This document shows, piece by piece, positions 1-64,000 of a stretch of DNA of 64,000 nucleotides (positions are counted from its first letter, which is position 1; each line of letters opens with the position of its first letter). The stretch is from Bacteroidales bacterium (GTDB lineage Bacteria > Bacteroidota > Bacteroidia > Bacteroidales > P3): NCBI GenBank assembly GCA_017479385.1, contig JAFVCE010000017.1, positions 1-64,000 on the forward strand. Direction: 5' to 3'. The notes beneath the pieces are model-generated. The model did no database searches, was not told the DNA's origin, and worked only from the letters and a program-made list of their open reading frames with translations. A program made the position numbers and the translations under genes.

Positions 1-1938
<1,938 letters not shown>

Positions 1939-1987
1939 AGTATTGAGTATTTTTGGTTCGTTTTTTGATGTTTTCTGCCAAGTAGTA

Positions 1988-2003
1988 GGCAAGAAGTGTG
2001 CCA
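1988..2003 (-). promoter_or_regulatory. Sigma-54-type -24/-12 promoter of groESL
   Basis: Read on the minus strand the bases are TGGCACACTTCTTGCC. This matches the RpoN consensus TGGCAC-N5-TTGC, with the invariant GG and GC dinucleotides separated by ten bases. Transcription would start near 1977, leaving a leader of about 40 nt before the groES ATG at 1938. No TAnnTTTG housekeeping -7 box is visible between here and groES. This is a motif match only. Confidence 0.6.
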
Positions 2004-2006
2004 AAC

Positions 2007-2051
2007 TGTCGCGGGCTGACATTTTGGCAGTCGGTGTCAGTCGGGCTGACA
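2007..2051. promoter_or_regulatory. Paired TGTCAG/CTGACA palindromes upstream of groESL
   Basis: A perfect inverted repeat, TGTCAG-N5-CTGACA, spans 2035-2051. A degenerate copy, TGTC-GCGGG-CTGACA, spans 2007-2021. Equivalent CTGACA half-sites are exactly 30 bp apart, close to three helical turns. The sites lie just upstream of the sigma-54-like promoter, so they may bind an activator. They are closer to the -24 box than most enhancer sites, so a repressor is also possible. Confidence 0.55.
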
Positions 2052-2108
2052 GTTAGGGGTAGGGTAGGGGGTGTGGTGGAGGTGAAATGTTAAAGGAATT
2101 GTTAAAAA

Positions 2109-2152
2109 GACGACCTCAATACGACCTTAACCCCTCTTTAACCCGACCCTAA
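2109..2152 (-). repeat. 11-bp tandem-unit element, copy A
   Basis: Four consecutive 11-bp units read on the minus strand: TTAGGGTCGGG, TTAAAGAGGGG, TTAAGGTCGTA, TTGAGGTCGTC. Same family as the copies at 16273, 25130, 38330, 52720 and 63912. This copy lies between the divergent groES and aguB genes and lacks the TTGATATTCA palindrome seen after other copies. The rest of the 2052-2311 gap holds a small hairpin, CCACGG-N8-CCGTGG at 2203-2222, and no gene that I can support. Confidence 0.85.
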
Positions 2153-2311
2153 TTCGCCCCCCAAAGGCTACTTGGTGACCATGAAAAGGGGGTTGGCTGG
2201 TGCCACGGCTGTCAGTCCGTGGAGGGTGGTGGGGCGGATGTGTCAGTAGTGGTTGATTGGCTGTTGATAAGTTTTTTTGGTGCAAAATGCGTGGGTTTCG
2301 GATTTTTTGTG

Positions 2312-2319
2312 TATCTTTG
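2312..2319 (+). promoter_or_regulatory. Bacteroidota -7 box (TATCTTTG) for aguB
   Basis: TATCTTTG followed by C, the Bacteroidota sigma-ABfr -7 motif. It predicts a start near 2325, so translation must begin at the ATG at 2340 and not at the upstream in-frame codon at 2277. Confidence 0.7.
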
Positions 2320-2339
2320 CACGTTCAAAGTCTGCTGTT

Positions 2340-3203
2340 ATGAAAATAAAGATTGGATATGCGCAGATGGCCTGCGAGGCTGACAAAGAGCGCAATATAG
2401 AGCGTTACACGGCCCAGGTGCGGCGTTTGGCCGAGGGCGGAGCGCAGGTGATTTGCCTGCAGGAGTTGTTTGCGTCGCTGTATTTTTGCGACGAGGAGCG
2501 CTACGAGAATTTCCGTTTGGCGGAGCCGATTCCCGAGGGCCCGACGTCGAAGCATTTTGCAGCCCTGGCCAAGGAGTTGGGTGTGGTAATTGTGTGTTCG
2601 ATGTTCGAAAAGAGGGCCGAAGGGCTGTATCATAACACGACGGCGGTGTTCGACGCCGATGGCTCCTACTTGGGCAAGTATCGCAAGATGCATATCCCCG
2701 ACGACCCAGGCTATTATGAGAAGTTTTACTTCACCCCTGGCGATTTGGGCTACAAGGTGTTCCACACCAAGTTTGCCACCATCGGGGTGCTGATTTGCTG
2801 GGACCAGTGGTACCCCGAAGCTTCGCGCATAACGGCGCTGATGGGGGCCCAGGTGCTGTTCTACCCCACGGCTATTGGTTGGGATGTGCGCCAAAACGAG
2901 GCCGACAACCGCGAGCAGTATGAGGCTTGGCAGACCATTCAACGTAGCCATGCGGTGGCCAACGGGGTGCCGGTGGTGAGCGTGAACCGCACCGGTCGCG
3001 AGGGCGGTATGCAGTTTTGGGGCGGCAGTTTTGTGACCAACGCCTTTGGCCGCGTACTTTACCAATCGCCTCACACCGAGGAGGATTTGCACATCGAGGA
3101 GCTGGATTTGGACCAGACCGACCACTATCGTCGCCACTGGCCCTACCTGCGCGACCGCCGCATAGACAGCTATCAACCCATCTTGAACCGTTTTATTGAC
3201 TGA
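2340..3203 (+). CDS. aguB: N-carbamoylputrescine amidase
   Basis: Hydrolyses N-carbamoylputrescine to putrescine, CO2 and ammonia, the last step of the agmatine route to polyamines. The 287-residue protein is a single carbon-nitrogen hydrolase domain. The nitrilase triad is visible: Glu42 in CLQELF, Lys116 in KYRKMHIPD and Cys153 in GVLICWDQWYPE. The segment DDPGYYEKFYFTPGD is characteristic of AguB. The start at 2340 fits the family N-terminus MKIKIGYAQM and the promoter just upstream. aguA follows after about 22 bp, making a two-gene operon. A general aliphatic amidase is unlikely given the neighbour. Confidence 0.95.
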   Translation: MKIKIGYAQMACEADKERNIERYTAQVRRLAEGGAQVICLQELFASLYFCDEERYENFRLAEPIPEGPTSKHFAALAKELGVVIVCSMFEKRAEGLYHNTTAVFDADGSYLGKYRKMHIPDDPGYYEKFYFTPGDLGYKVFHTKFATIGVLICWDQWYPEASRITALMGAQVLFYPTAIGWDVRQNEADNREQYEAWQTIQRSHAVANGVPVVSVNRTGREGGMQFWGGSFVTNAFGRVLYQSPHTEEDLHIEELDLDQTDHYRRHWPYLRDRRIDSYQPILNRFID

Positions 3204-3225
3204 TAACTTACACCTTATATTATAT

Positions 3226-4266
3226 ATGACCCCGAAGGAGCAAGGTTACTATATGCCGGCCGAGTGGCACCGCCACGAGGCCACATGGCTCACCTATCCG
3301 CACAACGAGGACTCGTGGCCTGGGAAAATCGAGACCATATTCCCCTCTTATCACCTCTTTATCAAGGTTTTGGCCGAGAGCGAGAAGGTTCATATCAATG
3401 TCAACGACCTCGCAACCCAGGAGCGGGTCTCGGAGGCGTTAGACAAAATGGGCTGCAATATGCCGAACGTTGTGTTCCACCTCTTCCCGTCGAACGACGC
3501 CTGGTGTCGCGACCATGGCCCCGCGTTCCTGCTCAACCGTGACAGTAGCAAAAAGCGTGCCATTGTGAACTGGAACCACAACGCATGGGGTGGCAAATAC
3601 CCCTACGAACTCGATACCGAGATACCTCGCCACGTTCACAGCCTGATGGCCGACAGCCCGCTATTCGAGCCTGGCATTGTCATGGAGGGGGGAAGCATAG
3701 ACGTTAACGGGTGTGGCGACTTGATTACAACCACCTCGTGCCTGCTCAACCCCAACCGCAATCCCAACCTCGATAAAAGCCAGATAGAGAGATATTTGTG
3801 CGACTACTATGGAGTCGAAAACGTGATTTGGCTGGGCGATGGCATTGTGGGCGACGACACCGATGGGCACGTCGACGACTTGACCCGCTTTGTTGCCCCC
3901 GACACGGTGATTACGGCCGTCGAAGACGACGTTTGGGACGAGAACTACGAACCCCTGCGCCGCAATCTCGAAACCCTGAAGCACTGCAGGTTGGCCAATG
4001 GCAAACAGCTCGAAATCATAGAGTTGCCAATGCCAGACATGGTTTTCTACGACAATCAGCGCTTGCCAGCCTCGTATGCCAACTTCTATATTGCCAATGG
4101 CAAGGTGATATTCCCCACTTACCGCTGCCTCACCGACAACGAGGCGGCCTACATTCTCGAAGCCTGTTTCCCCGACCGCGAAATTGTGGGCATAGACTCG
4201 ACCGACATTGTGTGGGGACTTGGTAGTTTTCACTGCCTCAGTCAGCAAATGCCTGCAATCGAATAA
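3226..4266 (+). CDS. aguA: Agmatine deiminase
   Basis: Converts agmatine to N-carbamoylputrescine, the substrate of the preceding AguB. The 346-residue protein has the guanidino-modifying fold. Visible residues are Asp96 in DAWCRDHGPA, the EGGS motif near 154, His215 in GDDTDGHVDDLTR and the nucleophile Cys337 in GLGSFHCLSQQ. I chose the ATG at 3226 (MTPKEQGYYMPAEWH) because it matches the family N-terminus. An in-frame TTG at 3196 would overlap aguB. No arginine decarboxylase is in the window, so the agmatine supply must be encoded elsewhere or imported. Confidence 0.95.
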   Translation: MTPKEQGYYMPAEWHRHEATWLTYPHNEDSWPGKIETIFPSYHLFIKVLAESEKVHINVNDLATQERVSEALDKMGCNMPNVVFHLFPSNDAWCRDHGPAFLLNRDSSKKRAIVNWNHNAWGGKYPYELDTEIPRHVHSLMADSPLFEPGIVMEGGSIDVNGCGDLITTTSCLLNPNRNPNLDKSQIERYLCDYYGVENVIWLGDGIVGDDTDGHVDDLTRFVAPDTVITAVEDDVWDENYEPLRRNLETLKHCRLANGKQLEIIELPMPDMVFYDNQRLPASYANFYIANGKVIFPTYRCLTDNEAAYILEACFPDREIVGIDSTDIVWGLGSFHCLSQQMPAIE

Positions 4267-4285
4267 TTTACGCCTTACCGTCATT

Positions 4286-5899
4286 ATGAAAAGAATTGTA
4301 GTTTTGCTCCTCGTTGGCCTGATGGCGCTGCCAGCCCAGGCCCAATTGGGCATAAGAAAAAAGAATGCCAAAGCCAAGCAGACTGACAAAATGGCAGTCG
4401 ATACACTGCCAGGACTGTCACGAATTGTGGAGCTGATGAATATGGTCGACAAAAACTATGTCGAAACACCCGATATGGACCACCTGAGCGAAGAGGCTGT
4501 CAAGGCTGTACTCAAATCGCTCGACCCCCACAGTATGTATATTGCTGCCAAAGATGTGGAGCGTGCCAACGAGGGGTTGCAGGGCAACTTCGAAGGCGTG
4601 GGCGTGTCGTTCCAGATAGTGAACGACACCATCAGCGTCACTTCCGTCATCAGCGGCGGCCCGTCCGAGAAAGTTGGCATCATGGTTGGCGACAAGTTTT
4701 TGCGTATCGATGGCGACGTCGCCACGGGCGACAGCATCAAGAACGACTTCGTGTTCAACCACTTGCGCGGCAAGAAGGGGACCACCGTCGTGGTCGACGT
4801 GTTGCGCCAAGGACAGGAATTTTCCTTCCACATTGTGCGCGACAAGATACCTATCTATTCGGTCGACACCTACTTCATGGCCGACGACACGATTGGTTAC
4901 GTGCGCTTAACCCGTTTTGCCCGCACCTCGATAAACGAATTTCGCAAAGCCCTGCGCGACCTGCAAAACCAGGGCATGACGGCCCTCATTCTCGACCTGC
5001 GTGGCAACTCGGGTGGCTACCTCGACATTGCCAACGCCTTGGCCAACGAGTTTTTGGCTTCGGGCCAACTTATCGTCTACACCCAAGGGCGCGAATCGCC
5101 ACGCCACAACTATCGCGCCAACAGCTACGGCTCGTTCCGCAAAGGACGGTTGGCAATACTAATCGACGAAGGTTCGGCCTCGGCCTCGGAAATTGTTTCG
5201 GGCGCCATCCAGGACTGGGACCGCGGAGTTTTAATCGGACGCCGTTCGTTTGGTAAAGGCTTGGTGCAGAGGCTGTTCGAAATGAAAGATGGGGCACAGG
5301 TGCGCCTCACCACGGCTCGCTACTACACCCCCGTTGGGCGTTGTATCCAGAAACCTTACGACGAAGGTGCCGACGAGTATCGCAACGACGTGAGCAACCG
5401 CTACAAGCATGGCGAGTTGGTCAATGCCGACTCGATTCATTTTCCCGATTCGCTCAAATACCGCACCGCCAGCGGTCGAGTGGTCTATGGCGGCGGTGGC
5501 ATTATGCCCGATGTCTTTGTTCCGCTCGACACCATGCGCCTGTCCGACTACTGCGTTAGTATGCGTGCCAAAGGGTTGTTCAACACCTATTCGCTGGCCT
5601 GGGCCGACGCTCATCGTGGCCAAGCCGAGGTGGCCGATTTCGACACCTTCCTCGCCAACTACGAGCAGTTTGGGCTCGACAGCCTTTTCGAGGCCCATGG
5701 GCTTGAAAAAGGAGTGGTGCGCGACGCAGAGAAAGAGGCTCTTGACCCCGACCGCACAGCCCGCAGCAACCAATATATTCACCTCCTGCTCAAGGCCAAC
5801 GTAGCCCGCAATCTGTTTGGAATAGAGTATTATTATAAGGTAATGAAAGAGGTCGACGCCGGCTACAATGTGGCCCTCAAACACCTGCAACACAAATGA
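4286..5899 (+). CDS. C-terminal processing peptidase, S41A family, secreted
   Basis: Serine protease of the Ctp/Tsp family acting in the periplasm. The 537-residue protein starts with a signal peptide ending near AQAQ (residue 20). A PDZ domain lies at about residues 95-180 (GVGVSFQIVNDTI) and the S41 core follows: DLRGNSGGYLD near 238-248, the Ser in DEGSASASE (294-302) and Lys324 in RSFGKGLVQ. The Ser/Lys dyad is intact. A C-terminal extension of about 150 residues is typical of Bacteroidota members. The ATG at 4286 is chosen because it yields the signal peptide; the frame is open further upstream but overlaps aguA. Substrate unknown. Confidence 0.93.
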   Translation: MKRIVVLLLVGLMALPAQAQLGIRKKNAKAKQTDKMAVDTLPGLSRIVELMNMVDKNYVETPDMDHLSEEAVKAVLKSLDPHSMYIAAKDVERANEGLQGNFEGVGVSFQIVNDTISVTSVISGGPSEKVGIMVGDKFLRIDGDVATGDSIKNDFVFNHLRGKKGTTVVVDVLRQGQEFSFHIVRDKIPIYSVDTYFMADDTIGYVRLTRFARTSINEFRKALRDLQNQGMTALILDLRGNSGGYLDIANALANEFLASGQLIVYTQGRESPRHNYRANSYGSFRKGRLAILIDEGSASASEIVSGAIQDWDRGVLIGRRSFGKGLVQRLFEMKDGAQVRLTTARYYTPVGRCIQKPYDEGADEYRNDVSNRYKHGELVNADSIHFPDSLKYRTASGRVVYGGGGIMPDVFVPLDTMRLSDYCVSMRAKGLFNTYSLAWADAHRGQAEVADFDTFLANYEQFGLDSLFEAHGLEKGVVRDAEKEALDPDRTARSNQYIHLLLKANVARNLFGIEYYYKVMKEVDAGYNVALKHLQHK

Positions 5900-5903
5900 T
5901 TTT

Positions 5904-5934
5904 TTTGCAGAATGTGAAAAAATTTGTATATTTG
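5904..5934 (+). promoter_or_regulatory. Bacteroidota promoter for arginine deiminase
   Basis: TTTG at 5904-5907 and TATATTTG at 5927-5934, separated by 19 bp. This is a very good match to the TTTG/TAnnTTTG consensus, and the ATG is at 5997. Confidence 0.75.
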
Positions 5935-5996
5935 CAACATTGCTCCAGTTGCTTTGAATTACCAAAAGCACTGTGAATTAGTATATTAACGCATTT

Positions 5997-7250
5997 ATGA
6001 CCGACCAAGAAAATAATATCCCACGAATCAATGTAACATCCGAAACAGGTAGGCTCAACGCCGTGCTGCTTCACAAACCGGGGCGAGAAATAGAACTCAT
6101 GACCCCTCAAAACGCTGCCCATGCGCTCTATAGCGACATACTGAACAAGCCTATCGTCGACCGCGAATACGCCAACTTCTGTGGCGTATTCGAGCGTTTC
6201 ACAAAAGTCTACTATGTCAAAGACCTTTTGCAGTGCCTGCTAAATGATAACGCAATTCGCGAATTTTTAGTATGCGAAAGTTGCAAAATTGATGGCTGCG
6301 AGAGCCTTGTGCCTGATTTGCTGCAACATAGTTCAGAACGTCTCGCCAGCGAACTCATCGAGGGCGTAGAAATCGATGGCTGGAAGGGCGACTCGGAGTC
6401 AGACCGCTATTCGCTCAAGCCGCTCTATAACCTCTTCTTCACGCGCGACGCGTCGTCGTCGGTCTATGGCAGGGTGTTGCTCAACTCCATGTCGTTCGCC
6501 GTACGCAAACGCGAGACTCTAATCTACAAAACCATCTTCGAGCGCTACTTCAACTGCCAGACCCTCAACGCCATGGCTTGGAGTCCCGACGCCCGCACCG
6601 AGGGTGGCGATGTCCACATAGCAGGCAACGACCTTCTCTGCATTGGCGAAGGCATTCGTACCAATGCCAAAGGCATCGAATATTTGGCCTCCACATTTGC
6701 TAAAGAACGCGAAAAATTCAATATTATTGTGCAGGAACTGCCATTCGAGCCCGATTCTTTCATCCACCTCGATATGGTCTTTACCTTCCTCGGCCGCAAC
6801 CAGTGTATGGCCTACGAACCAATGCTGAAAAAAAGTGGCAGTTTTGCAGGCAAAACCACAACCCTCATCTCTATCGAAGGTGGCAAAACTTCCTACACCA
6901 CCTACGACAACATCCTGCAAGCCCTCCACGCTGTTGGGCGCGACATGGAGCCCGTAGTCTGTGGTGGCAGCGACCCTTGGGTTCAGCAACGTGAGCAATG
7001 GCACAGCGGTGCCAACTTCTTTGCCCTCGACGACAACAAAATCATTGGCTATCGTCGCAACAACCACACAATCGAAGCCCTCGACAAAGCCGGTTTCAGT
7101 GTCGTCGAAGCCGAGGATGTCTGCTCTGGTCGCGTCGACATTGACTCATACAAAAAGTGTGTCGTCACCTTTGCTGGCTCCGAGTTGCCACGTGGTGGCG
7201 GCGGCGCTCGCTGCATGACAATGCCAATCAATCGTACCGAAATCAACTAA
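5997..7250 (+). CDS. arcA: Arginine deiminase family protein
   Basis: Predicted to hydrolyse L-arginine to citrulline and ammonia. The 417-residue length is normal. Family signatures are the N-terminal RLNAVLLHKPGREIELMTPQ, the catalytic acid motif FTRDASSSVYGR, EGGDVHIAGNDLLCIGEG with the active-site His, and the nucleophile Cys in RGGGGARCMTMPINR at the extreme C-terminus. It has its own promoter. No arcB (ornithine carbamoyltransferase) or arcC is nearby, so whether this feeds a full ADI pathway is open. It lies close to the agmatine genes, which belong to the same guanidino-modifying superfamily, but the sequences are clearly distinct. Confidence 0.88.
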   Translation: MTDQENNIPRINVTSETGRLNAVLLHKPGREIELMTPQNAAHALYSDILNKPIVDREYANFCGVFERFTKVYYVKDLLQCLLNDNAIREFLVCESCKIDGCESLVPDLLQHSSERLASELIEGVEIDGWKGDSESDRYSLKPLYNLFFTRDASSSVYGRVLLNSMSFAVRKRETLIYKTIFERYFNCQTLNAMAWSPDARTEGGDVHIAGNDLLCIGEGIRTNAKGIEYLASTFAKEREKFNIIVQELPFEPDSFIHLDMVFTFLGRNQCMAYEPMLKKSGSFAGKTTTLISIEGGKTSYTTYDNILQALHAVGRDMEPVVCGGSDPWVQQREQWHSGANFFALDDNKIIGYRRNNHTIEALDKAGFSVVEAEDVCSGRVDIDSYKKCVVTFAGSELPRGGGGARCMTMPINRTEIN

Positions 7251-7265
7251 TCACCATTAATTAAT

Positions 7266-10200
7266 ATGAAAAAGTACCATTTAGCTAACAACATTATAGG
7301 CTGGGTAGTTTGCGCCATAGCCTGTACTGTTTACGTCCTCACAGCCGAGGCCACTGCCTCGTGGTGGGACTGTGGCGAGTACATTGCCACTGCATACAAA
7401 CTGCAAGTGGGCCACCCTCCCGGAGCTCCCACATTCCAACTCATCGGACGCCTGTTCTCGATGTTCTCCGACCCCGAGTCGGTTTCGCACGCTGTCAATG
7501 TGATGTCGGCTCTATGTAGCGGCTTTACCATATTGTTCCTTTTCTGGGGCATTACGCTTTTGGGCAAGCACCTGCTGCCAGACCCCAAAAACCCATCGCT
7601 CAAAGACTTCCGCACCTGGGCCGTTTTTGCAGCCGGTGTGGTAGGCGCTTTGGCCTACACATTCACCGATACCTTCTGGTTCTCGGCTGTCGAGGGCGAG
7701 GTCTATGCCATGTCGTCTCTGTTCACAGCCATAGTGTTTTGGGCAATCCTCAAGTGGGAAGAGCAGAGCGACGACCCGCACTCGTTGCGTTGGCTCATTC
7801 TTATATGTCTGCTTGTGGGTGTTGCCATCGGTGTCCACTTGCTCAACTTGCTTACAGTGCCTGCCATAGTCTATGTTGTCTACTTCAAGAAGTGGCCAAA
7901 AACCACTTGGAAAGGTTTCATCCTCAGCGGAGTAGTCTCGGTGGCATTGTTGGCAATCATTCTGTGGGGTATCATTCCTGGCATTGTCAACGTCGACTCG
8001 GCATTCGATGTCTTCTTTGTCAATACCCTTGGCCTACCTTTCAATAGCGGCACAATATTCTTCTTTGCATTGCTTGTTGCTGCCATTATTTGGAGTTTGA
8101 TTTACACCCACAAAAAAGGCAAACCCATAATCAATGCTGCAATACTTGGCTTCACGATGTTGGTTATTGGCTACTCTACGTTCTTCGTACTCGTTATTCG
8201 AGCCAACACCAACACCCCTCTCAACGAGAACGCCCCGAAGGACGCTGTGGCTCTTCGCGCCTACCTCGGTCGTGAGCAGTATGGCGACACGCCGTTGCTC
8301 ACAGGTCAGTTCTATACTGCAGGGCGGCCAATCGACGTTAAAGATGGCTACACCAAGTATGTTAAAGGCAAAGATGCTGCTGGCAAGGACCGCTACGTTC
8401 CTGTTGCACATGCTCAGAAATATGTCTATCGTCAGAACCATACGGGTGTCTTCCCACGTATGTGGAGCGACGATGCCAAGCGTGGCCATCCGAAATTCTA
8501 CGAGTATTGGGCTGGCAAGGTTCGTGGCGACCGTAAACCTACTGGTGCCCAGAATATTAAGTTCTTTAACCGCTACCAACTCAACTGGATGTACTGGCGC
8601 TACTTTATGTGGAACTTCGCCGGCCGTCAGAACGATATTCAGGGTCACCACTTCAACGAGGATGGCACCATCGACTACATCAATGGCAACTGGATTAGTG
8701 GCATAAAGTTTATCGACGAAGCCCGTCTTGGCCCTCAAGACAACCTACCCGACCATCTTGCCAACAACAAGGCGCGCAACCGTTACTATATGCTCCCCTT
8801 GTTGCTGGGTCTCATCGGTTTGGTTTACCATGTTGTCAAGCACCCGAAAGATGCGTTCATCGTTTTCTTGATGTTTTTCATGACAGGTCTTGCCATAGCC
8901 ATCTACCTCAATATGCCGCCCAAGCAGCCTCGCGAGCGTGACTACGCCTTTGTGGGTTCGTTCAGTTTCTTTGCTATCTGGATTGGCCTTTCGGTAATGG
9001 CATTGAGCGAGTGGATAACCAAACTGCTCAAAAACGAGAAACTGTATAAAGTTGTTATGCCAGTGGTCTTCCTCCTTTGTATGGGTGGTGCACCAGTAAT
9101 ACTGGCAGCCGAGAACTGGGACGACCACGACCGCTCTCAAAAGTATGCCGCACGCGACTTTGCCAAGAACTACATCGGTTCGGTCTCAAACAATGGTATC
9201 CTTATCACGTTTGGCGACAACGACACATTCCCACTTTGGAATGTGCAAGAGGTTGAAGGTTTCCGTACCGACGTCCGTATCCTCAACTACACCCTCTCGG
9301 GTATGTACTGGTATGTCGAGCAGCTGTTCAACAAGTTGTACGACTCTGAGCCGCTGCCATTCACTTTGCCAAAAGAATATTACGGTCTTGGCCGCGACGT
9401 AGTTTACATTATGGACCGCTCCAACGACTACCTTGAAGTGACCGACGTGCTCGGGATGCTTCGCGACCACCCCGAGAAGTTCACCGTTGACCAGCGCGGT
9501 TCAAAACTGATGTACATCCCCACCAAGCGCTTTAAAATTACCCTCGATGTCGATGCCCTTGTCAAGGCTGGTGTAATCACTGCCGAGCAAGCCGAGACCA
9601 TCAACCCCGAGATTCGCTGGGAAATTAACCAAGGCACCCTATATCGCCACGAACTGATGATTCTCGACATTTTAGGAACCAACAAGTTCATGCGCGAAAT
9701 CAGTATAATGAACCCTGGCTATATCCGAAGCATATACCCGTTGGTTGACCGCTATTCGGTACAAGAAGCCATGAACTTCAAACTTGTGCCTTATCCGCGC
9801 ACAGCCACCAGTTCGCGCTACACCGCCAACACTGCCGATTACTTCATCAACGGGTTCGACGGTAAGCCCTTACAGTGGGGTAACCTCAATAGCGACATTT
9901 ATGTCGACCCAGTGAGCGAGAATATGTCTACCGCTCAGCGCCAGACCTACCTCGTGTTGGCTTTCGACCTCTTCAACGCCGGCGACACCGCTCGCGCTCG
10001 CCAGCTGATTGACGATTGCGAAGAGGCTTTCCCCGTCAAGAACTTCCCGCGCAATGTCTACTCGTTCTACATCTACGCTGGCAACCAAAACTACATCGAT
10101 GTCATAAAACTCATGAAAGACATCTATGGAGTCGACCGTGCTCGCGAGGTCTGGAACCAGGCTTACGAATATTACCTGCAGGATTTGACCTACTTCGCAC

Positions 10201-10364
10201 AATTCAAGGGTAGCAAAGCCTCTGGTGTTCGCAACGACCTGCAAACCAGCATACAGCTGCTTAGCCTCTTGAGCGATATTGCAAGATTATCGCTTGGCGA
10301 CAACAACCTTGCCAATGAGGCAAAAGCTGCAATCTCTGGTTTTGGACCTATGTATACAGATTGA
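7266..10364 (+). CDS. DUF2723 multi-pass membrane protein (GT117-like)
   Basis: A 1032-residue inner-membrane protein of the DUF2723 family, found widely in Bacteroidota and placed among PMT-like glycosyltransferases. The diagnostic N-terminus is present: a membrane segment, then TASWWDCGEYIATAYKLQVGHPPGAP. About ten or more hydrophobic helices fill residues 1-620. The motif PPKQPRERDYAFVGSF follows, then a soluble C-terminal part with GDNDTFPLWNVQEVEG. The role is inferred to be transfer of sugar to exported proteins; the substrate is not shown. It is followed after 6 bp by the small gene at 10371, so the two are probably cotranscribed. Confidence 0.88.
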   Translation: MKKYHLANNIIGWVVCAIACTVYVLTAEATASWWDCGEYIATAYKLQVGHPPGAPTFQLIGRLFSMFSDPESVSHAVNVMSALCSGFTILFLFWGITLLGKHLLPDPKNPSLKDFRTWAVFAAGVVGALAYTFTDTFWFSAVEGEVYAMSSLFTAIVFWAILKWEEQSDDPHSLRWLILICLLVGVAIGVHLLNLLTVPAIVYVVYFKKWPKTTWKGFILSGVVSVALLAIILWGIIPGIVNVDSAFDVFFVNTLGLPFNSGTIFFFALLVAAIIWSLIYTHKKGKPIINAAILGFTMLVIGYSTFFVLVIRANTNTPLNENAPKDAVALRAYLGREQYGDTPLLTGQFYTAGRPIDVKDGYTKYVKGKDAAGKDRYVPVAHAQKYVYRQNHTGVFPRMWSDDAKRGHPKFYEYWAGKVRGDRKPTGAQNIKFFNRYQLNWMYWRYFMWNFAGRQNDIQGHHFNEDGTIDYINGNWISGIKFIDEARLGPQDNLPDHLANNKARNRYYMLPLLLGLIGLVYHVVKHPKDAFIVFLMFFMTGLAIAIYLNMPPKQPRERDYAFVGSFSFFAIWIGLSVMALSEWITKLLKNEKLYKVVMPVVFLLCMGGAPVILAAENWDDHDRSQKYAARDFAKNYIGSVSNNGILITFGDNDTFPLWNVQEVEGFRTDVRILNYTLSGMYWYVEQLFNKLYDSEPLPFTLPKEYYGLGRDVVYIMDRSNDYLEVTDVLGMLRDHPEKFTVDQRGSKLMYIPTKRFKITLDVDALVKAGVITAEQAETINPEIRWEINQGTLYRHELMILDILGTNKFMREISIMNPGYIRSIYPLVDRYSVQEAMNFKLVPYPRTATSSRYTANTADYFINGFDGKPLQWGNLNSDIYVDPVSENMSTAQRQTYLVLAFDLFNAGDTARARQLIDDCEEAFPVKNFPRNVYSFYIYAGNQNYIDVIKLMKDIYGVDRAREVWNQAYEYYLQDLTYFAQFKGSKASGVRNDLQTSIQLLSLLSDIARLSLGDNNLANEAKAAISGFGPMYTD

Positions 10365-10370
10365 TGAGTT

Positions 10371-10631
10371 ATGGCACGCAAGGCAGCCACACCCAAAACT
10401 CGCAAAAAGTACAGCATCTCCCTTACCGAAAGGGAAGGGAGATTGCTGCAACTTTATGCCGAAAGTCGTGGCATATCGCGCCCTGCAGCCCTCCACTCGT
10501 TGCTAAAACAACAATTCAAAAACCTCGGCGAGCAGCAGTTGCAGCCACACATCAAAAACCAACTGGGATTGTTCGATGTGCTACAAATCGACATTTTTAG
10601 CAATAAAACAGTAGAAACCGGTACTAAATAA
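10371..10631 (+). CDS. Small basic protein, possible ribbon-helix-helix
   Basis: An 86-residue basic protein. The segment KYSISLTEREGRLLQLYAES, followed by RGISRPAALHSLLKQQF, has the strand-helix-helix pattern of RHH DNA-binding proteins (Arc/CopG type), but I cannot place it in a named family. The N-terminal eight residues are Lys/Arg-rich. Its ATG is 6 bp after the DUF2723 gene and its stop is 38 bp before atpB. If it is a regulator, autoregulation of this transcript would be the simple guess; nothing in the sequence proves it. Confidence 0.7.
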   Translation: MARKAATPKTRKKYSISLTEREGRLLQLYAESRGISRPAALHSLLKQQFKNLGEQQLQPHIKNQLGLFDVLQIDIFSNKTVETGTK

Positions 10632-10669
10632 TATTGGTACCATTAATAAGAACGTTAAAAAAGAATTCT

Positions 10670-11767
10670 ATGAAACGTCTGTTTTTAACCCTCGTCATCA
10701 TGCTAACCGGAGCCCTCTGTGCAGTGGCAAACAACGGTGGCGACTCCGAACTCAACCCTGGCTCGGTGATTATAGGGCACGTTAGCGATGCCCACTCGTG
10801 GCACATCTGCGAGATAGAGCGCGAAGGCAAAGACCCTCTCACCATCGGCATTTCGCTCCCAGTTATCCTCATCAACGAGGGTCATGTCGATGTGTTCAGT
10901 TCGGCCAAGTTCCACAACGAAGATAAAGTCTATAACGGCTACAAACTTGTTGGCGGTGGCCTCGAAAAAGAGGAGATAATTTGTGTCGATACCGAAGGCA
11001 ACCCCCTACTCAACGCTGAGGGGGCCGTAGTCAAACCTGTCGATATTTCTATCACCAAGACCTCGGCTGCCATCATGCTTGCCACGATAATGCTCATCGT
11101 TATCATTTTCGTGGCCCGTGCTGGCTACAAGAAACGCGAGAACCAAGCTCCAAAAGGAGTGCAGTCTATTGTCGAGATGCTTGTGGTCTTTGTGCGCGAC
11201 AACATTGCTCGCCCCATGATTGGCGAGAAGCACTACGAAAAGTATCTGCCTTACCTACTCACCCTCTTCTTCTTCATCTTCTTCTGCAACGTTCTGGCCC
11301 TCATACCCATCTTCCCAGCAGGTGGCAACATCACAGGCAACATTGCCGTTACGGCAATCCTCGCCCTCATCACCTTCTTCATCACCAACATTAGTGGCAA
11401 CAAGCACTATTGGGTCGACATCTTCAACACCCCCGGCGTGCCGGCTTGGCTAAAGATATTCCCCCTCATGCCGGTCATCGAGTTGGTTGGTGTATTCACC
11501 AAACCCATTGTGCTCATGATTCGACTTTTTGCCAACATGACTGCTGGCCACATCGTCATGCTCGGCTTCATCGTGATTGTCTTCATCCTCTCCAACGTCT
11601 TTGGAGTGGCTGTTGGCGGAGCCGTCTCGGTCGTGTCGGTGCTGTTCAGCGTCTTCATAGGCCTGCTCGAATGCTTGGTGGCCTACATCCAAGCTTTCGT
11701 CTTCACCATGCTCACAGCCCTCTATATCGGTATGGCTGTTGCCGAACCCCACCACGCCGAGGCTTGA
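10670..11767 (+). CDS. atpB: F0F1 ATP synthase subunit a
   Basis: Membrane stator subunit carrying the half-channels of the F0 motor. The 365-residue protein begins with a signal-like segment (MKRLFLTLVIMLTGALCAVA), then the long periplasmic N-terminal extension usual in Bacteroidota AtpB (SVIIGHVSDAHSWHI). At least five membrane helices follow. The essential Arg lies in MIRLFANMTAGH, and the C-terminal helix ends AYIQAFVFTMLTALYIGM. The ATG at 10670 gives this N-terminus. Unusually, no atpE, atpF, atpH, atpA, atpG, atpD or atpC flanks it. The next gene is pgk, 46 bp downstream. Confidence 0.95.
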   Translation: MKRLFLTLVIMLTGALCAVANNGGDSELNPGSVIIGHVSDAHSWHICEIEREGKDPLTIGISLPVILINEGHVDVFSSAKFHNEDKVYNGYKLVGGGLEKEEIICVDTEGNPLLNAEGAVVKPVDISITKTSAAIMLATIMLIVIIFVARAGYKKRENQAPKGVQSIVEMLVVFVRDNIARPMIGEKHYEKYLPYLLTLFFFIFFCNVLALIPIFPAGGNITGNIAVTAILALITFFITNISGNKHYWVDIFNTPGVPAWLKIFPLMPVIELVGVFTKPIVLMIRLFANMTAGHIVMLGFIVIVFILSNVFGVAVGGAVSVVSVLFSVFIGLLECLVAYIQAFVFTMLTALYIGMAVAEPHHAEA

Positions 11768-11813
11768 TAAGAAATTTTATATCACCAACCCAATAAAAAA
11801 CCTATTGCATAAT

Positions 11814-13010
11814 ATGAAAAGCATTAAAGACATTAACTTCAAAGGTCGTAAAGTCCTCCTCCGCGTCGACTTCAACGTCCCGATGGACGAAAATAAACAT
11901 ATTACCGACGACACCCGCATTCGCGAGTCGTTGCCCACCATCAACAAACTCCTTGCCGACGGCGCTGCCATTATCATAATGGCCCACTTTGGTCGTCCCA
12001 AGAAAGGTGGCTTCGAGCCCGAACTCACCCTCGAGCCCGAGGCTCGCCACCTCGAGAGCCTTATTGCTCGCCCCGTGTGCTTCACCCAAGCCCTGTTGGG
12101 CAGTGGCGAGCCCGAGCGTATGGCTGCCTCGCTTACCGATGGCCAGGTTATGCTGCTCGAAAACATACGTTTCTACCCCGAAGAGACCAAAGGCGACGAG
12201 GCCCTTGCCGAGCGTTTGGCCAAGTTGGGCGACTGCTACATTAACGACGCATTTGGCGCCGCTCACCGCGAGCACTCTTCTACGGCCGTCATCGCACGCT
12301 TCTTCCCCAACGACAAATACTTTGGTTTCTTGATGGAGAACGAAGTACGCAACCTCGAAAAACTCATGCAAAATCCGCCTCACCCCTTCACCGCCATCAT
12401 CGGTGGCAGCAAGGTGAGCAGCAAGATAGGCATACTCGAAAACCTTATAGACAAGGTAGACAATATGGTTATCATCGGCGGAATGCGCTACACCTTCACC
12501 AAAGCCCTTGGCGGCAAGATTGGTAACAGCATTTGCGAGGACGACAAGCTCGACCTGGCTCGCGACCTCATGCGCCGCATGGACGAAAAAGGCGTAAGAT
12601 ATTACCTGCCGGTCGATAGCGTTATTGGCGACAAGTTTGCCAACGACGCCAACACCCAGGTCGTGCCCAGCGGCCAGGTGCCCGACGGTTGGGAGAGCAT
12701 GGACTGCGGCCCCGAGAGCTGCAAAGCCATTCGCGACATCGTGATGGGCAGCAAGACCATTCTCTGGAACGGTCCTGCCGGCGTTTTCGAGCTCAGCACC
12801 TTTGCCAAAGGCACACGCGAGATTGCCACCTATGTGGCCGAGGCTTGCGCCGCTGGTTGTTTTGCCGCCGTTGGCGGTGGCGACTCGGTGGCAGCCGTCA
12901 AGCAGATGGGCCTGGCCGACAAGATGAGTTACGTCTCGACCGGTGGCGGCGCCATGCTCGAATACCTCGAAGGCAAAGAACTGCCCGGCATCAAGGCCAT
13001 CAAAGACTAA
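11814..13010 (+). CDS. pgk: Phosphoglycerate kinase
   Basis: Glycolytic enzyme forming ATP from 1,3-bisphosphoglycerate. The 398-residue length is standard. Signatures are KVLLRVDFNVPMDE (about residues 12-25), the substrate-binding HFGRPKK, the hinge region with WNGPAGVFE and the nucleotide loop GGGDSVAAVKQMG near the C-terminus. The ATG at 11814 gives the family N-terminus MKSIKDINFKGRKVLL. A strong hairpin terminator follows the stop. It shares orientation with atpB and may be cotranscribed with it. Confidence 0.97.
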   Translation: MKSIKDINFKGRKVLLRVDFNVPMDENKHITDDTRIRESLPTINKLLADGAAIIIMAHFGRPKKGGFEPELTLEPEARHLESLIARPVCFTQALLGSGEPERMAASLTDGQVMLLENIRFYPEETKGDEALAERLAKLGDCYINDAFGAAHREHSSTAVIARFFPNDKYFGFLMENEVRNLEKLMQNPPHPFTAIIGGSKVSSKIGILENLIDKVDNMVIIGGMRYTFTKALGGKIGNSICEDDKLDLARDLMRRMDEKGVRYYLPVDSVIGDKFANDANTQVVPSGQVPDGWESMDCGPESCKAIRDIVMGSKTILWNGPAGVFELSTFAKGTREIATYVAEACAAGCFAAVGGGDSVAAVKQMGLADKMSYVSTGGGAMLEYLEGKELPGIKAIKD

Positions 13011-13019
13011 GACACTTTA

Positions 13020-13069
13020 GCAATCCTCCCCAACAGGCTGTGCCAACCTGGGGGAGGATTGCTTTTTTT
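13020..13069 (+). terminator. Intrinsic terminator after pgk
   Basis: Perfect 12-bp stem, GCAATCCTCCCC (13020-13031) with GGGGAGGATTGC (13051-13062), followed by seven T. The rest of the gap to 13217 shows no gene and no 11-bp element. Confidence 0.92.
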
Positions 13070-13217
13070 GTTAAAACCAAATTGGTAAGTAAGGCAGACG
13101 GGGTGTTCTGCACCTATCGGCCCAAACAGAGTAGCCCTATGTCACCGAACTCAACAACCGATTTGGGGTGAGAAGGGCAGGGTAGAGCCACTGCTGGTAT
13201 CGGCGCGAAGCGTAGAG

Positions 13218-13595
13218 TTATTCATCGTCGTTTTTGGCGTTGGGTACGGCAAAAATCACCGTCAGCGCGCCCACCAGTCCGGCCACTGGCACAATGATTC
13301 GCGCCACCGACCCAGCGGGTATGAACACAAATGTCGAGAGCAGCACCATCGTGGTCATCACCCCCACAGCTCCGGCCTTTTGGGTCTGGGTCATGCCACC
13401 GCGGCGATGATAGTTGCGAATGTATTTGCCGAGCCACGAAGCCAGCAGCCACTGCTGCAAACGTGGCGAACTGCGGTAGAAAAGCCACGAGGCCAACAAC
13501 AAAAACGGTGTGGTTGGCAGTCCTGGAATAGCCACCCCGAGGGCACCGAGCCCCACGGCAATTAGACCTAAGATGATGAATATCAAGCGTTTCAT
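13218..13595 (-). CDS. DUF454 family inner-membrane protein (YbaN-like)
   Basis: A 125-residue membrane protein of the DUF454 family. The diagnostic motif GVAIPGLPTTPFLLLASWLF is at about residues 20-40, with FYRSSPRLQQWL and the conserved FGKYI-like WLGKYIRNYH following. Two further hydrophobic helices make up the C-terminal half. Function unknown in the family. It is transcribed divergently from the nitroreductase-like gene, with a TATCTTTG box at 13622-13629. Confidence 0.88.
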   Translation of the reverse strand: MKRLIFIILGLIAVGLGALGVAIPGLPTTPFLLLASWLFYRSSPRLQQWLLASWLGKYIRNYHRRGGMTQTQKAGAVGVMTTMVLLSTFVFIPAGSVARIIVPVAGLVGALTVIFAVPNAKNDDE

Positions 13596-13621
13596 AGCGT
13601 TGCTATAAAGTTAACAGATTG

Positions 13622-13629
13622 CAAAGATA
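13622..13629 (-). promoter_or_regulatory. -7 box (TATCTTTG) for the DUF454 gene
   Basis: TATCTTTGC on the minus strand, about 27 bp upstream of the ATG at 13595. Divergent with the box at 13672-13679. Confidence 0.65.
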
Positions 13630-13671
13630 CATTTTTTTTTCGAAATGCTTTCATAATCCCAAATTTTTGTG

Positions 13672-13679
13672 TAATTTTG
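13672..13679 (+). promoter_or_regulatory. -7 box (TAATTTTG) for the nitroreductase-like gene
   Basis: TAATTTTGC, 39 bp before the ATG at 13718, within an AT-rich divergent intergenic region. Confidence 0.65.
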
Positions 13680-13717
13680 CATACAAAATTTTGTATCAAT
13701 TTTAAGACAGACCCATT

Positions 13718-14383
13718 ATGACACTTCAAGAAGCCATGAGCGCACGACACATGGTGCGCAAGTACGAAGACCGCCCGCTGCCACCTGCCACCCTCGAGCA
13801 GTTGCAAGCCCGCATTGCCGACAACAACAGTCGCCACAACCTTGCCATTCGCTTAGTGACCAACGACGGCGGCGCGCTGCCTTCGCTCCTCAAGTGGACG
13901 GTGGCCAAAGGCGTGACCAACTACCTGATTATGGCCGGCACCGACGCTCCCGACCTCGGCGAGCGCCTCGGCTATGCTGGTGCCGACATTATGCTCTATG
14001 CCCAAACCATTGGCCTCAACACCTGGTGGGCCAGCGGCACAATCAACTTTGGCCATGTCGGCAAGCTGGCCGAAGGCCTCAAGGTACACGGCATTGTGGC
14101 CGTAGGCTTTGGCCAAACCCAGGGCGTGCCTCACAAGAGCAAGACCGCCGGCGAGGTGAGCACCTACCACGACGGCGAAGCCCCCCAGTGGTTCAAGACT
14201 GGGGTCGTTGCCGCACTCATGGCCCCAACAGCCCTCAACCGCCAGGCTTTCACCGTCGAAGGCCGCGGCCGCGAGGTAGCCCTCAGCTACAAACCAGGCC
14301 CCTTCAGCGGCGTCGACCTCGGGCTGGTTAAATACCACTTCGAACTTGGCGCCGGGGCAGAAAACTTCGATTGGAAGAAATAG
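13718..14383 (+). CDS. Nitroreductase-like flavoprotein (TM1586 type)
   Basis: A 221-residue protein resembling the TM1586-type putative nitroreductases, FMN-binding oxidoreductases with a duplicated half-domain. Visible signatures are the N-terminal SARHMVRKYEDRPLPP, the central GYAGADIMLYAQTIGLNTWW and the C-terminal GVDLGLVKYHFELGAG. The physiological substrate is unknown. It precedes the dehydrogenase gene by 4 bp and probably shares its transcript, so a redox link to that cassette is possible but not shown. Confidence 0.82.
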   Translation: MTLQEAMSARHMVRKYEDRPLPPATLEQLQARIADNNSRHNLAIRLVTNDGGALPSLLKWTVAKGVTNYLIMAGTDAPDLGERLGYAGADIMLYAQTIGLNTWWASGTINFGHVGKLAEGLKVHGIVAVGFGQTQGVPHKSKTAGEVSTYHDGEAPQWFKTGVVAALMAPTALNRQAFTVEGRGREVALSYKPGPFSGVDLGLVKYHFELGAGAENFDWKK

Positions 14384-14387
14384 AACC

Positions 14388-15485
14388 ATGCAACAAATAG
14401 TTTGGTACACCAAAGGATTGCTAAAGGCGTTGAATCAGGTCGACACCACTCGCCTCATGCTCGTAACCGATAGATCGTATTGCCACCTGTCGCTCAAAAG
14501 TTTTGTCGACAGTTTGGGGCTCGACCTCGTAGTTTTCGACCAGATCACTCCCAACCCACTCTACGAGCAGGTCTGCGTCGCCGTCGACCTTTTCAAGCGC
14601 AAGCACTGCACGGCCATCCTCGCCATTGGCGGCGGTAGCACCATCGATGTGGCCAAATGCATCAAACTCTTCTGCAAACTCGACCCCACGGTCAACTACC
14701 TGCAGCAATCTTACGCCGACAGTGGTGTGCCACTCATCGCTGTACCAACCACCGCTGGCACCGGTAGCGAGGGCACCCGCTTTGCTGTAATCTACTACCA
14801 AGGCGCCAAGCAGTCGGTAACCCACCCGAGCATTGTGCCAACCTATGCCGTGCTCATACCCTCGGTGCTCGAGACCCTGCCCAACTATCAAAAAAAATGC
14901 ACCCTCCTCGACGCCCTATGCCAAGCCATCGAATCGCTCTGGAGCGTCAACTCTACACCCGAGAGTGCTGTCTTGTCCGAGCTGGCCATCGTAGATATCA
15001 TGGGCAACTATAGCCGCTACCTCACGGACTGCGACCCCGAGGCAGCAGCCGATATTATGGGTGCAGCCAACACCGCTGGCCGCGCCATCGACCTTACCCA
15101 AACCACGGCCCCCCACGCCATGAGCTACAAGCTCACCTCGCTCTACCGCCTGCCCCACGGCCATGCCGTGGCGCTGTGCCTGCCAGGCGTGTGGCGATAT
15201 ATGTTGAGCCACACCAACGAGTGTGTCGACCCCCGTGGCAGCATCCACCTCGTGCTCGCCATGCAGCACGCCGCCACCGCCATGGGCTGCTCTTCGTCCA
15301 CGGCTGCCATCGCCCGCTTCGAAGCACTCATGGCCGAACTCGGCATGGAGCGCCCCACCAGCCACGACCGCGAGGCCGAGCTCGACCTGCTGGCCCAGTC
15401 GGTCAACCCCGTGAGGCTAAAAAACAACCCCGTGCCACTCTCTACCTCCACTTTACGCGCAATCTACAACTCCATATTGCTATGA
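14388..15485 (+). CDS. Iron-containing alcohol dehydrogenase, resembling phosphonoacetaldehyde reductase
   Basis: A 365-residue group III alcohol dehydrogenase. The NAD-binding loop GGGSTIDVAKCIK is near residue 84 and VPTTAGTGSEGTRFAV follows. Metal-ligand regions are DALCQAIESLWSVNST and HAMSYKLTSLYRLPHGHAVAL. From memory, the pattern DALCQAIESxWSVNS plus HAMxYKLTSLYxxxHGHA is that of enzymes annotated phosphonoacetaldehyde reductase (PhpC-like), which make 2-hydroxyethylphosphonate. The ATG at 14388 fits the family N-terminus. Its stop overlaps the licD-like gene by 4 bp (ATGA). No PEP mutase or phosphonopyruvate decarboxylase is in view, so the aldehyde substrate is inferred. Confidence 0.72.
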   Translation: MQQIVWYTKGLLKALNQVDTTRLMLVTDRSYCHLSLKSFVDSLGLDLVVFDQITPNPLYEQVCVAVDLFKRKHCTAILAIGGGSTIDVAKCIKLFCKLDPTVNYLQQSYADSGVPLIAVPTTAGTGSEGTRFAVIYYQGAKQSVTHPSIVPTYAVLIPSVLETLPNYQKKCTLLDALCQAIESLWSVNSTPESAVLSELAIVDIMGNYSRYLTDCDPEAAADIMGAANTAGRAIDLTQTTAPHAMSYKLTSLYRLPHGHAVALCLPGVWRYMLSHTNECVDPRGSIHLVLAMQHAATAMGCSSSTAAIARFEALMAELGMERPTSHDREAELDLLAQSVNPVRLKNNPVPLSTSTLRAIYNSILL

Positions 15486-16183
15486 GGGAAACTATCGTCA
15501 AACTGGCCGAAGCCCTCGGCCTCTACAAATGGCTCATGGCCATCGACACGCGTCGCCAAATGCGTCGCCAAAACCGTGCCTTTGCGCGCTATGGGCTCGA
15601 AACGCTGGCCCAAGCCGAGGCTGCCGCCGCCGAGTGTGGCGCACACCTCTTCCTCGCCTTCGGGTCGCTGCTCGGCGCCTATCGCGAAAAGGGTTTCATC
15701 CCGTTCGACTGCGACCTCGACACAGGCCTCCTCGCCACCGAACGCAGCGAGGCTTTCCTCTCTGCCATGAAGCGCCACGGATTCGACTACCTGCGCCAAT
15801 ACTACGTCAAAGCCACCGGTCGCGTGTGCGAAGAGAAGTTCAGCTACCGTGGTGTTCACCTCGATGTGCACTATTTCTACCCCACGCCCGACGGCGGGCT
15901 GGGGTGCGAACTATGCCTGCCACACGAAACCAAATCGTGGCGCGAGGCCAACGCCACCGACGGCTTCCCCTCGGTGTTGCGCACCTGCTGCAACACCACC
16001 TTCTCGGCCCACGACTTCCTCGGCGTGCAGGTCTACCTGCCCGACCGTGCCGAAGAGTGGCTCAAAACCCTCTATGGCGAAAGCTTCATGACCCCAAACC
16101 CCAACTGGACCATGTCGGACCACCAACGCCTGGCTCGCATTGAGGGCGAGCGCCTATATCGCCGCACAGAAGCCGAGGGGTAA
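15482..16183 (+). CDS. LicD-family phosphotransferase
   Basis: A 233-residue LicD-like protein. In this family, members move phosphocholine or related headgroups onto surface glycans. The hallmark is FGSLLGAYREKGFIPFDCDLDTGL at about residues 59-82, with the metal-binding acidic cluster D-x-D-x-D. The conserved VHLDVHYFYP follows near 128. It starts inside the stop codon of the preceding dehydrogenase, so the two are translationally coupled. Together they suggest a surface headgroup, possibly a phosphonate; the acceptor is unknown. A hairpin terminator follows. Confidence 0.8.
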   Translation: MRETIVKLAEALGLYKWLMAIDTRRQMRRQNRAFARYGLETLAQAEAAAAECGAHLFLAFGSLLGAYREKGFIPFDCDLDTGLLATERSEAFLSAMKRHGFDYLRQYYVKATGRVCEEKFSYRGVHLDVHYFYPTPDGGLGCELCLPHETKSWREANATDGFPSVLRTCCNTTFSAHDFLGVQVYLPDRAEEWLKTLYGESFMTPNPNWTMSDHQRLARIEGERLYRRTEAEG

Positions 16184-16210
16184 ACCGAACCCGAAATTTA
16201 TCGATAACAA

Positions 16211-16243
16211 AAGCTCGGAACGATACTCGTTGCCGGGCTTTTT
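16211..16243 (+). terminator. Terminator after the licD-like gene
   Basis: Stem AAGCTCGGAACGA with TCGTT-g-CCGGGCTT, then TTT. A TTATCGATAA palindrome sits just before it (16198-16207). Confidence 0.8.
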
Positions 16244-16257
16244 GGTGTTTTGTAAGG

Positions 16258-16336
16258 TGCTGGAAATCAGTATTGCGGTCGTGTTAAGGAGGGGTTAGGG
16301 TCGTATTGAGGTCGAAGAGACATTGACCCTCAGTCG
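16258..16336 (+). repeat. 11-bp tandem-unit element, copy B
   Basis: Upstream flank TGCTGGAAATCAG at 16258-16270, then four 11-bp units at 16273-16316: TTGCGGTCGTG, TTAAGGAGGGG, TTAGGGTCGTA, TTGAGGTCGAA. A degenerate palindrome, GACATTGACCCTCAGTC, follows. It lies between the convergent licD-like gene and pepD. Confidence 0.9.
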
Positions 16337-16391
16337 ATTACACCCCGATTTCGACCCCACTTCAAACCATCCCCAAGGCGGCCTAATCGAT

Positions 16392-16438
16392 AAAAAAGAG
16401 CGACGGCGCAGCGTCCCTCGGTGGGTGCTGCGCCGTCG
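16392..16438 (-). terminator. Terminator after pepD
   Basis: Perfect 12-bp stem CGACGGCGCAGC (16401-16412) with GCTGCGCCGTCG (16427-16438). On the minus strand it is followed by a T-run (A-run at 16392-16397). Confidence 0.9.
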
Positions 16439-16457
16439 GCAGGGGGTTGGTAGATGT

Positions 16458-17909
16458 TTATTTTTCGGGTATTGCCTCGAGGGTAGCCACTAAGTAGTCG
16501 TAGAATTTCTTGACGCTGGCAATGTGGCAACGCTCGTCGGGGCTGTGGGGGCTCTGCAGTGTGGGGCCGAACGAAATCATCTCCATTTCGGGATATTTGC
16601 CGCCCAGCAGGCCGCACTCCAAGCCGGCGTGGATGGCCATCACGGCCGGTTCTTTGCCGTAGAGCTTGTGGTAGGTCTCTTTCATGGTCTTGAGCAGGGG
16701 GCTCTGCATATTGGGTTTCCAGCCGGGGTAGGCACCGCTCAGGCGGCAGGTGCCACCGCTGAGTTCGGCCAGGCACACAAGGCGCTCGGCCAGGGCCTCT
16801 TTGGCAGTGTCTACGCTCGAGCGCAGCAGTGCCTGGACGGTGAAGTTGCGGCCCGTGGTTTTGACGATGGCGAGGTTGAGCGAGGTCTCGACCAAGCCTT
16901 CCATATCGTTGCTCATGCGCACCACGCCGTTGGGGGCAACCATCATGAGGTTGATTATCTTTTGGGTGTCGGCGTCGGTCATGACGTTTTGCGTCATGCG
17001 TACGCGCTCGTAGCTCATGCAGAAGTCGGGCTCAACGGTGGCCAGTTCTTTCTTGACCCAGCCGGCCACTTTGTCGAGTTCGGCCAAAATGCAGTCGGTG
17101 TGCTCTTTGGGGAAAGCGATAACGGCTTCGGCGTCGCGCGGGATGGCGTTGCGCATATTGCCGCCCTGAATGCTGATGAGGCGCATACCACAGTCGGCCA
17201 CCCAACGCAGATGGCGGAACATTATTTTATTGACGTTGGCGCGGCCCGAGTTGATTTCCATACCCGAGTGGCCACCCTTGAGGCCGCCGAAGGTAACGCG
17301 ATAGGCGCAGTAGCCGGCAGGGGCCTTCTCGGTGGTGTAGGGGATGGTCATAGTGGCGTCGACGCCGCCGGCGCAACCCACGTAGAGTTCGCCCTCGGTC
17401 TCGCTATCGAGGTTGAGCAGGAAGTCGCCTTTCAGCTCGCCGGTTTTGAGGCCAAAAGCGCCGGTCATGCCGGTCTCTTCGTCGGTGGTGATGAGGGCTT
17501 CGAGTGGTCCGTGCTTCAAGGTTTTGCTCTCGAAAACGGCCATTATGGCAGCCACGCCCATGCCGTCGTCGGCGCCGAGGGTGGTGTCGCAGGCGTAGAC
17601 CCATTCGTCAACGATTTTGGTCTCGATAGGGTCTTTCAGAAAATCGTGAACCTTGCCGGCGCGGGCTTGGGGCACCATGTCCATGTGGGCTTGCAGCACC
17701 ACGGGGCGACGGTTTTCCATACCCTTGGTGGCGGGTTTGCTCATAATGACGTTGCCCACTTTGTCTACACGGCACTCTATTTTGCGCTCCTGTGCCCACT
17801 TCACGAGGAAGTCGCGCACAATCTCTTCGTGTTTCGACGGACGGGGGCAACGGGTGAGGGAATAGAAATTATTCCACACTTCTTTGGGTTCTAAGTCTTT
17901 GATTGTCAT
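16458..17909 (-). CDS. pepD: Aminoacyl-histidine dipeptidase (PepD, M20 family)
   Basis: Cytosolic zinc dipeptidase cleaving Xaa-His and other dipeptides. The 483-residue length is that of PepD. Metal-site motifs are VVLQAHMDMVPQ (near residue 80), DTTLGADDGMGVAAIMA with the bridging Asp, and TTDEETGMTGAFG with the catalytic Glu. The lid-domain motif GGHSGMEINSGRAN follows. The C-terminus has the metal ligand His in SPHSPDERCHI. A single gene with its own TATATTTG box at 17959-17966 and a strong terminator. Confidence 0.95.
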   Translation of the reverse strand: MTIKDLEPKEVWNNFYSLTRCPRPSKHEEIVRDFLVKWAQERKIECRVDKVGNVIMSKPATKGMENRRPVVLQAHMDMVPQARAGKVHDFLKDPIETKIVDEWVYACDTTLGADDGMGVAAIMAVFESKTLKHGPLEALITTDEETGMTGAFGLKTGELKGDFLLNLDSETEGELYVGCAGGVDATMTIPYTTEKAPAGYCAYRVTFGGLKGGHSGMEINSGRANVNKIMFRHLRWVADCGMRLISIQGGNMRNAIPRDAEAVIAFPKEHTDCILAELDKVAGWVKKELATVEPDFCMSYERVRMTQNVMTDADTQKIINLMMVAPNGVVRMSNDMEGLVETSLNLAIVKTTGRNFTVQALLRSSVDTAKEALAERLVCLAELSGGTCRLSGAYPGWKPNMQSPLLKTMKETYHKLYGKEPAVMAIHAGLECGLLGGKYPEMEMISFGPTLQSPHSPDERCHIASVKKFYDYLVATLEAIPEK

Positions 17910-17958
17910 AGCTCTATTTATTGTTTTGTGTTATTGGCACTGTTGTGTTAACTGGGTG

Positions 17959-17966
17959 CAAATATA
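17959..17966 (-). promoter_or_regulatory. -7 box (TATATTTG) for pepD
   Basis: TATATTTGC on the minus strand, about 50 bp upstream of the pepD ATG at 17909. Confidence 0.65.
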
Positions 17967-18030
17967 CGCAAAAAAAATGGATTACGCGCCTTTATTCGAA
18001 AAATATTGCAAAAAAAGTGCTCTGTGCGTG

Positions 18031-18573
18031 CTAATAGCGCGTATTGTTGAGGTCGAGGCAGGCCACAATTTGCTCGCACAGGGCCTTCACGGCGTCGTAG
18101 TGCCGGTAGGCGTTGGTGCCAATTTTGGGGGCATGAGGCGAGAGCGGGTCGAAGTCGAACACCTCTACGGTGAACACCTCGTTGGCAAAACGCGCGAGGG
18201 TGGCATTGTCTGTCATGCGTGCAGCCGAGTCGCCAGCCATGCGCGTGGCCATCTCCCAAGCTCCTTGCCCAGTGACGATTACTATCTTGTCCGACGTGTC
18301 GAACATCGGGTTCACGCTCCCGAGGGCGAAAGGCTTGTCGAGCAAGTCGAACCCCAGTTTGCGCTCGTTGTCGTAGTAGTGGTAGCAAGGCCAGGCCGCC
18401 GGGCGGTCAAAAAAGTGCATATCGTTCATTCGCTCAAGGTCCAGGTCGTAGAGGCGGTTCAGGGCGTGGGCAAATTCGTAGTTGACCATGGCCGTCTGCC
18501 AAAAACTGATGGCGGTGTCGGCCATCGACACGGTTGCCTCTTCGGCTTCGAGAGTAAAGACCTTGCGTTTCAT
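18031..18573 (-). CDS. Hypothetical protein coupled to radical SAM gene
   Basis: A 180-residue cytosolic protein with no signal peptide or membrane helix. I do not recognise it firmly. The stretch MVNYEFAHALNRLYDLDLER, followed by CYHYYDNERKLGFDLLDKPF, loosely recalls the IPExxxVDY family of short Bacteroidota proteins, but the diagnostic C-terminal motif is not visible. The ATG at 18573 overlaps the stop of the radical SAM gene (ATGA), so translation is coupled. The in-frame extension to 18645 is rejected because it lies inside that gene. Confidence 0.75.
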   Translation of the reverse strand: MKRKVFTLEAEEATVSMADTAISFWQTAMVNYEFAHALNRLYDLDLERMNDMHFFDRPAAWPCYHYYDNERKLGFDLLDKPFALGSVNPMFDTSDKIVIVTGQGAWEMATRMAGDSAARMTDNATLARFANEVFTVEVFDFDPLSPHAPKIGTNAYRHYDAVKALCEQIVACLDLNNTRY

Positions 18574-19490
18574 TGTTCGAATGGATTGGTGTTTCTGCTG
18601 AAATCGGGGCGGTAGTTGGCTTCGGCCGAAAGTTCCTGCAGCCAACCGTTATAGTAGCCCAACTCGTCGTAGCGGTTGGCCACGAGGGCGTATTCCTCGG
18701 CCGAGAGGGTGCGACACAGTTCCGGCTCGCCAGCCTGGAGCAGCTGGCCACAGTCGGCCGGTGGGAAGTATTGCGCCATGAGCGAGATATGCAGGTTGAG
18801 TGGCAGCGCGTCGCATAGCATATCGAGAGCAGCGAGCGAGTTGTCCACATGGCCTGGCAAAACGAGGTGGCGCACAATCATGCCGCGGTAGGCCATGCCG
18901 CGGTCGTCGAGCAGCAGACCCGAACCTTTTTGGCGATACATTTCGCGCAGGGCGCGCAATGCCACATCGGGGTAGTCGGGGGCGTGGCTCAAGCGCGAGG
19001 CCAAAGCGGCGTTGGCATATTTAAAATCGGGCAGGTAAATGTCGACGTAAGGCTCGAGTTGACGGAGGGTTTCTATGCTGTCGTAGCCGCCAGTGTTGTA
19101 AACCACCGTAGGCTCGAAGCCGTCGCTGTGCAGCCTTTCCACCACCCCAATCACCGCCTCAGGACAGTGGCTCGGGGTAACAAAACCAACAGCGCCCTCG
19201 CTCGCTGGCAGCAAGCGCTCCACCTCGGTAGCAATGGCCTCGACGCTGCCAAAACGAGCCAGCGAGGGGTTAACATCGCGGCCCGAAATGGCGTGGTTTT
19301 GGCAATAAAGGCACTGCAGGTTACAGTGCGTAAAGAACACATTCACAATGCCTTTCGTTCCGCTGATGGGGGGCTCCTCGCCACGGTGCAGACACACTGT
19401 TGCAGCCTCCACACCACGGCTTGCACCGCAGTATCCGCGACGGGCGTCGCGGTCGGCATTGCATTTGCGTGGACAGAGGCTGCAGCTCAT
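18570..19490 (-). CDS. Radical SAM protein, pyruvate formate-lyase activase-like
   Basis: A 306-residue radical SAM enzyme of the type annotated as putative pyruvate formate-lyase activating enzyme. The N-terminus has a cysteine-rich motif, SCSLCPRKCNADR, and RRGYCGA. The SAM cluster motif C-x3-C-x2-C appears as HCNLQCLYCQNHAIS near residue 75. YNTGGYDS and DIYLPDFKYAN are further family motifs. I chose the ATG at 19490 because a TATCTTTG promoter at 19518-19525 would lie inside the longer frame from 19520. No glycyl radical enzyme is adjacent, so the target is unknown. Confidence 0.85.
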   Translation of the reverse strand: MSCSLCPRKCNADRDARRGYCGASRGVEAATVCLHRGEEPPISGTKGIVNVFFTHCNLQCLYCQNHAISGRDVNPSLARFGSVEAIATEVERLLPASEGAVGFVTPSHCPEAVIGVVERLHSDGFEPTVVYNTGGYDSIETLRQLEPYVDIYLPDFKYANAALASRLSHAPDYPDVALRALREMYRQKGSGLLLDDRGMAYRGMIVRHLVLPGHVDNSLAALDMLCDALPLNLHISLMAQYFPPADCGQLLQAGEPELCRTLSAEEYALVANRYDELGYYNGWLQELSAEANYRPDFSRNTNPFEQ

Positions 19491-19517
19491 TTTTGGTGTG
19501 TGTTTAAAAATATTTTG

Positions 19518-19525
19518 CAAAGATA
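19518..19525 (-). promoter_or_regulatory. -7 box (TATCTTTG) for the radical SAM gene
   Basis: TATCTTTGC on the minus strand, 28 bp from the chosen ATG. It is only about 14 bp from the divergent box at 19539-19546. Confidence 0.65.
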
Positions 19526-19538
19526 CGAAAAAAATGTG

Positions 19539-19546
19539 TATCTTTG
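19539..19546 (+). promoter_or_regulatory. -7 box (TATCTTTG) for the PgpH-like gene
   Basis: TATCTTTGC, 19 bp before the ATG at 19566. The leader is very short, about 7-12 nt. Confidence 0.65.
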
Positions 19547-19565
19547 CAGATTATTTTTCGTTGGT

Positions 19566-21569
19566 ATGACTAAACTGCTTTCAATCATAGTGAAACATTT
19601 GCCGCGGATATACAAAGTGCTCGCCATTTTGGTCACCGCCATCCTCATCTTGCTAATGTTTCCGCAACAAAATCAGGGTACCCACTACGACTATTCGGTG
19701 GGTGGCTACTGGCGTTCGGCCGACCTCTACGCCCCCTACGACTTCAACATCCTCAGAAGTCAGTCCGACATCGACAACGAGGTCGCCCTTGCTCGCCAAG
19801 AGGCAATACTCTACTACACCGTCGACAGCGCTGCCGCCACCGAGGCCGCTCGCCGTCTCGACACTTACGCCGCCCGCAATCGTAGCACCGTTTCGGGATT
19901 GAGGGCAATGAAGCGCACAATCGACAGCATCTACACCGTGGGCTACATCGAAATTCCGGCCGATATTGTCGACCTCGACCAGCACACCATCGTTGTGCTC
20001 AGCGGCAATGTGGGTTCAGAACATCCCGCAACCGACTTCATGACGGTCGACGACATTACCCAGCCGTTGCTGCGCGACAGCATTTTGCAGCCCAGCATTC
20101 GATACGACGCCAACCGCACCGCACTCGAACTCGACTCTCGCCTGTCGCAAATCCAATATGCCAGCAACATGGCCCAAGCCGGCGAACTCATCATTGCCAA
20201 AGGCGAGCGAGTAACGGCCGAAAAAGCGCAAGTTATCAGTTCGCTCGAGGCCGAAAACGACCGCCGTTTCGACAAATCCTACTCGGTTTGGGGCTACTCG
20301 ATAGGGCAACTTTTGCTGAGCATAATAGCTTTCCTAACCCTCTTCTTGTTCCTACACAATACGCGCCACCACATTCTCGAAAGCAGCAGCCAGTTCACAT
20401 TCCTGCTCCTCACCGTGCTCCTTGCAGCCGCCATGGTGGCCCTGGTTGTAACTATCAACCCCGAGTGGACGCTCATGGTACCCATGTGTATTGTGCCGAT
20501 AATAATATTTGTCTTTTTCGATATGCGTGTGGCGCTCTACGTCCACCTCACCATTGTCATCATCCTGGCGAGCCATGTGCCAAACTCGTTCGAGTTCATC
20601 TTCTACCAACTTATCACTGGCATGATGAGCATCATCACCGTGCGCGATTTCGACAAGCGCAGTCGCTATTTTGTTGTGGCCGCCATCATCTTCCTAACCT
20701 ATTCGGCCATATACGTGGCTGGCCTCTTGAGTCAGGATTCGCACCTCGACAACTTGAACTACCACCGCTTCATCATGTTCTTCATCAACGCCATACTCAC
20801 CCTGATTGCTTACCCGCTCATCTACCTTTTTGAGCGCGTGTTCCACATCACTACGGGCCTGACGCTGATGGAGATAGCCTCTACCAATACCCCTGCCTTG
20901 CGCGAACTTTCGCGCACAGCCCCAGGCACCTTCCAACACTCGATGCAGGTGGCCAACATTGCCGAAGACCTCGTCAACGAAATTGGCGGCGACGCCCTCT
21001 TAGCAAAGGTCGGAGCCCTATATCACGACATCGGCAAAATGTCGAACCCGCTATATTTTACTGAAAACCAGAACACTGGCTTTAACCCACACGACGAGTT
21101 AGACTACATCGAAAGTGCACAAATCATCACCTCTCACGTAACCAACGGCCTCGAACTGGCAAGAAAGTACCACCTACCACCCGAGGTTGTCGACTTTATA
21201 CGGACCCACCACGGAACAACCTATACAGGCTACTTCTACGCCAAACAAAAGCAGGAACACCCCGACCAGGAGGTCGACCCACTAGTGTTTCGCTACCCAG
21301 GACCGCGTCCCTACTCGCGCGAAACGGCCGTTGTGATGATTGTAGACAGCGTCGAAGCCGCCTGCAAAAGCCTCAAACAGCACGATAAGGAACACATTGA
21401 CAAGTTGGTCGACTCTATTATCGACTCTAAAATCGATGCCGGTCAACTCAGCAATTGTCCGCTCACTTTTGGCGACATTACGCGCATTCGTAAAATGCTT
21501 AAAGATAAGATGTTGAGCATATACCATGCTCGAATTTCGTACCCCACATTATCAGCCGAAAACAAGTAA
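19566..21569 (+). CDS. 7TM receptor HD-domain phosphodiesterase (PgpH-like)
   Basis: A 667-residue membrane protein of the 7TMR-HD family, whose studied members (PgpH) hydrolyse c-di-AMP. Layout: one N-terminal membrane helix (AILVTAILILLMFP), an extracytoplasmic domain of about 230 residues, a seven-helix bundle at about 240-430, then the HD domain. The HD metal ligands are visible in QHSMQVANIAEDL, LYHDIGKM and THHGTTYTGYF. FTENQNTGFNPHDELDYIES is typical. The ATG at 19566 lies just after a TATCTTTG promoter; upstream in-frame codons overlap the radical SAM gene. The next gene starts 14 bp later. Confidence 0.92.
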   Translation: MTKLLSIIVKHLPRIYKVLAILVTAILILLMFPQQNQGTHYDYSVGGYWRSADLYAPYDFNILRSQSDIDNEVALARQEAILYYTVDSAAATEAARRLDTYAARNRSTVSGLRAMKRTIDSIYTVGYIEIPADIVDLDQHTIVVLSGNVGSEHPATDFMTVDDITQPLLRDSILQPSIRYDANRTALELDSRLSQIQYASNMAQAGELIIAKGERVTAEKAQVISSLEAENDRRFDKSYSVWGYSIGQLLLSIIAFLTLFLFLHNTRHHILESSSQFTFLLLTVLLAAAMVALVVTINPEWTLMVPMCIVPIIIFVFFDMRVALYVHLTIVIILASHVPNSFEFIFYQLITGMMSIITVRDFDKRSRYFVVAAIIFLTYSAIYVAGLLSQDSHLDNLNYHRFIMFFINAILTLIAYPLIYLFERVFHITTGLTLMEIASTNTPALRELSRTAPGTFQHSMQVANIAEDLVNEIGGDALLAKVGALYHDIGKMSNPLYFTENQNTGFNPHDELDYIESAQIITSHVTNGLELARKYHLPPEVVDFIRTHHGTTYTGYFYAKQKQEHPDQEVDPLVFRYPGPRPYSRETAVVMIVDSVEAACKSLKQHDKEHIDKLVDSIIDSKIDAGQLSNCPLTFGDITRIRKMLKDKMLSIYHARISYPTLSAENK

Positions 21570-21583
21570 TCATTATTCCTTTT

Positions 21584-24067
21584 ATGAAAAACAAACAGAT
21601 ATTTATTCACCTCGGAATTGTAGTTGCCATGTTGCTGGTGTCGCTAATCTATTTTTCGCCGGCACTGAAAGGTAAAGTAATCTACCAAGGCGACATACAG
21701 AAATACGAAGCCATGGTCAAAGAGACCAAAGACTACCATACCCAAACGGGCGACTATGCCCATTGGAACAGCGCCATGTTCAGCGGTATGCCGGCCTATC
21801 AGGTTGGTGGCAACCCGCCGGTGAAAAGCGTCTTCACGCCCATGCGCGACTTGGGAACGCTGCAAATCTTCGGTCTCGAGCGCAGTGCAGGCATTCTTTT
21901 TTTCTACCTCATAGGCTTCTACATAGCCTTGCTGGCCCTGGGGTGCTCGCCGTGGATTGCCCTCTTCGGCGCGTTGGCCTTCGGGTTGGGTAGTTATAAC
22001 ATTATTATTATTGAGGCTGGCCATGTAACCAAAGCCTGGGCCATGGCAATGATTGCCCCCATATTGGCAGGAATGCTCGTATGCCTGCGCAAGCCCAAGG
22101 ACCCCTCGCGCAAATGGCGCGACTGGCTTTGGGGCGGTCTGCTTTTTGCCTTCGCCCTCGGTTTGCAACTGCTTTGCAACCACATTCAGATTACCTACTA
22201 CACCCTCATCGCCGCCGTGGTGCTGGGTGTGGCCTACTTTGTAAACGCGCTGATTAACAAGTATGTGCCTCGCTTTTTTGCGAGCCTCGGCATACTCGTT
22301 GTGGGGGCCGCGCTGGCCTTTGCCTGCAACGCTCGCAACATGATGGTAAGCCTCGAATATTCGGCTCAAACCATGCGCGGCGGCAACGCCATTACCGTCA
22401 CCCCCGAGGACCTTTATCGCGACGGTGAGCCGACCTCGATTGGCGGCAAAAAGACTGGTCTCGACATAGACTACGCTTTTGGCTGGAGCTACGGCGTAGG
22501 CGAGACCTACACGCTGCTCGTGCCAGGCGCCATGGGGGGCGGCAGCAGCGAACCGGTATCGACCAAAAGCGCTTCGTATAACGCTTTCCGCCAAACCAAT
22601 ATGCCGCTCTATTGGGGCGACCAACCCTTCACCTCGGGCCCTGTCTACTTCGGCGCCGTGGTCATATTCCTCTTCCTTGTTGGCCTGATTTTGGTCAAAG
22701 GGCCGGAGCGCTGGTGGCTGCTGGTGGCCACGATAATAGCCATACTCCTGTCGTGGGGGCGCAATTTTATGCCCTTCAACGAATGGATTTTCAACCACTT
22801 GCCGTTCTATAACAAGTTCCGTACGCCGTCGATGAGTCTCGTCTTGGCCAATGTGACGATGGTTATGCTCGGTATGCTGGGTTTGCGCGAGTTGGCCAAC
22901 AGCGAGGTCTCTCGAAAACTTAAAAACACGGCCCTCTATGTTGCCGGAGGCTTTTCGGCCGCGGTGCTGCTCATGGTGCTGGCCGTGAGTGGTGGATTCG
23001 GCTTCAGCGGCGCCGCCGATGTGCAGATGGCCAGCCAATATGGCCAGCAGTGGGCGCAAATTCAAGACATTTTTATTCAAGACAGAAAGTCCCTTTTTAC
23101 TGCCGACTCGTTGCGCAGCCTGCTCTTCATAGCTCTGGCTTTCGCTGCTTTGTGGCTCTTTGTCAATAAGTTAGAACGCGCCAGAGGGGCCGCTGTCTAT
23201 GTGGTTCTTGGCCTCGCACTGCTCACCGTGGTCGACCTCTGGGGTGTTGACCGCCGCTACCTCAACGACAAAAACTATGTGGCCAAAAGTCGCCTGCGCC
23301 TCAGCCCCGACCCGTGGGATGCCACCATAGACCAAATGGCAGCCCAGGTTGGCGACCGCGACTACCGTGTGCTAAACTTTGCAACCAACACATTCAACGA
23401 CTCGAAGCCTGCCGCCTTCCATCACCAAATTGGTGGCTACAGCGCTGTGAAAATGCGTCGGTATCAAGACCTTATCGATTTCTACCTCTCGCGCCACCTC
23501 AACATGAAGGTGCTCAATATGCTCAATGCGCGCTACTTTGTGGGCAACAACGGCCAGGTTCAGCGCAACCCCGACGCGCTGGGCAACTGCTGGTTTGTTG
23601 ATGAGGTGAAGTTTGTGGAAAGTCCCAACGACGAGATTTTGGCGCTCAACGACTTCGAGCCCTCACACACTGCCGTCGTAGACCGCTCGCTGATGGGCAA
23701 GCACCTCGAAGGGTTTGTGCCAACAGCCGATAGTACGGCCTCCATCCTCATGGAGCATCAAAGCCCCTATAACCCTGACTACCTGCGCTATACGTCGCAT
23801 TCGTCAACCGAGCAGCTGGCTGTGTTCAGCGAGGTGTACTACGAGCCCGACTGGCGCGCCTACATCGACGGCAAGCCTGCCACCTACCTCCGCGCCAACT
23901 ACCTGCTTCGCGCCATGCTGGTGCCGGCCGGCGACCACGTTATAGAGTTCCGCAACGAGGCGCCAATGTTCCACCGCATGGATACCATTACCCTCGTGGC
24001 TTCGGTGGTGATGGTTCTGCTGGCAGCCGGCTCCATAGTTATAGTCTACCGCAAGAAAAAGCAATAG
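21584..24067 (+). CDS. YfhO-family multi-pass membrane protein
   Basis: An 827-residue inner-membrane protein of the YfhO family, GT-C-like proteins linked to glycosylation of lipoteichoic acid or cell-surface glycans in other bacteria. The Bacteroidota N-terminal signature is present: a helix, then YQGDIQKYEAMVKE and HWNSAMFSGMPAYQVGG. Roughly twelve membrane helices occupy residues 1-560. The C-terminal segment YYEPDWRAYIDGKPATYLRANYL is a soluble motif typical of the family, followed by a last helix. It sits between the PgpH-like gene and a GT2 glycosyltransferase (4 bp away), consistent with a surface-glycan role. Confidence 0.88.
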   Translation: MKNKQIFIHLGIVVAMLLVSLIYFSPALKGKVIYQGDIQKYEAMVKETKDYHTQTGDYAHWNSAMFSGMPAYQVGGNPPVKSVFTPMRDLGTLQIFGLERSAGILFFYLIGFYIALLALGCSPWIALFGALAFGLGSYNIIIIEAGHVTKAWAMAMIAPILAGMLVCLRKPKDPSRKWRDWLWGGLLFAFALGLQLLCNHIQITYYTLIAAVVLGVAYFVNALINKYVPRFFASLGILVVGAALAFACNARNMMVSLEYSAQTMRGGNAITVTPEDLYRDGEPTSIGGKKTGLDIDYAFGWSYGVGETYTLLVPGAMGGGSSEPVSTKSASYNAFRQTNMPLYWGDQPFTSGPVYFGAVVIFLFLVGLILVKGPERWWLLVATIIAILLSWGRNFMPFNEWIFNHLPFYNKFRTPSMSLVLANVTMVMLGMLGLRELANSEVSRKLKNTALYVAGGFSAAVLLMVLAVSGGFGFSGAADVQMASQYGQQWAQIQDIFIQDRKSLFTADSLRSLLFIALAFAALWLFVNKLERARGAAVYVVLGLALLTVVDLWGVDRRYLNDKNYVAKSRLRLSPDPWDATIDQMAAQVGDRDYRVLNFATNTFNDSKPAAFHHQIGGYSAVKMRRYQDLIDFYLSRHLNMKVLNMLNARYFVGNNGQVQRNPDALGNCWFVDEVKFVESPNDEILALNDFEPSHTAVVDRSLMGKHLEGFVPTADSTASILMEHQSPYNPDYLRYTSHSSTEQLAVFSEVYYEPDWRAYIDGKPATYLRANYLLRAMLVPAGDHVIEFRNEAPMFHRMDTITLVASVVMVLLAAGSIVIVYRKKKQ

Positions 24068-24071
24068 GACC

Positions 24072-24971
24072 ATGCTCTCTGTCATTCTTTGCACATATAA
24101 CCGCGACAAATATATATATAATGTGCTGCACAGCATTGCGGCTGGCACGTTCGACGACTACGAAGTTGTGCTCGTAAACAACAATAGCAACGACAACACC
24201 GAGGCCGAATGCCACCGTTTCGAGGCAGACCATCCTGGGGTGCGCTTTCGCTACGTCGTGGAGCCGCAGCAGGGGCTGTCGTATGCTCGCAATTGCGGAA
24301 TCGAGAATGCGCAAGGCGATGTGCTGGTCTACGTAGACGACGACGCGCTGGTCAATCCCGAATACCTCTCCACGTACGCCACTTTTTTTGCCGCTCACCC
24401 CGAAGCCATGGCTGCCGGTGGCCCCATTGTGCCGCGCTACGACGGCTGTGAGGAACCCGGCTGGATGAGTCACTACACGCGCCAGTTAGTCACCGGACGC
24501 CTCTACCTGGGCGATAATGAGCGCGAGTTTCCGCGCGGCGCCTTCCCGGGAGGGGGCAACGCAGCCTACAGGCGCGAGGTGTTCGACAAGGTGGGGCTCT
24601 TCAATGTGGCTTTGGGCCGCAAGGGCAACAGCCTGATTGGGGCCGAGGAGAAGGACCTCTTCGACAAGATGACCACGCTCGGCATTAGGTTCTACTACCT
24701 GCCCACGGCGGTGCTCTACCACCTTATTCCGCCCCACAAGCTAACCGACGACTACTTTGCCCGCCTCACTCACGGCATTGGCCAAAGCGAGCGCTACCGC
24801 ACACAGCAGATTTCGCGCTCCAAATACCTGCGTCGGCTGGCGAGCGAAGGCGTAAAGTGGTGTGCCACCTTCGTGCTGTGGTGTGGCTTCGTGCTGCGTG
24901 GTCAGCCGGCCAAAGGCAACAAGCTCATAGCCTTTCGCCGAGGGGTGACTCGCGGCCTGCTGGGGCGCTAA
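24072..24971 (+). CDS. Glycosyltransferase family 2
   Basis: A 299-residue GT-A fold glycosyltransferase. The N-terminus is LSVILCTYNRDKYIYNVL, followed by VVLVNNNSNDNTE and the metal-binding DVLVYVDDDALVNPEYL at about residue 90. PGGGNAAYRREVFDKVGLF near 158 and an ED-type motif, GAEEKDLFDKM, complete the acceptor side. A hydrophobic stretch near the C-terminus (WCATFVLWCGFVL) may anchor it to the membrane. It is last in the pgpH-yfhO-GT2 run and is followed by two hairpins. Donor and acceptor are unknown. Confidence 0.92.
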   Translation: MLSVILCTYNRDKYIYNVLHSIAAGTFDDYEVVLVNNNSNDNTEAECHRFEADHPGVRFRYVVEPQQGLSYARNCGIENAQGDVLVYVDDDALVNPEYLSTYATFFAAHPEAMAAGGPIVPRYDGCEEPGWMSHYTRQLVTGRLYLGDNEREFPRGAFPGGGNAAYRREVFDKVGLFNVALGRKGNSLIGAEEKDLFDKMTTLGIRFYYLPTAVLYHLIPPHKLTDDYFARLTHGIGQSERYRTQQISRSKYLRRLASEGVKWCATFVLWCGFVLRGQPAKGNKLIAFRRGVTRGLLGR

Positions 24972-24993
24972 TCCAGCATTCAATTCGCAAAGC

Positions 24994-25020
24994 CCCAAGC
25001 TGTCATTCTGACGGCTTGGG
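24994..25020 (+). terminator. Hairpin after the GT2 gene
   Basis: CCCAAGC-T-GTCA-TTC-TGAC-G-GCTTGGG, followed by CAAAAG. A good stem but no T-run, so it may be a processing or stability hairpin. Confidence 0.55.
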
Positions 25021-25036
25021 CAAAAGTTCAAAAATT

Positions 25037-25079
25037 GGGTACCTGCAACGAGGCAATCGATAAGGCAGGTGCCCTTTTT
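25037..25079 (+). terminator. Intrinsic terminator downstream of the GT2 gene
   Basis: GGGTACCTGC (25037-25046) pairs with GCAGGTGCCC (25065-25074, one wobble), then five T. Its loop contains AATCGATAA. Confidence 0.78.
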
Positions 25080-25113
25080 CGATAAAAAACAGGCACGTAA
25101 TGTGTTTTGTAAT

Positions 25114-25200
25114 GGGCTGAAACACAGGGGTGTGGTCGTGTTAGGGTCGGGTTAAGGTCGTGTTGAGGTCGAATAAGCCTTGATGTTGAGGCAGTTAGCC
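25114..25200 (+). repeat. 11-bp tandem-unit element, copy C
   Basis: Upstream flank GGCTGAAACACAG, then units GTGTGGTCGTG (25130), TTAGGGTCGGG, TTAAGGTCGTG and TTGAGGTCGAA (to 25173). The imperfect palindrome GCCTTGATGTTGAGGC and CAGTTAGCC follow. It lies in the 501-bp convergent gap between GT2 and the type IX substrate gene. The remainder, 25201-25380, has TTATCGATAA at 25221-25230 but no gene that I can support. Confidence 0.9.
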
Positions 25201-25380
25201 CAGCACCTTGCAGGGTGTCTTTATCGATAAAAAGGCGTCGTTTTATCGAATGGCAGGCGATTGCAGGGCGATGTTTCTCCCTTTTTTGCAGGATGTTTGT
25301 CCGAGGCTGGCGCGACCCTCCACAAGCCTTGCTCGGGCGCGTGGTGGGGTGGATTTGTGGCGGAGTGAGGGTGGGGGAGG

Positions 25381-25443
25381 TGCGGCCGCGCGAAGCGCGG
25401 CCGCACAAACAATCTGGGCGCCATCGCGTGCGATGGCGCCCAG
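25381..25443. terminator. Two adjacent perfect hairpins between convergent genes
   Basis: Hairpin 1: TGCGGCCGCGC (25381-25391), loop GAA, GCGCGGCCGCA (25395-25405). Hairpin 2: CTGGGCGCCATCGC (25414-25427), loop GT, GCGATGGCGCCCAG (25430-25443). They are separated by ACAAACAAT. No T-run on either strand. Position suggests a bidirectional barrier to transcription. Confidence 0.6.
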
Positions 25444-25472
25444 TAGGGTAGGATAGTTATGCGCCTCGTGTC

Positions 25473-28118
25473 TTAGCGGATGAGGGTGACTATGCCTTTG
25501 GTTATGTGGCGAGTGTCGTTATATTCGAAACGGTAGCGCAGGAAGAAAGCGTAGGCGCCCGTGGGGCAGGGCGAGCCGTCTTTGTTGCCGTCCCACTTCT
25601 CGTCGGCGTCGGTGCTGCTAAACACCAGTTGGCCGTTGCGGTTATAGATGTAGAGCTCGTACTCGTAGACCGATTGCGAGAAAGTGATGCCAAACAGGTT
25701 GTTGTTGTCGCGGTCGGGTGTGAAGACGTTTGGCAGCCAGTGTATGGCAGTTTGGATGGGGAGGAAGATGGTGGTGTCGTTGCTGCAGCAACCCAAGCGG
25801 TTGCAGGAGTGCATACGAATGCTCACCTGGTCGGCCGTGAGGTCGGTAAAGGTGTGGCGTATCCACTGGTCGCTGCCGCGAGTGCTGTCGGAGAGCACCC
25901 ACTCGGTCGAGGCGCCATAGACCGAGGCGTCTTCGGCCAGGATGACGGGGTGGTCGGTGTTGACAAAGGTGTTGCTCAACTTCACCTTTGGCACGGGCAC
26001 GGGTATGACCTCGAGGGTGATACTCTTATCTTGAATATTGCAGTTGTTGTTCTCTGGAGCGAGCAGGGTGTAGATGGTCGTCGTGTCGGGTTTGACGCGC
26101 ACCACGTCGCGCCCCTGCTGGTCTTCGAGCAGTGGGTCGGGTGGGATAGAGACCCATACGTTGTCGGCGGCGAAGGTGCCAACCGATTGCAGCAGTGCAG
26201 AGTCGCCCGGGCAGATGGCCGACTCGTCGTTCTCGATAAACGAGAGGTCGGGTGTGCCGTATACACTAATAGCTATCGACGTAGAATCCATGCAACCATT
26301 ACCGGCATAAACATAGAGCCACACGGTGTTGGGGCCGAGGGCGAGGCTGGTGGTGATGAGCGAGTCGTACGATTCGGCCAGGTTGCTTTCGAACGTCAGG
26401 TTGCCAGCCACCCAGCGGCGACGGGCTATGACGGGGTCGTCGGGGCCGTAGAGCTTTACGGGGTCGCCGGCGCAGTATTCGTGGCTGGGGGTGGTTATGC
26501 TGGCGCTGGCGCCAAACTTGGCAAGCACGTTGCGGCTGCGCGAGCCGATACAGGTGCCATCTTCGGAGACAACACACATCGTTACCTTATACCAACCCTC
26601 GTCGTCGAAGTGGTAGCTGGGGGTCATGCCATAGAGCGTGTCGAGCGCAGCGGCTCCGAATGGGGCCAGGGTGTCGTTGTAGATATACCATGTGGTGATG
26701 GTATCTTCCGTGTCCATATTAGGCCTGTTGGGCGTGATGTTCGAGAGCGCAATGGGGCCACCACAGGGCGATTCGAACTCGAAGTCGGCCGCAGGCTTGG
26801 TGTTGGCCACATTAATAAAAAGGTAGGTCGAGTCGACCCTCGTTTTGTTAAATCCGTGATAAATCACGCAGCAGAAGGTCTGGGTGTCGGCCACGGTGCT
26901 GTCGTCGAGAATGAAATCGTGGTAGTGTGGGGCATATTTGTAACTGTAGAACGAGGTGTTGGTCTCCTCGTCGGTGCTGTCGGGTTGCAGGGGGCGCAAC
27001 ATATCGAGAGAGATGGCAGACGGGTTAGAGATGTCCAGTTTGCCAGTGCGCGACGAGTACCACTTGTAGCCGCGCAGGTTGTGCGGGGCGTAGAGGCTAT
27101 CCATAGCGTCCGAGTTGGCCGGTGTGCAGCCCAGTTGGCGAATGCCCGACTCGGCAAAGTCGCCAGCAAAATAGCCATAGAGGGGGTAGGCGCCGTTGGC
27201 GTCGCAGGTGTAAATCTCGATACGCACAGTCTTGTCGTTCCATTTGCTCAAGTCGGCAGCCACGGTTTGCCAGGGGGTGTAGACAAACTTGTAGGTCTCG
27301 TTGTCTACAAGGCCTTCTTTCCAAATCGAGTCGAAGTCGTTGTCGTACTCGTCAGACGGATACATAGGCATGGCAATTCTCACCGCCTTGCTGCTGTCGA
27401 TAGGGCGGTCTTTGGGCCAAGTACCATCGTCGTTCATCAGCTCGATGCGCATAATGCACTCGCCGGGGCAAAACGAGTTGCGCAATGTCTGGTTGGTCAT
27501 ATCGAACTTGCGAGCCACAAGGGCGTAGTTGATGTAGATAACCGAGTTTTCGGGGCGCACGTGCATGGTGTAGAACAAAGCCTCGCCCGACAGGTTCTGC
27601 TCATAGGGGGTGCGGTTTGGGGCCACGGTATCGAGCAGGGCAAAGTTGAACGAGTAGGTGCCCAATGCGGCCATATCGCCCAAGCGTATGCTCGACGAGT
27701 AGCCCTCGGGTATGCGTTGCAGGCCTGTGCCGTTAGCGGCCATCGTGAAGTTGTCGATTCCGGAATTGCTCATCGTGATTATGCGGAAGCGCTTGTGTTG
27801 GGCATCAAAGTGGTTATAGTTCGAGATGTTGCCGTCAGTGGGGGTGTCGTAGGTGCTGCTCGTAATGTTGTCGTGGCCGGCAATGTCGCGAGTATAAAGG
27901 CTCGAGTTGTTCACAGTGTAGCCTTCGGTCTTGATTTTGTCGTAGACTTTGCTGCGTGTAGACTGGCTATAATAGTATAGGAATGTACCCACGCGACCGC
28001 GCCAGTAGCACGAGTCGTTGCCTTCGTCGAACGAGGTGGGGTTCTTCCAACCTGGGTTGATTTGGGCTAAACAAGAGGCTGTGATGGCCATGAAGAGGCC
28101 AAACATTATTTTTTTCAT
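25473..28118 (-). CDS. Secreted protein with type B type IX secretion C-terminal domain
   Basis: An 881-residue exported protein. It starts with a signal peptide, MKKIMFGLFMAITASCLAQ. The middle has PKD-like and Ig-like repeats (for example DEGWYKVTMCVVSEDGTC and CAGDPVKLYGPDDP). The last 85 residues form a CHU_C gliding-motility-associated domain: WLPNVFTPDRDNNN, YELYIYNRNGQLVFSS, WDGNKDGSPCPTGAYAFFLR, which is the type B sorting signal of the type IX system. It is expected to be attached to or released from the cell surface; its ligand is unknown. Its ATG overlaps the tgt stop (ATGA). The longer frame to 28355 lies inside tgt and is rejected. Confidence 0.88.
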   Translation of the reverse strand: MKKIMFGLFMAITASCLAQINPGWKNPTSFDEGNDSCYWRGRVGTFLYYYSQSTRSKVYDKIKTEGYTVNNSSLYTRDIAGHDNITSSTYDTPTDGNISNYNHFDAQHKRFRIITMSNSGIDNFTMAANGTGLQRIPEGYSSSIRLGDMAALGTYSFNFALLDTVAPNRTPYEQNLSGEALFYTMHVRPENSVIYINYALVARKFDMTNQTLRNSFCPGECIMRIELMNDDGTWPKDRPIDSSKAVRIAMPMYPSDEYDNDFDSIWKEGLVDNETYKFVYTPWQTVAADLSKWNDKTVRIEIYTCDANGAYPLYGYFAGDFAESGIRQLGCTPANSDAMDSLYAPHNLRGYKWYSSRTGKLDISNPSAISLDMLRPLQPDSTDEETNTSFYSYKYAPHYHDFILDDSTVADTQTFCCVIYHGFNKTRVDSTYLFINVANTKPAADFEFESPCGGPIALSNITPNRPNMDTEDTITTWYIYNDTLAPFGAAALDTLYGMTPSYHFDDEGWYKVTMCVVSEDGTCIGSRSRNVLAKFGASASITTPSHEYCAGDPVKLYGPDDPVIARRRWVAGNLTFESNLAESYDSLITTSLALGPNTVWLYVYAGNGCMDSTSIAISVYGTPDLSFIENDESAICPGDSALLQSVGTFAADNVWVSIPPDPLLEDQQGRDVVRVKPDTTTIYTLLAPENNNCNIQDKSITLEVIPVPVPKVKLSNTFVNTDHPVILAEDASVYGASTEWVLSDSTRGSDQWIRHTFTDLTADQVSIRMHSCNRLGCCSNDTTIFLPIQTAIHWLPNVFTPDRDNNNLFGITFSQSVYEYELYIYNRNGQLVFSSTDADEKWDGNKDGSPCPTGAYAFFLRYRFEYNDTRHITKGIVTLIR

Positions 28119-29254
28119 AATCTTACTGATAATTCTTGGACGATATTGTTTTTCCACTGGCAGAAAGAGCCGTCGGCAATGCGCTTGCGAGCCTCGGCCA
28201 CAAGCCTCAGGTAGAAAGCGAGGTTGTGGATAGAGCATATCTGAAGGCCGAGAATTTCTTCGGCGCGGATAAGGTGGTGCAAGTAGGCCAGCGTGTATTC
28301 GTGGTCGCACGAGGCCGGGCTTTCTGGGTCTATGGGGTCGAAACACGACTCCCACTTCTTATTCTTTATATTAATAGTTCCGTGGCTGGTAAAGAGCAGG
28401 CCGTTGCGCCCGTTGCGGGTTGGCATGACGCAGTCGAACATATCGACCCCACGCTCAATGCCCTCGAGCAGGTTGGTCGGAGTTCCAACTCCCATCAGGT
28501 AGCGAGGCTTGTTGGCTGGCAGTATGGCGTTTACGACCTCAATCATCTCGTACATCACCTCGGTTGGTTCGCCCACGGCCAAGCCGCCAATGGCGCAACC
28601 TTCGGGCTCTTTCGAGGCAATATATTCGGCCGAAATGCGGCGCAGGTCGGCGTATTGGCAACCTTGAACAATAGGGAAGAGGGCCTGGTGGTAGCCATAG
28701 AGCGGTTCGGTCTGGCCAAAACGCACCAGGCAGCGGTCGAGCCAGCGGTGGGTCAGCTCCATCGACTGCTTGGCGTAGCGGTAGTCGGCGTCGCCTGGGG
28801 CGCATTCGTCGAAAGCCATCATTATGTCGGCCCCAATGGCACGCTCAATATCCATCACGCTTTCGGGAGTGAAGAGGTGCTTAGACCCGTCGATATGCGA
28901 GCGGAAAGTGCAACCCTCCTCCTTGATTTTGCGGTTATCGGCAAGCGAGAACACCTGGAAACCGCCGCTATCGGTAAGCAGTGGTCGGTTCCACCCGTTA
29001 AAGCGGTGTAGCCCACCAGCCTGGCGCAGTATGTCGGTTCCGGGGCGCAGATAGAGGTGATAGGTGTTGCCAAGAATGATTTTGGCATCAATCTCGTCGC
29101 GCAACTCGTGTTGATGAACAGCTTTGACCGACCCCGCAGTTCCCACAGGCATAAAAATGGGAGTAGGAATGTCGCCATGCTCGGTGTGGAGCACACCGAC
29201 ACGAGCCGACGATTTTGTGTCACGGGCTAATATGTCGAACGTCAAATTGTTCAT
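28115..29254 (-). CDS. tgt: tRNA-guanine transglycosylase
   Basis: Exchanges guanine 34 for preQ1 in GUN-anticodon tRNAs on the way to queuosine. The 379-residue protein has TPIFMPVGTAGSVKAVH, LTDSGGFQVFSL with the catalytic-base Asp, and GVDMFDCVMPTRNGRNG with the nucleophile Asp. The zinc site of E. coli Tgt (CDCYTC) aligns with SPASCD here, so the three Cys ligands are not conserved, although the SIHN His remains. From memory this loss is usual in Bacteroidales. The ATG at 29254 fits the promoter at 29277-29284, which excludes the codon at 29287. Confidence 0.95.
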   Translation of the reverse strand: MNNLTFDILARDTKSSARVGVLHTEHGDIPTPIFMPVGTAGSVKAVHQHELRDEIDAKIILGNTYHLYLRPGTDILRQAGGLHRFNGWNRPLLTDSGGFQVFSLADNRKIKEEGCTFRSHIDGSKHLFTPESVMDIERAIGADIMMAFDECAPGDADYRYAKQSMELTHRWLDRCLVRFGQTEPLYGYHQALFPIVQGCQYADLRRISAEYIASKEPEGCAIGGLAVGEPTEVMYEMIEVVNAILPANKPRYLMGVGTPTNLLEGIERGVDMFDCVMPTRNGRNGLLFTSHGTINIKNKKWESCFDPIDPESPASCDHEYTLAYLHHLIRAEEILGLQICSIHNLAFYLRLVAEARKRIADGSFCQWKNNIVQELSVRL

Positions 29255-29276
29255 TTTTTGTTCATATTTCGCACTG

Positions 29277-29284
29277 CAAATATA
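29277..29284 (-). promoter_or_regulatory. -7 box (TATATTTG) for tgt
   Basis: TATATTTGC on the minus strand, 23 bp from the chosen ATG. Divergent with 29308-29315. Confidence 0.65.
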
Positions 29285-29307
29285 CATAAAATTTCGAAAT
29301 AAATGAT

Positions 29308-29315
29308 TAATTTTG
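29308..29315 (+). promoter_or_regulatory. -7 box (TAATTTTG) for the GT2-sigma operon
   Basis: TAATTTTGTG, about 21 bp before the ATG at 29336. Confidence 0.6.
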
Positions 29316-29335
29316 TGACTTGAAATTTTAACAAT

Positions 29336-30511
29336 ATGATGAACTTTTCTGCTTTTCTCGCTGATACTTACGCACTTACGTTGTTTGCGTTTTTTCTCAT
29401 AACCCTAATTTATTTGGTTATTTATTACACTTTGTTCCATTTTAAGGTGGGTAGAAGCCATTCCAAAACCCCAAAAAATGAAAAAATTGAGTCCGACGAC
29501 GAAAAAAAATTACCCAGCATATCCATAGTCATGGTAGCCCACAACGATGCCTCTTGGTTGCGCGACAACCTGGTCTACCTACTCGAACAAGACTACCCCG
29601 ATTTCGAAGTTGTGGTGGTCGACTACCTGAGCCAGGACGATACCCCGTTCGTTCTCCAAGTTTGTGGCGAAAACTACCACAACCTCAAAGTCATACCTTT
29701 CAAAGAAGACATCAACCTCTCGCAAAGCAAAAAATTTCCCCTCTCGATAGGCATCAAGTCGGCCCAAAACAACATCATCTTCTTGGCCGACCCCGACTGT
29801 ATTCCCACCAACTTTCTCTGGCTGCGCGGTATGGCCAAAGCCTACGACAACCCAGAAACCCAAATAGTTCTTGGCTACTGTGGGCTGAAGGATGCCAAGG
29901 GCCTTTTCGGTCTGCTTCAGCACTACGACAACCTCGAATACAGTGCCTCCTACATCGGTGCCACCTTGCTCCGTCGTCCCTACACCGGCAGCGGTCGCAA
30001 CCTCTCCTACAAGCGCGACTTCTTCTTCGAGCGCGGCGCTTTCATCAGCCACTACGACATTGCCGAGGGTGCCGACGATATGTTTGTTTATCAAAACGCC
30101 AACAGCCACAACACCGCGGTGGCCCTCGAGCCCGAAGCCTTCATGGTGGCCGAAGCCAAGCAAAGTTTCTCGGCATGGCATGAGTTGCGCTACAGCCGTA
30201 TGGCAACTCGCGGACGTCACCATTTCTGGCAGCGCCTCAATGGCGACCTGCGACCTGCAGCAGTTGTGCTCTTCTATGCCTCGATGGCACTTTTGCTGGT
30301 CAACGCCACATTCCCGTGGCAAATTTTATTAGCCATCGTCGTGGCCAAATTGGCGTGGCAAATCGTCTCATTTTCAAGGCTTACGCGCCGTTTTGGAGGC
30401 AAGGGAGCCGAGTTCCTCGCACCATTTTTTGAAATTTATTTTGTGTTTGCAAATACTATTTTGGCTTTAACTCCGTTACGTAGTAATAGAAGGTTCAAAT
30501 TTAATAACTAA
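29336..30511 (+). CDS. Membrane glycosyltransferase family 2
   Basis: A 391-residue protein with an N-terminal membrane helix (LTLFAFFLITLIYLVIYYTL), then a GT2 domain: ISIVMVAHNDASWLRDNL, VVVVDYLSQDDT and the D-x-D-like ADPDCIPTNFLWL at about residue 140. RRPYTGSGRNLSYKRDFFF and GADDMFVYQNA are acceptor-side motifs. Two or three helices at the C-terminus complete a polymerase-like topology. First gene of a tight run: the ECF sigma gene follows after 15 bp. Two ATG codons (29336, 29339) are adjacent and either could start. Substrate unknown. Confidence 0.88.
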   Translation: MMNFSAFLADTYALTLFAFFLITLIYLVIYYTLFHFKVGRSHSKTPKNEKIESDDEKKLPSISIVMVAHNDASWLRDNLVYLLEQDYPDFEVVVVDYLSQDDTPFVLQVCGENYHNLKVIPFKEDINLSQSKKFPLSIGIKSAQNNIIFLADPDCIPTNFLWLRGMAKAYDNPETQIVLGYCGLKDAKGLFGLLQHYDNLEYSASYIGATLLRRPYTGSGRNLSYKRDFFFERGAFISHYDIAEGADDMFVYQNANSHNTAVALEPEAFMVAEAKQSFSAWHELRYSRMATRGRHHFWQRLNGDLRPAAVVLFYASMALLLVNATFPWQILLAIVVAKLAWQIVSFSRLTRRFGGKGAEFLAPFFEIYFVFANTILALTPLRSNRRFKFNN

Positions 30512-30526
30512 AAAAGTAGGGAAAAT

Positions 30527-31132
30527 ATGGAGCTCCACTTGACAACAGACAAGGCCAAACGAGACTACCGCCTGGTGTGTGCCGCCCGTGAAGGCGGCGA
30601 CCAGCGTGCCTATGCCGACCTGATGAAAAACTATTGGGAGCCACTATATATGCTTCTGCTTAAGATGACCAATAACCCTACCGAAGCCGATGACCTCACC
30701 ATCGAGACTTTCGGCAAAGCTTTCTCTCAACTCAACTCATACACCCCAGTCAGTGCGTTCAGCACCTGGCTTTTCTCTATCGGAACAAACACCTGTATCG
30801 ACCACATACGCAGGCAACGCCTCTCGACAATAGCGCTCAGCACCATGGCAACCACCAGCGAGGACGAGGTTTACGAATACCCAATGCCATCCGACACCCC
30901 AAACCCCGAAGAGGCCGTCATCACCGCCCAGCGACACGAGGTGCTTCGCAATTTGGTAAAACAGCTCAAACCCAAGTATCGCCAACTGGTCGAGCTGCGT
31001 TTTTTCGACGAACTCTCTTACGACGAAATTGCCCAACTTACAGCCCTGCCACTCGGCACGGTGAAAATACGCCTGCTGCGCGCTCGCAACATCTTGGCAA
31101 GTATGATAAACGAAAAGAAAGACGTGTTATGA
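30527..31132 (+). CDS. RNA polymerase sigma factor, ECF type
   Basis: A 201-residue sigma-70 family factor. Region 2 covers about residues 15-95: MKNYWEPLYMLLLKMTNNPTEADDLTIETF, with FSTWLFSIGTNTCIDHIRRQR for core and -10 binding. Region 4 is at about 140-195 (LRNLVKQLKPKYRQLVELRF and LSYDEIAQLTALPLGTVKIR). The linker between them, rich in Ser/Thr and acidic residues, is about 30 residues. No anti-sigma gene is next to it. Instead its stop overlaps the start of a predicted outer-membrane protein (ATGA), which suggests linked expression. Confidence 0.93.
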   Translation: MELHLTTDKAKRDYRLVCAAREGGDQRAYADLMKNYWEPLYMLLLKMTNNPTEADDLTIETFGKAFSQLNSYTPVSAFSTWLFSIGTNTCIDHIRRQRLSTIALSTMATTSEDEVYEYPMPSDTPNPEEAVITAQRHEVLRNLVKQLKPKYRQLVELRFFDELSYDEIAQLTALPLGTVKIRLLRARNILASMINEKKDVL

Positions 31133-32031
31133 CCCACTTTCGAGCCATACTGATGTTTGTCGCCGCCTTCTCGGTCGCCACCCTATCCTCTGCCGAGGAC
31201 GGCGACCCTGGCCCATCGTGCAGCAGCCAAGCAACAGGCCTCCTCGTTTTCGTCAACGCTGGTGCCCTCAAAGCCAGCAACAATACCGCCATCTTCTATT
31301 CGGGCCGTCCCGAAAACGTAAACAATGTAGACCGCATACTCCACAGCGAACTTTACGGCCCATCCATTTGGCAAAACCTCACCGAGCAAGACCTAATTAA
31401 CTCGTCTATATCCAACTACCAAATGCTCTCGGTCGACGAATATGGCCTCATGCGCTACAACATCGCATTCCAGGTTGGCCTCGGTCTGCGCTACGACTAC
31501 AAGTCGGGGTTTGGCTGGATGCTCAAGTTCGACGTGGCCCAGCTCAACGCCGTTGGAGCCTTCAACCTCAACGCCACTACGGGTGTTGGCGAATTGCAGC
31601 AGCGCTCGCGTTATGTTCGTTGCGCCGTGGCCGGCTCGGAACGAAGAATAAATATCGACTTCGGCATTACAAAAAAAATAAACCTCACCACCAATATGTC
31701 GCTCGACCTCAATGCAGGTCTCAACGTGGTCAACACCAAAGTCCAGTCAAACGACGTGGAAATTGGTGGCGAGATATACTCCATACTCGACGTGTGGGAT
31801 GGGCAAACACCGTCCTACTACACTCAACCCTACGAATACATCAACCAAGGCGGCCTCGGACTTGGCGGCTTTGCCACTGCGGCCCTCTGCCGCAACTTTG
31901 CCGGCATTGGCACCGTCAGTCTCGGCTACACCTCTTATTATAGTCATATCAACCTCGAGGGTTACCCACTCTACGGTTGGCAACACAACGTCTTTCTCCG
32001 TTTCGAAATTAACAACTTTATCTTTTTATAA
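31129..32031 (+). CDS. Predicted outer-membrane beta-barrel protein
   Basis: A 300-residue exported protein of no family I can name. The signal peptide is MTHFRAILMFVAAFSVATLSSA. The mature part alternates polar and hydrophobic residues in strand-like segments (YNIAFQVGLGLRYDYKSGFG, GWMLKFDVAQLNAVGAF, MSLDLNAGLNVVN, GTVSLGYTSYYSHINL) and ends with RFEINNFIFL, consistent with an outer-membrane barrel. It starts inside the stop codon of the ECF sigma gene, and the GNAT gene starts 3 bp after its stop. A surface sensor or porin-like role is guesswork. Confidence 0.8.
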   Translation: MTHFRAILMFVAAFSVATLSSAEDGDPGPSCSSQATGLLVFVNAGALKASNNTAIFYSGRPENVNNVDRILHSELYGPSIWQNLTEQDLINSSISNYQMLSVDEYGLMRYNIAFQVGLGLRYDYKSGFGWMLKFDVAQLNAVGAFNLNATTGVGELQQRSRYVRCAVAGSERRINIDFGITKKINLTTNMSLDLNAGLNVVNTKVQSNDVEIGGEIYSILDVWDGQTPSYYTQPYEYINQGGLGLGGFATAALCRNFAGIGTVSLGYTSYYSHINLEGYPLYGWQHNVFLRFEINNFIFL

Positions 32032-32034
32032 TAA

Positions 32035-32553
32035 ATGATACATTTAACCGAATTGTCTGAATCAGACCATCCGCACTTCGCGCAATCACTCTTCGAGGAC
32101 GCTTTCCCCGACGACGAGCGACCTCCGTTTAGTACCCTCAAGCACCGGCCTAACCACTTCCATTTTATGGTGGCCACCAACGACGACGAGCCCATAGGCA
32201 TACTGACCTATTGGAATTTCGACGATATGGTCTATGTCGAGCATTTTGCTATCGACAGCGACCTGCGCAACCAGGGCCTGGGCAAAGTCGTGTTCCTCAA
32301 CTTTCTCTCGCAGCAGAAAGAGCAGGTGGTGCTTGAGGTAGAACTGCCACACGACGAGGAGTCTGAACATCGCATCGAATTTTACACCAGTATGGGTCTT
32401 TTTCAGAACCCATACGAATACATTCAACCCCCTTATTTTTCGGGTGGAAACGCCGTTCCGATGCGCATTCTATCGAAATATGAGCTCGATGACGAAGAAT
32501 TTTTTTCTGTCAGAAGTGTCTTATATAGAGAGGTTTACGGTACTGAAGCATAA
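32035..32553 (+). CDS. GNAT-family N-acetyltransferase
   Basis: A 172-residue acetyltransferase. The acetyl-CoA-binding motif A is IDSDLRNQGLGKVVFLNFL at about residues 73-91, preceded by the strand MVYVEHFAID. EHRIEFYTSMGLFQNPYEY is the usual motif B region. Substrate unknown. It is last in the GT2-sigma-barrel-GNAT run. A tRNA gene with its own promoter follows. Confidence 0.88.
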   Translation: MIHLTELSESDHPHFAQSLFEDAFPDDERPPFSTLKHRPNHFHFMVATNDDEPIGILTYWNFDDMVYVEHFAIDSDLRNQGLGKVVFLNFLSQQKEQVVLEVELPHDEESEHRIEFYTSMGLFQNPYEYIQPPYFSGGNAVPMRILSKYELDDEEFFSVRSVLYREVYGTEA

Positions 32554-32593
32554 TAAAAATGAAAAAAAATTTTGCCAGTATCAAAAAAGTTCG

Positions 32594-32601
32594 TAATTTT
32601 G
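32594..32601 (+). promoter_or_regulatory. -7 box (TAATTTTG) for tRNA-Arg
   Basis: TAATTTTGC, 40 bp before the tRNA 5' end. Confidence 0.65.
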
Positions 32602-32641
32602 CACTCGCTTTCAGGGAAAGAAAAGCCTGAAAAAAGAAGAT

Positions 32642-32715
32642 GGCTCCTTAGCTCAACTGAATAGAGCATCTGACTACGGATCAGAAGGTTGCAGGTTTGA
32701 ATCCTGCAGGAGTCA
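32642..32715 (+). tRNA. tRNA-Arg (anticodon ACG)
   Basis: 74 nt that fold as a cloverleaf. Acceptor GGCTCCT pairs with AGGAGTC (one G-T). D arm GCTC/GAGC. Anticodon stem TCTGA/TCAGA encloses the loop CTACGGA, so the anticodon is ACG. T arm GCAGG-TTTGAAT-CCTGC. Discriminator A at 32715; CCA is not encoded directly after it. ACG is read as ICG and decodes CGU/CGC/CGA. Confidence 0.95.
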
Positions 32716-32806
32716 CACCAAGCAGAAGGAGCGACAATCGACGTCGCTCCTCTTCTTTTTTTTGACTCCAAACACAATATTTCCTCATCGCGCACGTTAC
32801 TTTAAT

Positions 32807-33343
32807 ATGAACTACGAAATCAGACAGTGCACCGCTACCGACCTTTCCGAGTTGCTCTCGCTCGAAGCCGAAGTCATAGCCTCGCTCGAAGACCCAGCCA
32901 TCCTGCGTCGCAACAGCGAAGCAATGTGGCGCACCTGCCTCGCCGAGCCTCACCTGACGCTTGGCGCGTGGTTTGCTGACCACTTGGTTGCCATCGCGGT
33001 GCTCTATACTCCCACGGATGGCGACCCCGACAACCTTGCCGCACTGCTGCAGCCACCTTCGTCGCAGCCGTCTGCCAACTACAAAATATGCCTCGTCGCC
33101 CCAGCCCACCGCGGTCAAGGCCTACAACGCAGACTCGGCTTGTTGCTCGAAGACGAGGCGCGTGGTAGGGGAGTAAATCTGCTTTGTTCGACAGTTTCGC
33201 CTCTCAATGTCGCAAGCCTCGCCAACCTCGAGGCCCTTGGCTATCGCCGCAATCGCGAACTGCAGAAATATGGCTCGACTCGCCTGTTGATGGCAAAACA
33301 CCTCTACCCAACTGCCGAAAACGGCAAAAAGTCAACACTATAG
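32807..33343 (+). CDS. GNAT-family N-acetyltransferase
   Basis: A 178-residue acetyltransferase, distinct from the one at 32035. The acetyl-CoA motif is LVAPAHRGQGLQRRLGLLLE at about residues 98-117, and CSTVSPLNVASLANLEALGY carries the usual Asn and Tyr region near 140. The ATG at 32807 gives MNYEIRQCTATDLSELLSLE, a normal GNAT start; the frame is open 15 codons further up. Substrate unknown. The gap 33344-33552 holds a promoter for the next gene and nothing else I recognise. Confidence 0.85.
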   Translation: MNYEIRQCTATDLSELLSLEAEVIASLEDPAILRRNSEAMWRTCLAEPHLTLGAWFADHLVAIAVLYTPTDGDPDNLAALLQPPSSQPSANYKICLVAPAHRGQGLQRRLGLLLEDEARGRGVNLLCSTVSPLNVASLANLEALGYRRNRELQKYGSTRLLMAKHLYPTAENGKKSTL

Positions 33344-33496
33344 TCCTCTCAATCTCGCCCCAAGAGGCCGTTAGAAATCAAAAAAAACAGGTGGCTGAAA
33401 TTGTATAAACCTCTTATATTCAGCGTGGTGTAATTGCTCAAACTCCTAATCAAACAAAAAAATGAGGCATTTGACCACTATTTCAAAAAAAAATCG

Positions 33497-33504
33497 TATT
33501 TTTG
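33497..33504 (+). promoter_or_regulatory. -7 box (TATTTTTG) for the 33553-38312 run
   Basis: TATTTTTGC, about 49 bp before the ATG at 33553. The following six genes are closely spaced and could share this start. Confidence 0.6.
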
Positions 33505-33552
33505 CAGTCTGAATTTGATTTCTAAAACGCTAAAAGAAAAACAACAATAATA

Positions 33553-34248
33553 ATGAAAGGCAAAACAATTCTCCAAATCGGTTTGGGCGTCGTCATCATC
33601 GCCCTCGCAGTTGTGCTCTACAACAGCATTATGAAACCCGTACGCTTCGATAACGAGTACACCAAACGCCGCGACGCCTGTGCCGAAAAGCTCAAAGCTA
33701 TCCGCACCCTCGAAGAGGCCTACAAGGTTACCTATTCATGCTACACCGGCAGTTTCGACACCCTCTTCACCCGCCTCATCAACGAGGACAGCATGAAGGT
33801 TATCAGCAAAGACATCAACTACGATAAAATTCCTGCCGATGTTGATATTAACGAGATAACTGAGCTCGAGGCCATTAAGCTTGGTTACATCACCCGTGGC
33901 GAAAAATTTATCAACCCCATCGCAAAACTCCGCGAAGACGGCAAACTGCCCATCACCGATGCCTCTGGCCACACCCGTCAGATGACCGACGAAGAAATCC
34001 TCAACCTGCGCTATGTGCCTTACCCCAAGGGCGAAAAACGCGACTTCGACCTCGAAGCTGGCTTTGTTGAGCAAAGTGGCTACAATGTGCCCGTATTTAT
34101 GTGCAGCATCGATATGAACGACCTCTTGGCCGATATGGACCACCAGCAGGTTGTCAACAAGGTAGCCGAACTCGAACACGCTAAAAAATTCATCGGCTGG
34201 AAGGTTGGCGACATGACGCAACCCATTGTCGATGGCAATTTCGAATAA
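33553..34248 (+). CDS. Hypothetical membrane-anchored protein
   Basis: A 231-residue protein. One N-terminal helix (ILQIGLGVVIIALAVVLYNS, residues 6-25) is followed by a soluble domain, probably outside the inner membrane. The segment YTKRRDACAEKLKAIRTLEEAYKVTY with GSFDTLFTRL is highly helical and reminiscent of Bacteroidales conserved hypotheticals; I cannot name a function. The next gene starts 4 bp after its stop, so they are likely cotranscribed. Confidence 0.8.
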   Translation: MKGKTILQIGLGVVIIALAVVLYNSIMKPVRFDNEYTKRRDACAEKLKAIRTLEEAYKVTYSCYTGSFDTLFTRLINEDSMKVISKDINYDKIPADVDINEITELEAIKLGYITRGEKFINPIAKLREDGKLPITDASGHTRQMTDEEILNLRYVPYPKGEKRDFDLEAGFVEQSGYNVPVFMCSIDMNDLLADMDHQQVVNKVAELEHAKKFIGWKVGDMTQPIVDGNFE

Positions 34249-34252
34249 CATT

Positions 34253-35077
34253 ATGGCATACAGCACCGTATCACTAATCAATGCTGCGGGCTCGATTGCC
34301 GCAAATGACAAAAGATTATCCATTTGCCTAAAGCCAAATGGATTTTCTTTTTCGCTCATTGCTGCCAATACATTGTATATGGTTGGCGAAGCCGAGGGCA
34401 CCCCTTCTGGTACGTTGACCGATGTGGCAAACGACATTAAGAGTTACTTCGGCTCGCTGGGCATTGTCAGTATCGACCTGAAGGAGGCCGAACTCGTGGT
34501 GCCAGTCGCCACCTTCACGTGGGTACCCGACGAGGTGTACACCGCTGTCGACGACCGCAATTACCTCACCCTCACAGGTGCCGAAATCGGTTTCGAACAC
34601 GTCTATACGTGTCACAGCGACATACTGGGCGCGCAGTTGGTATTTGCCAGTGTCGATAGCCTCATTACCCCTTTCAAGATTGCCCTCCCTGGCATTAAGG
34701 TATGCTGCCAATACAACAAAACTGTCAACACCCAGTTGGCCACGCAGTGTGGAGACGGCAATCTTGCGCTCCTCAACCTCCGTGATGGCTATGCCGACCT
34801 AACGGCCTACCGCAAAGGCAAACTTGAGTTGTGTCGCACTTTCGCTTCGGCCAACGTAGACCAACTGCTCTTCCAGACGCTCGAGACAGTGAAACTCTTC
34901 ACCCTCGAGAGCGACACCTTCTGCCTGCTGCTTTGCGGCGAAGCCGACCGCGACATTTACGCCACCTTGCGCCCCTACTTCGCCTCGGTAGCGCTCTACA
35001 CCGGCCGCAAACTTACTTTCGCAACCGACGAGTTCCGCTCGCTCCACACCTATCGTCACGCCCTAACACTCTGCTAA
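34253..35077 (+). CDS. DUF3822 family protein
   Basis: A 274-residue cytosolic protein of the DUF3822 type, commonly found just before rsmD in Bacteroidales. Recognisable segments are KRLSICLKPNGFSFSLI near the N-terminus, FTWVPDEVYTAVDDRNYLTL, and the C-terminal CLLLCGEADRDIYATLRPYF, suggesting a degenerate actin/ASKHA-like fold. That fold is an inference. The ATG at 34253 avoids overlap with the previous gene. rsmD begins 3 bp after the stop. Confidence 0.82.
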   Translation: MAYSTVSLINAAGSIAANDKRLSICLKPNGFSFSLIAANTLYMVGEAEGTPSGTLTDVANDIKSYFGSLGIVSIDLKEAELVVPVATFTWVPDEVYTAVDDRNYLTLTGAEIGFEHVYTCHSDILGAQLVFASVDSLITPFKIALPGIKVCCQYNKTVNTQLATQCGDGNLALLNLRDGYADLTAYRKGKLELCRTFASANVDQLLFQTLETVKLFTLESDTFCLLLCGEADRDIYATLRPYFASVALYTGRKLTFATDEFRSLHTYRHALTLC

Positions 35078-35080
35078 ACT

Positions 35081-35626
35081 ATGCGTATCATTGCTGGAAA
35101 CCTGAGAGGTCGCCGCCTCAACCCACCCGAGAACCTGCCCGTCCGCCCCACGACCGACATGGCTCGCGAGAGCCTTTTCAACATACTGAACAACTATGTA
35201 GACTACGAAGACTGCAACGTACTCGACCTCTTTGCCGGCACCGGCGCCGTCTCGCTCGAATTCGTGTCGCGCGGTGCCGCCAGTGTAACAGCAGTCGAAA
35301 TCAACAACGCCTGCACCGACTTCATCCGCACCACTGCCTCGAAGTTTGGCGTTAACAACCTCCACGTTGTCAGAGCCGACGTGTACGACCTGCTAAAGCG
35401 CGCCTACAAGAAATTCGACATCGTTTTTGCCGACCCTCCCTACGCCTCCGAGGGGCTGCCAACGCTGCCCAACCTCGTGTTCGAAAAGCAGCTGCTAACC
35501 GACGATGGCATATTCGTACTCGAGCACCCGCGCGAGTTTTCGTTCGAAGAGCACCCCCATTTTTGGCAACATCGCAATTATGGCAAAGTCAACTTCAGTT
35601 TCTTTGCCAACCATTTAGACGAATAA
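35081..35626 (+). CDS. rsmD: 16S rRNA (guanine966-N2)-methyltransferase
   Basis: Methylates N2 of G966 in 16S rRNA using S-adenosylmethionine. The 181-residue length is standard. N-terminal RIIAGNLRGRRL and VRPTTDMARESLFNIL are RsmD signatures. The SAM-binding motif is VLDLFAGTGAVSLEF at about residue 47 and the catalytic DPPY is in FDIVFADPPYASE near 117. It is preceded by DUF3822, its usual Bacteroidales neighbour, and followed by purC after 33 bp. Confidence 0.95.
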   Translation: MRIIAGNLRGRRLNPPENLPVRPTTDMARESLFNILNNYVDYEDCNVLDLFAGTGAVSLEFVSRGAASVTAVEINNACTDFIRTTASKFGVNNLHVVRADVYDLLKRAYKKFDIVFADPPYASEGLPTLPNLVFEKQLLTDDGIFVLEHPREFSFEEHPHFWQHRNYGKVNFSFFANHLDE

Positions 35627-35659
35627 TATTTAACCTTTAATACAATTAAACTTCTGAAT

Positions 35660-36607
35660 ATGAAAGCAGTAGTCAAGACAAACTTCGTTTTTCCGAAACA
35701 AAAAAGCCTCTATGTGGGCAAAGTGCGCGATGTCTACAACATCGACGACCGCTACTTGGCCATGGTGGTCAGCGACCGCATTTCGGCTTTCGACGTGGTG
35801 CTCCCCAAAGGAATACCCTATAAAGGCCAGGTACTCAACCAGATAGCTTCCAAATTCCTCGACGCCACTGCCGACATCCTGCCCAACTGGAAGATTGCGA
35901 CCCCCGACCCGATGGTCACCGTAGGTCTCAAGTGCGAAGGTTTCAAAGTCGAGATGATTGTCCGCGGCTACCTCGCTGGCTCGGCATGGCGCGAATACAA
36001 GGCTGGCGCCCGCACCCTCTGCGGTGTGCCGCTGCCCGAAGGTATGGTCGAAAACCAAAAGTTCCCCACACCCATCATTACCCCTACAACCAAAGCCGAC
36101 GAAGGTCACGACGAGAACATCTCGCGCGACGAAATTATCAGCACAGGCCTTGTGAGTCGCGACGACTACGAGCAGCTTGAGCACTACGCCCTCGCCCTTT
36201 TCGAGCGTGGTAGCAAGATGGCCGCCGAGAAAGGCTTGATACTGGTCGATACCAAGTACGAGTTTGGCAATCGCGACGGCAAAATCTACCTCATCGACGA
36301 AATTCACACCCCCGACTCGAGCCGCTATTTCTACGCCGATGGCTACGAAGAGCGCCTCGCACGTGGCGAACACCAGCGCCAGTTGAGCAAGGAATTTGTG
36401 CGCGAATGGCTTATGGACAACGGTTTCCAGGGTCGCGAGGGCCAGCAGGTGCCCGAAATGACCGACGCCATTGTTTCGTCGATAACAGACCGATACATAG
36501 AACTTTACGAGCACATCACGGGCGAAAAATTTGTCAAAGCCGACGACTGCGCCGACATTGAGCGTCGCATCGAAACCAATGTCAGCGCCTGCCTCGCCAA
36601 ACTCTAA
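35660..36607 (+). CDS. purC: SAICAR synthase
   Basis: Phosphoribosylaminoimidazole-succinocarboxamide synthase, joining aspartate to CAIR in purine synthesis. The 315 residues match the longer form used by Bacteroidota and eukaryotes. Signatures are [55 protein letters not shown] and the C-terminal [19 protein letters not shown]. The start fits the family. No other pur gene is in the window. Confidence 0.97.
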
Positions 36608-36695
36608 ACCAGACTCTTTTTTTGGCAAGAGGAGCAGTGCGCCAGCCCTCAGAGCACGCCGCTATGCACCACTTGCCTCCCAAAGACGCTTCGCA

Positions 36696-37163
36696 ATGGA
36701 GATAGAACGCAAATACCTGATAGACAGCTTGCCCAGCAACCTCGATAGTCATCCCCACGTCGAGATTGAGCAAGGCTACCTATGCACCACGCCCACCCTG
36801 CGCGTGCGCAGGATGGGCGCGCAGTGCTTCCTCACGGTCAAGGAGCGTCGCCCAGCCGAAGCGCAAGCCATCTTTAACCGCGAAGAGGAGTTCGAGCTGC
36901 CACACGAAGCCTACAATTCGCTCTTGGCAAAATGCGACGGGCGTGTGGTGACCAAGACGCGCTACTACCTGCCGCTCGAAAGTGGCCTCACAGCCGAGCT
37001 CGACATCTTCCACGGTCGCCATGAAGGGCTCTTTCTGGTCGAGGTCGAGTTCCCAAACGCTGCTGCGGTCAACAACTTCCGCCCACCATCGTGGTTCGGC
37101 GCCGACGTGTCGGCCGACCACCGTTACACCAACGCTTACCTTGCCAGCAACCCTGTTGCCTAA
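36696..37163 (+). CDS. CYTH domain protein
   Basis: A 155-residue protein of the CYTH superfamily, which binds triphosphates in a tunnel fold with divalent metal. The N-terminal ExExK signature is present as MEIERKYLID. Basic residues lining the tunnel appear in LRVRRM, LTVKERR and TKTRYYLP, and acidic ones in AELDIF and LVEVEF. Members include inorganic triphosphatases and class IV adenylate cyclases; the short single-domain form favours triphosphatase, an inference. The ATG at 36696 gives the exact motif at the N-terminus. Confidence 0.9.
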   Translation: MEIERKYLIDSLPSNLDSHPHVEIEQGYLCTTPTLRVRRMGAQCFLTVKERRPAEAQAIFNREEEFELPHEAYNSLLAKCDGRVVTKTRYYLPLESGLTAELDIFHGRHEGLFLVEVEFPNAAAVNNFRPPSWFGADVSADHRYTNAYLASNPVA

Positions 37164-37184
37164 CCATCCCAAAACTGCCTTACT

Positions 37185-38312
37185 ATGGTGATAATAGGCT
37201 TAATGTCAGGAACTTCGCTCGATGGCATCGACCTCGCTTGCTGCCAGTTTAATGCTGTTGGCTGTGGGGTTGACTATACCGTTCTCGCGGCCGAGACTGT
37301 GCCTTACTCCCCCCATTGGACGGCTCGACTTGCCACACTCGAGCAGGCTTCGGCGCTCGATTACGCGCTGGCCGACGTGCAGTTAGGTCACCTTCTGGGT
37401 CGCGAAATAAAGTCCTTCGTGCTCCGCCACAACCTTTCGGTCGACGCCATAGCCTCGCATGGGCACACCATCTTCCACCAACCTGAGCGCGGACTAACCA
37501 CGCAGATTGGCGACCTCGATGCCATAGCCGCCGAAACGGGATTGCCCGTCGTTGGCCGTTTTCGCCAACTCGACGTGGCCCTCGGCGGACAGGGGGCTCC
37601 GCTTGTGCCCATTGGCGACCGCCTGCTCTATGCCAACTACGAAGCTCGCCTCAACCTCGGCGGAATTTGCAATATCTCGTTTGGCGATGTGGCCTTCGAT
37701 GTGGCACCGTGCAATATGGCCCTCAACCTACTCGCCAAACGCCTCGGTCAACCGTTCGACGACCACGGTTCGCTCGCCCGCGAGGGGCGTGTTTTGCCAC
37801 AGCTGCTGACCGCGATGGACGCTTTGCCATACTATGCGCAAAGCGGACCAAAATCGCTTGGCAAGGAGTGGTTCGTTGCTAACTTCGAGCCTCTGCTCGA
37901 CCCCTCAATCAACACCGCAGACCTCTTGCGAACCACAACAGAACACATTGCAAAACAGGTTGCTAACATTCTTGTTGCCAACGGGTTAGGCTCGTTGCTC
38001 ATTACCGGCGGTGGGGCTCACAACGATTTTCTGGTCGAACTCATTGCCAACCATGCTCCAGAGTGTAATGTCACCGTGCCCGACGCGCTTACGGTCGACT
38101 ACAAAGAAGCCATCGTTTTTGCCCTCATGGGTTACCTGCGCCTGCGTGGCGAAGCCAACTGCTTGAGCTCTGTAACGGGTGCCCGATGCAACGTCTCGGG
38201 CGGAAACATATCCGGCCAAATGTTAAAATCCAAAACAGCCAAAAATCGATTTTTTGACTCTATAAATTTACATAAAATGCTGGAAATCAGCGTTTTAGGT
38301 GCTTTTATGTAA
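37185..38312 (+). CDS. anmK: Anhydro-N-acetylmuramic acid kinase
   Basis: Converts 1,6-anhydro-MurNAc to MurNAc-6-phosphate in peptidoglycan recycling. The 375-residue protein starts VIIGLMSGTSLDGIDLACC. Other signatures are ASHGHTIFHQPERGLTTQIGD, LNLGGICNISF, FDVAPCNM and ITGGGAHNDFLVE. The family usually ends soon after the GARCNVSGGN-type motif, but here about 30 more residues follow. The final part (38278-38312) is encoded by DNA that includes TGCTGGAAATCAG, the upstream flank of the 11-bp element. The tail therefore looks like read-through into repeat DNA. Confidence 0.95.
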   Translation: MVIIGLMSGTSLDGIDLACCQFNAVGCGVDYTVLAAETVPYSPHWTARLATLEQASALDYALADVQLGHLLGREIKSFVLRHNLSVDAIASHGHTIFHQPERGLTTQIGDLDAIAAETGLPVVGRFRQLDVALGGQGAPLVPIGDRLLYANYEARLNLGGICNISFGDVAFDVAPCNMALNLLAKRLGQPFDDHGSLAREGRVLPQLLTAMDALPYYAQSGPKSLGKEWFVANFEPLLDPSINTADLLRTTTEHIAKQVANILVANGLGSLLITGGGAHNDFLVELIANHAPECNVTVPDALTVDYKEAIVFALMGYLRLRGEANCLSSVTGARCNVSGGNISGQMLKSKTAKNRFFDSINLHKMLEISVLGAFM

Positions 38313-38390
38313 ACTATTGAAAATCAAGCTCTTGGAGGGGTTAGGGTCGTATTAAGGTCGTATTAACATCGCCTTGAGGTCGGATATGTT
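38278..38390 (+). repeat. 11-bp tandem-unit element, copy D
   Basis: Upstream flank TGCTGGAAATCAG (38278-38290, inside the anmK 3' end), then TTGAAAATCAA palindrome (38318-38328). Five units follow: TCTTGGAGGGG (38330), TTAGGGTCGTA, TTAAGGTCGTA, TTAACATCGCC, TTGAGGTCGGA (ending 38384). This is the longest array. It lies between convergent anmK and hemW. No T-rich terminator hairpin is obvious here, so the element itself may mark the transcript ends. Confidence 0.9.
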
Positions 38391-38445
38391 AAAAAGCACC
38401 ATTATTTTAACAATATTTTAACATTATCGGTTGCCCGATGTCAAG

Positions 38446-39555
38446 CTATCTGAAGAGGGTGGCTGCAATGCCGTCGGCCTGCAGCAGTCCTGCCTCGGTA
38501 GGCACCAAAAAGCCTCCCTCGTTGGTTAGCAAGCCGTTGCTGACCATAGGTTGAGCGGACTCTAACAGCAGGTTGGCCTGCTCTTGCCCCAGAGCCTCGA
38601 GGTCGATACCGGTGGTGGTGCGCAGCCCTGTTAGGAGAGCTTCGTTGTAGGCGTCGGTGGGGGAGAGGTGTTCGCTCTCGTGGTTGGCGTCGCCAGTGGC
38701 TAACGAGCTGATATAGAGCCCGATGTTGCTGCAGTTCCAACGCCGATAATTGCCGTCGAACGAGTGCGCCGCCGCGCCGTAGCCAATGTAGGGGTGGCGT
38801 GTCCAGTAGCGCGAATTGTGGAGCGAGCGATGGCCGGGCTTGGCAAAGTTCGATATTTCGTATTGCTGGTAGCCCTGCCTTGCAGCCCAGTTGAGCAGGG
38901 TTTGGTATTGGCCTAAAACCTCCTCCTCGGGGGCTGGGGTGAGCTTTTGCTCCTCGACCTGGCGGCATAGCAGGGTGGCCGGTTCGACGCTGAGGCTGTA
39001 GGCAGAGAGGTGCTTTACAGCGCTGGGCAACGTGGCAGCCACGTCGAGGGTGTGTTGCCACGAGGCGTGGCTACTGCCTGGCAGACCATAGATGAGGTCG
39101 ATACTGATGTTGCAGAAACCGGCCAAAGCGGCGTTGTCGATGGCTTCGAGAGCTTGCTTGGAGGTGTGCCTGCGTCGCAGGAGGGCGAGCTCGTCGTCGT
39201 TGAACGACTGTATGCCAATGCTCAATCGGTCGAATATATCCAGTTGGCGTAACTCGCTGAGATACTGCGGAGTGAGGTCGTCGGGGTTGCACTCGATGGT
39301 GGCCTCGCGCAGGTGGTCTAAGTTGTGGCGCCGACGCAGGGCTGCGACTATGGTGGCCAATTCTTCTACTGAGAGCAGCGAAGGCGTTCCTCCGCCGAAG
39401 TAGAGGGTTTCGACGGCAGTGTTGGGCCAAGGGCGAATGTCTATTTCTCGGCAGATGGCGGCTACGTAGTCGCTTTTGCTCTGCAGGGTGGCCACAGAGT
39501 AGAAAGCGCAGTAGCTGCACTTGCGCCGGCAGTAGGGTGTGTGGACGTAAATCAT
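38446..39555 (-). CDS. hemW: HemW-like radical SAM heme chaperone
   Basis: A 369-residue radical SAM protein of the HemN/HemW group. The cluster motif C-x3-C-x2-C is YCRRKCSYCAF at about residues 8-18. YFGGGTPSLLSVEEL and ECNPDDLTPQYLSEL follow, then RLSIGIQSFNDDELALLRR and the dimer-region motif QYEISNFAKPGHRSLHN. The lack of an N-terminal extension and the overall length favour HemW over true coproporphyrinogen III dehydrogenase. Encoded 21 bp after meaB and likely cotranscribed. Confidence 0.92.
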   Translation of the reverse strand: MIYVHTPYCRRKCSYCAFYSVATLQSKSDYVAAICREIDIRPWPNTAVETLYFGGGTPSLLSVEELATIVAALRRRHNLDHLREATIECNPDDLTPQYLSELRQLDIFDRLSIGIQSFNDDELALLRRRHTSKQALEAIDNAALAGFCNISIDLIYGLPGSSHASWQHTLDVAATLPSAVKHLSAYSLSVEPATLLCRQVEEQKLTPAPEEEVLGQYQTLLNWAARQGYQQYEISNFAKPGHRSLHNSRYWTRHPYIGYGAAAHSFDGNYRRWNCSNIGLYISSLATGDANHESEHLSPTDAYNEALLTGLRTTTGIDLEALGQEQANLLLESAQPMVSNGLLTNEGGFLVPTEAGLLQADGIAATLFR

Positions 39556-39576
39556 GACTGCCCTTGTTGGTTGCCC

Positions 39577-40665
39577 TCAAAGGTTGAGCAGCAGTTGGTC
39601 GGCTGCTGCGTAGGGGCTTATTTGGTTGTTGGCTATGCGGTTCGACATTTGTTCGATGCGCTCTTCCATACCTGGCAGCGAGTAGAAGCGGTCGCGCAGT
39701 CCGAGTTCTATGCTCTCTTCGAGAATGCGCAGGTTTTGCGTTGTGCGTTTGTGGTAGAAGTAGCCGTTGGCTTTGGTAAAGGCCACATAGTCCATCACTT
39801 TGCCCCAAATCTCGGCCACTCCCTCTTTGGTGTAGGCCGAGCAGCGCATAACCTCGACCGTGTAGCCCGATTCGGGTATGGGGAAGAGGTGTAGCGCGTT
39901 ACGGAACTGGGTGGCTGCCAGGTCGGCGCGAATGGGGTCGAGCTCGCACTTGTTGATGGCAATCATGTCGGCCATTTCCATAATGCCGCGCTTAATGCCC
40001 TGCAGCTCGTCGCCAGTGTTGGCCAGTTGCAGCAGTAGAAAGAAGTCTACCATCGAGTGGGCGGCTGTTTCGGACTGGCCCACGCCAACGGTTTCGACAA
40101 TCACCACGTCGAATCCTGCTGCTTCGCATAGGGTTATTATTTCGCGCGTTTTGCGCGCCACGCCGCCGAGCGAGCCGGCCGAGGGCGAGGGGCGTATAAA
40201 GGCATTGGGGTCTACCGATAGCTCCTCCATGCGCGTTTTGTCGCCCAGAATGCTGCCGTGGCTGCGTTGGCTGCTGGGGTCGATGGCAAGCACCGCCACG
40301 CGGTGGTTGTGGCTGGTAAGATACTTGCCGAGGGCTTCTATGAGTGTGCTTTTGCCGGCGCCGGGCACGCCAGTTATGCCCAAGCGTACAGAGCGGCCCG
40401 AGTGTGGAAGACATTGCTCGATGACCTCCTGCGCGTCGCGGTGGTGGGCTGGGAGCGAACTCTCGATGAGCGTTATGGCGCGGCTGAGCAGGGTACGGTC
40501 GCCATGCAGTATACCGTCGACCAACTGGTTGGGCGTGTACTGTTGGCGACGAGCTTTGAGGCGTTCGAGGTAGCCACTGTTAACCTGCTGTGGTTGAGCA
40601 ATTCCGTCCTTGACGCTCAGTGCCGACTCGTAGTCGAAGTTGGAGTATAGATGTTTGTCTTCCAT
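39577..40665 (-). CDS. meaB: Methylmalonyl-CoA mutase-associated GTPase MeaB
   Basis: G-protein chaperone that loads and protects adenosylcobalamin in methylmalonyl-CoA mutase. The 362-residue protein has Walker A GVPGAGKST (99-107), VLAIDPSSQRSHGSILGDKTRM, the switch region VETVGVGQSE and the base-recognition motif AINKCEL. The C-terminal helical dimerisation segment is present. It pairs in function with the mutase large subunit at 52960-55116, about 12 kb away, and lies upstream of hemW on the same strand. Confidence 0.95.
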   Translation of the reverse strand: MEDKHLYSNFDYESALSVKDGIAQPQQVNSGYLERLKARRQQYTPNQLVDGILHGDRTLLSRAITLIESSLPAHHRDAQEVIEQCLPHSGRSVRLGITGVPGAGKSTLIEALGKYLTSHNHRVAVLAIDPSSQRSHGSILGDKTRMEELSVDPNAFIRPSPSAGSLGGVARKTREIITLCEAAGFDVVIVETVGVGQSETAAHSMVDFFLLLQLANTGDELQGIKRGIMEMADMIAINKCELDPIRADLAATQFRNALHLFPIPESGYTVEVMRCSAYTKEGVAEIWGKVMDYVAFTKANGYFYHKRTTQNLRILEESIELGLRDRFYSLPGMEERIEQMSNRIANNQISPYAAADQLLLNL

Positions 40666-40715
40666 AATTTCCGTTAATAATAACGTGGCTTTTCGTTTTT
40701 TATTGTGTATTATTC

Positions 40716-40749
40716 AAAAAAAGAGGCCTCGTTTTGGGGCCTCTTTTTT
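40716..40749 (-). terminator. Bidirectional terminator next to the CAT tRNA
   Basis: AGAGGCC (40722-40728) with GGCCTCT (40738-40744), flanked by an A-run on the left and a T-run on the right. It directly follows the tRNA 3' end on the minus strand. Confidence 0.88.
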
Positions 40750-40750
40750 G

Positions 40751-40824
40751 TAGCGGGAATCAGACTTGAACTGATGACCTCCGGGTTATGAATCCAGCGC
40801 TCTAACCAGCTGAGCTATCCCGCC
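40751..40824 (-). tRNA. tRNA with CAT anticodon (probably elongator Met)
   Basis: 74 nt on the minus strand. Acceptor GGCGGGA pairs with TCCCGCT (G1-T72 wobble). D arm GCTC/GAGC. Anticodon loop TTCATAA gives CAT. T arm ATCAG-TTCAAGT-CTGAT. Discriminator A, CCA not encoded. The anticodon stem CTGGA/CCCGG has an A31-C39 mismatch and a T-G pair. A G1-containing acceptor argues against initiator tRNA. Elongator Met is most likely; a lysidine-modified tRNA-Ile cannot be excluded. Confidence 0.9.
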
Positions 40825-40851
40825 ACTTTGATATCTTCCTAAAAACGGGTG

Positions 40852-40859
40852 CAAAATTA
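40852..40859 (-). promoter_or_regulatory. -7 box (TAATTTTG) for the CAT tRNA
   Basis: TAATTTTGC on the minus strand, about 28 bp upstream of the tRNA 5' end. Confidence 0.65.
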
Positions 40860-41002
40860 CTGCTTTTTTTCGATATGGCAAAATAAATTTTTAGTCTAAA
40901 TATTTAATGCTCGGGTAATCAGTGTTTTAAATTCGATATTTTTTTTTGTTTTGAGTTTTTGGAGGGCTGTAGGAGGCTGCTGTATGTTTCTTTTCTGGCA
41001 AA

Positions 41003-41030
41003 AAATCAGGGCCTGCAGTGCAGGCCCTGA
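41003..41030 (-). terminator. Terminator after rubredoxin
   Basis: TCAGGGCCTGCA (41006-41017), one base, TGCAGGCCCTGA (41019-41030). The A-run at about 41000-41004 is a T-run on the minus strand. Confidence 0.88.
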
Positions 41031-41057
41031 CGTGGTTTTGTTGTCGATTGGTTTGGG

Positions 41058-41219
41058 CTATTCTTGCACCGAGAAGTCGCTTTTTCCAACACCGCAAAGG
41101 GGGCACACCCAAGTGTCGGGGATGTCTTCGAAAGCAGTTCCTGGGGCGATGCCACTGTCGGGGTCGCCAACGGCGGGGTCGTAGACGTAGCCGCAAATGT
41201 TGCAAACATATTTTTTCAT
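41058..41219 (-). CDS. Rubredoxin
   Basis: A 53-residue electron carrier with one Fe(Cys)4 site, missed easily because it is so short. The N-terminus is [19 protein letters not shown], with Cys6 and Cys9, and the second pair lies in [15 protein letters not shown]. Both C-x2-C motifs and the conserved aromatic residues are intact. It lies 28 bp downstream of a SPOR protein and near a universal stress protein on the same strand, and a strong terminator follows. A role in reducing oxygen or peroxide in an anaerobe is the usual one; the partner is not in view. Confidence 0.97.
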
Positions 41220-41247
41220 GATGATTTGTTTTGGTTGTTAGTTTATG

Positions 41248-41703
41248 TTAAAAGTCGTCTTCGCTTTCGGGCACAAGGTCGTTGAAGTCGAGTGGGGCAG
41301 GGTAGATGTTGTCCTTGATGATGTAGCCACCGTAGGTTTCCTTGATAGATTGTAAGAAGCGGTAGGCCTCGAGGCGGGTGCGGAAGTCGCCGACTTTGAC
41401 CTTGAAGTTGGGTTCGTCGAAAATAATGTAGGCTTGCAGTTCGGAGTGTTCGGCCACAAAGCGGTCGCGCAGTTCGAAAGCGCGGTCTTTAGAATTGGCG
41501 CCAGAGAGCGAGGCAATCTGAATGCGGTAGCCTGGAATGGTCTGCACACGCTCGTTGAACTCGATGTGTTTCTGCACCATGTCGGCCACCTTCACATCGC
41601 CCTTCACCTCGACGAATATCGAGGCGTTTTGTTGCGCCGAGAGGGTGGTGGTGAGCAAGAGCGCGGTTATTATCGACAAAGCCAGTTTGGTTTTTGCAGT
41701 CAT
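41248..41703 (-). CDS. Secreted SPOR domain protein
   Basis: A 151-residue exported protein. The signal peptide is MTAKTKLALSIITALLLTTTLSA. The C-terminal half, from about residue 58, is a SPOR domain: GYRIQIASLSGANSKDRAFE, AYIIFDEPNFKVKVGDFRTR and YRFLQSIKETYGGYIIKDN. SPOR domains bind denuded septal peptidoglycan, so the protein probably acts in the periplasm. It lies between rubredoxin and the universal stress gene, with short gaps. Confidence 0.88.
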   Translation of the reverse strand: MTAKTKLALSIITALLLTTTLSAQQNASIFVEVKGDVKVADMVQKHIEFNERVQTIPGYRIQIASLSGANSKDRAFELRDRFVAEHSELQAYIIFDEPNFKVKVGDFRTRLEAYRFLQSIKETYGGYIIKDNIYPAPLDFNDLVPESEDDF

Positions 41704-41751
41704 TGGGGGAATTGTATTGTGGGGTGGTTGTTATCCGTTAGTTGTCATTGT

Positions 41752-42576
41752 TCAAAAGTGGCCACCGCTCGAGAGGGTGAGTTGTTCGGGGCGAACGGTG
41801 AGGATGGGGATTTTAGACATCTCGAGCATCTGGTTGGCGTAGGAGCCGAGCAGCAGGTTAGAGAACGAGCGCTCCTGTTCGGTCATGATGGCAATGAGGT
41901 CGGCCTTGTTCTCTTCGGCAAAGGCAAGGGTCTCGGCGGTGAGGTTTTTGTGCACCTCGTGCATTGTTGTTTTGTAGCGTATGCCAGCGTTTTCGAGCAG
42001 TTTTTGGGTCTGAACCACATAACTGTTAACCACGTTGCGAATGTCTTGTGCTGTCGAGGTGTAGAGGCCCATGATGTAGACTTCAGAGCCGAATGTTTTG
42101 GCAAAATGGATGGTCATAGGCACCTTTTGGCGAGTGTCGTCGCTGCTGTCGAGTGGGAGGATAATTCGCTCCAAGTCTTTGTTGAAGTTGAAGTCCTCGC
42201 GCAAAGTCAGCACAGGTATTTTCGACTCGGCAATGGTTCGGTAGGTGTTGCGGCCAATCCACTTGTTTGTCAGGCCCGACATACCGTGCGTTCCCACAAC
42301 AACGAGCTGGGCGTTGTCCTCCTCGGCTTGGCTGGTGAGTTCTTCCGACACCTTGCCAGAACGTATGGTGTAATCAATCCGAATGCCTTTGAGTAGGTGG
42401 GCTACTCCGGCGTTGCGCCTCTCGATTTCGGAGCGAATGGGAGCCTCGTCCTCGTCGCGTTCTTTAACGTAGACAAGTCTCAAATTGCATTGCCAGCGAT
42501 TGGCTATGTCGATTGCCAAGTCGACGGCTTTTGCCGACCCTGACGAGAAGTCGAAACCAACAACGATGTAGTTCAT
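41752..42576 (-). CDS. Universal stress protein, tandem UspA domains
   Basis: A 274-residue protein with two Usp domains. The first begins MNYIVVGFDFSSGSAKAVDLA and ends with the nucleotide-loop motif VVVGTHGMSGLTNKWIG at about residues 92-108. The second begins near RIILPLDSSDDTRQ and ends with MTEQERSFSNLLLGSYA, where the G-2x-G-9x-G motif is degraded. ATP binding by the first domain only is therefore plausible. Its own TATCTTTG box lies upstream, divergent from the rnf operon. Confidence 0.9.
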   Translation of the reverse strand: MNYIVVGFDFSSGSAKAVDLAIDIANRWQCNLRLVYVKERDEDEAPIRSEIERRNAGVAHLLKGIRIDYTIRSGKVSEELTSQAEEDNAQLVVVGTHGMSGLTNKWIGRNTYRTIAESKIPVLTLREDFNFNKDLERIILPLDSSDDTRQKVPMTIHFAKTFGSEVYIMGLYTSTAQDIRNVVNSYVVQTQKLLENAGIRYKTTMHEVHKNLTAETLAFAEENKADLIAIMTEQERSFSNLLLGSYANQMLEMSKIPILTVRPEQLTLSSGGHF

Positions 42577-42630
42577 AACCTATTTATTCTTCTACAGTTT
42601 TTTTGCTTCTTAACTATCTATTTCGATATG

Positions 42631-42638
42631 CAAAGATA
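42631..42638 (-). promoter_or_regulatory. -7 box (TATCTTTG) for the universal stress gene
   Basis: TATCTTTGC on the minus strand, 55 bp from the ATG at 42576. SPOR and rubredoxin genes may be cotranscribed from it. Confidence 0.65.
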
Positions 42639-42688
42639 CAACTTTTTTTCAATCTACAGACAATTGTTTAAAAAAAATATTTTTTTTC

Positions 42689-42719
42689 TTTGCCGTTTGC
42701 CAAAAAAATCGTAACTTTG
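42689..42719 (+). promoter_or_regulatory. Promoter of the rnf operon
   Basis: TTTG at about 42689-42692 and TAACTTTG at 42712-42719 with 19 bp between. ATG of rnfB at 42767. Confidence 0.7.
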
Positions 42720-42766
42720 CAAATTATTATATGAAGAAAAAATATTAGTCCTAAATTAAACTAAAA

Positions 42767-43702
42767 ATGACACAAGGTATTCTTATTGCGGTAGTTGTAT
42801 TGGGCGTGATAGGCGCAATATTTGCCGTGGTGCTCTATTTTGTAGCGCAAAAATTCAAAGTTATTGAAGACCCATTAATAGACGAGGTGGCCGAAGTCTT
42901 GCCCGGTGCCAACTGTGGCGGCTGTGGAAAAGCCGGCTGTCGTGCCTTTGCTGAAGCCTGCGTGGCGCAAGGAAATCTGGATGGCCTGCGTTGTGCGCCT
43001 GGTGGCGACGCCGTGGCCGCCAAGGTGGCCGAGCTGCTCGGTTGCGCGACCGAGGCGGGCGAACCCCAAGTGGCTGTGGTTCGTTGCCGTCCCTGCAATG
43101 TGGGCGAAAAGCGTCGCTCTAACTACGACGGTTTGAAAAGTTGCGCTTTTGCTCATTCTCTATACACTGGCGAAGGGGGGTGCCCATTCGGCTGTCTCGG
43201 CTGTGGCGACTGTGTCAATGCCTGCCTATTTGGTGCCATCAAGATGGACGCCGAGAAGGGTACTCCGGTGGTCGACGAAACCAAGTGCACCGCTTGTGGC
43301 GCCTGTGTCAAGGCTTGTCCGCGCTCGGTTATCGAACTCCGCAACAAGGGTCGCAAAGACCGCCGTGTGTGGGTCAGCTGTATCAACAAAGAGAAAGGTG
43401 CCGAGGCTCGCAAAAGTTGTGCCAACGCCTGCATAGGATGTGGCAAATGCGAGAAGGTTTGCCCAGTCGAGGCCGTCCACGTCAACAACAATGTGGCATA
43501 TATCGACTTCAACAAGTGCATTGCTTGCCGCAAGTGCGAAGTCGAGTGCCCCACTGGTGCCATCACCGACGCCAACTTCCCCGCCCCTGTCAACAAAGAA
43601 AAACCCGCTCCCAAGCCAGCCGCTCAACCAGCACAGCCTCAGACCACGGCTGGCGAAGCTACAGTGATTGAAAAAACAACACCCACTAACACCCAAAACT
43701 GA
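42767..43702 (+). CDS. rnfB: Rnf electron transport complex subunit B
   Basis: Iron-sulfur entry or exit subunit of the ion-pumping ferredoxin:NAD oxidoreductase. The 311-residue protein has an N-terminal membrane helix (ILIAVVVLGVIGAIFAVVLYF), then the Fes cluster motif NCGGCGKAGCRAFAEACV. Several [4Fe-4S] ferredoxin motifs follow: CLGCGDCVNACLFGAI, CTACGACVKACPRS, CIGCGKCEKVCPVEAV and CIACRKCEVECPTGAI. The tail is Pro/Ala-rich. First gene of rnfBCDGE. Confidence 0.96.
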   Translation: MTQGILIAVVVLGVIGAIFAVVLYFVAQKFKVIEDPLIDEVAEVLPGANCGGCGKAGCRAFAEACVAQGNLDGLRCAPGGDAVAAKVAELLGCATEAGEPQVAVVRCRPCNVGEKRRSNYDGLKSCAFAHSLYTGEGGCPFGCLGCGDCVNACLFGAIKMDAEKGTPVVDETKCTACGACVKACPRSVIELRNKGRKDRRVWVSCINKEKGAEARKSCANACIGCGKCEKVCPVEAVHVNNNVAYIDFNKCIACRKCEVECPTGAITDANFPAPVNKEKPAPKPAAQPAQPQTTAGEATVIEKTTPTNTQN

Positions 43703-43707
43703 ACTAC

Positions 43708-45036
43708 ATGAAGACTTTCAAAATGGGTGGTGTACACCCCGAAGAAAACAAAATATCGAACGATGCCGTCATCGAGCAAATGCCGCTCCCGTCGCAGGTC
43801 GTCGTTCTCATGAATCAGCATCTTGGTGCCCCAGCGACCCCGGTCGTGGCCAAAGGCGACAAGGTCAAGGTCGGCCAACTCATAGGCGAAGCCCAAGCTT
43901 TTATGTGTGCCAACGTTCACTCGCCAGTGAGCGGGACGGTAACTAAAATCGATACCTGCAAAGATATTGCTGGAATTGCCAAACCTGCTATCTATATCAA
44001 TGTCGAGGGCGACGAGTGGGTCGACACCATAGACCGCACACCCGAAATCAAACGCGAATGCAATCTCGAGCCAAAAGAGATTGTTGCCAAACTCAAAGAG
44101 ATGGGCATTGTTGGTTTGGGTGGCGCCACGTTCCCTGCGCATATCAAATATAGTGTGCCCGAGGGTAAGAAGGCCGAATACTTGATAATCAACGCCGTAG
44201 AGTGCGAGCCTTACCTCACCTCCGACTATCGTGTCATGATGGAACACGCCGAAGAGATTTGCATCGGCGTAAGCATTCTCCGCAAAGCTCTCGGTGTTCC
44301 GAACGCCTACATTGGTATCGAGAACAACAAACCAGTCCCAATATCGGTTATGACCGAAATGTCAAAGAACTTTCAGGGCATCGTGGTCGAACCGCTCAAA
44401 GTTAAGTACCCGCAAGGTGCTGAAAAACAATTAATCAACGCCATTACAGGCCGCAAAGTTCCCAGTGGCAAGCTCCCAATCGATGTGGGCTGTGTAGTAA
44501 GTAACGTCGGAACTGCGTTTTCAGTATACGAAGCGATACAAAAAAATAAACCTCTTATCGAAAACATCCTCACCGTTACCGGCAAGAAAATCCCGTCGCA
44601 ACATAACTATCAGGTTCGCATAGGTATCACCTACAACGATATTATTAAGCACGCAATCGGAGCATTGCCAGAGACCACGGGTAAAGTCATCAGTGGTGGC
44701 CCGATGATGGGTAAAGCCATTGTCAACCTTGACGCCCCGACCACAAAAGGTGCCAGCAGTGTGCTCGTGATGGATGAGGCCGAAGCCCGTCGCAATCCCG
44801 AAACGAACTGCATACGTTGTGGCAAGTGTGCCAACGCCTGCCCGATGGGTCTCGAACCATACCTCTTCTCGGCACTGGTCAAAAATGGCCGTATCGAAGA
44901 GGCTCAGAAACATAACATTCTCGACTGCATTGAATGTGGATGCTGCTTCTTTAGTTGCCCTGCCAACAAGCCACTTACCGACGAAATCCGCCTCGGCAAG
45001 AATCGCGTCCGCGCCATGATGGCAGCCAAAAGATAA
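43708..45036 (+). CDS. rnfC: Rnf electron transport complex subunit C
   Basis: Peripheral subunit that binds NADH and FMN and passes electrons through two [4Fe-4S] clusters. The 442-residue protein begins KTFKMGGVHPEENK. A Complex I 51-kDa-like fold is shown by GIVGLGGATFPAHIKY near residue 135 and NAVECEPYLTSDYR. The SLBB-type segment follows. The two cluster motifs near the C-terminus are CIRCGKCANACPMGLEPYL and CIECGCCFFSCPANKPL. Starts 5 bp after rnfB. Confidence 0.96.
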   Translation: MKTFKMGGVHPEENKISNDAVIEQMPLPSQVVVLMNQHLGAPATPVVAKGDKVKVGQLIGEAQAFMCANVHSPVSGTVTKIDTCKDIAGIAKPAIYINVEGDEWVDTIDRTPEIKRECNLEPKEIVAKLKEMGIVGLGGATFPAHIKYSVPEGKKAEYLIINAVECEPYLTSDYRVMMEHAEEICIGVSILRKALGVPNAYIGIENNKPVPISVMTEMSKNFQGIVVEPLKVKYPQGAEKQLINAITGRKVPSGKLPIDVGCVVSNVGTAFSVYEAIQKNKPLIENILTVTGKKIPSQHNYQVRIGITYNDIIKHAIGALPETTGKVISGGPMMGKAIVNLDAPTTKGASSVLVMDEAEARRNPETNCIRCGKCANACPMGLEPYLFSALVKNGRIEEAQKHNILDCIECGCCFFSCPANKPLTDEIRLGKNRVRAMMAAKR

Positions 45037-45085
45037 GTAACGCCCCCTTAATAATTAATGAATACACTAATATTATATTAAGAAT

Positions 45086-46045
45086 ATGAAACTTTTAAAT
45101 ATTTCTGGCTCGCCGCACGTCCACAGCGACGAATCTACAAAAAAAATTATGTGGCGCGTCAACTTGGCATTGATACCAATGTTGCTCGTTGCCATTGCCT
45201 ATTTCGGTCTCAATGCACTGCTTATCAGCATTGTATCGGTTGTGTGGTGCCTCCTCTTCCAGTGGCTGATTGAGAAGTTTATAATGAAAACCCCCTCAAC
45301 CATCAGCGATGGTTCGGCCATCGTTACAGGTTTGCTGTTGGCCTTCAACGTTCCTGCAACCAAAGAGATGATTCTTCTGGTAGGCCTTGGTGCACTCGTA
45401 GCAATCGGTATTGGCAAAATGTCGTTTGGTGGACTTGGTAAGAACCCCTTCAACCCAGCACTTGTTGGCCGTGTGTTCCTGCTAATATCGTTCCCTGTGC
45501 AGATGACTACTTGGCCAACGGCTGGTAAGCTCTTCCCAATGACGCTCGACACAGTCTCTGGTCCCACACCCCTCATGCTGCTCAAAGAGGGTGGCACCGA
45601 GGCTCTCCCCCAAGCTTGGGAACTTTTCCTTGGTCATATAGGCGGTTCGCTCGGCGAAGTTTCGGCTTTGGCCATACTCATTGGTGCAATCTACCTGCTT
45701 TGTCGTAAGATTATTACATGGCATATCCCTGTTGCTTTTATTGGTACTGCATTCGTTTTCAGCGCCATACTTTGGCTGGTTAACCCCGAGCTTTATGTCG
45801 ACCCCGTTACTTCTATCCTCACAGGTGGTATCATGCTGGGTGCCTGTTTCATGGCAACCGATATGGTTACGTCGCCAATGTCGAAGGTAGGCCAACTGAT
45901 TTTCGGTGCTGGTTGTGGCCTGCTTACCATCATCATCCGCACTTGGGGAGCTTACCCCGAAGGAGTCTCGTTTGCCATTCTTATTATGAATGCCGTAACT
46001 CCGCTCCTCAATCGTTGGTGCAAACCTGCACGTTTTGCTTGTTAA
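45086..46045 (+). CDS. rnfD: Rnf electron transport complex subunit D
   Basis: Integral membrane subunit, homologous to NqrB, with covalently bound FMN. The 319-residue protein starts LNISGSPHVHSDESTKKIMW, diagnostic for RnfD, and has about nine or ten membrane helices. GKMSFGGLGKNPFNPALVGR lies near 111-130. The flavinylation site S-G-x-T is seen as VSGPTPLMLL at about residue 157. SDGSAIVTGLLLAFN is a further conserved helix motif. Confidence 0.96.
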   Translation: MKLLNISGSPHVHSDESTKKIMWRVNLALIPMLLVAIAYFGLNALLISIVSVVWCLLFQWLIEKFIMKTPSTISDGSAIVTGLLLAFNVPATKEMILLVGLGALVAIGIGKMSFGGLGKNPFNPALVGRVFLLISFPVQMTTWPTAGKLFPMTLDTVSGPTPLMLLKEGGTEALPQAWELFLGHIGGSLGEVSALAILIGAIYLLCRKIITWHIPVAFIGTAFVFSAILWLVNPELYVDPVTSILTGGIMLGACFMATDMVTSPMSKVGQLIFGAGCGLLTIIIRTWGAYPEGVSFAILIMNAVTPLLNRWCKPARFAC

Positions 46046-46066
46046 ACTATTAAAAAATTACTAACT

Positions 46067-46624
46067 ATGGCAAAGAAAGCTCAATCAACCTTAATCAATA
46101 TGTTCCTGTCGCTCACGGTGATAGCCATCGTGGCTGCTGCCGCGTTGGCTTTGGTCAATGCCGTTACCGAAGAGCCAATCGAACTGGCCAAGCAGAAGAA
46201 AACCAATTCTGCCATCAAGGCCGTGTTGCCCGAATACGACCACACAGAAAATCTCGACGTTGATGGCAGCAGTTGTGTACTGGCATTCAATGCCAACAAC
46301 GAACTCGTTGGCGTGGCCATCAACTCGGGTAGTGACAAAGGTTTCGGTGGACATATTAGCATTATGTTCGGTTTCGATACTGATGGTAATATAACTGGCT
46401 ACCAGATACTCGAAACAGCCGAGACGCCAGGCCTTGGTGCCAAAGCCGACAAGTGGTTCGCCGAAGGCGGTAAAGGCAACGTTATCGGAAAAAATCCAGG
46501 AACCAACAACCTCAAAGTCAGCAAAGACGGAGGCGAAGTCGACGCTATTAGCGGCTCGACCATCACCTCGCGTGCATTCTGCGAGTCGATTGCTGCTGCT
46601 TACGAAATCTTTAAAAAAATCTAA
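46067..46624 (+). CDS. rnfG: Rnf electron transport complex subunit G
   Basis: Subunit with one membrane helix (LINMFLSLTVIAIVAAAALALVN) and an exported FMN-binding domain. The 185-residue length is close to other Bacteroidota RnfG. GAKADKWFAEGGKGN and the flavinylation motif SGSTITSRAF near residue 168 are intact, so the covalent FMN-Thr link should form. GFGGHISIMFGFDTDGNITGYQI is the typical core. Confidence 0.95.
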   Translation: MAKKAQSTLINMFLSLTVIAIVAAAALALVNAVTEEPIELAKQKKTNSAIKAVLPEYDHTENLDVDGSSCVLAFNANNELVGVAINSGSDKGFGGHISIMFGFDTDGNITGYQILETAETPGLGAKADKWFAEGGKGNVIGKNPGTNNLKVSKDGGEVDAISGSTITSRAFCESIAAAYEIFKKI

Positions 46625-46636
46625 AAGTAAATAGTT

Positions 46637-47227
46637 ATGAAAGCATCAGATATAATCAAAAACGGACTTATCAAAGAAAACCCGACATGGGTTCTCATAC
46701 TCGGAATGTGCCCCACGCTGGCCACCACCACCTCGGCTGTTAACGGTATGAGTATGGGATTGGCTACTACCTTTGTCCTCATGATGTCGAACATCGTAAT
46801 TTCGCTCCTCAAAAGCGTCATTCCAGACAAGGTCCGTATACCGGCATTTATCGTCATCATTGCTACGTTTGTCACTATTGTCCAGATGGTTATGCAGGCC
46901 TATCTGCCTTCACTCTACGACAGTTTGGGCCTTTTCATCCCCCTCATTGTTGTCAACTGCATTGTGCTGGGTCGTGCCGAAGCTTTCGCATCTAAAAACA
47001 ACGTGTGGCACTCGTTTCTTGATGGTCTCTTCATGGGGCTTGGTTTTACTTGGGCACTGACATTGCTCGGCATAGTGCGCGAGTTGCTTGGCGGTGGCTC
47101 TATCTTTGGCCACAGCATCATTGGCGGTGCCGACGGTATGCTCCTCTTCATCCTGCCTCCGGGTGGTTTCCTCTGCCTCGGTCTGCTCATGGCCCTCATC
47201 AACCGCCTGCGCAAAAATGCTGCCTAA
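46637..47227 (+). CDS. rnfE: Rnf electron transport complex subunit E
   Basis: Six-helix membrane subunit that, with RnfA, is known to hold a membrane [2Fe-2S] cluster. The 196-residue protein starts MKASDIIKNGLIKENPTWVL, the RnfE pattern (RnfA lacks this cytoplasmic start). Cluster Cys candidates are in LGMCPTLATTTSAVNG and VVNCIVLGRAEAFASKNNV. The next gene downstream is not rnfA but an unrelated secreted protein, so the operon ends here without subunit A. Confidence 0.95.
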   Translation: MKASDIIKNGLIKENPTWVLILGMCPTLATTTSAVNGMSMGLATTFVLMMSNIVISLLKSVIPDKVRIPAFIVIIATFVTIVQMVMQAYLPSLYDSLGLFIPLIVVNCIVLGRAEAFASKNNVWHSFLDGLFMGLGFTWALTLLGIVRELLGGGSIFGHSIIGGADGMLLFILPPGGFLCLGLLMALINRLRKNAA

Positions 47228-47300
47228 AAGCCTATAAAATGTTAAAAAATGAGCCGAAAAGCCACTACTTTGTGTCTAATAGATATAAATTATCGAAAAA

Positions 47301-47759
47301 ATGAAGAACCATTTTCTTAAATTAACCTTATTAGCATCCCTGTTCCTCGCAACAGTGTCGAGTCTCAATGCTCAAGACTGCACAGAGATATTGTTGGCAA
47401 AGTTCAACAACGATACGGCTCTTATCAACGATTACCCTCAGGTCAAGTTAGATTACTACTGCCACTACGCACAGAACGCCTTCTACCTTTCTGACGAGCT
47501 GCCCGAAGGTGCCGAGGTTAAACCCCTCACGCAGGTCTATAACCTGCGTACCGGCGATGTCCTTACCGAGCAGCAGGCCTCTGACCTCACCTCGCTCATC
47601 TACTACGAATACAACTTCAACAAGCTCCAGTTGCAATACTATCGTGGCAACATCACCATCTGCTTCCCGCTCACTAACTCGCTGCATAAGTATTTAGTTC
47701 TCCGTTCGCTGGACGAGATTTACGACCGAACCGAATTTCCTCACAAATATAATAAATAG
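47301..47759 (+). CDS. Small secreted hypothetical protein
   Basis: A 152-residue exported protein with signal peptide MKNHFLKLTLLASLFLATVSSLNAQ. The mature part is rich in Tyr and acidic residues and has no motif I recognise. Two Cys (DCTEI and YYCHY) could form a disulfide, and a third is in TICFPL. It lies 73 bp after rnfE and 9 bp before the large adhesin-like gene, so it probably belongs with the latter, perhaps as a partner. Confidence 0.8.
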   Translation: MKNHFLKLTLLASLFLATVSSLNAQDCTEILLAKFNNDTALINDYPQVKLDYYCHYAQNAFYLSDELPEGAEVKPLTQVYNLRTGDVLTEQQASDLTSLIYYEYNFNKLQLQYYRGNITICFPLTNSLHKYLVLRSLDEIYDRTEFPHKYNK

Positions 47760-47768
47760 TTAAGAGCT

Positions 47769-50700
47769 ATGAAAAAGTTAATCCCATTACTCCTGACTTT
47801 ATCTTTATCGTTCAATGCGTTCTCGCAGGGAGGAGGAGGACTTGTGTCAGTTAGCCTAAACGACGATGTAAATGGCGATACAGTCAGATTGGCCGATGCT
47901 GGTATGAGAATATTCCCCGATGGTGGTACTGGGGTGCCCTATACGCCAGACCAGGACGTCCACTATACAATTACTAATACCTGCCCAATAAATCTTGACA
48001 ATGTAGACTCAATTAAATTGCTGTCTATAGTCATAGAGAACATAACAATCTACAATACAGATACGTTGTATATCTACGACGGTTATACCACAGATGCGCC
48101 CTTGCTTTGGAAAGGTAACTCGTCCTACCGCAGTAACAACGCTTTAACAATCTTCGTTTCGCCAACCAATTTGGAGGCACTCACCATCCGCTTCTATGCT
48201 GCACCCTCCAATGTTCCCGACTCGCTGCGCGGAGGTTTTTCACTTTATGCGGACTGTAATAAGCCGTGCGAGAAACCTACCCCCACACTGTCGCAGACTT
48301 TTATCAAGACGCGTAATGGCGAGCCATACGCTACCCAACGTATGACGAAGCTCTACTCTTACGACACCGTTTACCGTATCGATACCACTACCGATGACAA
48401 TGGTTTTATGACATTTGATACGGTACTGGTGGGTACCGATACCAGCTCGGTAGACGGAATCAACCTCTGCTTGGGCGACGGTGTTATCCTTTCGTGCGAT
48501 GCGAGTTATACGCATACCACGGGCTGGTACAATTCTACCAATGCCAACACTCACTTTGTGTGGACTATGGGTAATGGCACACAAATCGACACGATTGGTG
48601 GTTCGTCTATATACTACGAAGGCTACAGCGACCTCGACTGCTACGACCTCTCGGTATCGCTCGTCGACACCTTCGGCTGCCAGTCTCTCATACCTACAAC
48701 AGCCCGTGTGCGCTTGGCTCAAAACCCAATCAAGACACTCTTCACGCTGGCAACCATCTGCAATGTCGACTCGTTGCAGGTCAACATCGGTTTCGATGGC
48801 GACAACGCAACCATGACCCTTCGCCACATCACGTTCGAGAAAGTACGTTCGCGCACCAACGACGCCAAAACCTATATCCCCGACGGACCCAGGTGTGTAG
48901 ATATCTTGGGTGTCAAGTGCTACGAGGCCCCGGTCGAGTTCGATGAGTTTCCCCCAGGACGTTCCGTTACCTCGGCTGCCGACATCTGTTCCATCTGCGT
49001 CAACTATGAACACACCTATATGGGCGACTATAGTATGGCAATCATTTGCCCCACATACCAAACCATCCCCTCCAATCCTGAACATGGTATTGCTATGTTG
49101 AAAAATTATCAACCAGTTCGCCCCGTTGGACCTGGAGTAAGCCCAGAGGAGAGCGATATAGACGGAACTTATTCGGGGGGTGGTACGTTTACAGGCCTCC
49201 CATATGGAGGAGATTATTCCCCTTGGGATGGGTATGCAGGTACACCTCCTGTTGGTACGCCTAATTATTGCGACACCATTTATAATATGTATGGTTTTGG
49301 TTACAACTACTGTTTCTCGCTCAATAGCGAGTACACCCTTGTTACTGGAGAGCCCGCCAATACATACAGACCTGTCGGAGCCGGAATTGCCAGTACAGGC
49401 CACACCCACAGCGAAACCATCAACTTCGGCCCAATCCCTTATCCATACGCTGGTGCAGGTGAGTCGGCAGGCGAAGTAACCTTCACCACCAAAGATTCGA
49501 GCGACCACGCCAACAAGATGGACTACTATGTTCCGGCCGACGACTTCTCGACCCTTATCGGTTGCCCTCTCAACGGAACGTGGAAAATCCAGATATGCGA
49601 CAACCTTAGTCGCGATAATGGCTGGGTGTTTAGTTGGTCGCTCGACATTTGTGGCGTCAGTTCCGGTAGTGGTTGCGAATATCAAGTCGGTATCGACTCG
49701 GTGTTGTGGTACCCAGACCCCGACGAGCGTTACAATGACTACGAGACCGGCAAATATCGTGGACTCCAGGTCCACAAACGCGACGAGACCCGCTCGTTCC
49801 TGCTCTCGCCCGACACCGCCGGCACGTTCCCAATAAAGGTCAACGTCTACGACGAGTTTGGCTGCGTGTGGGATACCAGCACCCGCATTACCACCGTCTG
49901 GACACCCGAGCCCCGATTGGGCAACGACACCCTGCTTTGCAGCATCGAGTCTATCGTGCTCGACGCCAGCGACCGCCATTCCGAAACCTGCAATTTCTCC
50001 TACGTGTGGGAGCCCAATGGCCAGGTTAGTGATACTATCCACACCGACCGCGGCATTATTGGCGAACGTAACTACATTGCCGAGGTGGTCAACAAGCAGC
50101 ACAGCATTCGTTGCACTGCGCGCGACACCATCGTCATTCGTGTCAACCGTCAGCCGGTACCCAACTTCGACCCAGGTGTGTACCCACTCGAAGGCTGCGC
50201 CCCCTACACTGTTACTTTTAACAATACCTCGACCGATGGCGACCACTACCTCTGGGTCTTTGGCGACGGTGTGACCTCGACCGACGAGTCGCCCATCCAC
50301 TCGTTCGATGCTGGCTCGTTCGACTTCAAATACTATATCTATAGTGCCGACGGTTGCGTCGATTCGCTCGTCTATCCCAACCTCGTCACCGTCTTCCCAC
50401 ATCCACAGGCCTCTTTCTCGTGGAACCCGACTTACCCCACGGTGCTCAACCCCAACGTGCAGTTCATAAACCACACTACGCCCGATTGGGACAACAACAA
50501 GTATTATTGGGAGGTGCAATACAACCGCGCCCACCCGTTGAGCGTGCAGACCGAGACCGACCACGACCCCTACTTCAACTGGTTCAAGACCACCGAAGAA
50601 GACCTGCCAGGCAACTACATTGTGCGCCTCATTGCCCGAACCGACAACCTGGGCCCCTCGGGCAACATGACCTATTGCTACGACACCGCCGAAAACTCCA

Positions 50701-50999
50701 TATTGCTGGTCAACGACTTCTTGCAGTTCCCCAACGTGGTTACCCCCAATGGCGACGGCGTCAACGACCGCTTCGTCATCAAAAACCTCATCGACGGCTT
50801 GGGCTTCCCAATCAACCAGCTCGATATATACAACAAGTGGGGCGCCCACGTCTACCACAAAGTCAACATCGCCTCCGACGACGACTTCTGGGACCCCAAC
50901 ACCAACAATATGCCAGCCGGCACCTACTTCTTCCGCTTCTCGGCCAAAGGCTACAATGGCAACATTGAGCGCAACGGCACCATCGAGGTGGTGCGGTGA
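47769..50999 (+). CDS. Large secreted adhesin-like protein, type B type IX secretion domain
   Basis: A 1076-residue exported protein with signal peptide MKKLIPLLLTLSLSFNAFSQ. Next comes a CUB-like region (TDTLYIYDGYTTDAPLLW and LTIRFYAAPS, residues 20-160). A proprotein-convertase P-like domain lies at about 370-640 (VNYEHTYMGDYSMAIICPT and GTWKIQICDNLSRDNGWVF). A PKD domain follows (GCAPYTVTFNNTSTDGDHYL and VFGDGVTSTDESPIHSF). The last 90 residues are a CHU_C sorting domain: FPNVVTPNGDGVNDRF, LDIYNKWGAHVYHK, MPAGTYFFRFSAKGYNG. It is expected at or beyond the cell surface. No protease catalytic triad is visible, so adhesion or scaffolding is inferred. Confidence 0.9.
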   Translation: MKKLIPLLLTLSLSFNAFSQGGGGLVSVSLNDDVNGDTVRLADAGMRIFPDGGTGVPYTPDQDVHYTITNTCPINLDNVDSIKLLSIVIENITIYNTDTLYIYDGYTTDAPLLWKGNSSYRSNNALTIFVSPTNLEALTIRFYAAPSNVPDSLRGGFSLYADCNKPCEKPTPTLSQTFIKTRNGEPYATQRMTKLYSYDTVYRIDTTTDDNGFMTFDTVLVGTDTSSVDGINLCLGDGVILSCDASYTHTTGWYNSTNANTHFVWTMGNGTQIDTIGGSSIYYEGYSDLDCYDLSVSLVDTFGCQSLIPTTARVRLAQNPIKTLFTLATICNVDSLQVNIGFDGDNATMTLRHITFEKVRSRTNDAKTYIPDGPRCVDILGVKCYEAPVEFDEFPPGRSVTSAADICSICVNYEHTYMGDYSMAIICPTYQTIPSNPEHGIAMLKNYQPVRPVGPGVSPEESDIDGTYSGGGTFTGLPYGGDYSPWDGYAGTPPVGTPNYCDTIYNMYGFGYNYCFSLNSEYTLVTGEPANTYRPVGAGIASTGHTHSETINFGPIPYPYAGAGESAGEVTFTTKDSSDHANKMDYYVPADDFSTLIGCPLNGTWKIQICDNLSRDNGWVFSWSLDICGVSSGSGCEYQVGIDSVLWYPDPDERYNDYETGKYRGLQVHKRDETRSFLLSPDTAGTFPIKVNVYDEFGCVWDTSTRITTVWTPEPRLGNDTLLCSIESIVLDASDRHSETCNFSYVWEPNGQVSDTIHTDRGIIGERNYIAEVVNKQHSIRCTARDTIVIRVNRQPVPNFDPGVYPLEGCAPYTVTFNNTSTDGDHYLWVFGDGVTSTDESPIHSFDAGSFDFKYYIYSADGCVDSLVYPNLVTVFPHPQASFSWNPTYPTVLNPNVQFINHTTPDWDNNKYYWEVQYNRAHPLSVQTETDHDPYFNWFKTTEEDLPGNYIVRLIARTDNLGPSGNMTYCYDTAENSILLVNDFLQFPNVVTPNGDGVNDRFVIKNLIDGLGFPINQLDIYNKWGAHVYHKVNIASDDDFWDPNTNNMPAGTYFFRFSAKGYNGNIERNGTIEVVR

Positions 51000-51025
51000 G
51001 GCTGGTGCCAGAGAACGAAAAATAG

Positions 51026-51075
51026 GTTTAGTGGGCTTGAAAGGTCAAACGGGTGACCTGTCAGGCCCACTAAAC
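51026..51075 (+). terminator. Long two-stage hairpin after the adhesin gene
   Basis: GTTTAGTGGGC (51026-51036) pairs perfectly with GCCCACTAAAC (51065-51075). Inside, AGGTCA (51042-51047) pairs with TGACCT (51054-51059) across symmetrical 5-nt internal loops. No T-run follows, so it may be an RNA structure or protein site and not a simple terminator. The rest of the 51000-51308 gap holds the DUF1015 promoter and a leader of about 100 nt. Confidence 0.6.
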
Positions 51076-51196
51076 TTTCAATGGCCCAATAGGGCACTAA
51101 TTGAGCCAAAAGCCATTCTGGGCGGATAAAAACTTCATAATCAGCATTTCTTTTGCAAAGAGTGAACTTTAATTTCTCCAATTCAAAAAAAAATCA

Positions 51197-51204
51197 TACC
51201 TTTG
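51197..51204 (+). promoter_or_regulatory. -7 box (TACCTTTG) for the DUF1015 gene
   Basis: TACCTTTGC, about 105 bp before the ATG at 51309. The leader is long for this genome; I see no known riboswitch in it. Confidence 0.6.
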
Positions 51205-51308
51205 CATATCGAAACCTTGTGTCTGCGATCACTCAACTCTGACGCAAGACGCTGAAAACCAAGTGTTTTTGTATAAAAATATCGTAACATAAAAACAACC
51301 GTAAAGCA

Positions 51309-52574
51309 ATGAGCATAATCAAACCTTTCAAGGGCTTCCGCCCACCAGTCGACATTGTCGAGAAATTAGCTTCGCGTCCCTACGACGTGCTCAACTCCGA
51401 AGAGGCTCGCCAAGAGTGTGAAGGCAACCCCTACAGCCTGCTCCACGTAACCAAGGCCGAAATCGACCTCCCCCAAGGCACCGACGAGCATTCGCCCGAA
51501 GTCTACCTGCAAGTGGTCAAGAACTACAATATGTTCAAAGACCTCGGTTGGCTTGTCAAAGACGAAGAGGAAAAACTCTACATCTACGCCCAAAGCATGA
51601 ACCCCACCACCGCCGACGCCAAATGGCAGTATGGCATCGTGGCTTGCGCCTACAGCGAAGACTACGTCAACAAAGTAATCAAAAAACACGAACTCACCCG
51701 TAAGGATAAAGAAGAGGACCGCATGAAGCACGTCCGCATAACCAACGCCAACGTCGAACCCGTCTTCTTTGCCTATCCCGCCATTGCCCGTATCGACGAA
51801 ATCGTGGCCTCTGTCACCGCCCAGAAACCCATCTACGACTTCGTAGCCAAAGAGGACGGCTTCGGCCACCGCTTCTGGGTTATCGACGACCGTAAACTCA
51901 TCGATGAGCTGGTCGAAATCTTCGACAAACAGGTGCCAGCCATGTATATTGCCGACGGCCACCACCGCAGCGCCGCCGCCGCCCTCGTGGGCCAGGAGAA
52001 GAAAGAGCAGAACCCCGCCCACACCGGCAAGGAAGAGTATAACTACTTCATGACCGTCATCTTCCCCGACAACCAGCTCAACGTCATCGACTACAACCGC
52101 GTGGTGCGCGACCTCAACGGCCTGAGCAAGGAGCAATTCCTCGCTGCCGTTGGCGAAGCCTACGAGCTGCAAGATATGGGCACCGAAATCTACAAGCCCG
52201 CCAAGCTCCACGAGCACAGCATGTACCTCGACGGCCATTGGTACAAAATGACTGCCAAACCCGGTACCTACAACGACAACGACCCCATCGGCGTGCTCGA
52301 TGTAACCATCCTCTCCAACCTCGTGCTCGACAAAGTGCTTGGCATTAAGGACCTCCGTACCGACAAGCGCATCGACTTCGTGGGCGGCATTCGCGGCCTC
52401 GGCGAGCTCAAACGTCGCGTCGACAACGGCGAGATGAAGGTCGCCTTCGCTCTCTATCCCGTCAGCATGAAGCAAATAATCGATATTGCCGACACCGGCA
52501 ACATCATGCCTCCCAAGACCACCTGGTTCGAGCCCAAACTGCGCTCTGGCCTGGTCATCCACGAACTCTGCTAA
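51309..52574 (+). CDS. DUF1015 family protein
   Basis: A 421-residue cytosolic protein of DUF1015, a family often encoded near serA/serC. The N-terminus IIKPFKGFRPPVDIVEKLAS and RPYDVLNSEEARQECEGNPYS are diagnostic. A conserved His/Arg motif, MYIADGHHRSAAAAL, near residue 216 resembles the ParB/Srx-type nucleotide-binding core seen in serine kinases. FPDNQLNVIDYNRVVRDLNG follows. Function is not established; no ser genes are in the window. A hairpin terminator follows. Confidence 0.9.
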   Translation: MSIIKPFKGFRPPVDIVEKLASRPYDVLNSEEARQECEGNPYSLLHVTKAEIDLPQGTDEHSPEVYLQVVKNYNMFKDLGWLVKDEEEKLYIYAQSMNPTTADAKWQYGIVACAYSEDYVNKVIKKHELTRKDKEEDRMKHVRITNANVEPVFFAYPAIARIDEIVASVTAQKPIYDFVAKEDGFGHRFWVIDDRKLIDELVEIFDKQVPAMYIADGHHRSAAAALVGQEKKEQNPAHTGKEEYNYFMTVIFPDNQLNVIDYNRVVRDLNGLSKEQFLAAVGEAYELQDMGTEIYKPAKLHEHSMYLDGHWYKMTAKPGTYNDNDPIGVLDVTILSNLVLDKVLGIKDLRTDKRIDFVGGIRGLGELKRRVDNGEMKVAFALYPVSMKQIIDIADTGNIMPPKTTWFEPKLRSGLVIHELC

Positions 52575-52609
52575 CAGCAACCGCAGGCCAAGCCTGCCAA
52601 CACTCATAC

Positions 52610-52656
52610 AGCTCCGCGACGCCCCTTTTCGCAGTGGCGCCGCGGAGCTCTTTTTT
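52610..52656 (+). terminator. Terminator after the DUF1015 gene
   Basis: AGCTCCGCG (52610-52618) with CGCGGAGCT (52641-52649), then a run of six T. Confidence 0.92.
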
Positions 52657-52692
52657 GGGGGCTACATTGCTGTTTTGGGCCGAAATTGTAAG

Positions 52693-52790
52693 CTCCTGTT
52701 TTTCAGCCTCTAACAAGGGTTGCAGAGGGGTTAAAGAGGGGTTAGGGTCGTATTGAGGTCGAACAGCGCTTGATATTCAAGCACTTAAGC
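52693..52790 (+). repeat. 11-bp tandem-unit element, copy E
   Basis: Upstream flank CCTGTTTTTCAGCC, then units TTGCAGAGGGG (52720), TTAAAGAGGGG, TTAGGGTCGTA, TTGAGGTCGAA (to 52763). The perfect palindrome GCTTGATATTCAAGC follows at 52768-52782, then ACTTAAGCC. It lies between the convergent DUF1015 gene and the mutase, in a 385-bp gap that otherwise holds two terminators and no gene. Confidence 0.92.
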
Positions 52791-52905
52791 CTCGATTTTT
52801 GCTCCATTTCGACCCTTTTTTATCTGTAGCAAACCGCTTGTTTGCCCCTTCTTGGCCAATAGAAAAGCCCATCGCAACCACTCTCAACCAGCGCCCCACA
52901 AAGAC

Positions 52906-52933
52906 GACAAAAGGGCGCCACATGGTGCCCTTT
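52906..52933 (-). terminator. Terminator after methylmalonyl-CoA mutase
   Basis: AAAGGGCGCCA (52910-52920) with TGGTGCCCTTT (52923-52933, one wobble). On the minus strand the stem is followed by a short T-run. Confidence 0.8.
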
Positions 52934-52959
52934 GCCGTTTTGGGTTATGCGCTTTGCGC

Positions 52960-55116
<2,157 letters not shown>

Positions 55117-55158
55117 TATCAGTTAGTTAACTTTGTTTTTACCTTGTTCAACAAAATG

Positions 55159-55166
55159 CAAATATA
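55159..55166 (-). promoter_or_regulatory. -7 box (TATATTTG) for mutB
   Basis: TATATTTGC on the minus strand, 43 bp from the ATG at 55116, showing that mutB has its own start separate from the aquaporin gene. Confidence 0.65.
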
Positions 55167-55218
55167 ATAATAAATAATGAATTATACATTTTTTTTTGCA
55201 ATAAAAATAAAAAAAGCT

Positions 55219-55271
55219 CAAAAAAGCAACGCCCCGACGGTCTGTTTAGGCCTGTCGGGGCGTTGTTTTTT
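55219..55271 (-). terminator. Terminator after the aquaporin gene
   Basis: AACGCCCCGAC (55228-55238) with GTCGGGGCGTT (55254-55264). T-rich on both strands, so it could act in both directions. Confidence 0.92.
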
Positions 55272-55292
55272 AGTGCCTTTTGGGGGGTGATG

Positions 55293-56003
55293 TTATTTCT
55301 TGTTTGGGGCCACACATTTGTAGCAGAGGCCGGCGAGGGCGGCACCCACGAGCGGGGCTACGATGAAGAGCCACAGCTGTCCGCAGGCGCTCCACTGGTC
55401 GGCGTTGGCAAAGAGGGCTTGGCTAATGGAGCGGGCGGGGTTGACGCTGGTGTTTGTCAGCGGAATGCTGATAAGGTGTATAAGGGTCAGAGTGAGGCCG
55501 ATGGCGAGGCCGGCAAACTTGGTGTTGCTGCGCTCGTCGGTAGCGCCGAGAATGACCATAAGGAACACGAAGGTGAGCAGAGCTTCGACCAAGAAGGCAC
55601 CACCAGTGCTGATAGAGAGGTAGTTGGCGTTGCCAGTGGCGGCAGCAAAGTCGGCGCCATAGCCGTTGGCGGCAAAGACACCCGTCTGGCCCAAGCCAGC
55701 CATATTCCAAATGGCGTACAGAATAGCCGCAGCGATGATTGCACCCACAATCTGGGCAACCCAGTAGAGCAGCATATCTTTCAGGCTCATGCGGCCGTTA
55801 ATCCAAACACCAAACGAGACGGCGGGGTTGAGGTGAGCACCGCTCACGTGGCCAATGCCATAGGCCATGGCGATGACGGTGAGGCCGAAAGCCAGCGCCA
55901 CTCCGATGAAACCAACGTGGCCAAACAGCGCGGTGCCGCAGCCACCAAGAACAAGCCAAAATGTGCCTAAGCACTCGGCCATCATTTTGTTCTGAATTTT
56001 CAT
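55293..56003 (-). CDS. Aquaporin (MIP family)
   Basis: A 236-residue channel with six helices. Both NPA boxes are present: GHVSGAHLNPAVSFG and LTNTSVNPARSISQA, the second followed by the pore Arg. The N-terminus MAECLGTFWLVLGGCGTALFG is typical of AqpZ-like water channels. The ATG at 56003 is preferred; the frame is open to 56042, but a TAATTTTG promoter at 56053-56060 makes such a start almost leaderless. Water selectivity is inferred from similarity to AqpZ. Confidence 0.93.
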   Translation of the reverse strand: MKIQNKMMAECLGTFWLVLGGCGTALFGHVGFIGVALAFGLTVIAMAYGIGHVSGAHLNPAVSFGVWINGRMSLKDMLLYWVAQIVGAIIAAAILYAIWNMAGLGQTGVFAANGYGADFAAATGNANYLSISTGGAFLVEALLTFVFLMVILGATDERSNTKFAGLAIGLTLTLIHLISIPLTNTSVNPARSISQALFANADQWSACGQLWLFIVAPLVGAALAGLCYKCVAPNKK

Positions 56004-56052
56004 AATTGTGCAGTATTTTTTAGTTGTTAAAATTTCTATCAAATTCAGACTG

Positions 56053-56060
56053 CAAAATTA
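56053..56060 (-). promoter_or_regulatory. -7 box (TAATTTTG) for the aquaporin gene
   Basis: TAATTTTGC on the minus strand, about 50 bp from the ATG at 56003. Confidence 0.65.
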
Positions 56061-56144
56061 CAACAAATATTTAGATTTTTGACAAAAAAATGAGCCCAAG
56101 CCACATTTTTTTTCCACAGAGGGTTGTATATGATTTTTTTTTCG

Positions 56145-56152
56145 TATATTTG
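56145..56152 (+). promoter_or_regulatory. -7 box (TATATTTG) for glnS
   Basis: TATATTTGC, 55 bp before the ATG at 56207. Confidence 0.65.
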
Positions 56153-56206
56153 CCTTTTGACAATAAACCTACTGAACTAAACTAAACACCATATAATCAA
56201 TCTGTT

Positions 56207-57907
<1,701 letters not shown>

Positions 57908-57975
57908 CAGCAGTCAAAACCAATAACAGCAAAATCCAAACCAGAATAAATATTAACCGTTAAGCAATAAATGTT

Positions 57976-58221
57976 ATGGATATTAAGACAATTACGTCGC
58001 TAATGCAATCGAGCGACTACAGAGACCGCATGAAAGCCGAATACTACCACGTTCAGCTTCGCAAAACCAACCTCGAGGCAGTGCTCAAGTTGTGGGATAG
58101 CAACAAGCTTACTTTCACCCCCGACTGCCCCCGTAGCATCTACGACATCCAGCTTCGCGCTATGAAAGACTATATGGCGGTGCTCGAAACCAGAGCCAAA
58201 ATCGAGCACGTGGAATTGTAG
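57976..58221 (+). CDS. Small protein resembling crAss001_48-related family
   Basis: An 81-residue helical protein. The arrangement YRDRMKAEYYHVQLRKTNLE, then a linker with LTFTPDCP, then QLRAMKDYMAVLETRAKIE, recalls the crAss001_48-related proteins known from crAss-like phages and gut Bacteroidota. The match is from memory of the pattern and is moderate. It lies alone between glnS and pheT with its own hairpin terminator. No other phage gene is nearby, so it is either a domesticated remnant or a cellular member of the family. Confidence 0.65.
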   Translation: MDIKTITSLMQSSDYRDRMKAEYYHVQLRKTNLEAVLKLWDSNKLTFTPDCPRSIYDIQLRAMKDYMAVLETRAKIEHVEL

Positions 58222-58247
58222 TCAGAGCCGGACAAAAACACTAAACA

Positions 58248-58275
58248 GGGAGCGCAACAACGCTCCCTTAATTAT
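58248..58275 (+). terminator. Terminator after the small 57976 gene
   Basis: GGGAGCG (58248-58254), loop CAACAA, CGCTCCC (58261-58267), then TTAATTATT. Confidence 0.82.
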
Positions 58276-58324
58276 TATATGAAATATTTAATAAATGTTT
58301 TTTCAATATTTCGGAAAGTTTTTG

Positions 58325-58332
58325 TATCTTTG
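58325..58332 (+). promoter_or_regulatory. -7 box (TATCTTTG) for pheT
   Basis: TATCTTTGC, 32 bp before the ATG at 58364. Confidence 0.65.
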
Positions 58333-58363
58333 CAAACGATTTTAAATAAAAGTAAATTGCACA

Positions 58364-60850
58364 ATGAATATATCATTTTCTTGGCTTAAGGATTATGTAG
58401 ATATGGGCTCCATGACGCCCGAACAGTTGGACGACTTGCTCACTTTCAGCGGATTAGAGGTAGACGGCATGGAGAAAGTAGAGTCTATCAAAGGTGGTTT
58501 GGAACACGTTGTAATAGCCCAAGTGCTGACCTGCGTTCCTCATCCCAACAGCGACCATTTGCACGTCACAACTGTCGATGTTGGCGGAGAACGTCCTTTG
58601 AATATCGTTTGCGGAGCACCCAATGTGGCTGCTGGCCAAAAAGTGGTTTGTGCACAAATCGGAACAAAAATCTATACCTCAGACACCGAATTTTACGAAA
58701 TCAAGAAGGGCAAATTGCGTGGCGAAGTGAGCGAAGGAATGCTCTGTGCAGCCGATGAATTACAACTCGGTTCGGACCACGACGGCATTATGGTTCTGCC
58801 CGACGACGCGCCTGTCGGTATGCCAGCCAAAGACTACTTTGGCGTTGACGATGACCATATGCTCGAGGTAGCCATCACTGCCAACCGCATGGATGCTTGC
58901 TCTCACATTGGCGTGGCTCGTGACGTGGTGGCCGTGCGCAACACTCGCGAAGGCACCAATTTGCACATTCAGTGGCCCGAGGTCGACAACTTCGACGCCT
59001 CTGCCACAACCCCCGATGCCGATAAGGCCATTTGTGTAACAGTCGAAGAACCAGAACTTTGCCTCCGATACACGGGTATAACCATCCGTAATGTCGAGGT
59101 TAAAGATAGCCCCGAGTGGTTACAAAAGCGCCTTCGCACCGTAGGTTTGCGCCCCATCAACAATGTGGTTGACATAACCAACTTCATCTTGATGGAGGTT
59201 GGGCAACCACTTCACGCATTCGATGCCGATAAAATCGAGGGCAATCACGTAATAGTCAAGCGCTTGGCACAGGGAACAAAGTTCGTTACGCTCGACGGCG
59301 TTGAACGCGAACTCGACGCCCGCGACCTGATGATTTGCAACGAGAAGGAAGGAATGTGCATAGCCGGCGTCTTTGGTGGCGAAAAAAGTGGCGTGACGCA
59401 CGCAACCAAAAACATCTTCATAGAGAGTGCCTACTTTAACCCGGTGAGCATGCGCAAAACCTCGCAGCGCCACGGCCTCAAGACCGATGCCAGCTATCGC
59501 TACGAGCGAGGCTGCGACCCCAACATCACCGAATGGGCTCTGCGCCGTGCCGTCAAGCTCGTCAAAGAGCTGGCGGGTGGCGAAATTTGTGGCCAGATGG
59601 TCGACATCTATCCAACACCAATCACGAAGCCAACCGTCGAGGTCAACTTCCGCCGAATGTTCGACCTCATTGGGCAAGACATCCCTATCGATAAAGTTAG
59701 AACAGCCCTCGTCTCGCTCAACATCGAGATTGAGCACGAAGACAACGAGGGAATGACCTTGCGCGTGCCGACCATGAAGTGCGACGTGACGCGCGAATGC
59801 GACATTGTTGAAGAAATAATGCGCATCTATGGCTACAACAACATCCACTTCGACGAGCATTTTAGCAGTTGCACGTCGCACGGTGTCAAACCCAACCCCA
59901 ATCGCCTCAAGAACGCAGTGAGCGACTACTTGAGCGACAACGGCTTTTGCGAAATAATGAACAACTCGCTCACCAAGTCTGAATACTACGAGAACAACCC
60001 CGATTTCGACACCGCTCGCAACGTAGCCATCCTCAACCCCCTATCGAAAGAGCTCAACGTAATGCGTCAAACCCTGCTCTACAGCGGTCTTGAGTGTATT
60101 GTGCGCAACATCAACTACAAGGTTGCGGACCAAAAACTGTACGAATTTGGCCGTATTTACCGCCTCAACCCATCAGCACAGGCCGACGCCGCGGTAACGA
60201 CAAAATACGAGGAGGAACAGCACCTCGCTATCTTTACAACCGGTATGCAGATTGCCGAAAACTGGAAAATTGTAGCTTCGCCCACCGACGTCTATTACCT
60301 TAAGGCCTATGTGATGAATATTCTTCACCGCATGAGGGTGAACATGAAGCAATACGACATAAAGCCTGCTACCGAGAAGTACTACGCCGAAGGCATCGCT
60401 TTCGTCAACCGCGAAAACGGCAAGACCATAGCCACCCTCGGCCGCCTCTCGCGCGCAACTCTCAAGGCTATGGATTGCAAGCAGGAGGTTTTCTACGCCG
60501 ACCTCAACTGGGACCTCCTCATCAAACATTATCCCAAGAAGGAAGTGCTCTACGCCGAGGTACCCAAGTTCCCGTCGGTGCGCCGCGACCTGGCCCTCTT
60601 GCTCGCCAAGAACGTTAACTTTGCCGACATCGAGCGCGTGGCATACGCCAGCGAGAAAAAACTGCTGCGCAGCGTGTCGCTCTTCGATGTCTACGAAGGC
60701 AAGGGTATTGCAGCCGACATGAAGTCTTACGCCGTGAGTTTTATACTTCAAGATGCCGATAAAACCTTGACCGATAAGCAAGTAGAAGCCGTTATGGCAA
60801 AAATACAAAAGAACCTCGAAACCCAACTCGGAGCTCGATTGCGCTCGTAA
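58364..60850 (+). CDS. pheT: Phenylalanyl-tRNA synthetase beta subunit
   Basis: Beta chain of the heterotetrameric PheRS. The 828-residue length is normal. Domains in order: NISFSWLKDYVDM start, tRNA-binding OB fold (about 40-150, HPNSDHLHVTTVDVG), B3/B4 editing region with LGVARDV-like HIGVARDVVAVRN and VVDITNFILMEVGQPLHAFD, B5 domain, catalytic-like core (EIMRIYGYNNIHF), and the C-terminal ferredoxin-fold anticodon domain (FPSVRRDLALLLAKNVNFAD). pheS is not adjacent. Its own promoter lies just upstream. Confidence 0.97.
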   Translation: MNISFSWLKDYVDMGSMTPEQLDDLLTFSGLEVDGMEKVESIKGGLEHVVIAQVLTCVPHPNSDHLHVTTVDVGGERPLNIVCGAPNVAAGQKVVCAQIGTKIYTSDTEFYEIKKGKLRGEVSEGMLCAADELQLGSDHDGIMVLPDDAPVGMPAKDYFGVDDDHMLEVAITANRMDACSHIGVARDVVAVRNTREGTNLHIQWPEVDNFDASATTPDADKAICVTVEEPELCLRYTGITIRNVEVKDSPEWLQKRLRTVGLRPINNVVDITNFILMEVGQPLHAFDADKIEGNHVIVKRLAQGTKFVTLDGVERELDARDLMICNEKEGMCIAGVFGGEKSGVTHATKNIFIESAYFNPVSMRKTSQRHGLKTDASYRYERGCDPNITEWALRRAVKLVKELAGGEICGQMVDIYPTPITKPTVEVNFRRMFDLIGQDIPIDKVRTALVSLNIEIEHEDNEGMTLRVPTMKCDVTRECDIVEEIMRIYGYNNIHFDEHFSSCTSHGVKPNPNRLKNAVSDYLSDNGFCEIMNNSLTKSEYYENNPDFDTARNVAILNPLSKELNVMRQTLLYSGLECIVRNINYKVADQKLYEFGRIYRLNPSAQADAAVTTKYEEEQHLAIFTTGMQIAENWKIVASPTDVYYLKAYVMNILHRMRVNMKQYDIKPATEKYYAEGIAFVNRENGKTIATLGRLSRATLKAMDCKQEVFYADLNWDLLIKHYPKKEVLYAEVPKFPSVRRDLALLLAKNVNFADIERVAYASEKKLLRSVSLFDVYEGKGIAADMKSYAVSFILQDADKTLTDKQVEAVMAKIQKNLETQLGARLRS

Positions 60851-60871
60851 TAGATTTTAAAAACAACGCTG

Positions 60872-61375
60872 ATGGACGACCGCAAACCAGGATTAGAACA
60901 CTACGACGTTAAGGTGCTGCTCGCGCTCACCAAGTCGATTGGCGGACGAATCGATTTCTTTCGATTGCTCGCCGAGGGCGGCTATCCCGAGCTTGCAGCA
61001 TTCAGCAACGCCATTCGCGGCGACGAGGATGCCATGGTTTGGCTCTTCAAACACAACTATTCCTGGTTAGCCATTCTGAGCAACGCCATGGATGGCGAGG
61101 AGAAAGCCCAAACCTGGATTTCGAAGGCCTGCTCGCCGGTCAATATCATGTTCGCTCTGGCCAGTGGCAATAACCAAAAAGCCATCAGGTGGCTCGCCGA
61201 ACGCAAACTCGAACTGTTCATCATGATGGCTCGCGAGGCCCACAAGTTCCTCGAGTACCAAGCGGCCGAAAACGCCAGCCCATACACCATGAACTTCGGC
61301 GGCTCGTATCGTGCAGCCGAACAAATGCGCGAATGGCTCAAAGAAAAAGCAAACACAACCCAACCAACAAACTGA
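60872..61375 (+). CDS. Hypothetical helical protein
   Basis: A 167-residue soluble protein of no family I can name. It is mainly helical, with short repeated patterns: ELAAFSNAIRGDEDAMVWLF, SWLAILSNAMDGEEKAQTWI and NIMFALASGNNQKAIRWLAE, spaced about 32-38 residues apart. These look like three helical-repeat units of an ankyrin- or Sel1-like solenoid, but the consensus of neither is met. It lies 21 bp after pheT and 6 bp before the pseudouridine synthase, so it is cotranscribed with translation genes. Confidence 0.78.
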   Translation: MDDRKPGLEHYDVKVLLALTKSIGGRIDFFRLLAEGGYPELAAFSNAIRGDEDAMVWLFKHNYSWLAILSNAMDGEEKAQTWISKACSPVNIMFALASGNNQKAIRWLAERKLELFIMMAREAHKFLEYQAAENASPYTMNFGGSYRAAEQMREWLKEKANTTQPTN

Positions 61376-61381
61376 TTATCA

Positions 61382-62206
61382 ATGTCTGAACAAGAAACAC
61401 CAAAACGCAAACGCGTTCATCATACTGTTACCCCTCGTGCTCACCAGCCACGCCCCAAGAGCACGGTTTCGTCGCGCAACCGCGTAGAGAGCGACGGCAC
61501 AACTCGCCTCAATAAGTATATCGCGCACGCCGGAATCTGCTCGCGTCGCGAGGCCGACAAGCTCATTGCCGCCGGCAGCGTATCGGTCAACGGCAAAGTG
61601 GTGACCGAGATGGGCTTCAAGGTTAAGCCGGGCGACGTGGTGTCGTATGGCGGCGAGACCCTCCGCTCCGAGCGCAAACGCTATTTCATACTCAACAAAC
61701 CCAAAGGATTCATCACCACCGTCGACGACCCGCAGGAGCGCCGCACCGTGATGATGCTTATCGATGGCGCTTGTCCAGAGCGTATCTACCCCGTGGGGCG
61801 CCTCGACCGCGCAACCACAGGCCTCCTGCTCTTTACCAACGACGGCGATTTGGCAAAAAAACTAACCCACCCTTCGACTGGTGTTTATAAGATTTATCAC
61901 GTTGAACTCGACAAGCCAGTAACTCGCACCGACATGGATGCCCTGCTTTCGGGCATCGAGCTCGAAGATGGCATGGCCCGAGTCGACGACATACAGTTTG
62001 CCTCGCCTACGGGCGACAAACGCGTGGTGGGCGTAGAGTTGCATTCGGGCAAGAACCGCATTGTTCGCCGAATGTTCGAACACTTGGGCTACGAGGTGCA
62101 CAAGCTGGACCGCGTGGTCTTTGCAGGCCTCACCAAGAAGGACCTTCCGCGTGGTCGCTACCGCGAACTGACCGAGAAGGAAGTTGGGTATCTGAAGATG
62201 ATTTAG
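61382..62206 (+). CDS. rRNA pseudouridine synthase (RluB/RsuA family)
   Basis: Converts a uridine in ribosomal RNA to pseudouridine. The 274-residue protein has a basic N-terminal tail (residues 1-38), an S4 RNA-binding domain (RLNKYIAHAGICSRREADKL), and the catalytic domain with the key Asp in YPVGRLDRATTGLLLFTNDG near residue 140. GKNRIVRRMFEHLGYEVHKL is the conserved C-terminal motif. RluB is more likely than RsuA by the layout, but the target base cannot be read from sequence. Confidence 0.93.
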   Translation: MSEQETPKRKRVHHTVTPRAHQPRPKSTVSSRNRVESDGTTRLNKYIAHAGICSRREADKLIAAGSVSVNGKVVTEMGFKVKPGDVVSYGGETLRSERKRYFILNKPKGFITTVDDPQERRTVMMLIDGACPERIYPVGRLDRATTGLLLFTNDGDLAKKLTHPSTGVYKIYHVELDKPVTRTDMDALLSGIELEDGMARVDDIQFASPTGDKRVVGVELHSGKNRIVRRMFEHLGYEVHKLDRVVFAGLTKKDLPRGRYRELTEKEVGYLKMI

Positions 62207-62370
62207 GCCGCCACAAACACTCGCCGCGACACCAAGCAGTAAATCATTATTCATCAACAATCAGCCACTTAGCCTAAACCCGCGCAACCGCAAAAATTTG
62301 TTTGCCCCCGTGGCACAATAAAAATAGCCGTTAGGCGTTATTAAAAAGAGAAAGATTAACGAAACTCAAT

Positions 62371-63645
62371 ATGCTGCAACTTCAGTACATTAAAGACCAT
62401 ACCGACGAAATAATCGCCCGTCTCAAAATCAAGAATGTCCAGAACGTCGAGGAACGCATTGCCGAAATCATAGCCCTCGACGACCGCCGTCGCTCGCTCC
62501 AGAAGCAGGCCGACGACGTCAAGGCCGCCCAGAATGCCGCTGCCAAAGAAATAGGCCAACTCATGAAACAAGGCCTGCGCGACGAGGCTGAGGCCAAAAA
62601 AGCCGCTACAGCTCAGCTCAAAGCCACCGAAAAAGAGCTCTCCGAACAGCAGGCAGCCGCAGAGAACGAGCTGAATGCCAAACTCATATCGCTGCCCAAC
62701 GCCCCACACATCAGTGTGCCATGCGGCAAGTCGGAAGCCGACAACGTGGTGGTGGCCGAATTTGGCACCAAGCCCGACCTCGGTCCAAACGCTTTGCCGC
62801 ACTGGGACCTTTGCGCCAAGTACGACATTGTAGACTTCGAGTTGGGCAACAAAATAACCGGTGCTGGATTCCCGCTCTATAAAGGAAAAGGGGCACGCCT
62901 GCAGCGCGCGCTCATCAACTTCTTTCTCGACGAGGCCGCCAAAGCCGGTTTTGCCGAAGTGCAACCACCGCTCATGGTCAACGAGGCCAGCGGGCTCGGC
63001 ACCGGCCAACTGCCCGACAAAGAGGGGCAAATGTATGCCATACCCCTCGACGGCTACTACATGATACCTACCGCCGAGGTGCCTATTACCAACATCTACC
63101 GTAATGTAATCCTGGCCGAGAACCAGTTCCCCATACGCCACGCGGGCTACAGCGAGTGCTTCCGCCGCGAGGCTGGTAGCTACGGCAAGGATGTGCGCGG
63201 CCTCAACCGCCTGCACGAGTTTTCGAAGGTCGAGATTGTCGTCATCGAGCACCCCGACCGTTCCTACGACCAACTCGAAGAGATGAAGCGCCACGTGGGC
63301 CATTTGCTCGATATGCTCGGCCTGCCTTACCATATTCTCAAGCTCTGTGGTGGCGACATCAGTTTCACCTCGGCCATGACGTTCGACTTCGAGGTGTGGA
63401 GCGCTGCGCAGTGCAAGTGGCTCGAAGTGAGCTCGGTATCTAATTTCGAGACCTTCCAGGCCAACCGCATGAAGCTCCGCTTCAAAGACAAGAACGGCAA
63501 AACACAGCTCTGTCACACCCTCAACGGTTCGGCTCTCGCTTTGCCACGCATTGTGGCCGCCCTGCTCGAAAACAACCAAACGCCCGACGGTATCGTCATG
63601 CCGCAGTGCCTGCAGCCCTACCTCGGATTCAGCAAAATCGACTAA
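62371..63645 (+). CDS. serS: Seryl-tRNA synthetase
   Basis: Class II synthetase charging tRNA-Ser. The 424-residue length is standard. An N-terminal antiparallel coiled coil (about 1-105) binds the long variable arm. Motif 2 is GYSECFRREAGSYGKDVRGL and motif 3 appears in NGSALALPRIVAALLENNQ. MIPTAEVPITNIYRN is the conserved serine-binding TxE region. The start fits the family (MLQLQYIKDHTDEIIARL). The gap 62207-62370 upstream shows no gene. Confidence 0.97.
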   Translation: MLQLQYIKDHTDEIIARLKIKNVQNVEERIAEIIALDDRRRSLQKQADDVKAAQNAAAKEIGQLMKQGLRDEAEAKKAATAQLKATEKELSEQQAAAENELNAKLISLPNAPHISVPCGKSEADNVVVAEFGTKPDLGPNALPHWDLCAKYDIVDFELGNKITGAGFPLYKGKGARLQRALINFFLDEAAKAGFAEVQPPLMVNEASGLGTGQLPDKEGQMYAIPLDGYYMIPTAEVPITNIYRNVILAENQFPIRHAGYSECFRREAGSYGKDVRGLNRLHEFSKVEIVVIEHPDRSYDQLEEMKRHVGHLLDMLGLPYHILKLCGGDISFTSAMTFDFEVWSAAQCKWLEVSSVSNFETFQANRMKLRFKDKNGKTQLCHTLNGSALALPRIVAALLENNQTPDGIVMPQCLQPYLGFSKID

Positions 63646-63893
63646 TCGTCGCTCTTCACCCACCAAGCTGCCCAGCCTTGAGCGGCTTGGTAACAAACCA
63701 AAGTCGCACACGCCACATCGCTGGGTCGGTACAGAGCAGTATCAAAGTCGATAAAGAACCATACCAAAGAGGGCATTGCGTCGATAGCGAGTCGGCAAAG
63801 AAACAATAGAAAAACAGCCCAGAATCAATAGAAAGTCGCCCCAAAATTGGCTCATGAACGCCAAAAACAGGGGCGATTTTCGTATTGTAACTG

Positions 63894-63975
63894 TCTGAAT
63901 ATCAAGCGTTGTTCGACCTCAATACGACCTTAACCCCTCTTTAATACGACCTTAACCCTGAAAATCAACAACTTG
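63894..63975 (-). repeat. 11-bp tandem-unit element, copy F
   Basis: Read on the minus strand: flank GTTGATTTTCAGGG, units TTAAGGTCGTA, TTAAAGAGGGG, TTAAGGTCGTA, TTGAGGTCGAA (63955 down to 63912), then CAACGCTTGATATTCAGACA. The sequence from 63646 to 63893, between serS and this copy, shows no terminator hairpin or gene that I can support. The next gene lies outside the window. Confidence 0.92.
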
Positions 63976-64000
63976 CGAAGCTGAAATTGGACTAAAAAAT

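Follow-up and report, generated by a model that had tools for sequence, protein, structure and literature searches.

ParR/parC-type plasmid centromeres carry 11-bp direct repeats, one helical turn in length, that are bound by a DNA-wrapping protein, and they occur at few sites per replicon. Positive supercoiling and the collisions of convergent genes are usually regarded in bacteria as a matter for enzymes. Positive supercoils are enriched between convergent genes (PMC8360656), the BIME-2/REP elements of Escherichia coli are reported to be bound by gyrase (PMC1525189; PMC6379681), and the gyrase motif described for E. coli covers 130 bp with a 10.75-bp GC periodicity (PMC6379681). The BrickBuilt MITE of Porphyromonas gingivalis has a unit of 23 nt, 19 copies in one strain and GAGACC-type ends that are common to IS5-family elements (PMC4596501). 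Here, we compare an intergenic element of a Bacteroidales bacterium with these systems.

The window analyzed is a stretch of 64,000 nt (contig JAFVCE010000017.1, assembly GCA_017479385.1), and the genome to which it belongs is referred to as G000. The original prediction, made from the letters of the window, had described six arrays of 11-bp units with a constant last unit, none of them within a complete coding region. All six were found, with coordinates and exact 11-bp register correct and with TTGAGGTCGNN as the last unit in each, and all six lie outside called genes. The array turned out to form the core of a more extended element, which also comprises arms of the type TAAN5TGANNNTCA, inverted in most copies, and a long, weakly conserved flank that is phased at 11 bp. 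The features in the window are the following; for the downstream zones the signal was demonstrated on the set of copies.

2109..2152, minus strand: core array of 4 units in a divergent gap; the usual right arm is absent
16273..16316, plus strand: core array of 4 units in a convergent gap; the right arm is degenerate
25108..25129, plus strand: left arm of the 25130 copy, TAAN5TGANNNTCA type, degenerate
25130..25173, plus strand: core array of 4 units in a convergent gap
25174..25199, plus strand: right arm of the 25130 copy, inverted relative to the left arm
38330..38384, plus strand: core array of 5 units, including one TTAACATCGCC unit, in a convergent gap at about 38312-38445
52720..52763, plus strand: core array of 4 units in the convergent gap between a DUF1015 ORF and a methylmalonyl-CoA mutase ORF
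52764..52789, plus strand: right arm of the 52720 copy
52786..52896, plus strand: downstream zone with 11-bp-phased G+C/A+T
63779..63889, minus strand: downstream zone with 11-bp-phased G+C/A+T
63886..63911, minus strand: right arm (CTTGATATTCAGACAGTTAC) of the 63912 copy
63912..63955, minus strand: core array of 4 units in the convergent gap that follows a seryl-tRNA synthetase ORF
63956..63977, minus strand: left arm of the 63912 copy

By our own gene caller, five of the six window copies lie between convergent genes and one (2109) between divergent genes. The gap of the 16273..16316 copy is flanked by a LicD-type ORF (15176-16183, plus strand) and an M20 peptidase ORF (16458-17909, minus strand), with terminator-like hairpins on either side of the copy, beyond the limits of the element.

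A search of the whole G000 genome with TTRRGGTCGTATTGAGGTCG at up to two mismatches gave 112 forward and 118 reverse matches (230 together, a count in which shifted registers within one array can appear twice), compared to none on either strand for the reversed control, so that the copy number is far beyond chance. The 100 places listed are spread over 14 contigs. On the 385-kb contig C5, the 22-base core was found in 32 distinct elements at up to two mismatches and in 42 at up to five (reversed control 0); extrapolation from this contig gives an estimate of about 200 marked sites in the genome. The original prediction knew of no described Bacteroidota repeat with this pattern, and no catalogued match was obtained with the queries used: Rfam, searched with the whole window at the gathering threshold, returned only two tRNAs and left the element unmatched, the plasmid and phage collections had no match to one copy (63870-63990), and the viral contigs had none to the exact 22-mer. 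Among the best-ranked papers of the PMC open-licence literature, no title or abstract opening mentions such an element.

What the first reading had missed is that the element marks the ends of convergent genes. Counted at up to 4 mismatches in 22 bases, it is present on C5 in 24 of the 30 convergent gaps, compared to 10 of the 92 gaps between codirectional genes and 2 of the 31 between divergent genes (Fisher p = 6.5e-14), and in the examined stretch of the sister species G104 in 25/31 convergent gaps vs. 9/71 codirectional and 1/28 divergent ones (p = 1.9e-13). About four in five convergent boundaries in the examined stretches therefore bear a helically phased element, in the sister species likewise and with another sequence, while 6/30 (C5) and 6/31 (G104) have none. 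Occupied convergent gaps contain a single copy in 24/24 (C5) and 24/25 (G104) cases, compared to the approximately 40% expected for Poisson random insertion (p = 3e-10 and 3e-9, respectively); at up to two mismatches, the one-per-gap test in G104 is not significant (10/11 single, p = 0.31). Some elements fall inside called genes at up to four mismatches (2/39 on C5, 5/42 in G104). Class A copies with both neighbors called are in a divergent gap in only 1/71 cases, which means that nearly all of them follow a gene end.

The original prediction had suggested expansion or shuffling of the units from their variable number and order; between G000 and G104, the unit sequences differ. The convergent gap at the M20 peptidase gene is occupied in G000, G104 and G128, by a version particular to each species; in G104 and G128 its orientation is opposite to that in G000. 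No copy of this core was found there in G082 and 29 other congeners. Some orthologous gaps are without an element, such as the gap after the seryl-tRNA synthetase gene in G104, which is convergent, 71 bp long and contains a terminator. The one orthologous gap that was compared across congeners is too diverged to show an empty site. Arrays of 11 bp are also present in other species of the genus, which, like the inverted arms, had escaped the first reading. Those of G012 and G028 are built from other units and are mostly divergent or codirectional (15 divergent, 8 codirectional and 3 convergent in G012; 7, 17 and 3 in G028), indicating that convergent placement is not general to 11-bp arrays.

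The argument that the units follow the helical turn is well supported, as the best period is 10.9-11.2 bp and the phase, which lies in G+C vs. A+T, continues past the array. Downstream of the core the G+C power at 11.0 bp is 4.7 in G000 (expectation about 1; far-downstream control 1.3) and a similar 3.6 in G104. The phased zone extends from about position -90 to +190 relative to the core, its rhythm continues for more than 100 bp, and the phase lock is 6.8, where 8.6 is the maximum for 74 copies. In the downstream zone C and G share one phase, with T about half a turn off, and purine/pyrimidine is hardly periodic (power 1.36); as C and G are in one phase, the rhythm concerns the shape of the DNA and not one strand. 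The predicted curvature is 0.118 vs. 0.067 for shuffled sequence (upstream control 0.065 vs. 0.055), together with a slight, right-handed writhe. Identity between class A copies is 42% and 59% in the arms, about 26% in the far flanks and near-invariant in the core, so that the sites seem to differ in constraint, the conservation of the core being partly circular because the copies were chosen by it. The best pair of copies (arms 0.82/0.74, adjoining flanks 0.40/0.32) resembles a recent duplicate with a sharp edge, which is suggestive only.

The best reading, quite possible though short of probable, is that the element is a site that marks the boundary of two convergent transcription units and at which DNA is wrapped or bent by gyrase or a nucleoid protein. 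The core and arms would be bound by a putative sequence-specific protein, the phased DNA would then bend or wrap around either this protein or DNA gyrase, like the phased arms of gyrase sites, and the site would relax or contain the positive supercoils, or collisions, that accumulate between convergent genes. Judged from its sequence, the element resembles a site for docking or wrapping, where DNA twist at convergent boundaries would be handled. The original prediction had considered sites for a DNA-binding protein or for chromosome organization, which fits, and also a termination signal, which is discussed below. Should it be a wrapping or gyrase site, the sequence itself would encode the place of torsion handling, a claim that is testable at the approximately 200 sites extrapolated from C5. 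Against this reading stand the mostly non-convergent arrays of G012 and G028 and the convergent or orthologous gaps that have no element. Gyrase alone does not explain the conserved core, and 11 bp differs from the 10.75 bp of its motif. No evident clade-specific change was seen in GyrA (seven proteins), and the number of HU/IHF-type genes did not track the presence of the element in eight genomes.

A somewhat unlikely but serious alternative is that the copies are dispersed, MITE-like mobile repeats, whose internal 11-bp minisatellite units would be transposase sites and which would persist chiefly between convergent genes, since an insertion at such places leaves promoters intact. The inverted arms, the high copy number and the species-specific units are consistent with this, BrickBuilt offers a precedent, and arrays at different loci that are palindromic, nearly identical and made of a single unit family (6/14 in G012 and 11/14 in G028, among the arrays listed) look recently spread. 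However, one copy per occupied convergent gap is not what random insertion would give without target immunity, the arms and core appear to be differently constrained, and the Y1 transposase, the family searched for, is absent from G000 and G104.

It is unlikely that the element is a protein roadblock that halts RNA polymerase arriving from either side, i.e., a protein-dependent bidirectional terminator or insulator. Such a role would agree with the position of nearly all class A copies behind a gene end, and with the finding that, in convergent gaps, fewer than half of the gene ends next to an element have a detectable intrinsic terminator (21/48 in G000, 23/50 in G104). However, element-free gene ends have similar rates (23/82 and 21/62 for codirectional, 6/12 and 6/12 for convergent ends, in G000 and G104, respectively), which implies that elements do not replace terminators, and codirectional gaps are seldom occupied. 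Of the terminators detected, 20/21 are located before the core in G000 and only 14/23 in G104. As intrinsic terminators are not rarer at elements and these are their positions, termination as the main role is unsupported. A strict terminator is present on at least one side of 29/54 convergent copies (on both sides of 5), compared to 8/54 and 9/54 in wrong-side controls. A hairpin or RNA reading was rejected as a general rule for the species of the window, where the arms pair no better within copies than between them: the 74 class A copies of G000 have 10.68 Watson-Crick pairs of 21 with their own arms vs. 10.99 with arms shuffled (z = -2.0), and class B copies reach z = 1.0. The upstream pair in G104 has z = 5.1 over 37 copies and z = 2.0 without the four copies that have at least 12 pairs. 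This points to hairpins in some G104 copies and not generally; a long upstream hairpin is present in 4/37.

That the element is a segregation or nucleoid anchor, a parS- or centromere-like array without a transcription-linked role, is doubtful indeed. Numerous phased direct repeats, spread over 14 contigs in the places listed, would suit an anchor, which would, however, not need a placement so strongly tied to gene orientation. Class A copies on C5 are clustered in orientation (5 runs vs. 12 expected), yet over the 100 listed places orientation switches in 45/86 neighboring pairs, as at random, and orientation domains were rejected on these counts. A rut-like site of a Rho-dependent terminator has a C-over-G strand bias and spaced YC steps, and it is highly improbable that the element is a bidirectional terminator of this kind, with C-rich RNA and YC steps 11 nt apart, since, although Rho is encoded in the genome and one strand of the core is rich in C and poor in G at a spacing of 11 nt, this strand bias does not extend to the periodic flank, where the periodicity is one of G+C with hardly any in purine/pyrimidine, which weakens Rho as a whole explanation, and most codirectional gaps have no element.

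Returning to a wrapping site at convergent boundaries, a tentative extension is that a lineage within the genus may have evolved a dedicated element, with one phased, putative protein-wrapping site at almost every head-on boundary, whose units would be rewritten in each species together with a putative partner protein under a constant period of 11 bp. If true, the element would serve as a bacterial insulator, absorbing or resolving the positive supercoils that transcription drives.

Like ParR/parC centromeres the element consists of one-turn direct repeats, but it is dispersed and tied to gene orientation. With BrickBuilt, as described in PMC4596501, it shares the form of an intergenic minisatellite with inverted ends in Bacteroidota; it differs in its 230 matches and TAAN5TGANNNTCA arms, and a BrickBuilt-type MITE was rejected on its 11-bp units and its lack of GAGACC-type terminal repeats. 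The TAACTGA heptamer repeats of Beggiatoaceae and some Bacteroidetes are also abundant, short, intergenic direct repeats, but have a 7-bp period and in the BOGUAY genome are mostly just upstream of start codons (PMC4679880), whereas the element has an 11-bp period and lies at gene ends. The genome-wide 11-bp AT-tract periodicity of bacteria is a similar rhythm linked to supercoiled DNA, which in the cyanobacteria studied there comes mainly from coding regions (PMC4132750), while the element is discrete and intergenic. BIME-2/REP elements of E. coli are intergenic, have many copies and are frequent between convergent genes (PMC1525189; PMC6379681), a trait that recurs here in 24/30 convergent gaps. 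The element differs from them in its core of 11-bp direct repeats; a RAYT-associated REP/BIME was rejected because arm pairing is not maintained in G000 and because, in the six genomes searched, Y1_Tnp/RAYT had no match in G000 and G104 and one in G128. The Mu SGS and the 130-bp gyrase motif have a long, helically phased G+C/A+T zone beside a central part (PMC6379681), and the typical feature of gyrase-preferred sites, a G+C phasing with a period of roughly 10.5-11 bp that extends for 100 bp or more, is present here. The element differs from these gyrase sites in its period of about 11 instead of 10.75 bp, in its sequence-conserved core and in its presence, mostly once, in convergent gaps.

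All six arrays of the original prediction lie at the coordinates first assigned to them, keep a strict 11-bp register and end in the unit TTGAGGTCGNN:

2109-2152, minus strand, core array of 11-bp units
16273-16316, plus strand, core array of 11-bp units
25130-25173, plus strand, core array of 11-bp units
38330-38384, plus strand, core array of 11-bp units
52720-52763, plus strand, core array of 11-bp units
63912-63955, minus strand, core array of 11-bp units

Copy number is far above chance: across the genome (2,277,571 bp in 24 contigs, with the window at the start of contig C5), a 20-base core with up to 2 mismatches gave 112 + 118 matches, and the reversed control gave none. About 23% of this genome was read. 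Stacked in 11-bp register, 96 copies from C5 and 65 other loci (at most 2 mismatches of 22) give cGTAActgcCT GATAAtCAGGG TTgAGGAcGGG TTAAAGAGGGG TTARGGTCGTA TTGAGGTCGAA CAAggCTTGAT AtTCAGgCAgT TAc, where the invariance of the last two core units is partly circular because these served to select the copies. On C5, 42 elements have at most 5 mismatches of 22, 32 of them at most 2. Both arms carry a TAAN5TGANNNTCA-type site, inverted relative to each other; of 41 exact matches to this motif on C5, 31 fall in intergenic DNA and 24 are no more than 120 bp from a core. Among the 95 copies with enough flank, 74 passed a simple right-arm test (class A), with identity between copies of 42% and 59% in the arms and about 26% in the far flanks; the 21 failing it (class B) mix copies with degenerate arms and armless copies, and additional TTAACATCG/TTGACATCG units occur in several of the armless ones. 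A third unit flavour, AT-rich and about 11-12 bp long (TATTTTAACAA / TTTTTAACAATTCCTTTAACA), lies directly beyond the core in some copies (38403-38427, 2084-2106 and locus L017). The copies at the C5 end (385235) and at L056, the start of contig C6, are nearly identical in element and near flanks, perhaps because the region was duplicated or the assembly repeats it.

Placement follows gene orientation. Genes were called with our own hexamer caller (318 on C5, 90% coding), and, unless stated, occupancy counts cover gaps of 60 bp or more and allow up to 4 mismatches. On C5, elements occupy 24/30 convergent, 10/92 codirectional and 2/31 divergent gaps; in 361 kb of the sister species G104, the counts are 25/31, 9/71 and 1/28. 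A few elements, 2/39 (C5) and 5/42 (G104), fall within called genes. At up to 2 mismatches, convergent occupancy is 20/30 on C5 and 11/31 in G104 (Fisher p 5.6e-4 for G104), and the contrast between gap types is kept. Of the class A copies flanked by two called genes (n=71), 45 are in convergent gaps, 15 + 10 in codirectional gaps and 1 in a divergent gap; class B copies (n=20) lie in 9 convergent, 2 + 5 codirectional and 3 divergent gaps, with 1 in a gene. Class A orientation is clustered along C5 (5 runs vs 12 expected), and this clustering is absent over all listed places. Adjoining one window copy, a 960-aa protein (25473-28355, minus strand) carries a CHU_C type IX secretion signal domain.

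A mobile-element origin may well be the route by which the units spread; the one-per-gap pattern and graded conservation suggest that the elements are presently under selection. Occupied convergent gaps hold a single copy in 24/24 cases on C5 (23/24 at 5 mismatches) and 24/25 in G104, where the excess is not significant at 2 mismatches (p 0.31); random insertion at the observed occupancy would leave only about 40% single-copy gaps.

Across related genomes, elements recur at one orthologous gap and at none of the other readable ones. The gap beside the M20 peptidase (91% identical between this genome and G104) holds its own version in this genome, G104 and the congener G128, with the latter two copies oppositely oriented to the first. 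G104 units are mostly TTAGGTTCGGG TTAAGGTCGGG TTGAGGTCGGG, and those of G128 are TTCGGGTCGTA TTAAGGTCGGC, after which come units of the CTTGGTTCGGC or CTTACATCGGC type. By eye, no copy of our genome's core type is present at this gap in G082 and 29 other congeners; the 29 have no core match genome-wide, their gap is at most 120 bp in 22/29, the neighbour is convergent in 14/29, and a few contain other short-period repeats. With G128 left out, no element was found 3' of DUF1015 orthologues in readable gaps (G082, G003 and G104 codirectional; G032 convergent), nor 3' of seryl-tRNA synthetase in G104 and G082 (convergent) or G003 (codirectional). The compared genomes are drafts, some contaminated (G104 6%).

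Core matches occur in 6/120 genomes of the genus (230 in this genome, G104 48, G128 25, G003 2, G082 1, G137 1); outside it, in a collection that may lack records of this genome itself, one exact match to a 28-base core lies in a roe-deer-rumen Bacteroidales MAG. A looser three-unit pattern matches 27/120 genomes (this genome 318, G104 220, G128 107, G003 49, G012 18, G061 11 at one locus, others 1-4), and the small counts mean little because its reversed control also matches in 17 genomes (G003 30, others 1-6). A scan for tandem arrays (at least 3 copies, periods 6-25, gaps of 60-800 bp) found period 11 in 65/80 arrays of four species (this genome 4/8, G104 8/9, G012 26/35, G028 27/28), in 5/18 from non-coding DNA of 20 further congeners (278 kb) and in 0/6 from that of 20 genomes belonging to other families within the order (261 kb). 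Arrays of G012 and G028 favour divergent or codirectional gaps. Thus, among the four species examined, the 11-bp period is common to all, the unit changes, and convergent placement is special to the lineage of this genome and G104. Of the 14 arrays listed per species, 6 in G012 and 11 in G028 are palindromic, built from one unit family and almost identical to each other, which looks like recent dispersal. Those of G012 (including L214) lie at several loci and are palindromes, perfect or nearly so, made of TTACGGTAGTA units around a CTTTAAAAG-like centre, 6/6 listed in divergent gaps; those of G028 (L236-L252) consist of TGTTCTTCGAT units, with similar units in G012 and the congener G001. One G061 gap (L209) holds a run of roughly twelve identical TTATGGTTGAG units, likely a fresh expansion.

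A structural role may apply in G104, where the upstream pair covaries (z 5.1, 37 copies), though mainly through four long-hairpin copies (z 2.0 without them); class A arms in our genome showed no covariation. In those 4/37 copies, from G104 stretches L164-L183, L129 and L131, a long, nearly perfect hairpin, e.g., CCAGCCTGTTGT / ACAACAGGCTGG, lies directly upstream of the core. The original prediction also considered a termination signal. The element is not a terminator substitute, since intrinsic terminators were detected at 21/48 (G104 23/50) element-side gene ends in convergent gaps, vs 6/12 in each genome at element-free ends, 23/82 (G104 21/62) in codirectional gaps and 4-17% in shuffled sequence. 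They precede the core in 20/21 cases here and in only 14/23 in G104. Under stricter criteria, 29/54 convergent copies had one or more terminators on the stretch separating gene and element, against 8/54 and 9/54 in the wrong-side controls. Rho is encoded in this genome, and the periodic flank has no rut-like strand bias.

The 11-bp rhythm continues 3' of the core, in a zone with little sequence motif left, with base recurrence of 0.339, 0.328 and 0.330 at lags 11, 22 and 33 vs about 0.26. In class A, G+C vs A+T power downstream is 4.69 at 11.0 bp (upstream 2.01, far-downstream control 1.32); C (2.94) and G (1.74) share one register, T (4.56) is about half a turn off, and purine/pyrimidine power is 1.36 vs about 1 expected. 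The G104 flank is similar, with G+C at 3.60, C (2.44) and G (1.32) sharing a phase, and purine/pyrimidine at 1.19. Two measures place the best period at 10.9-11.2, with phase kept from about -90 to +190 around the core, drifting slowly. A wedge model predicts 1.8-fold the curvature of shuffled sequence (upstream control 1.2-fold) and a slight right-handed coil. We read this rhythm as rotational bending or wrapping, not a strand-specific RNA signal.

Because the element does not replace terminators, its periodic flank has no rut-like bias and parallels exist in gyrase motifs and supercoiling, we favor, tentatively and at somewhat below an even chance, a DNA-wrapping site at convergent boundaries, whose partner would be gyrase or a nucleoid protein. 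No clade-specific change was evident in GyrA (7 proteins) or the HU/IHF genes (8 genomes). Positive supercoils are concentrated between convergent genes (PMC8360656), and E. coli gyrase is enriched in BIME-2 and has a preferred motif of 130 bp in which G+C recurs every 10.75 bp (PMC6379681), to which the flank of our element, with its period of 10.9-11.2 bp, may be compared.
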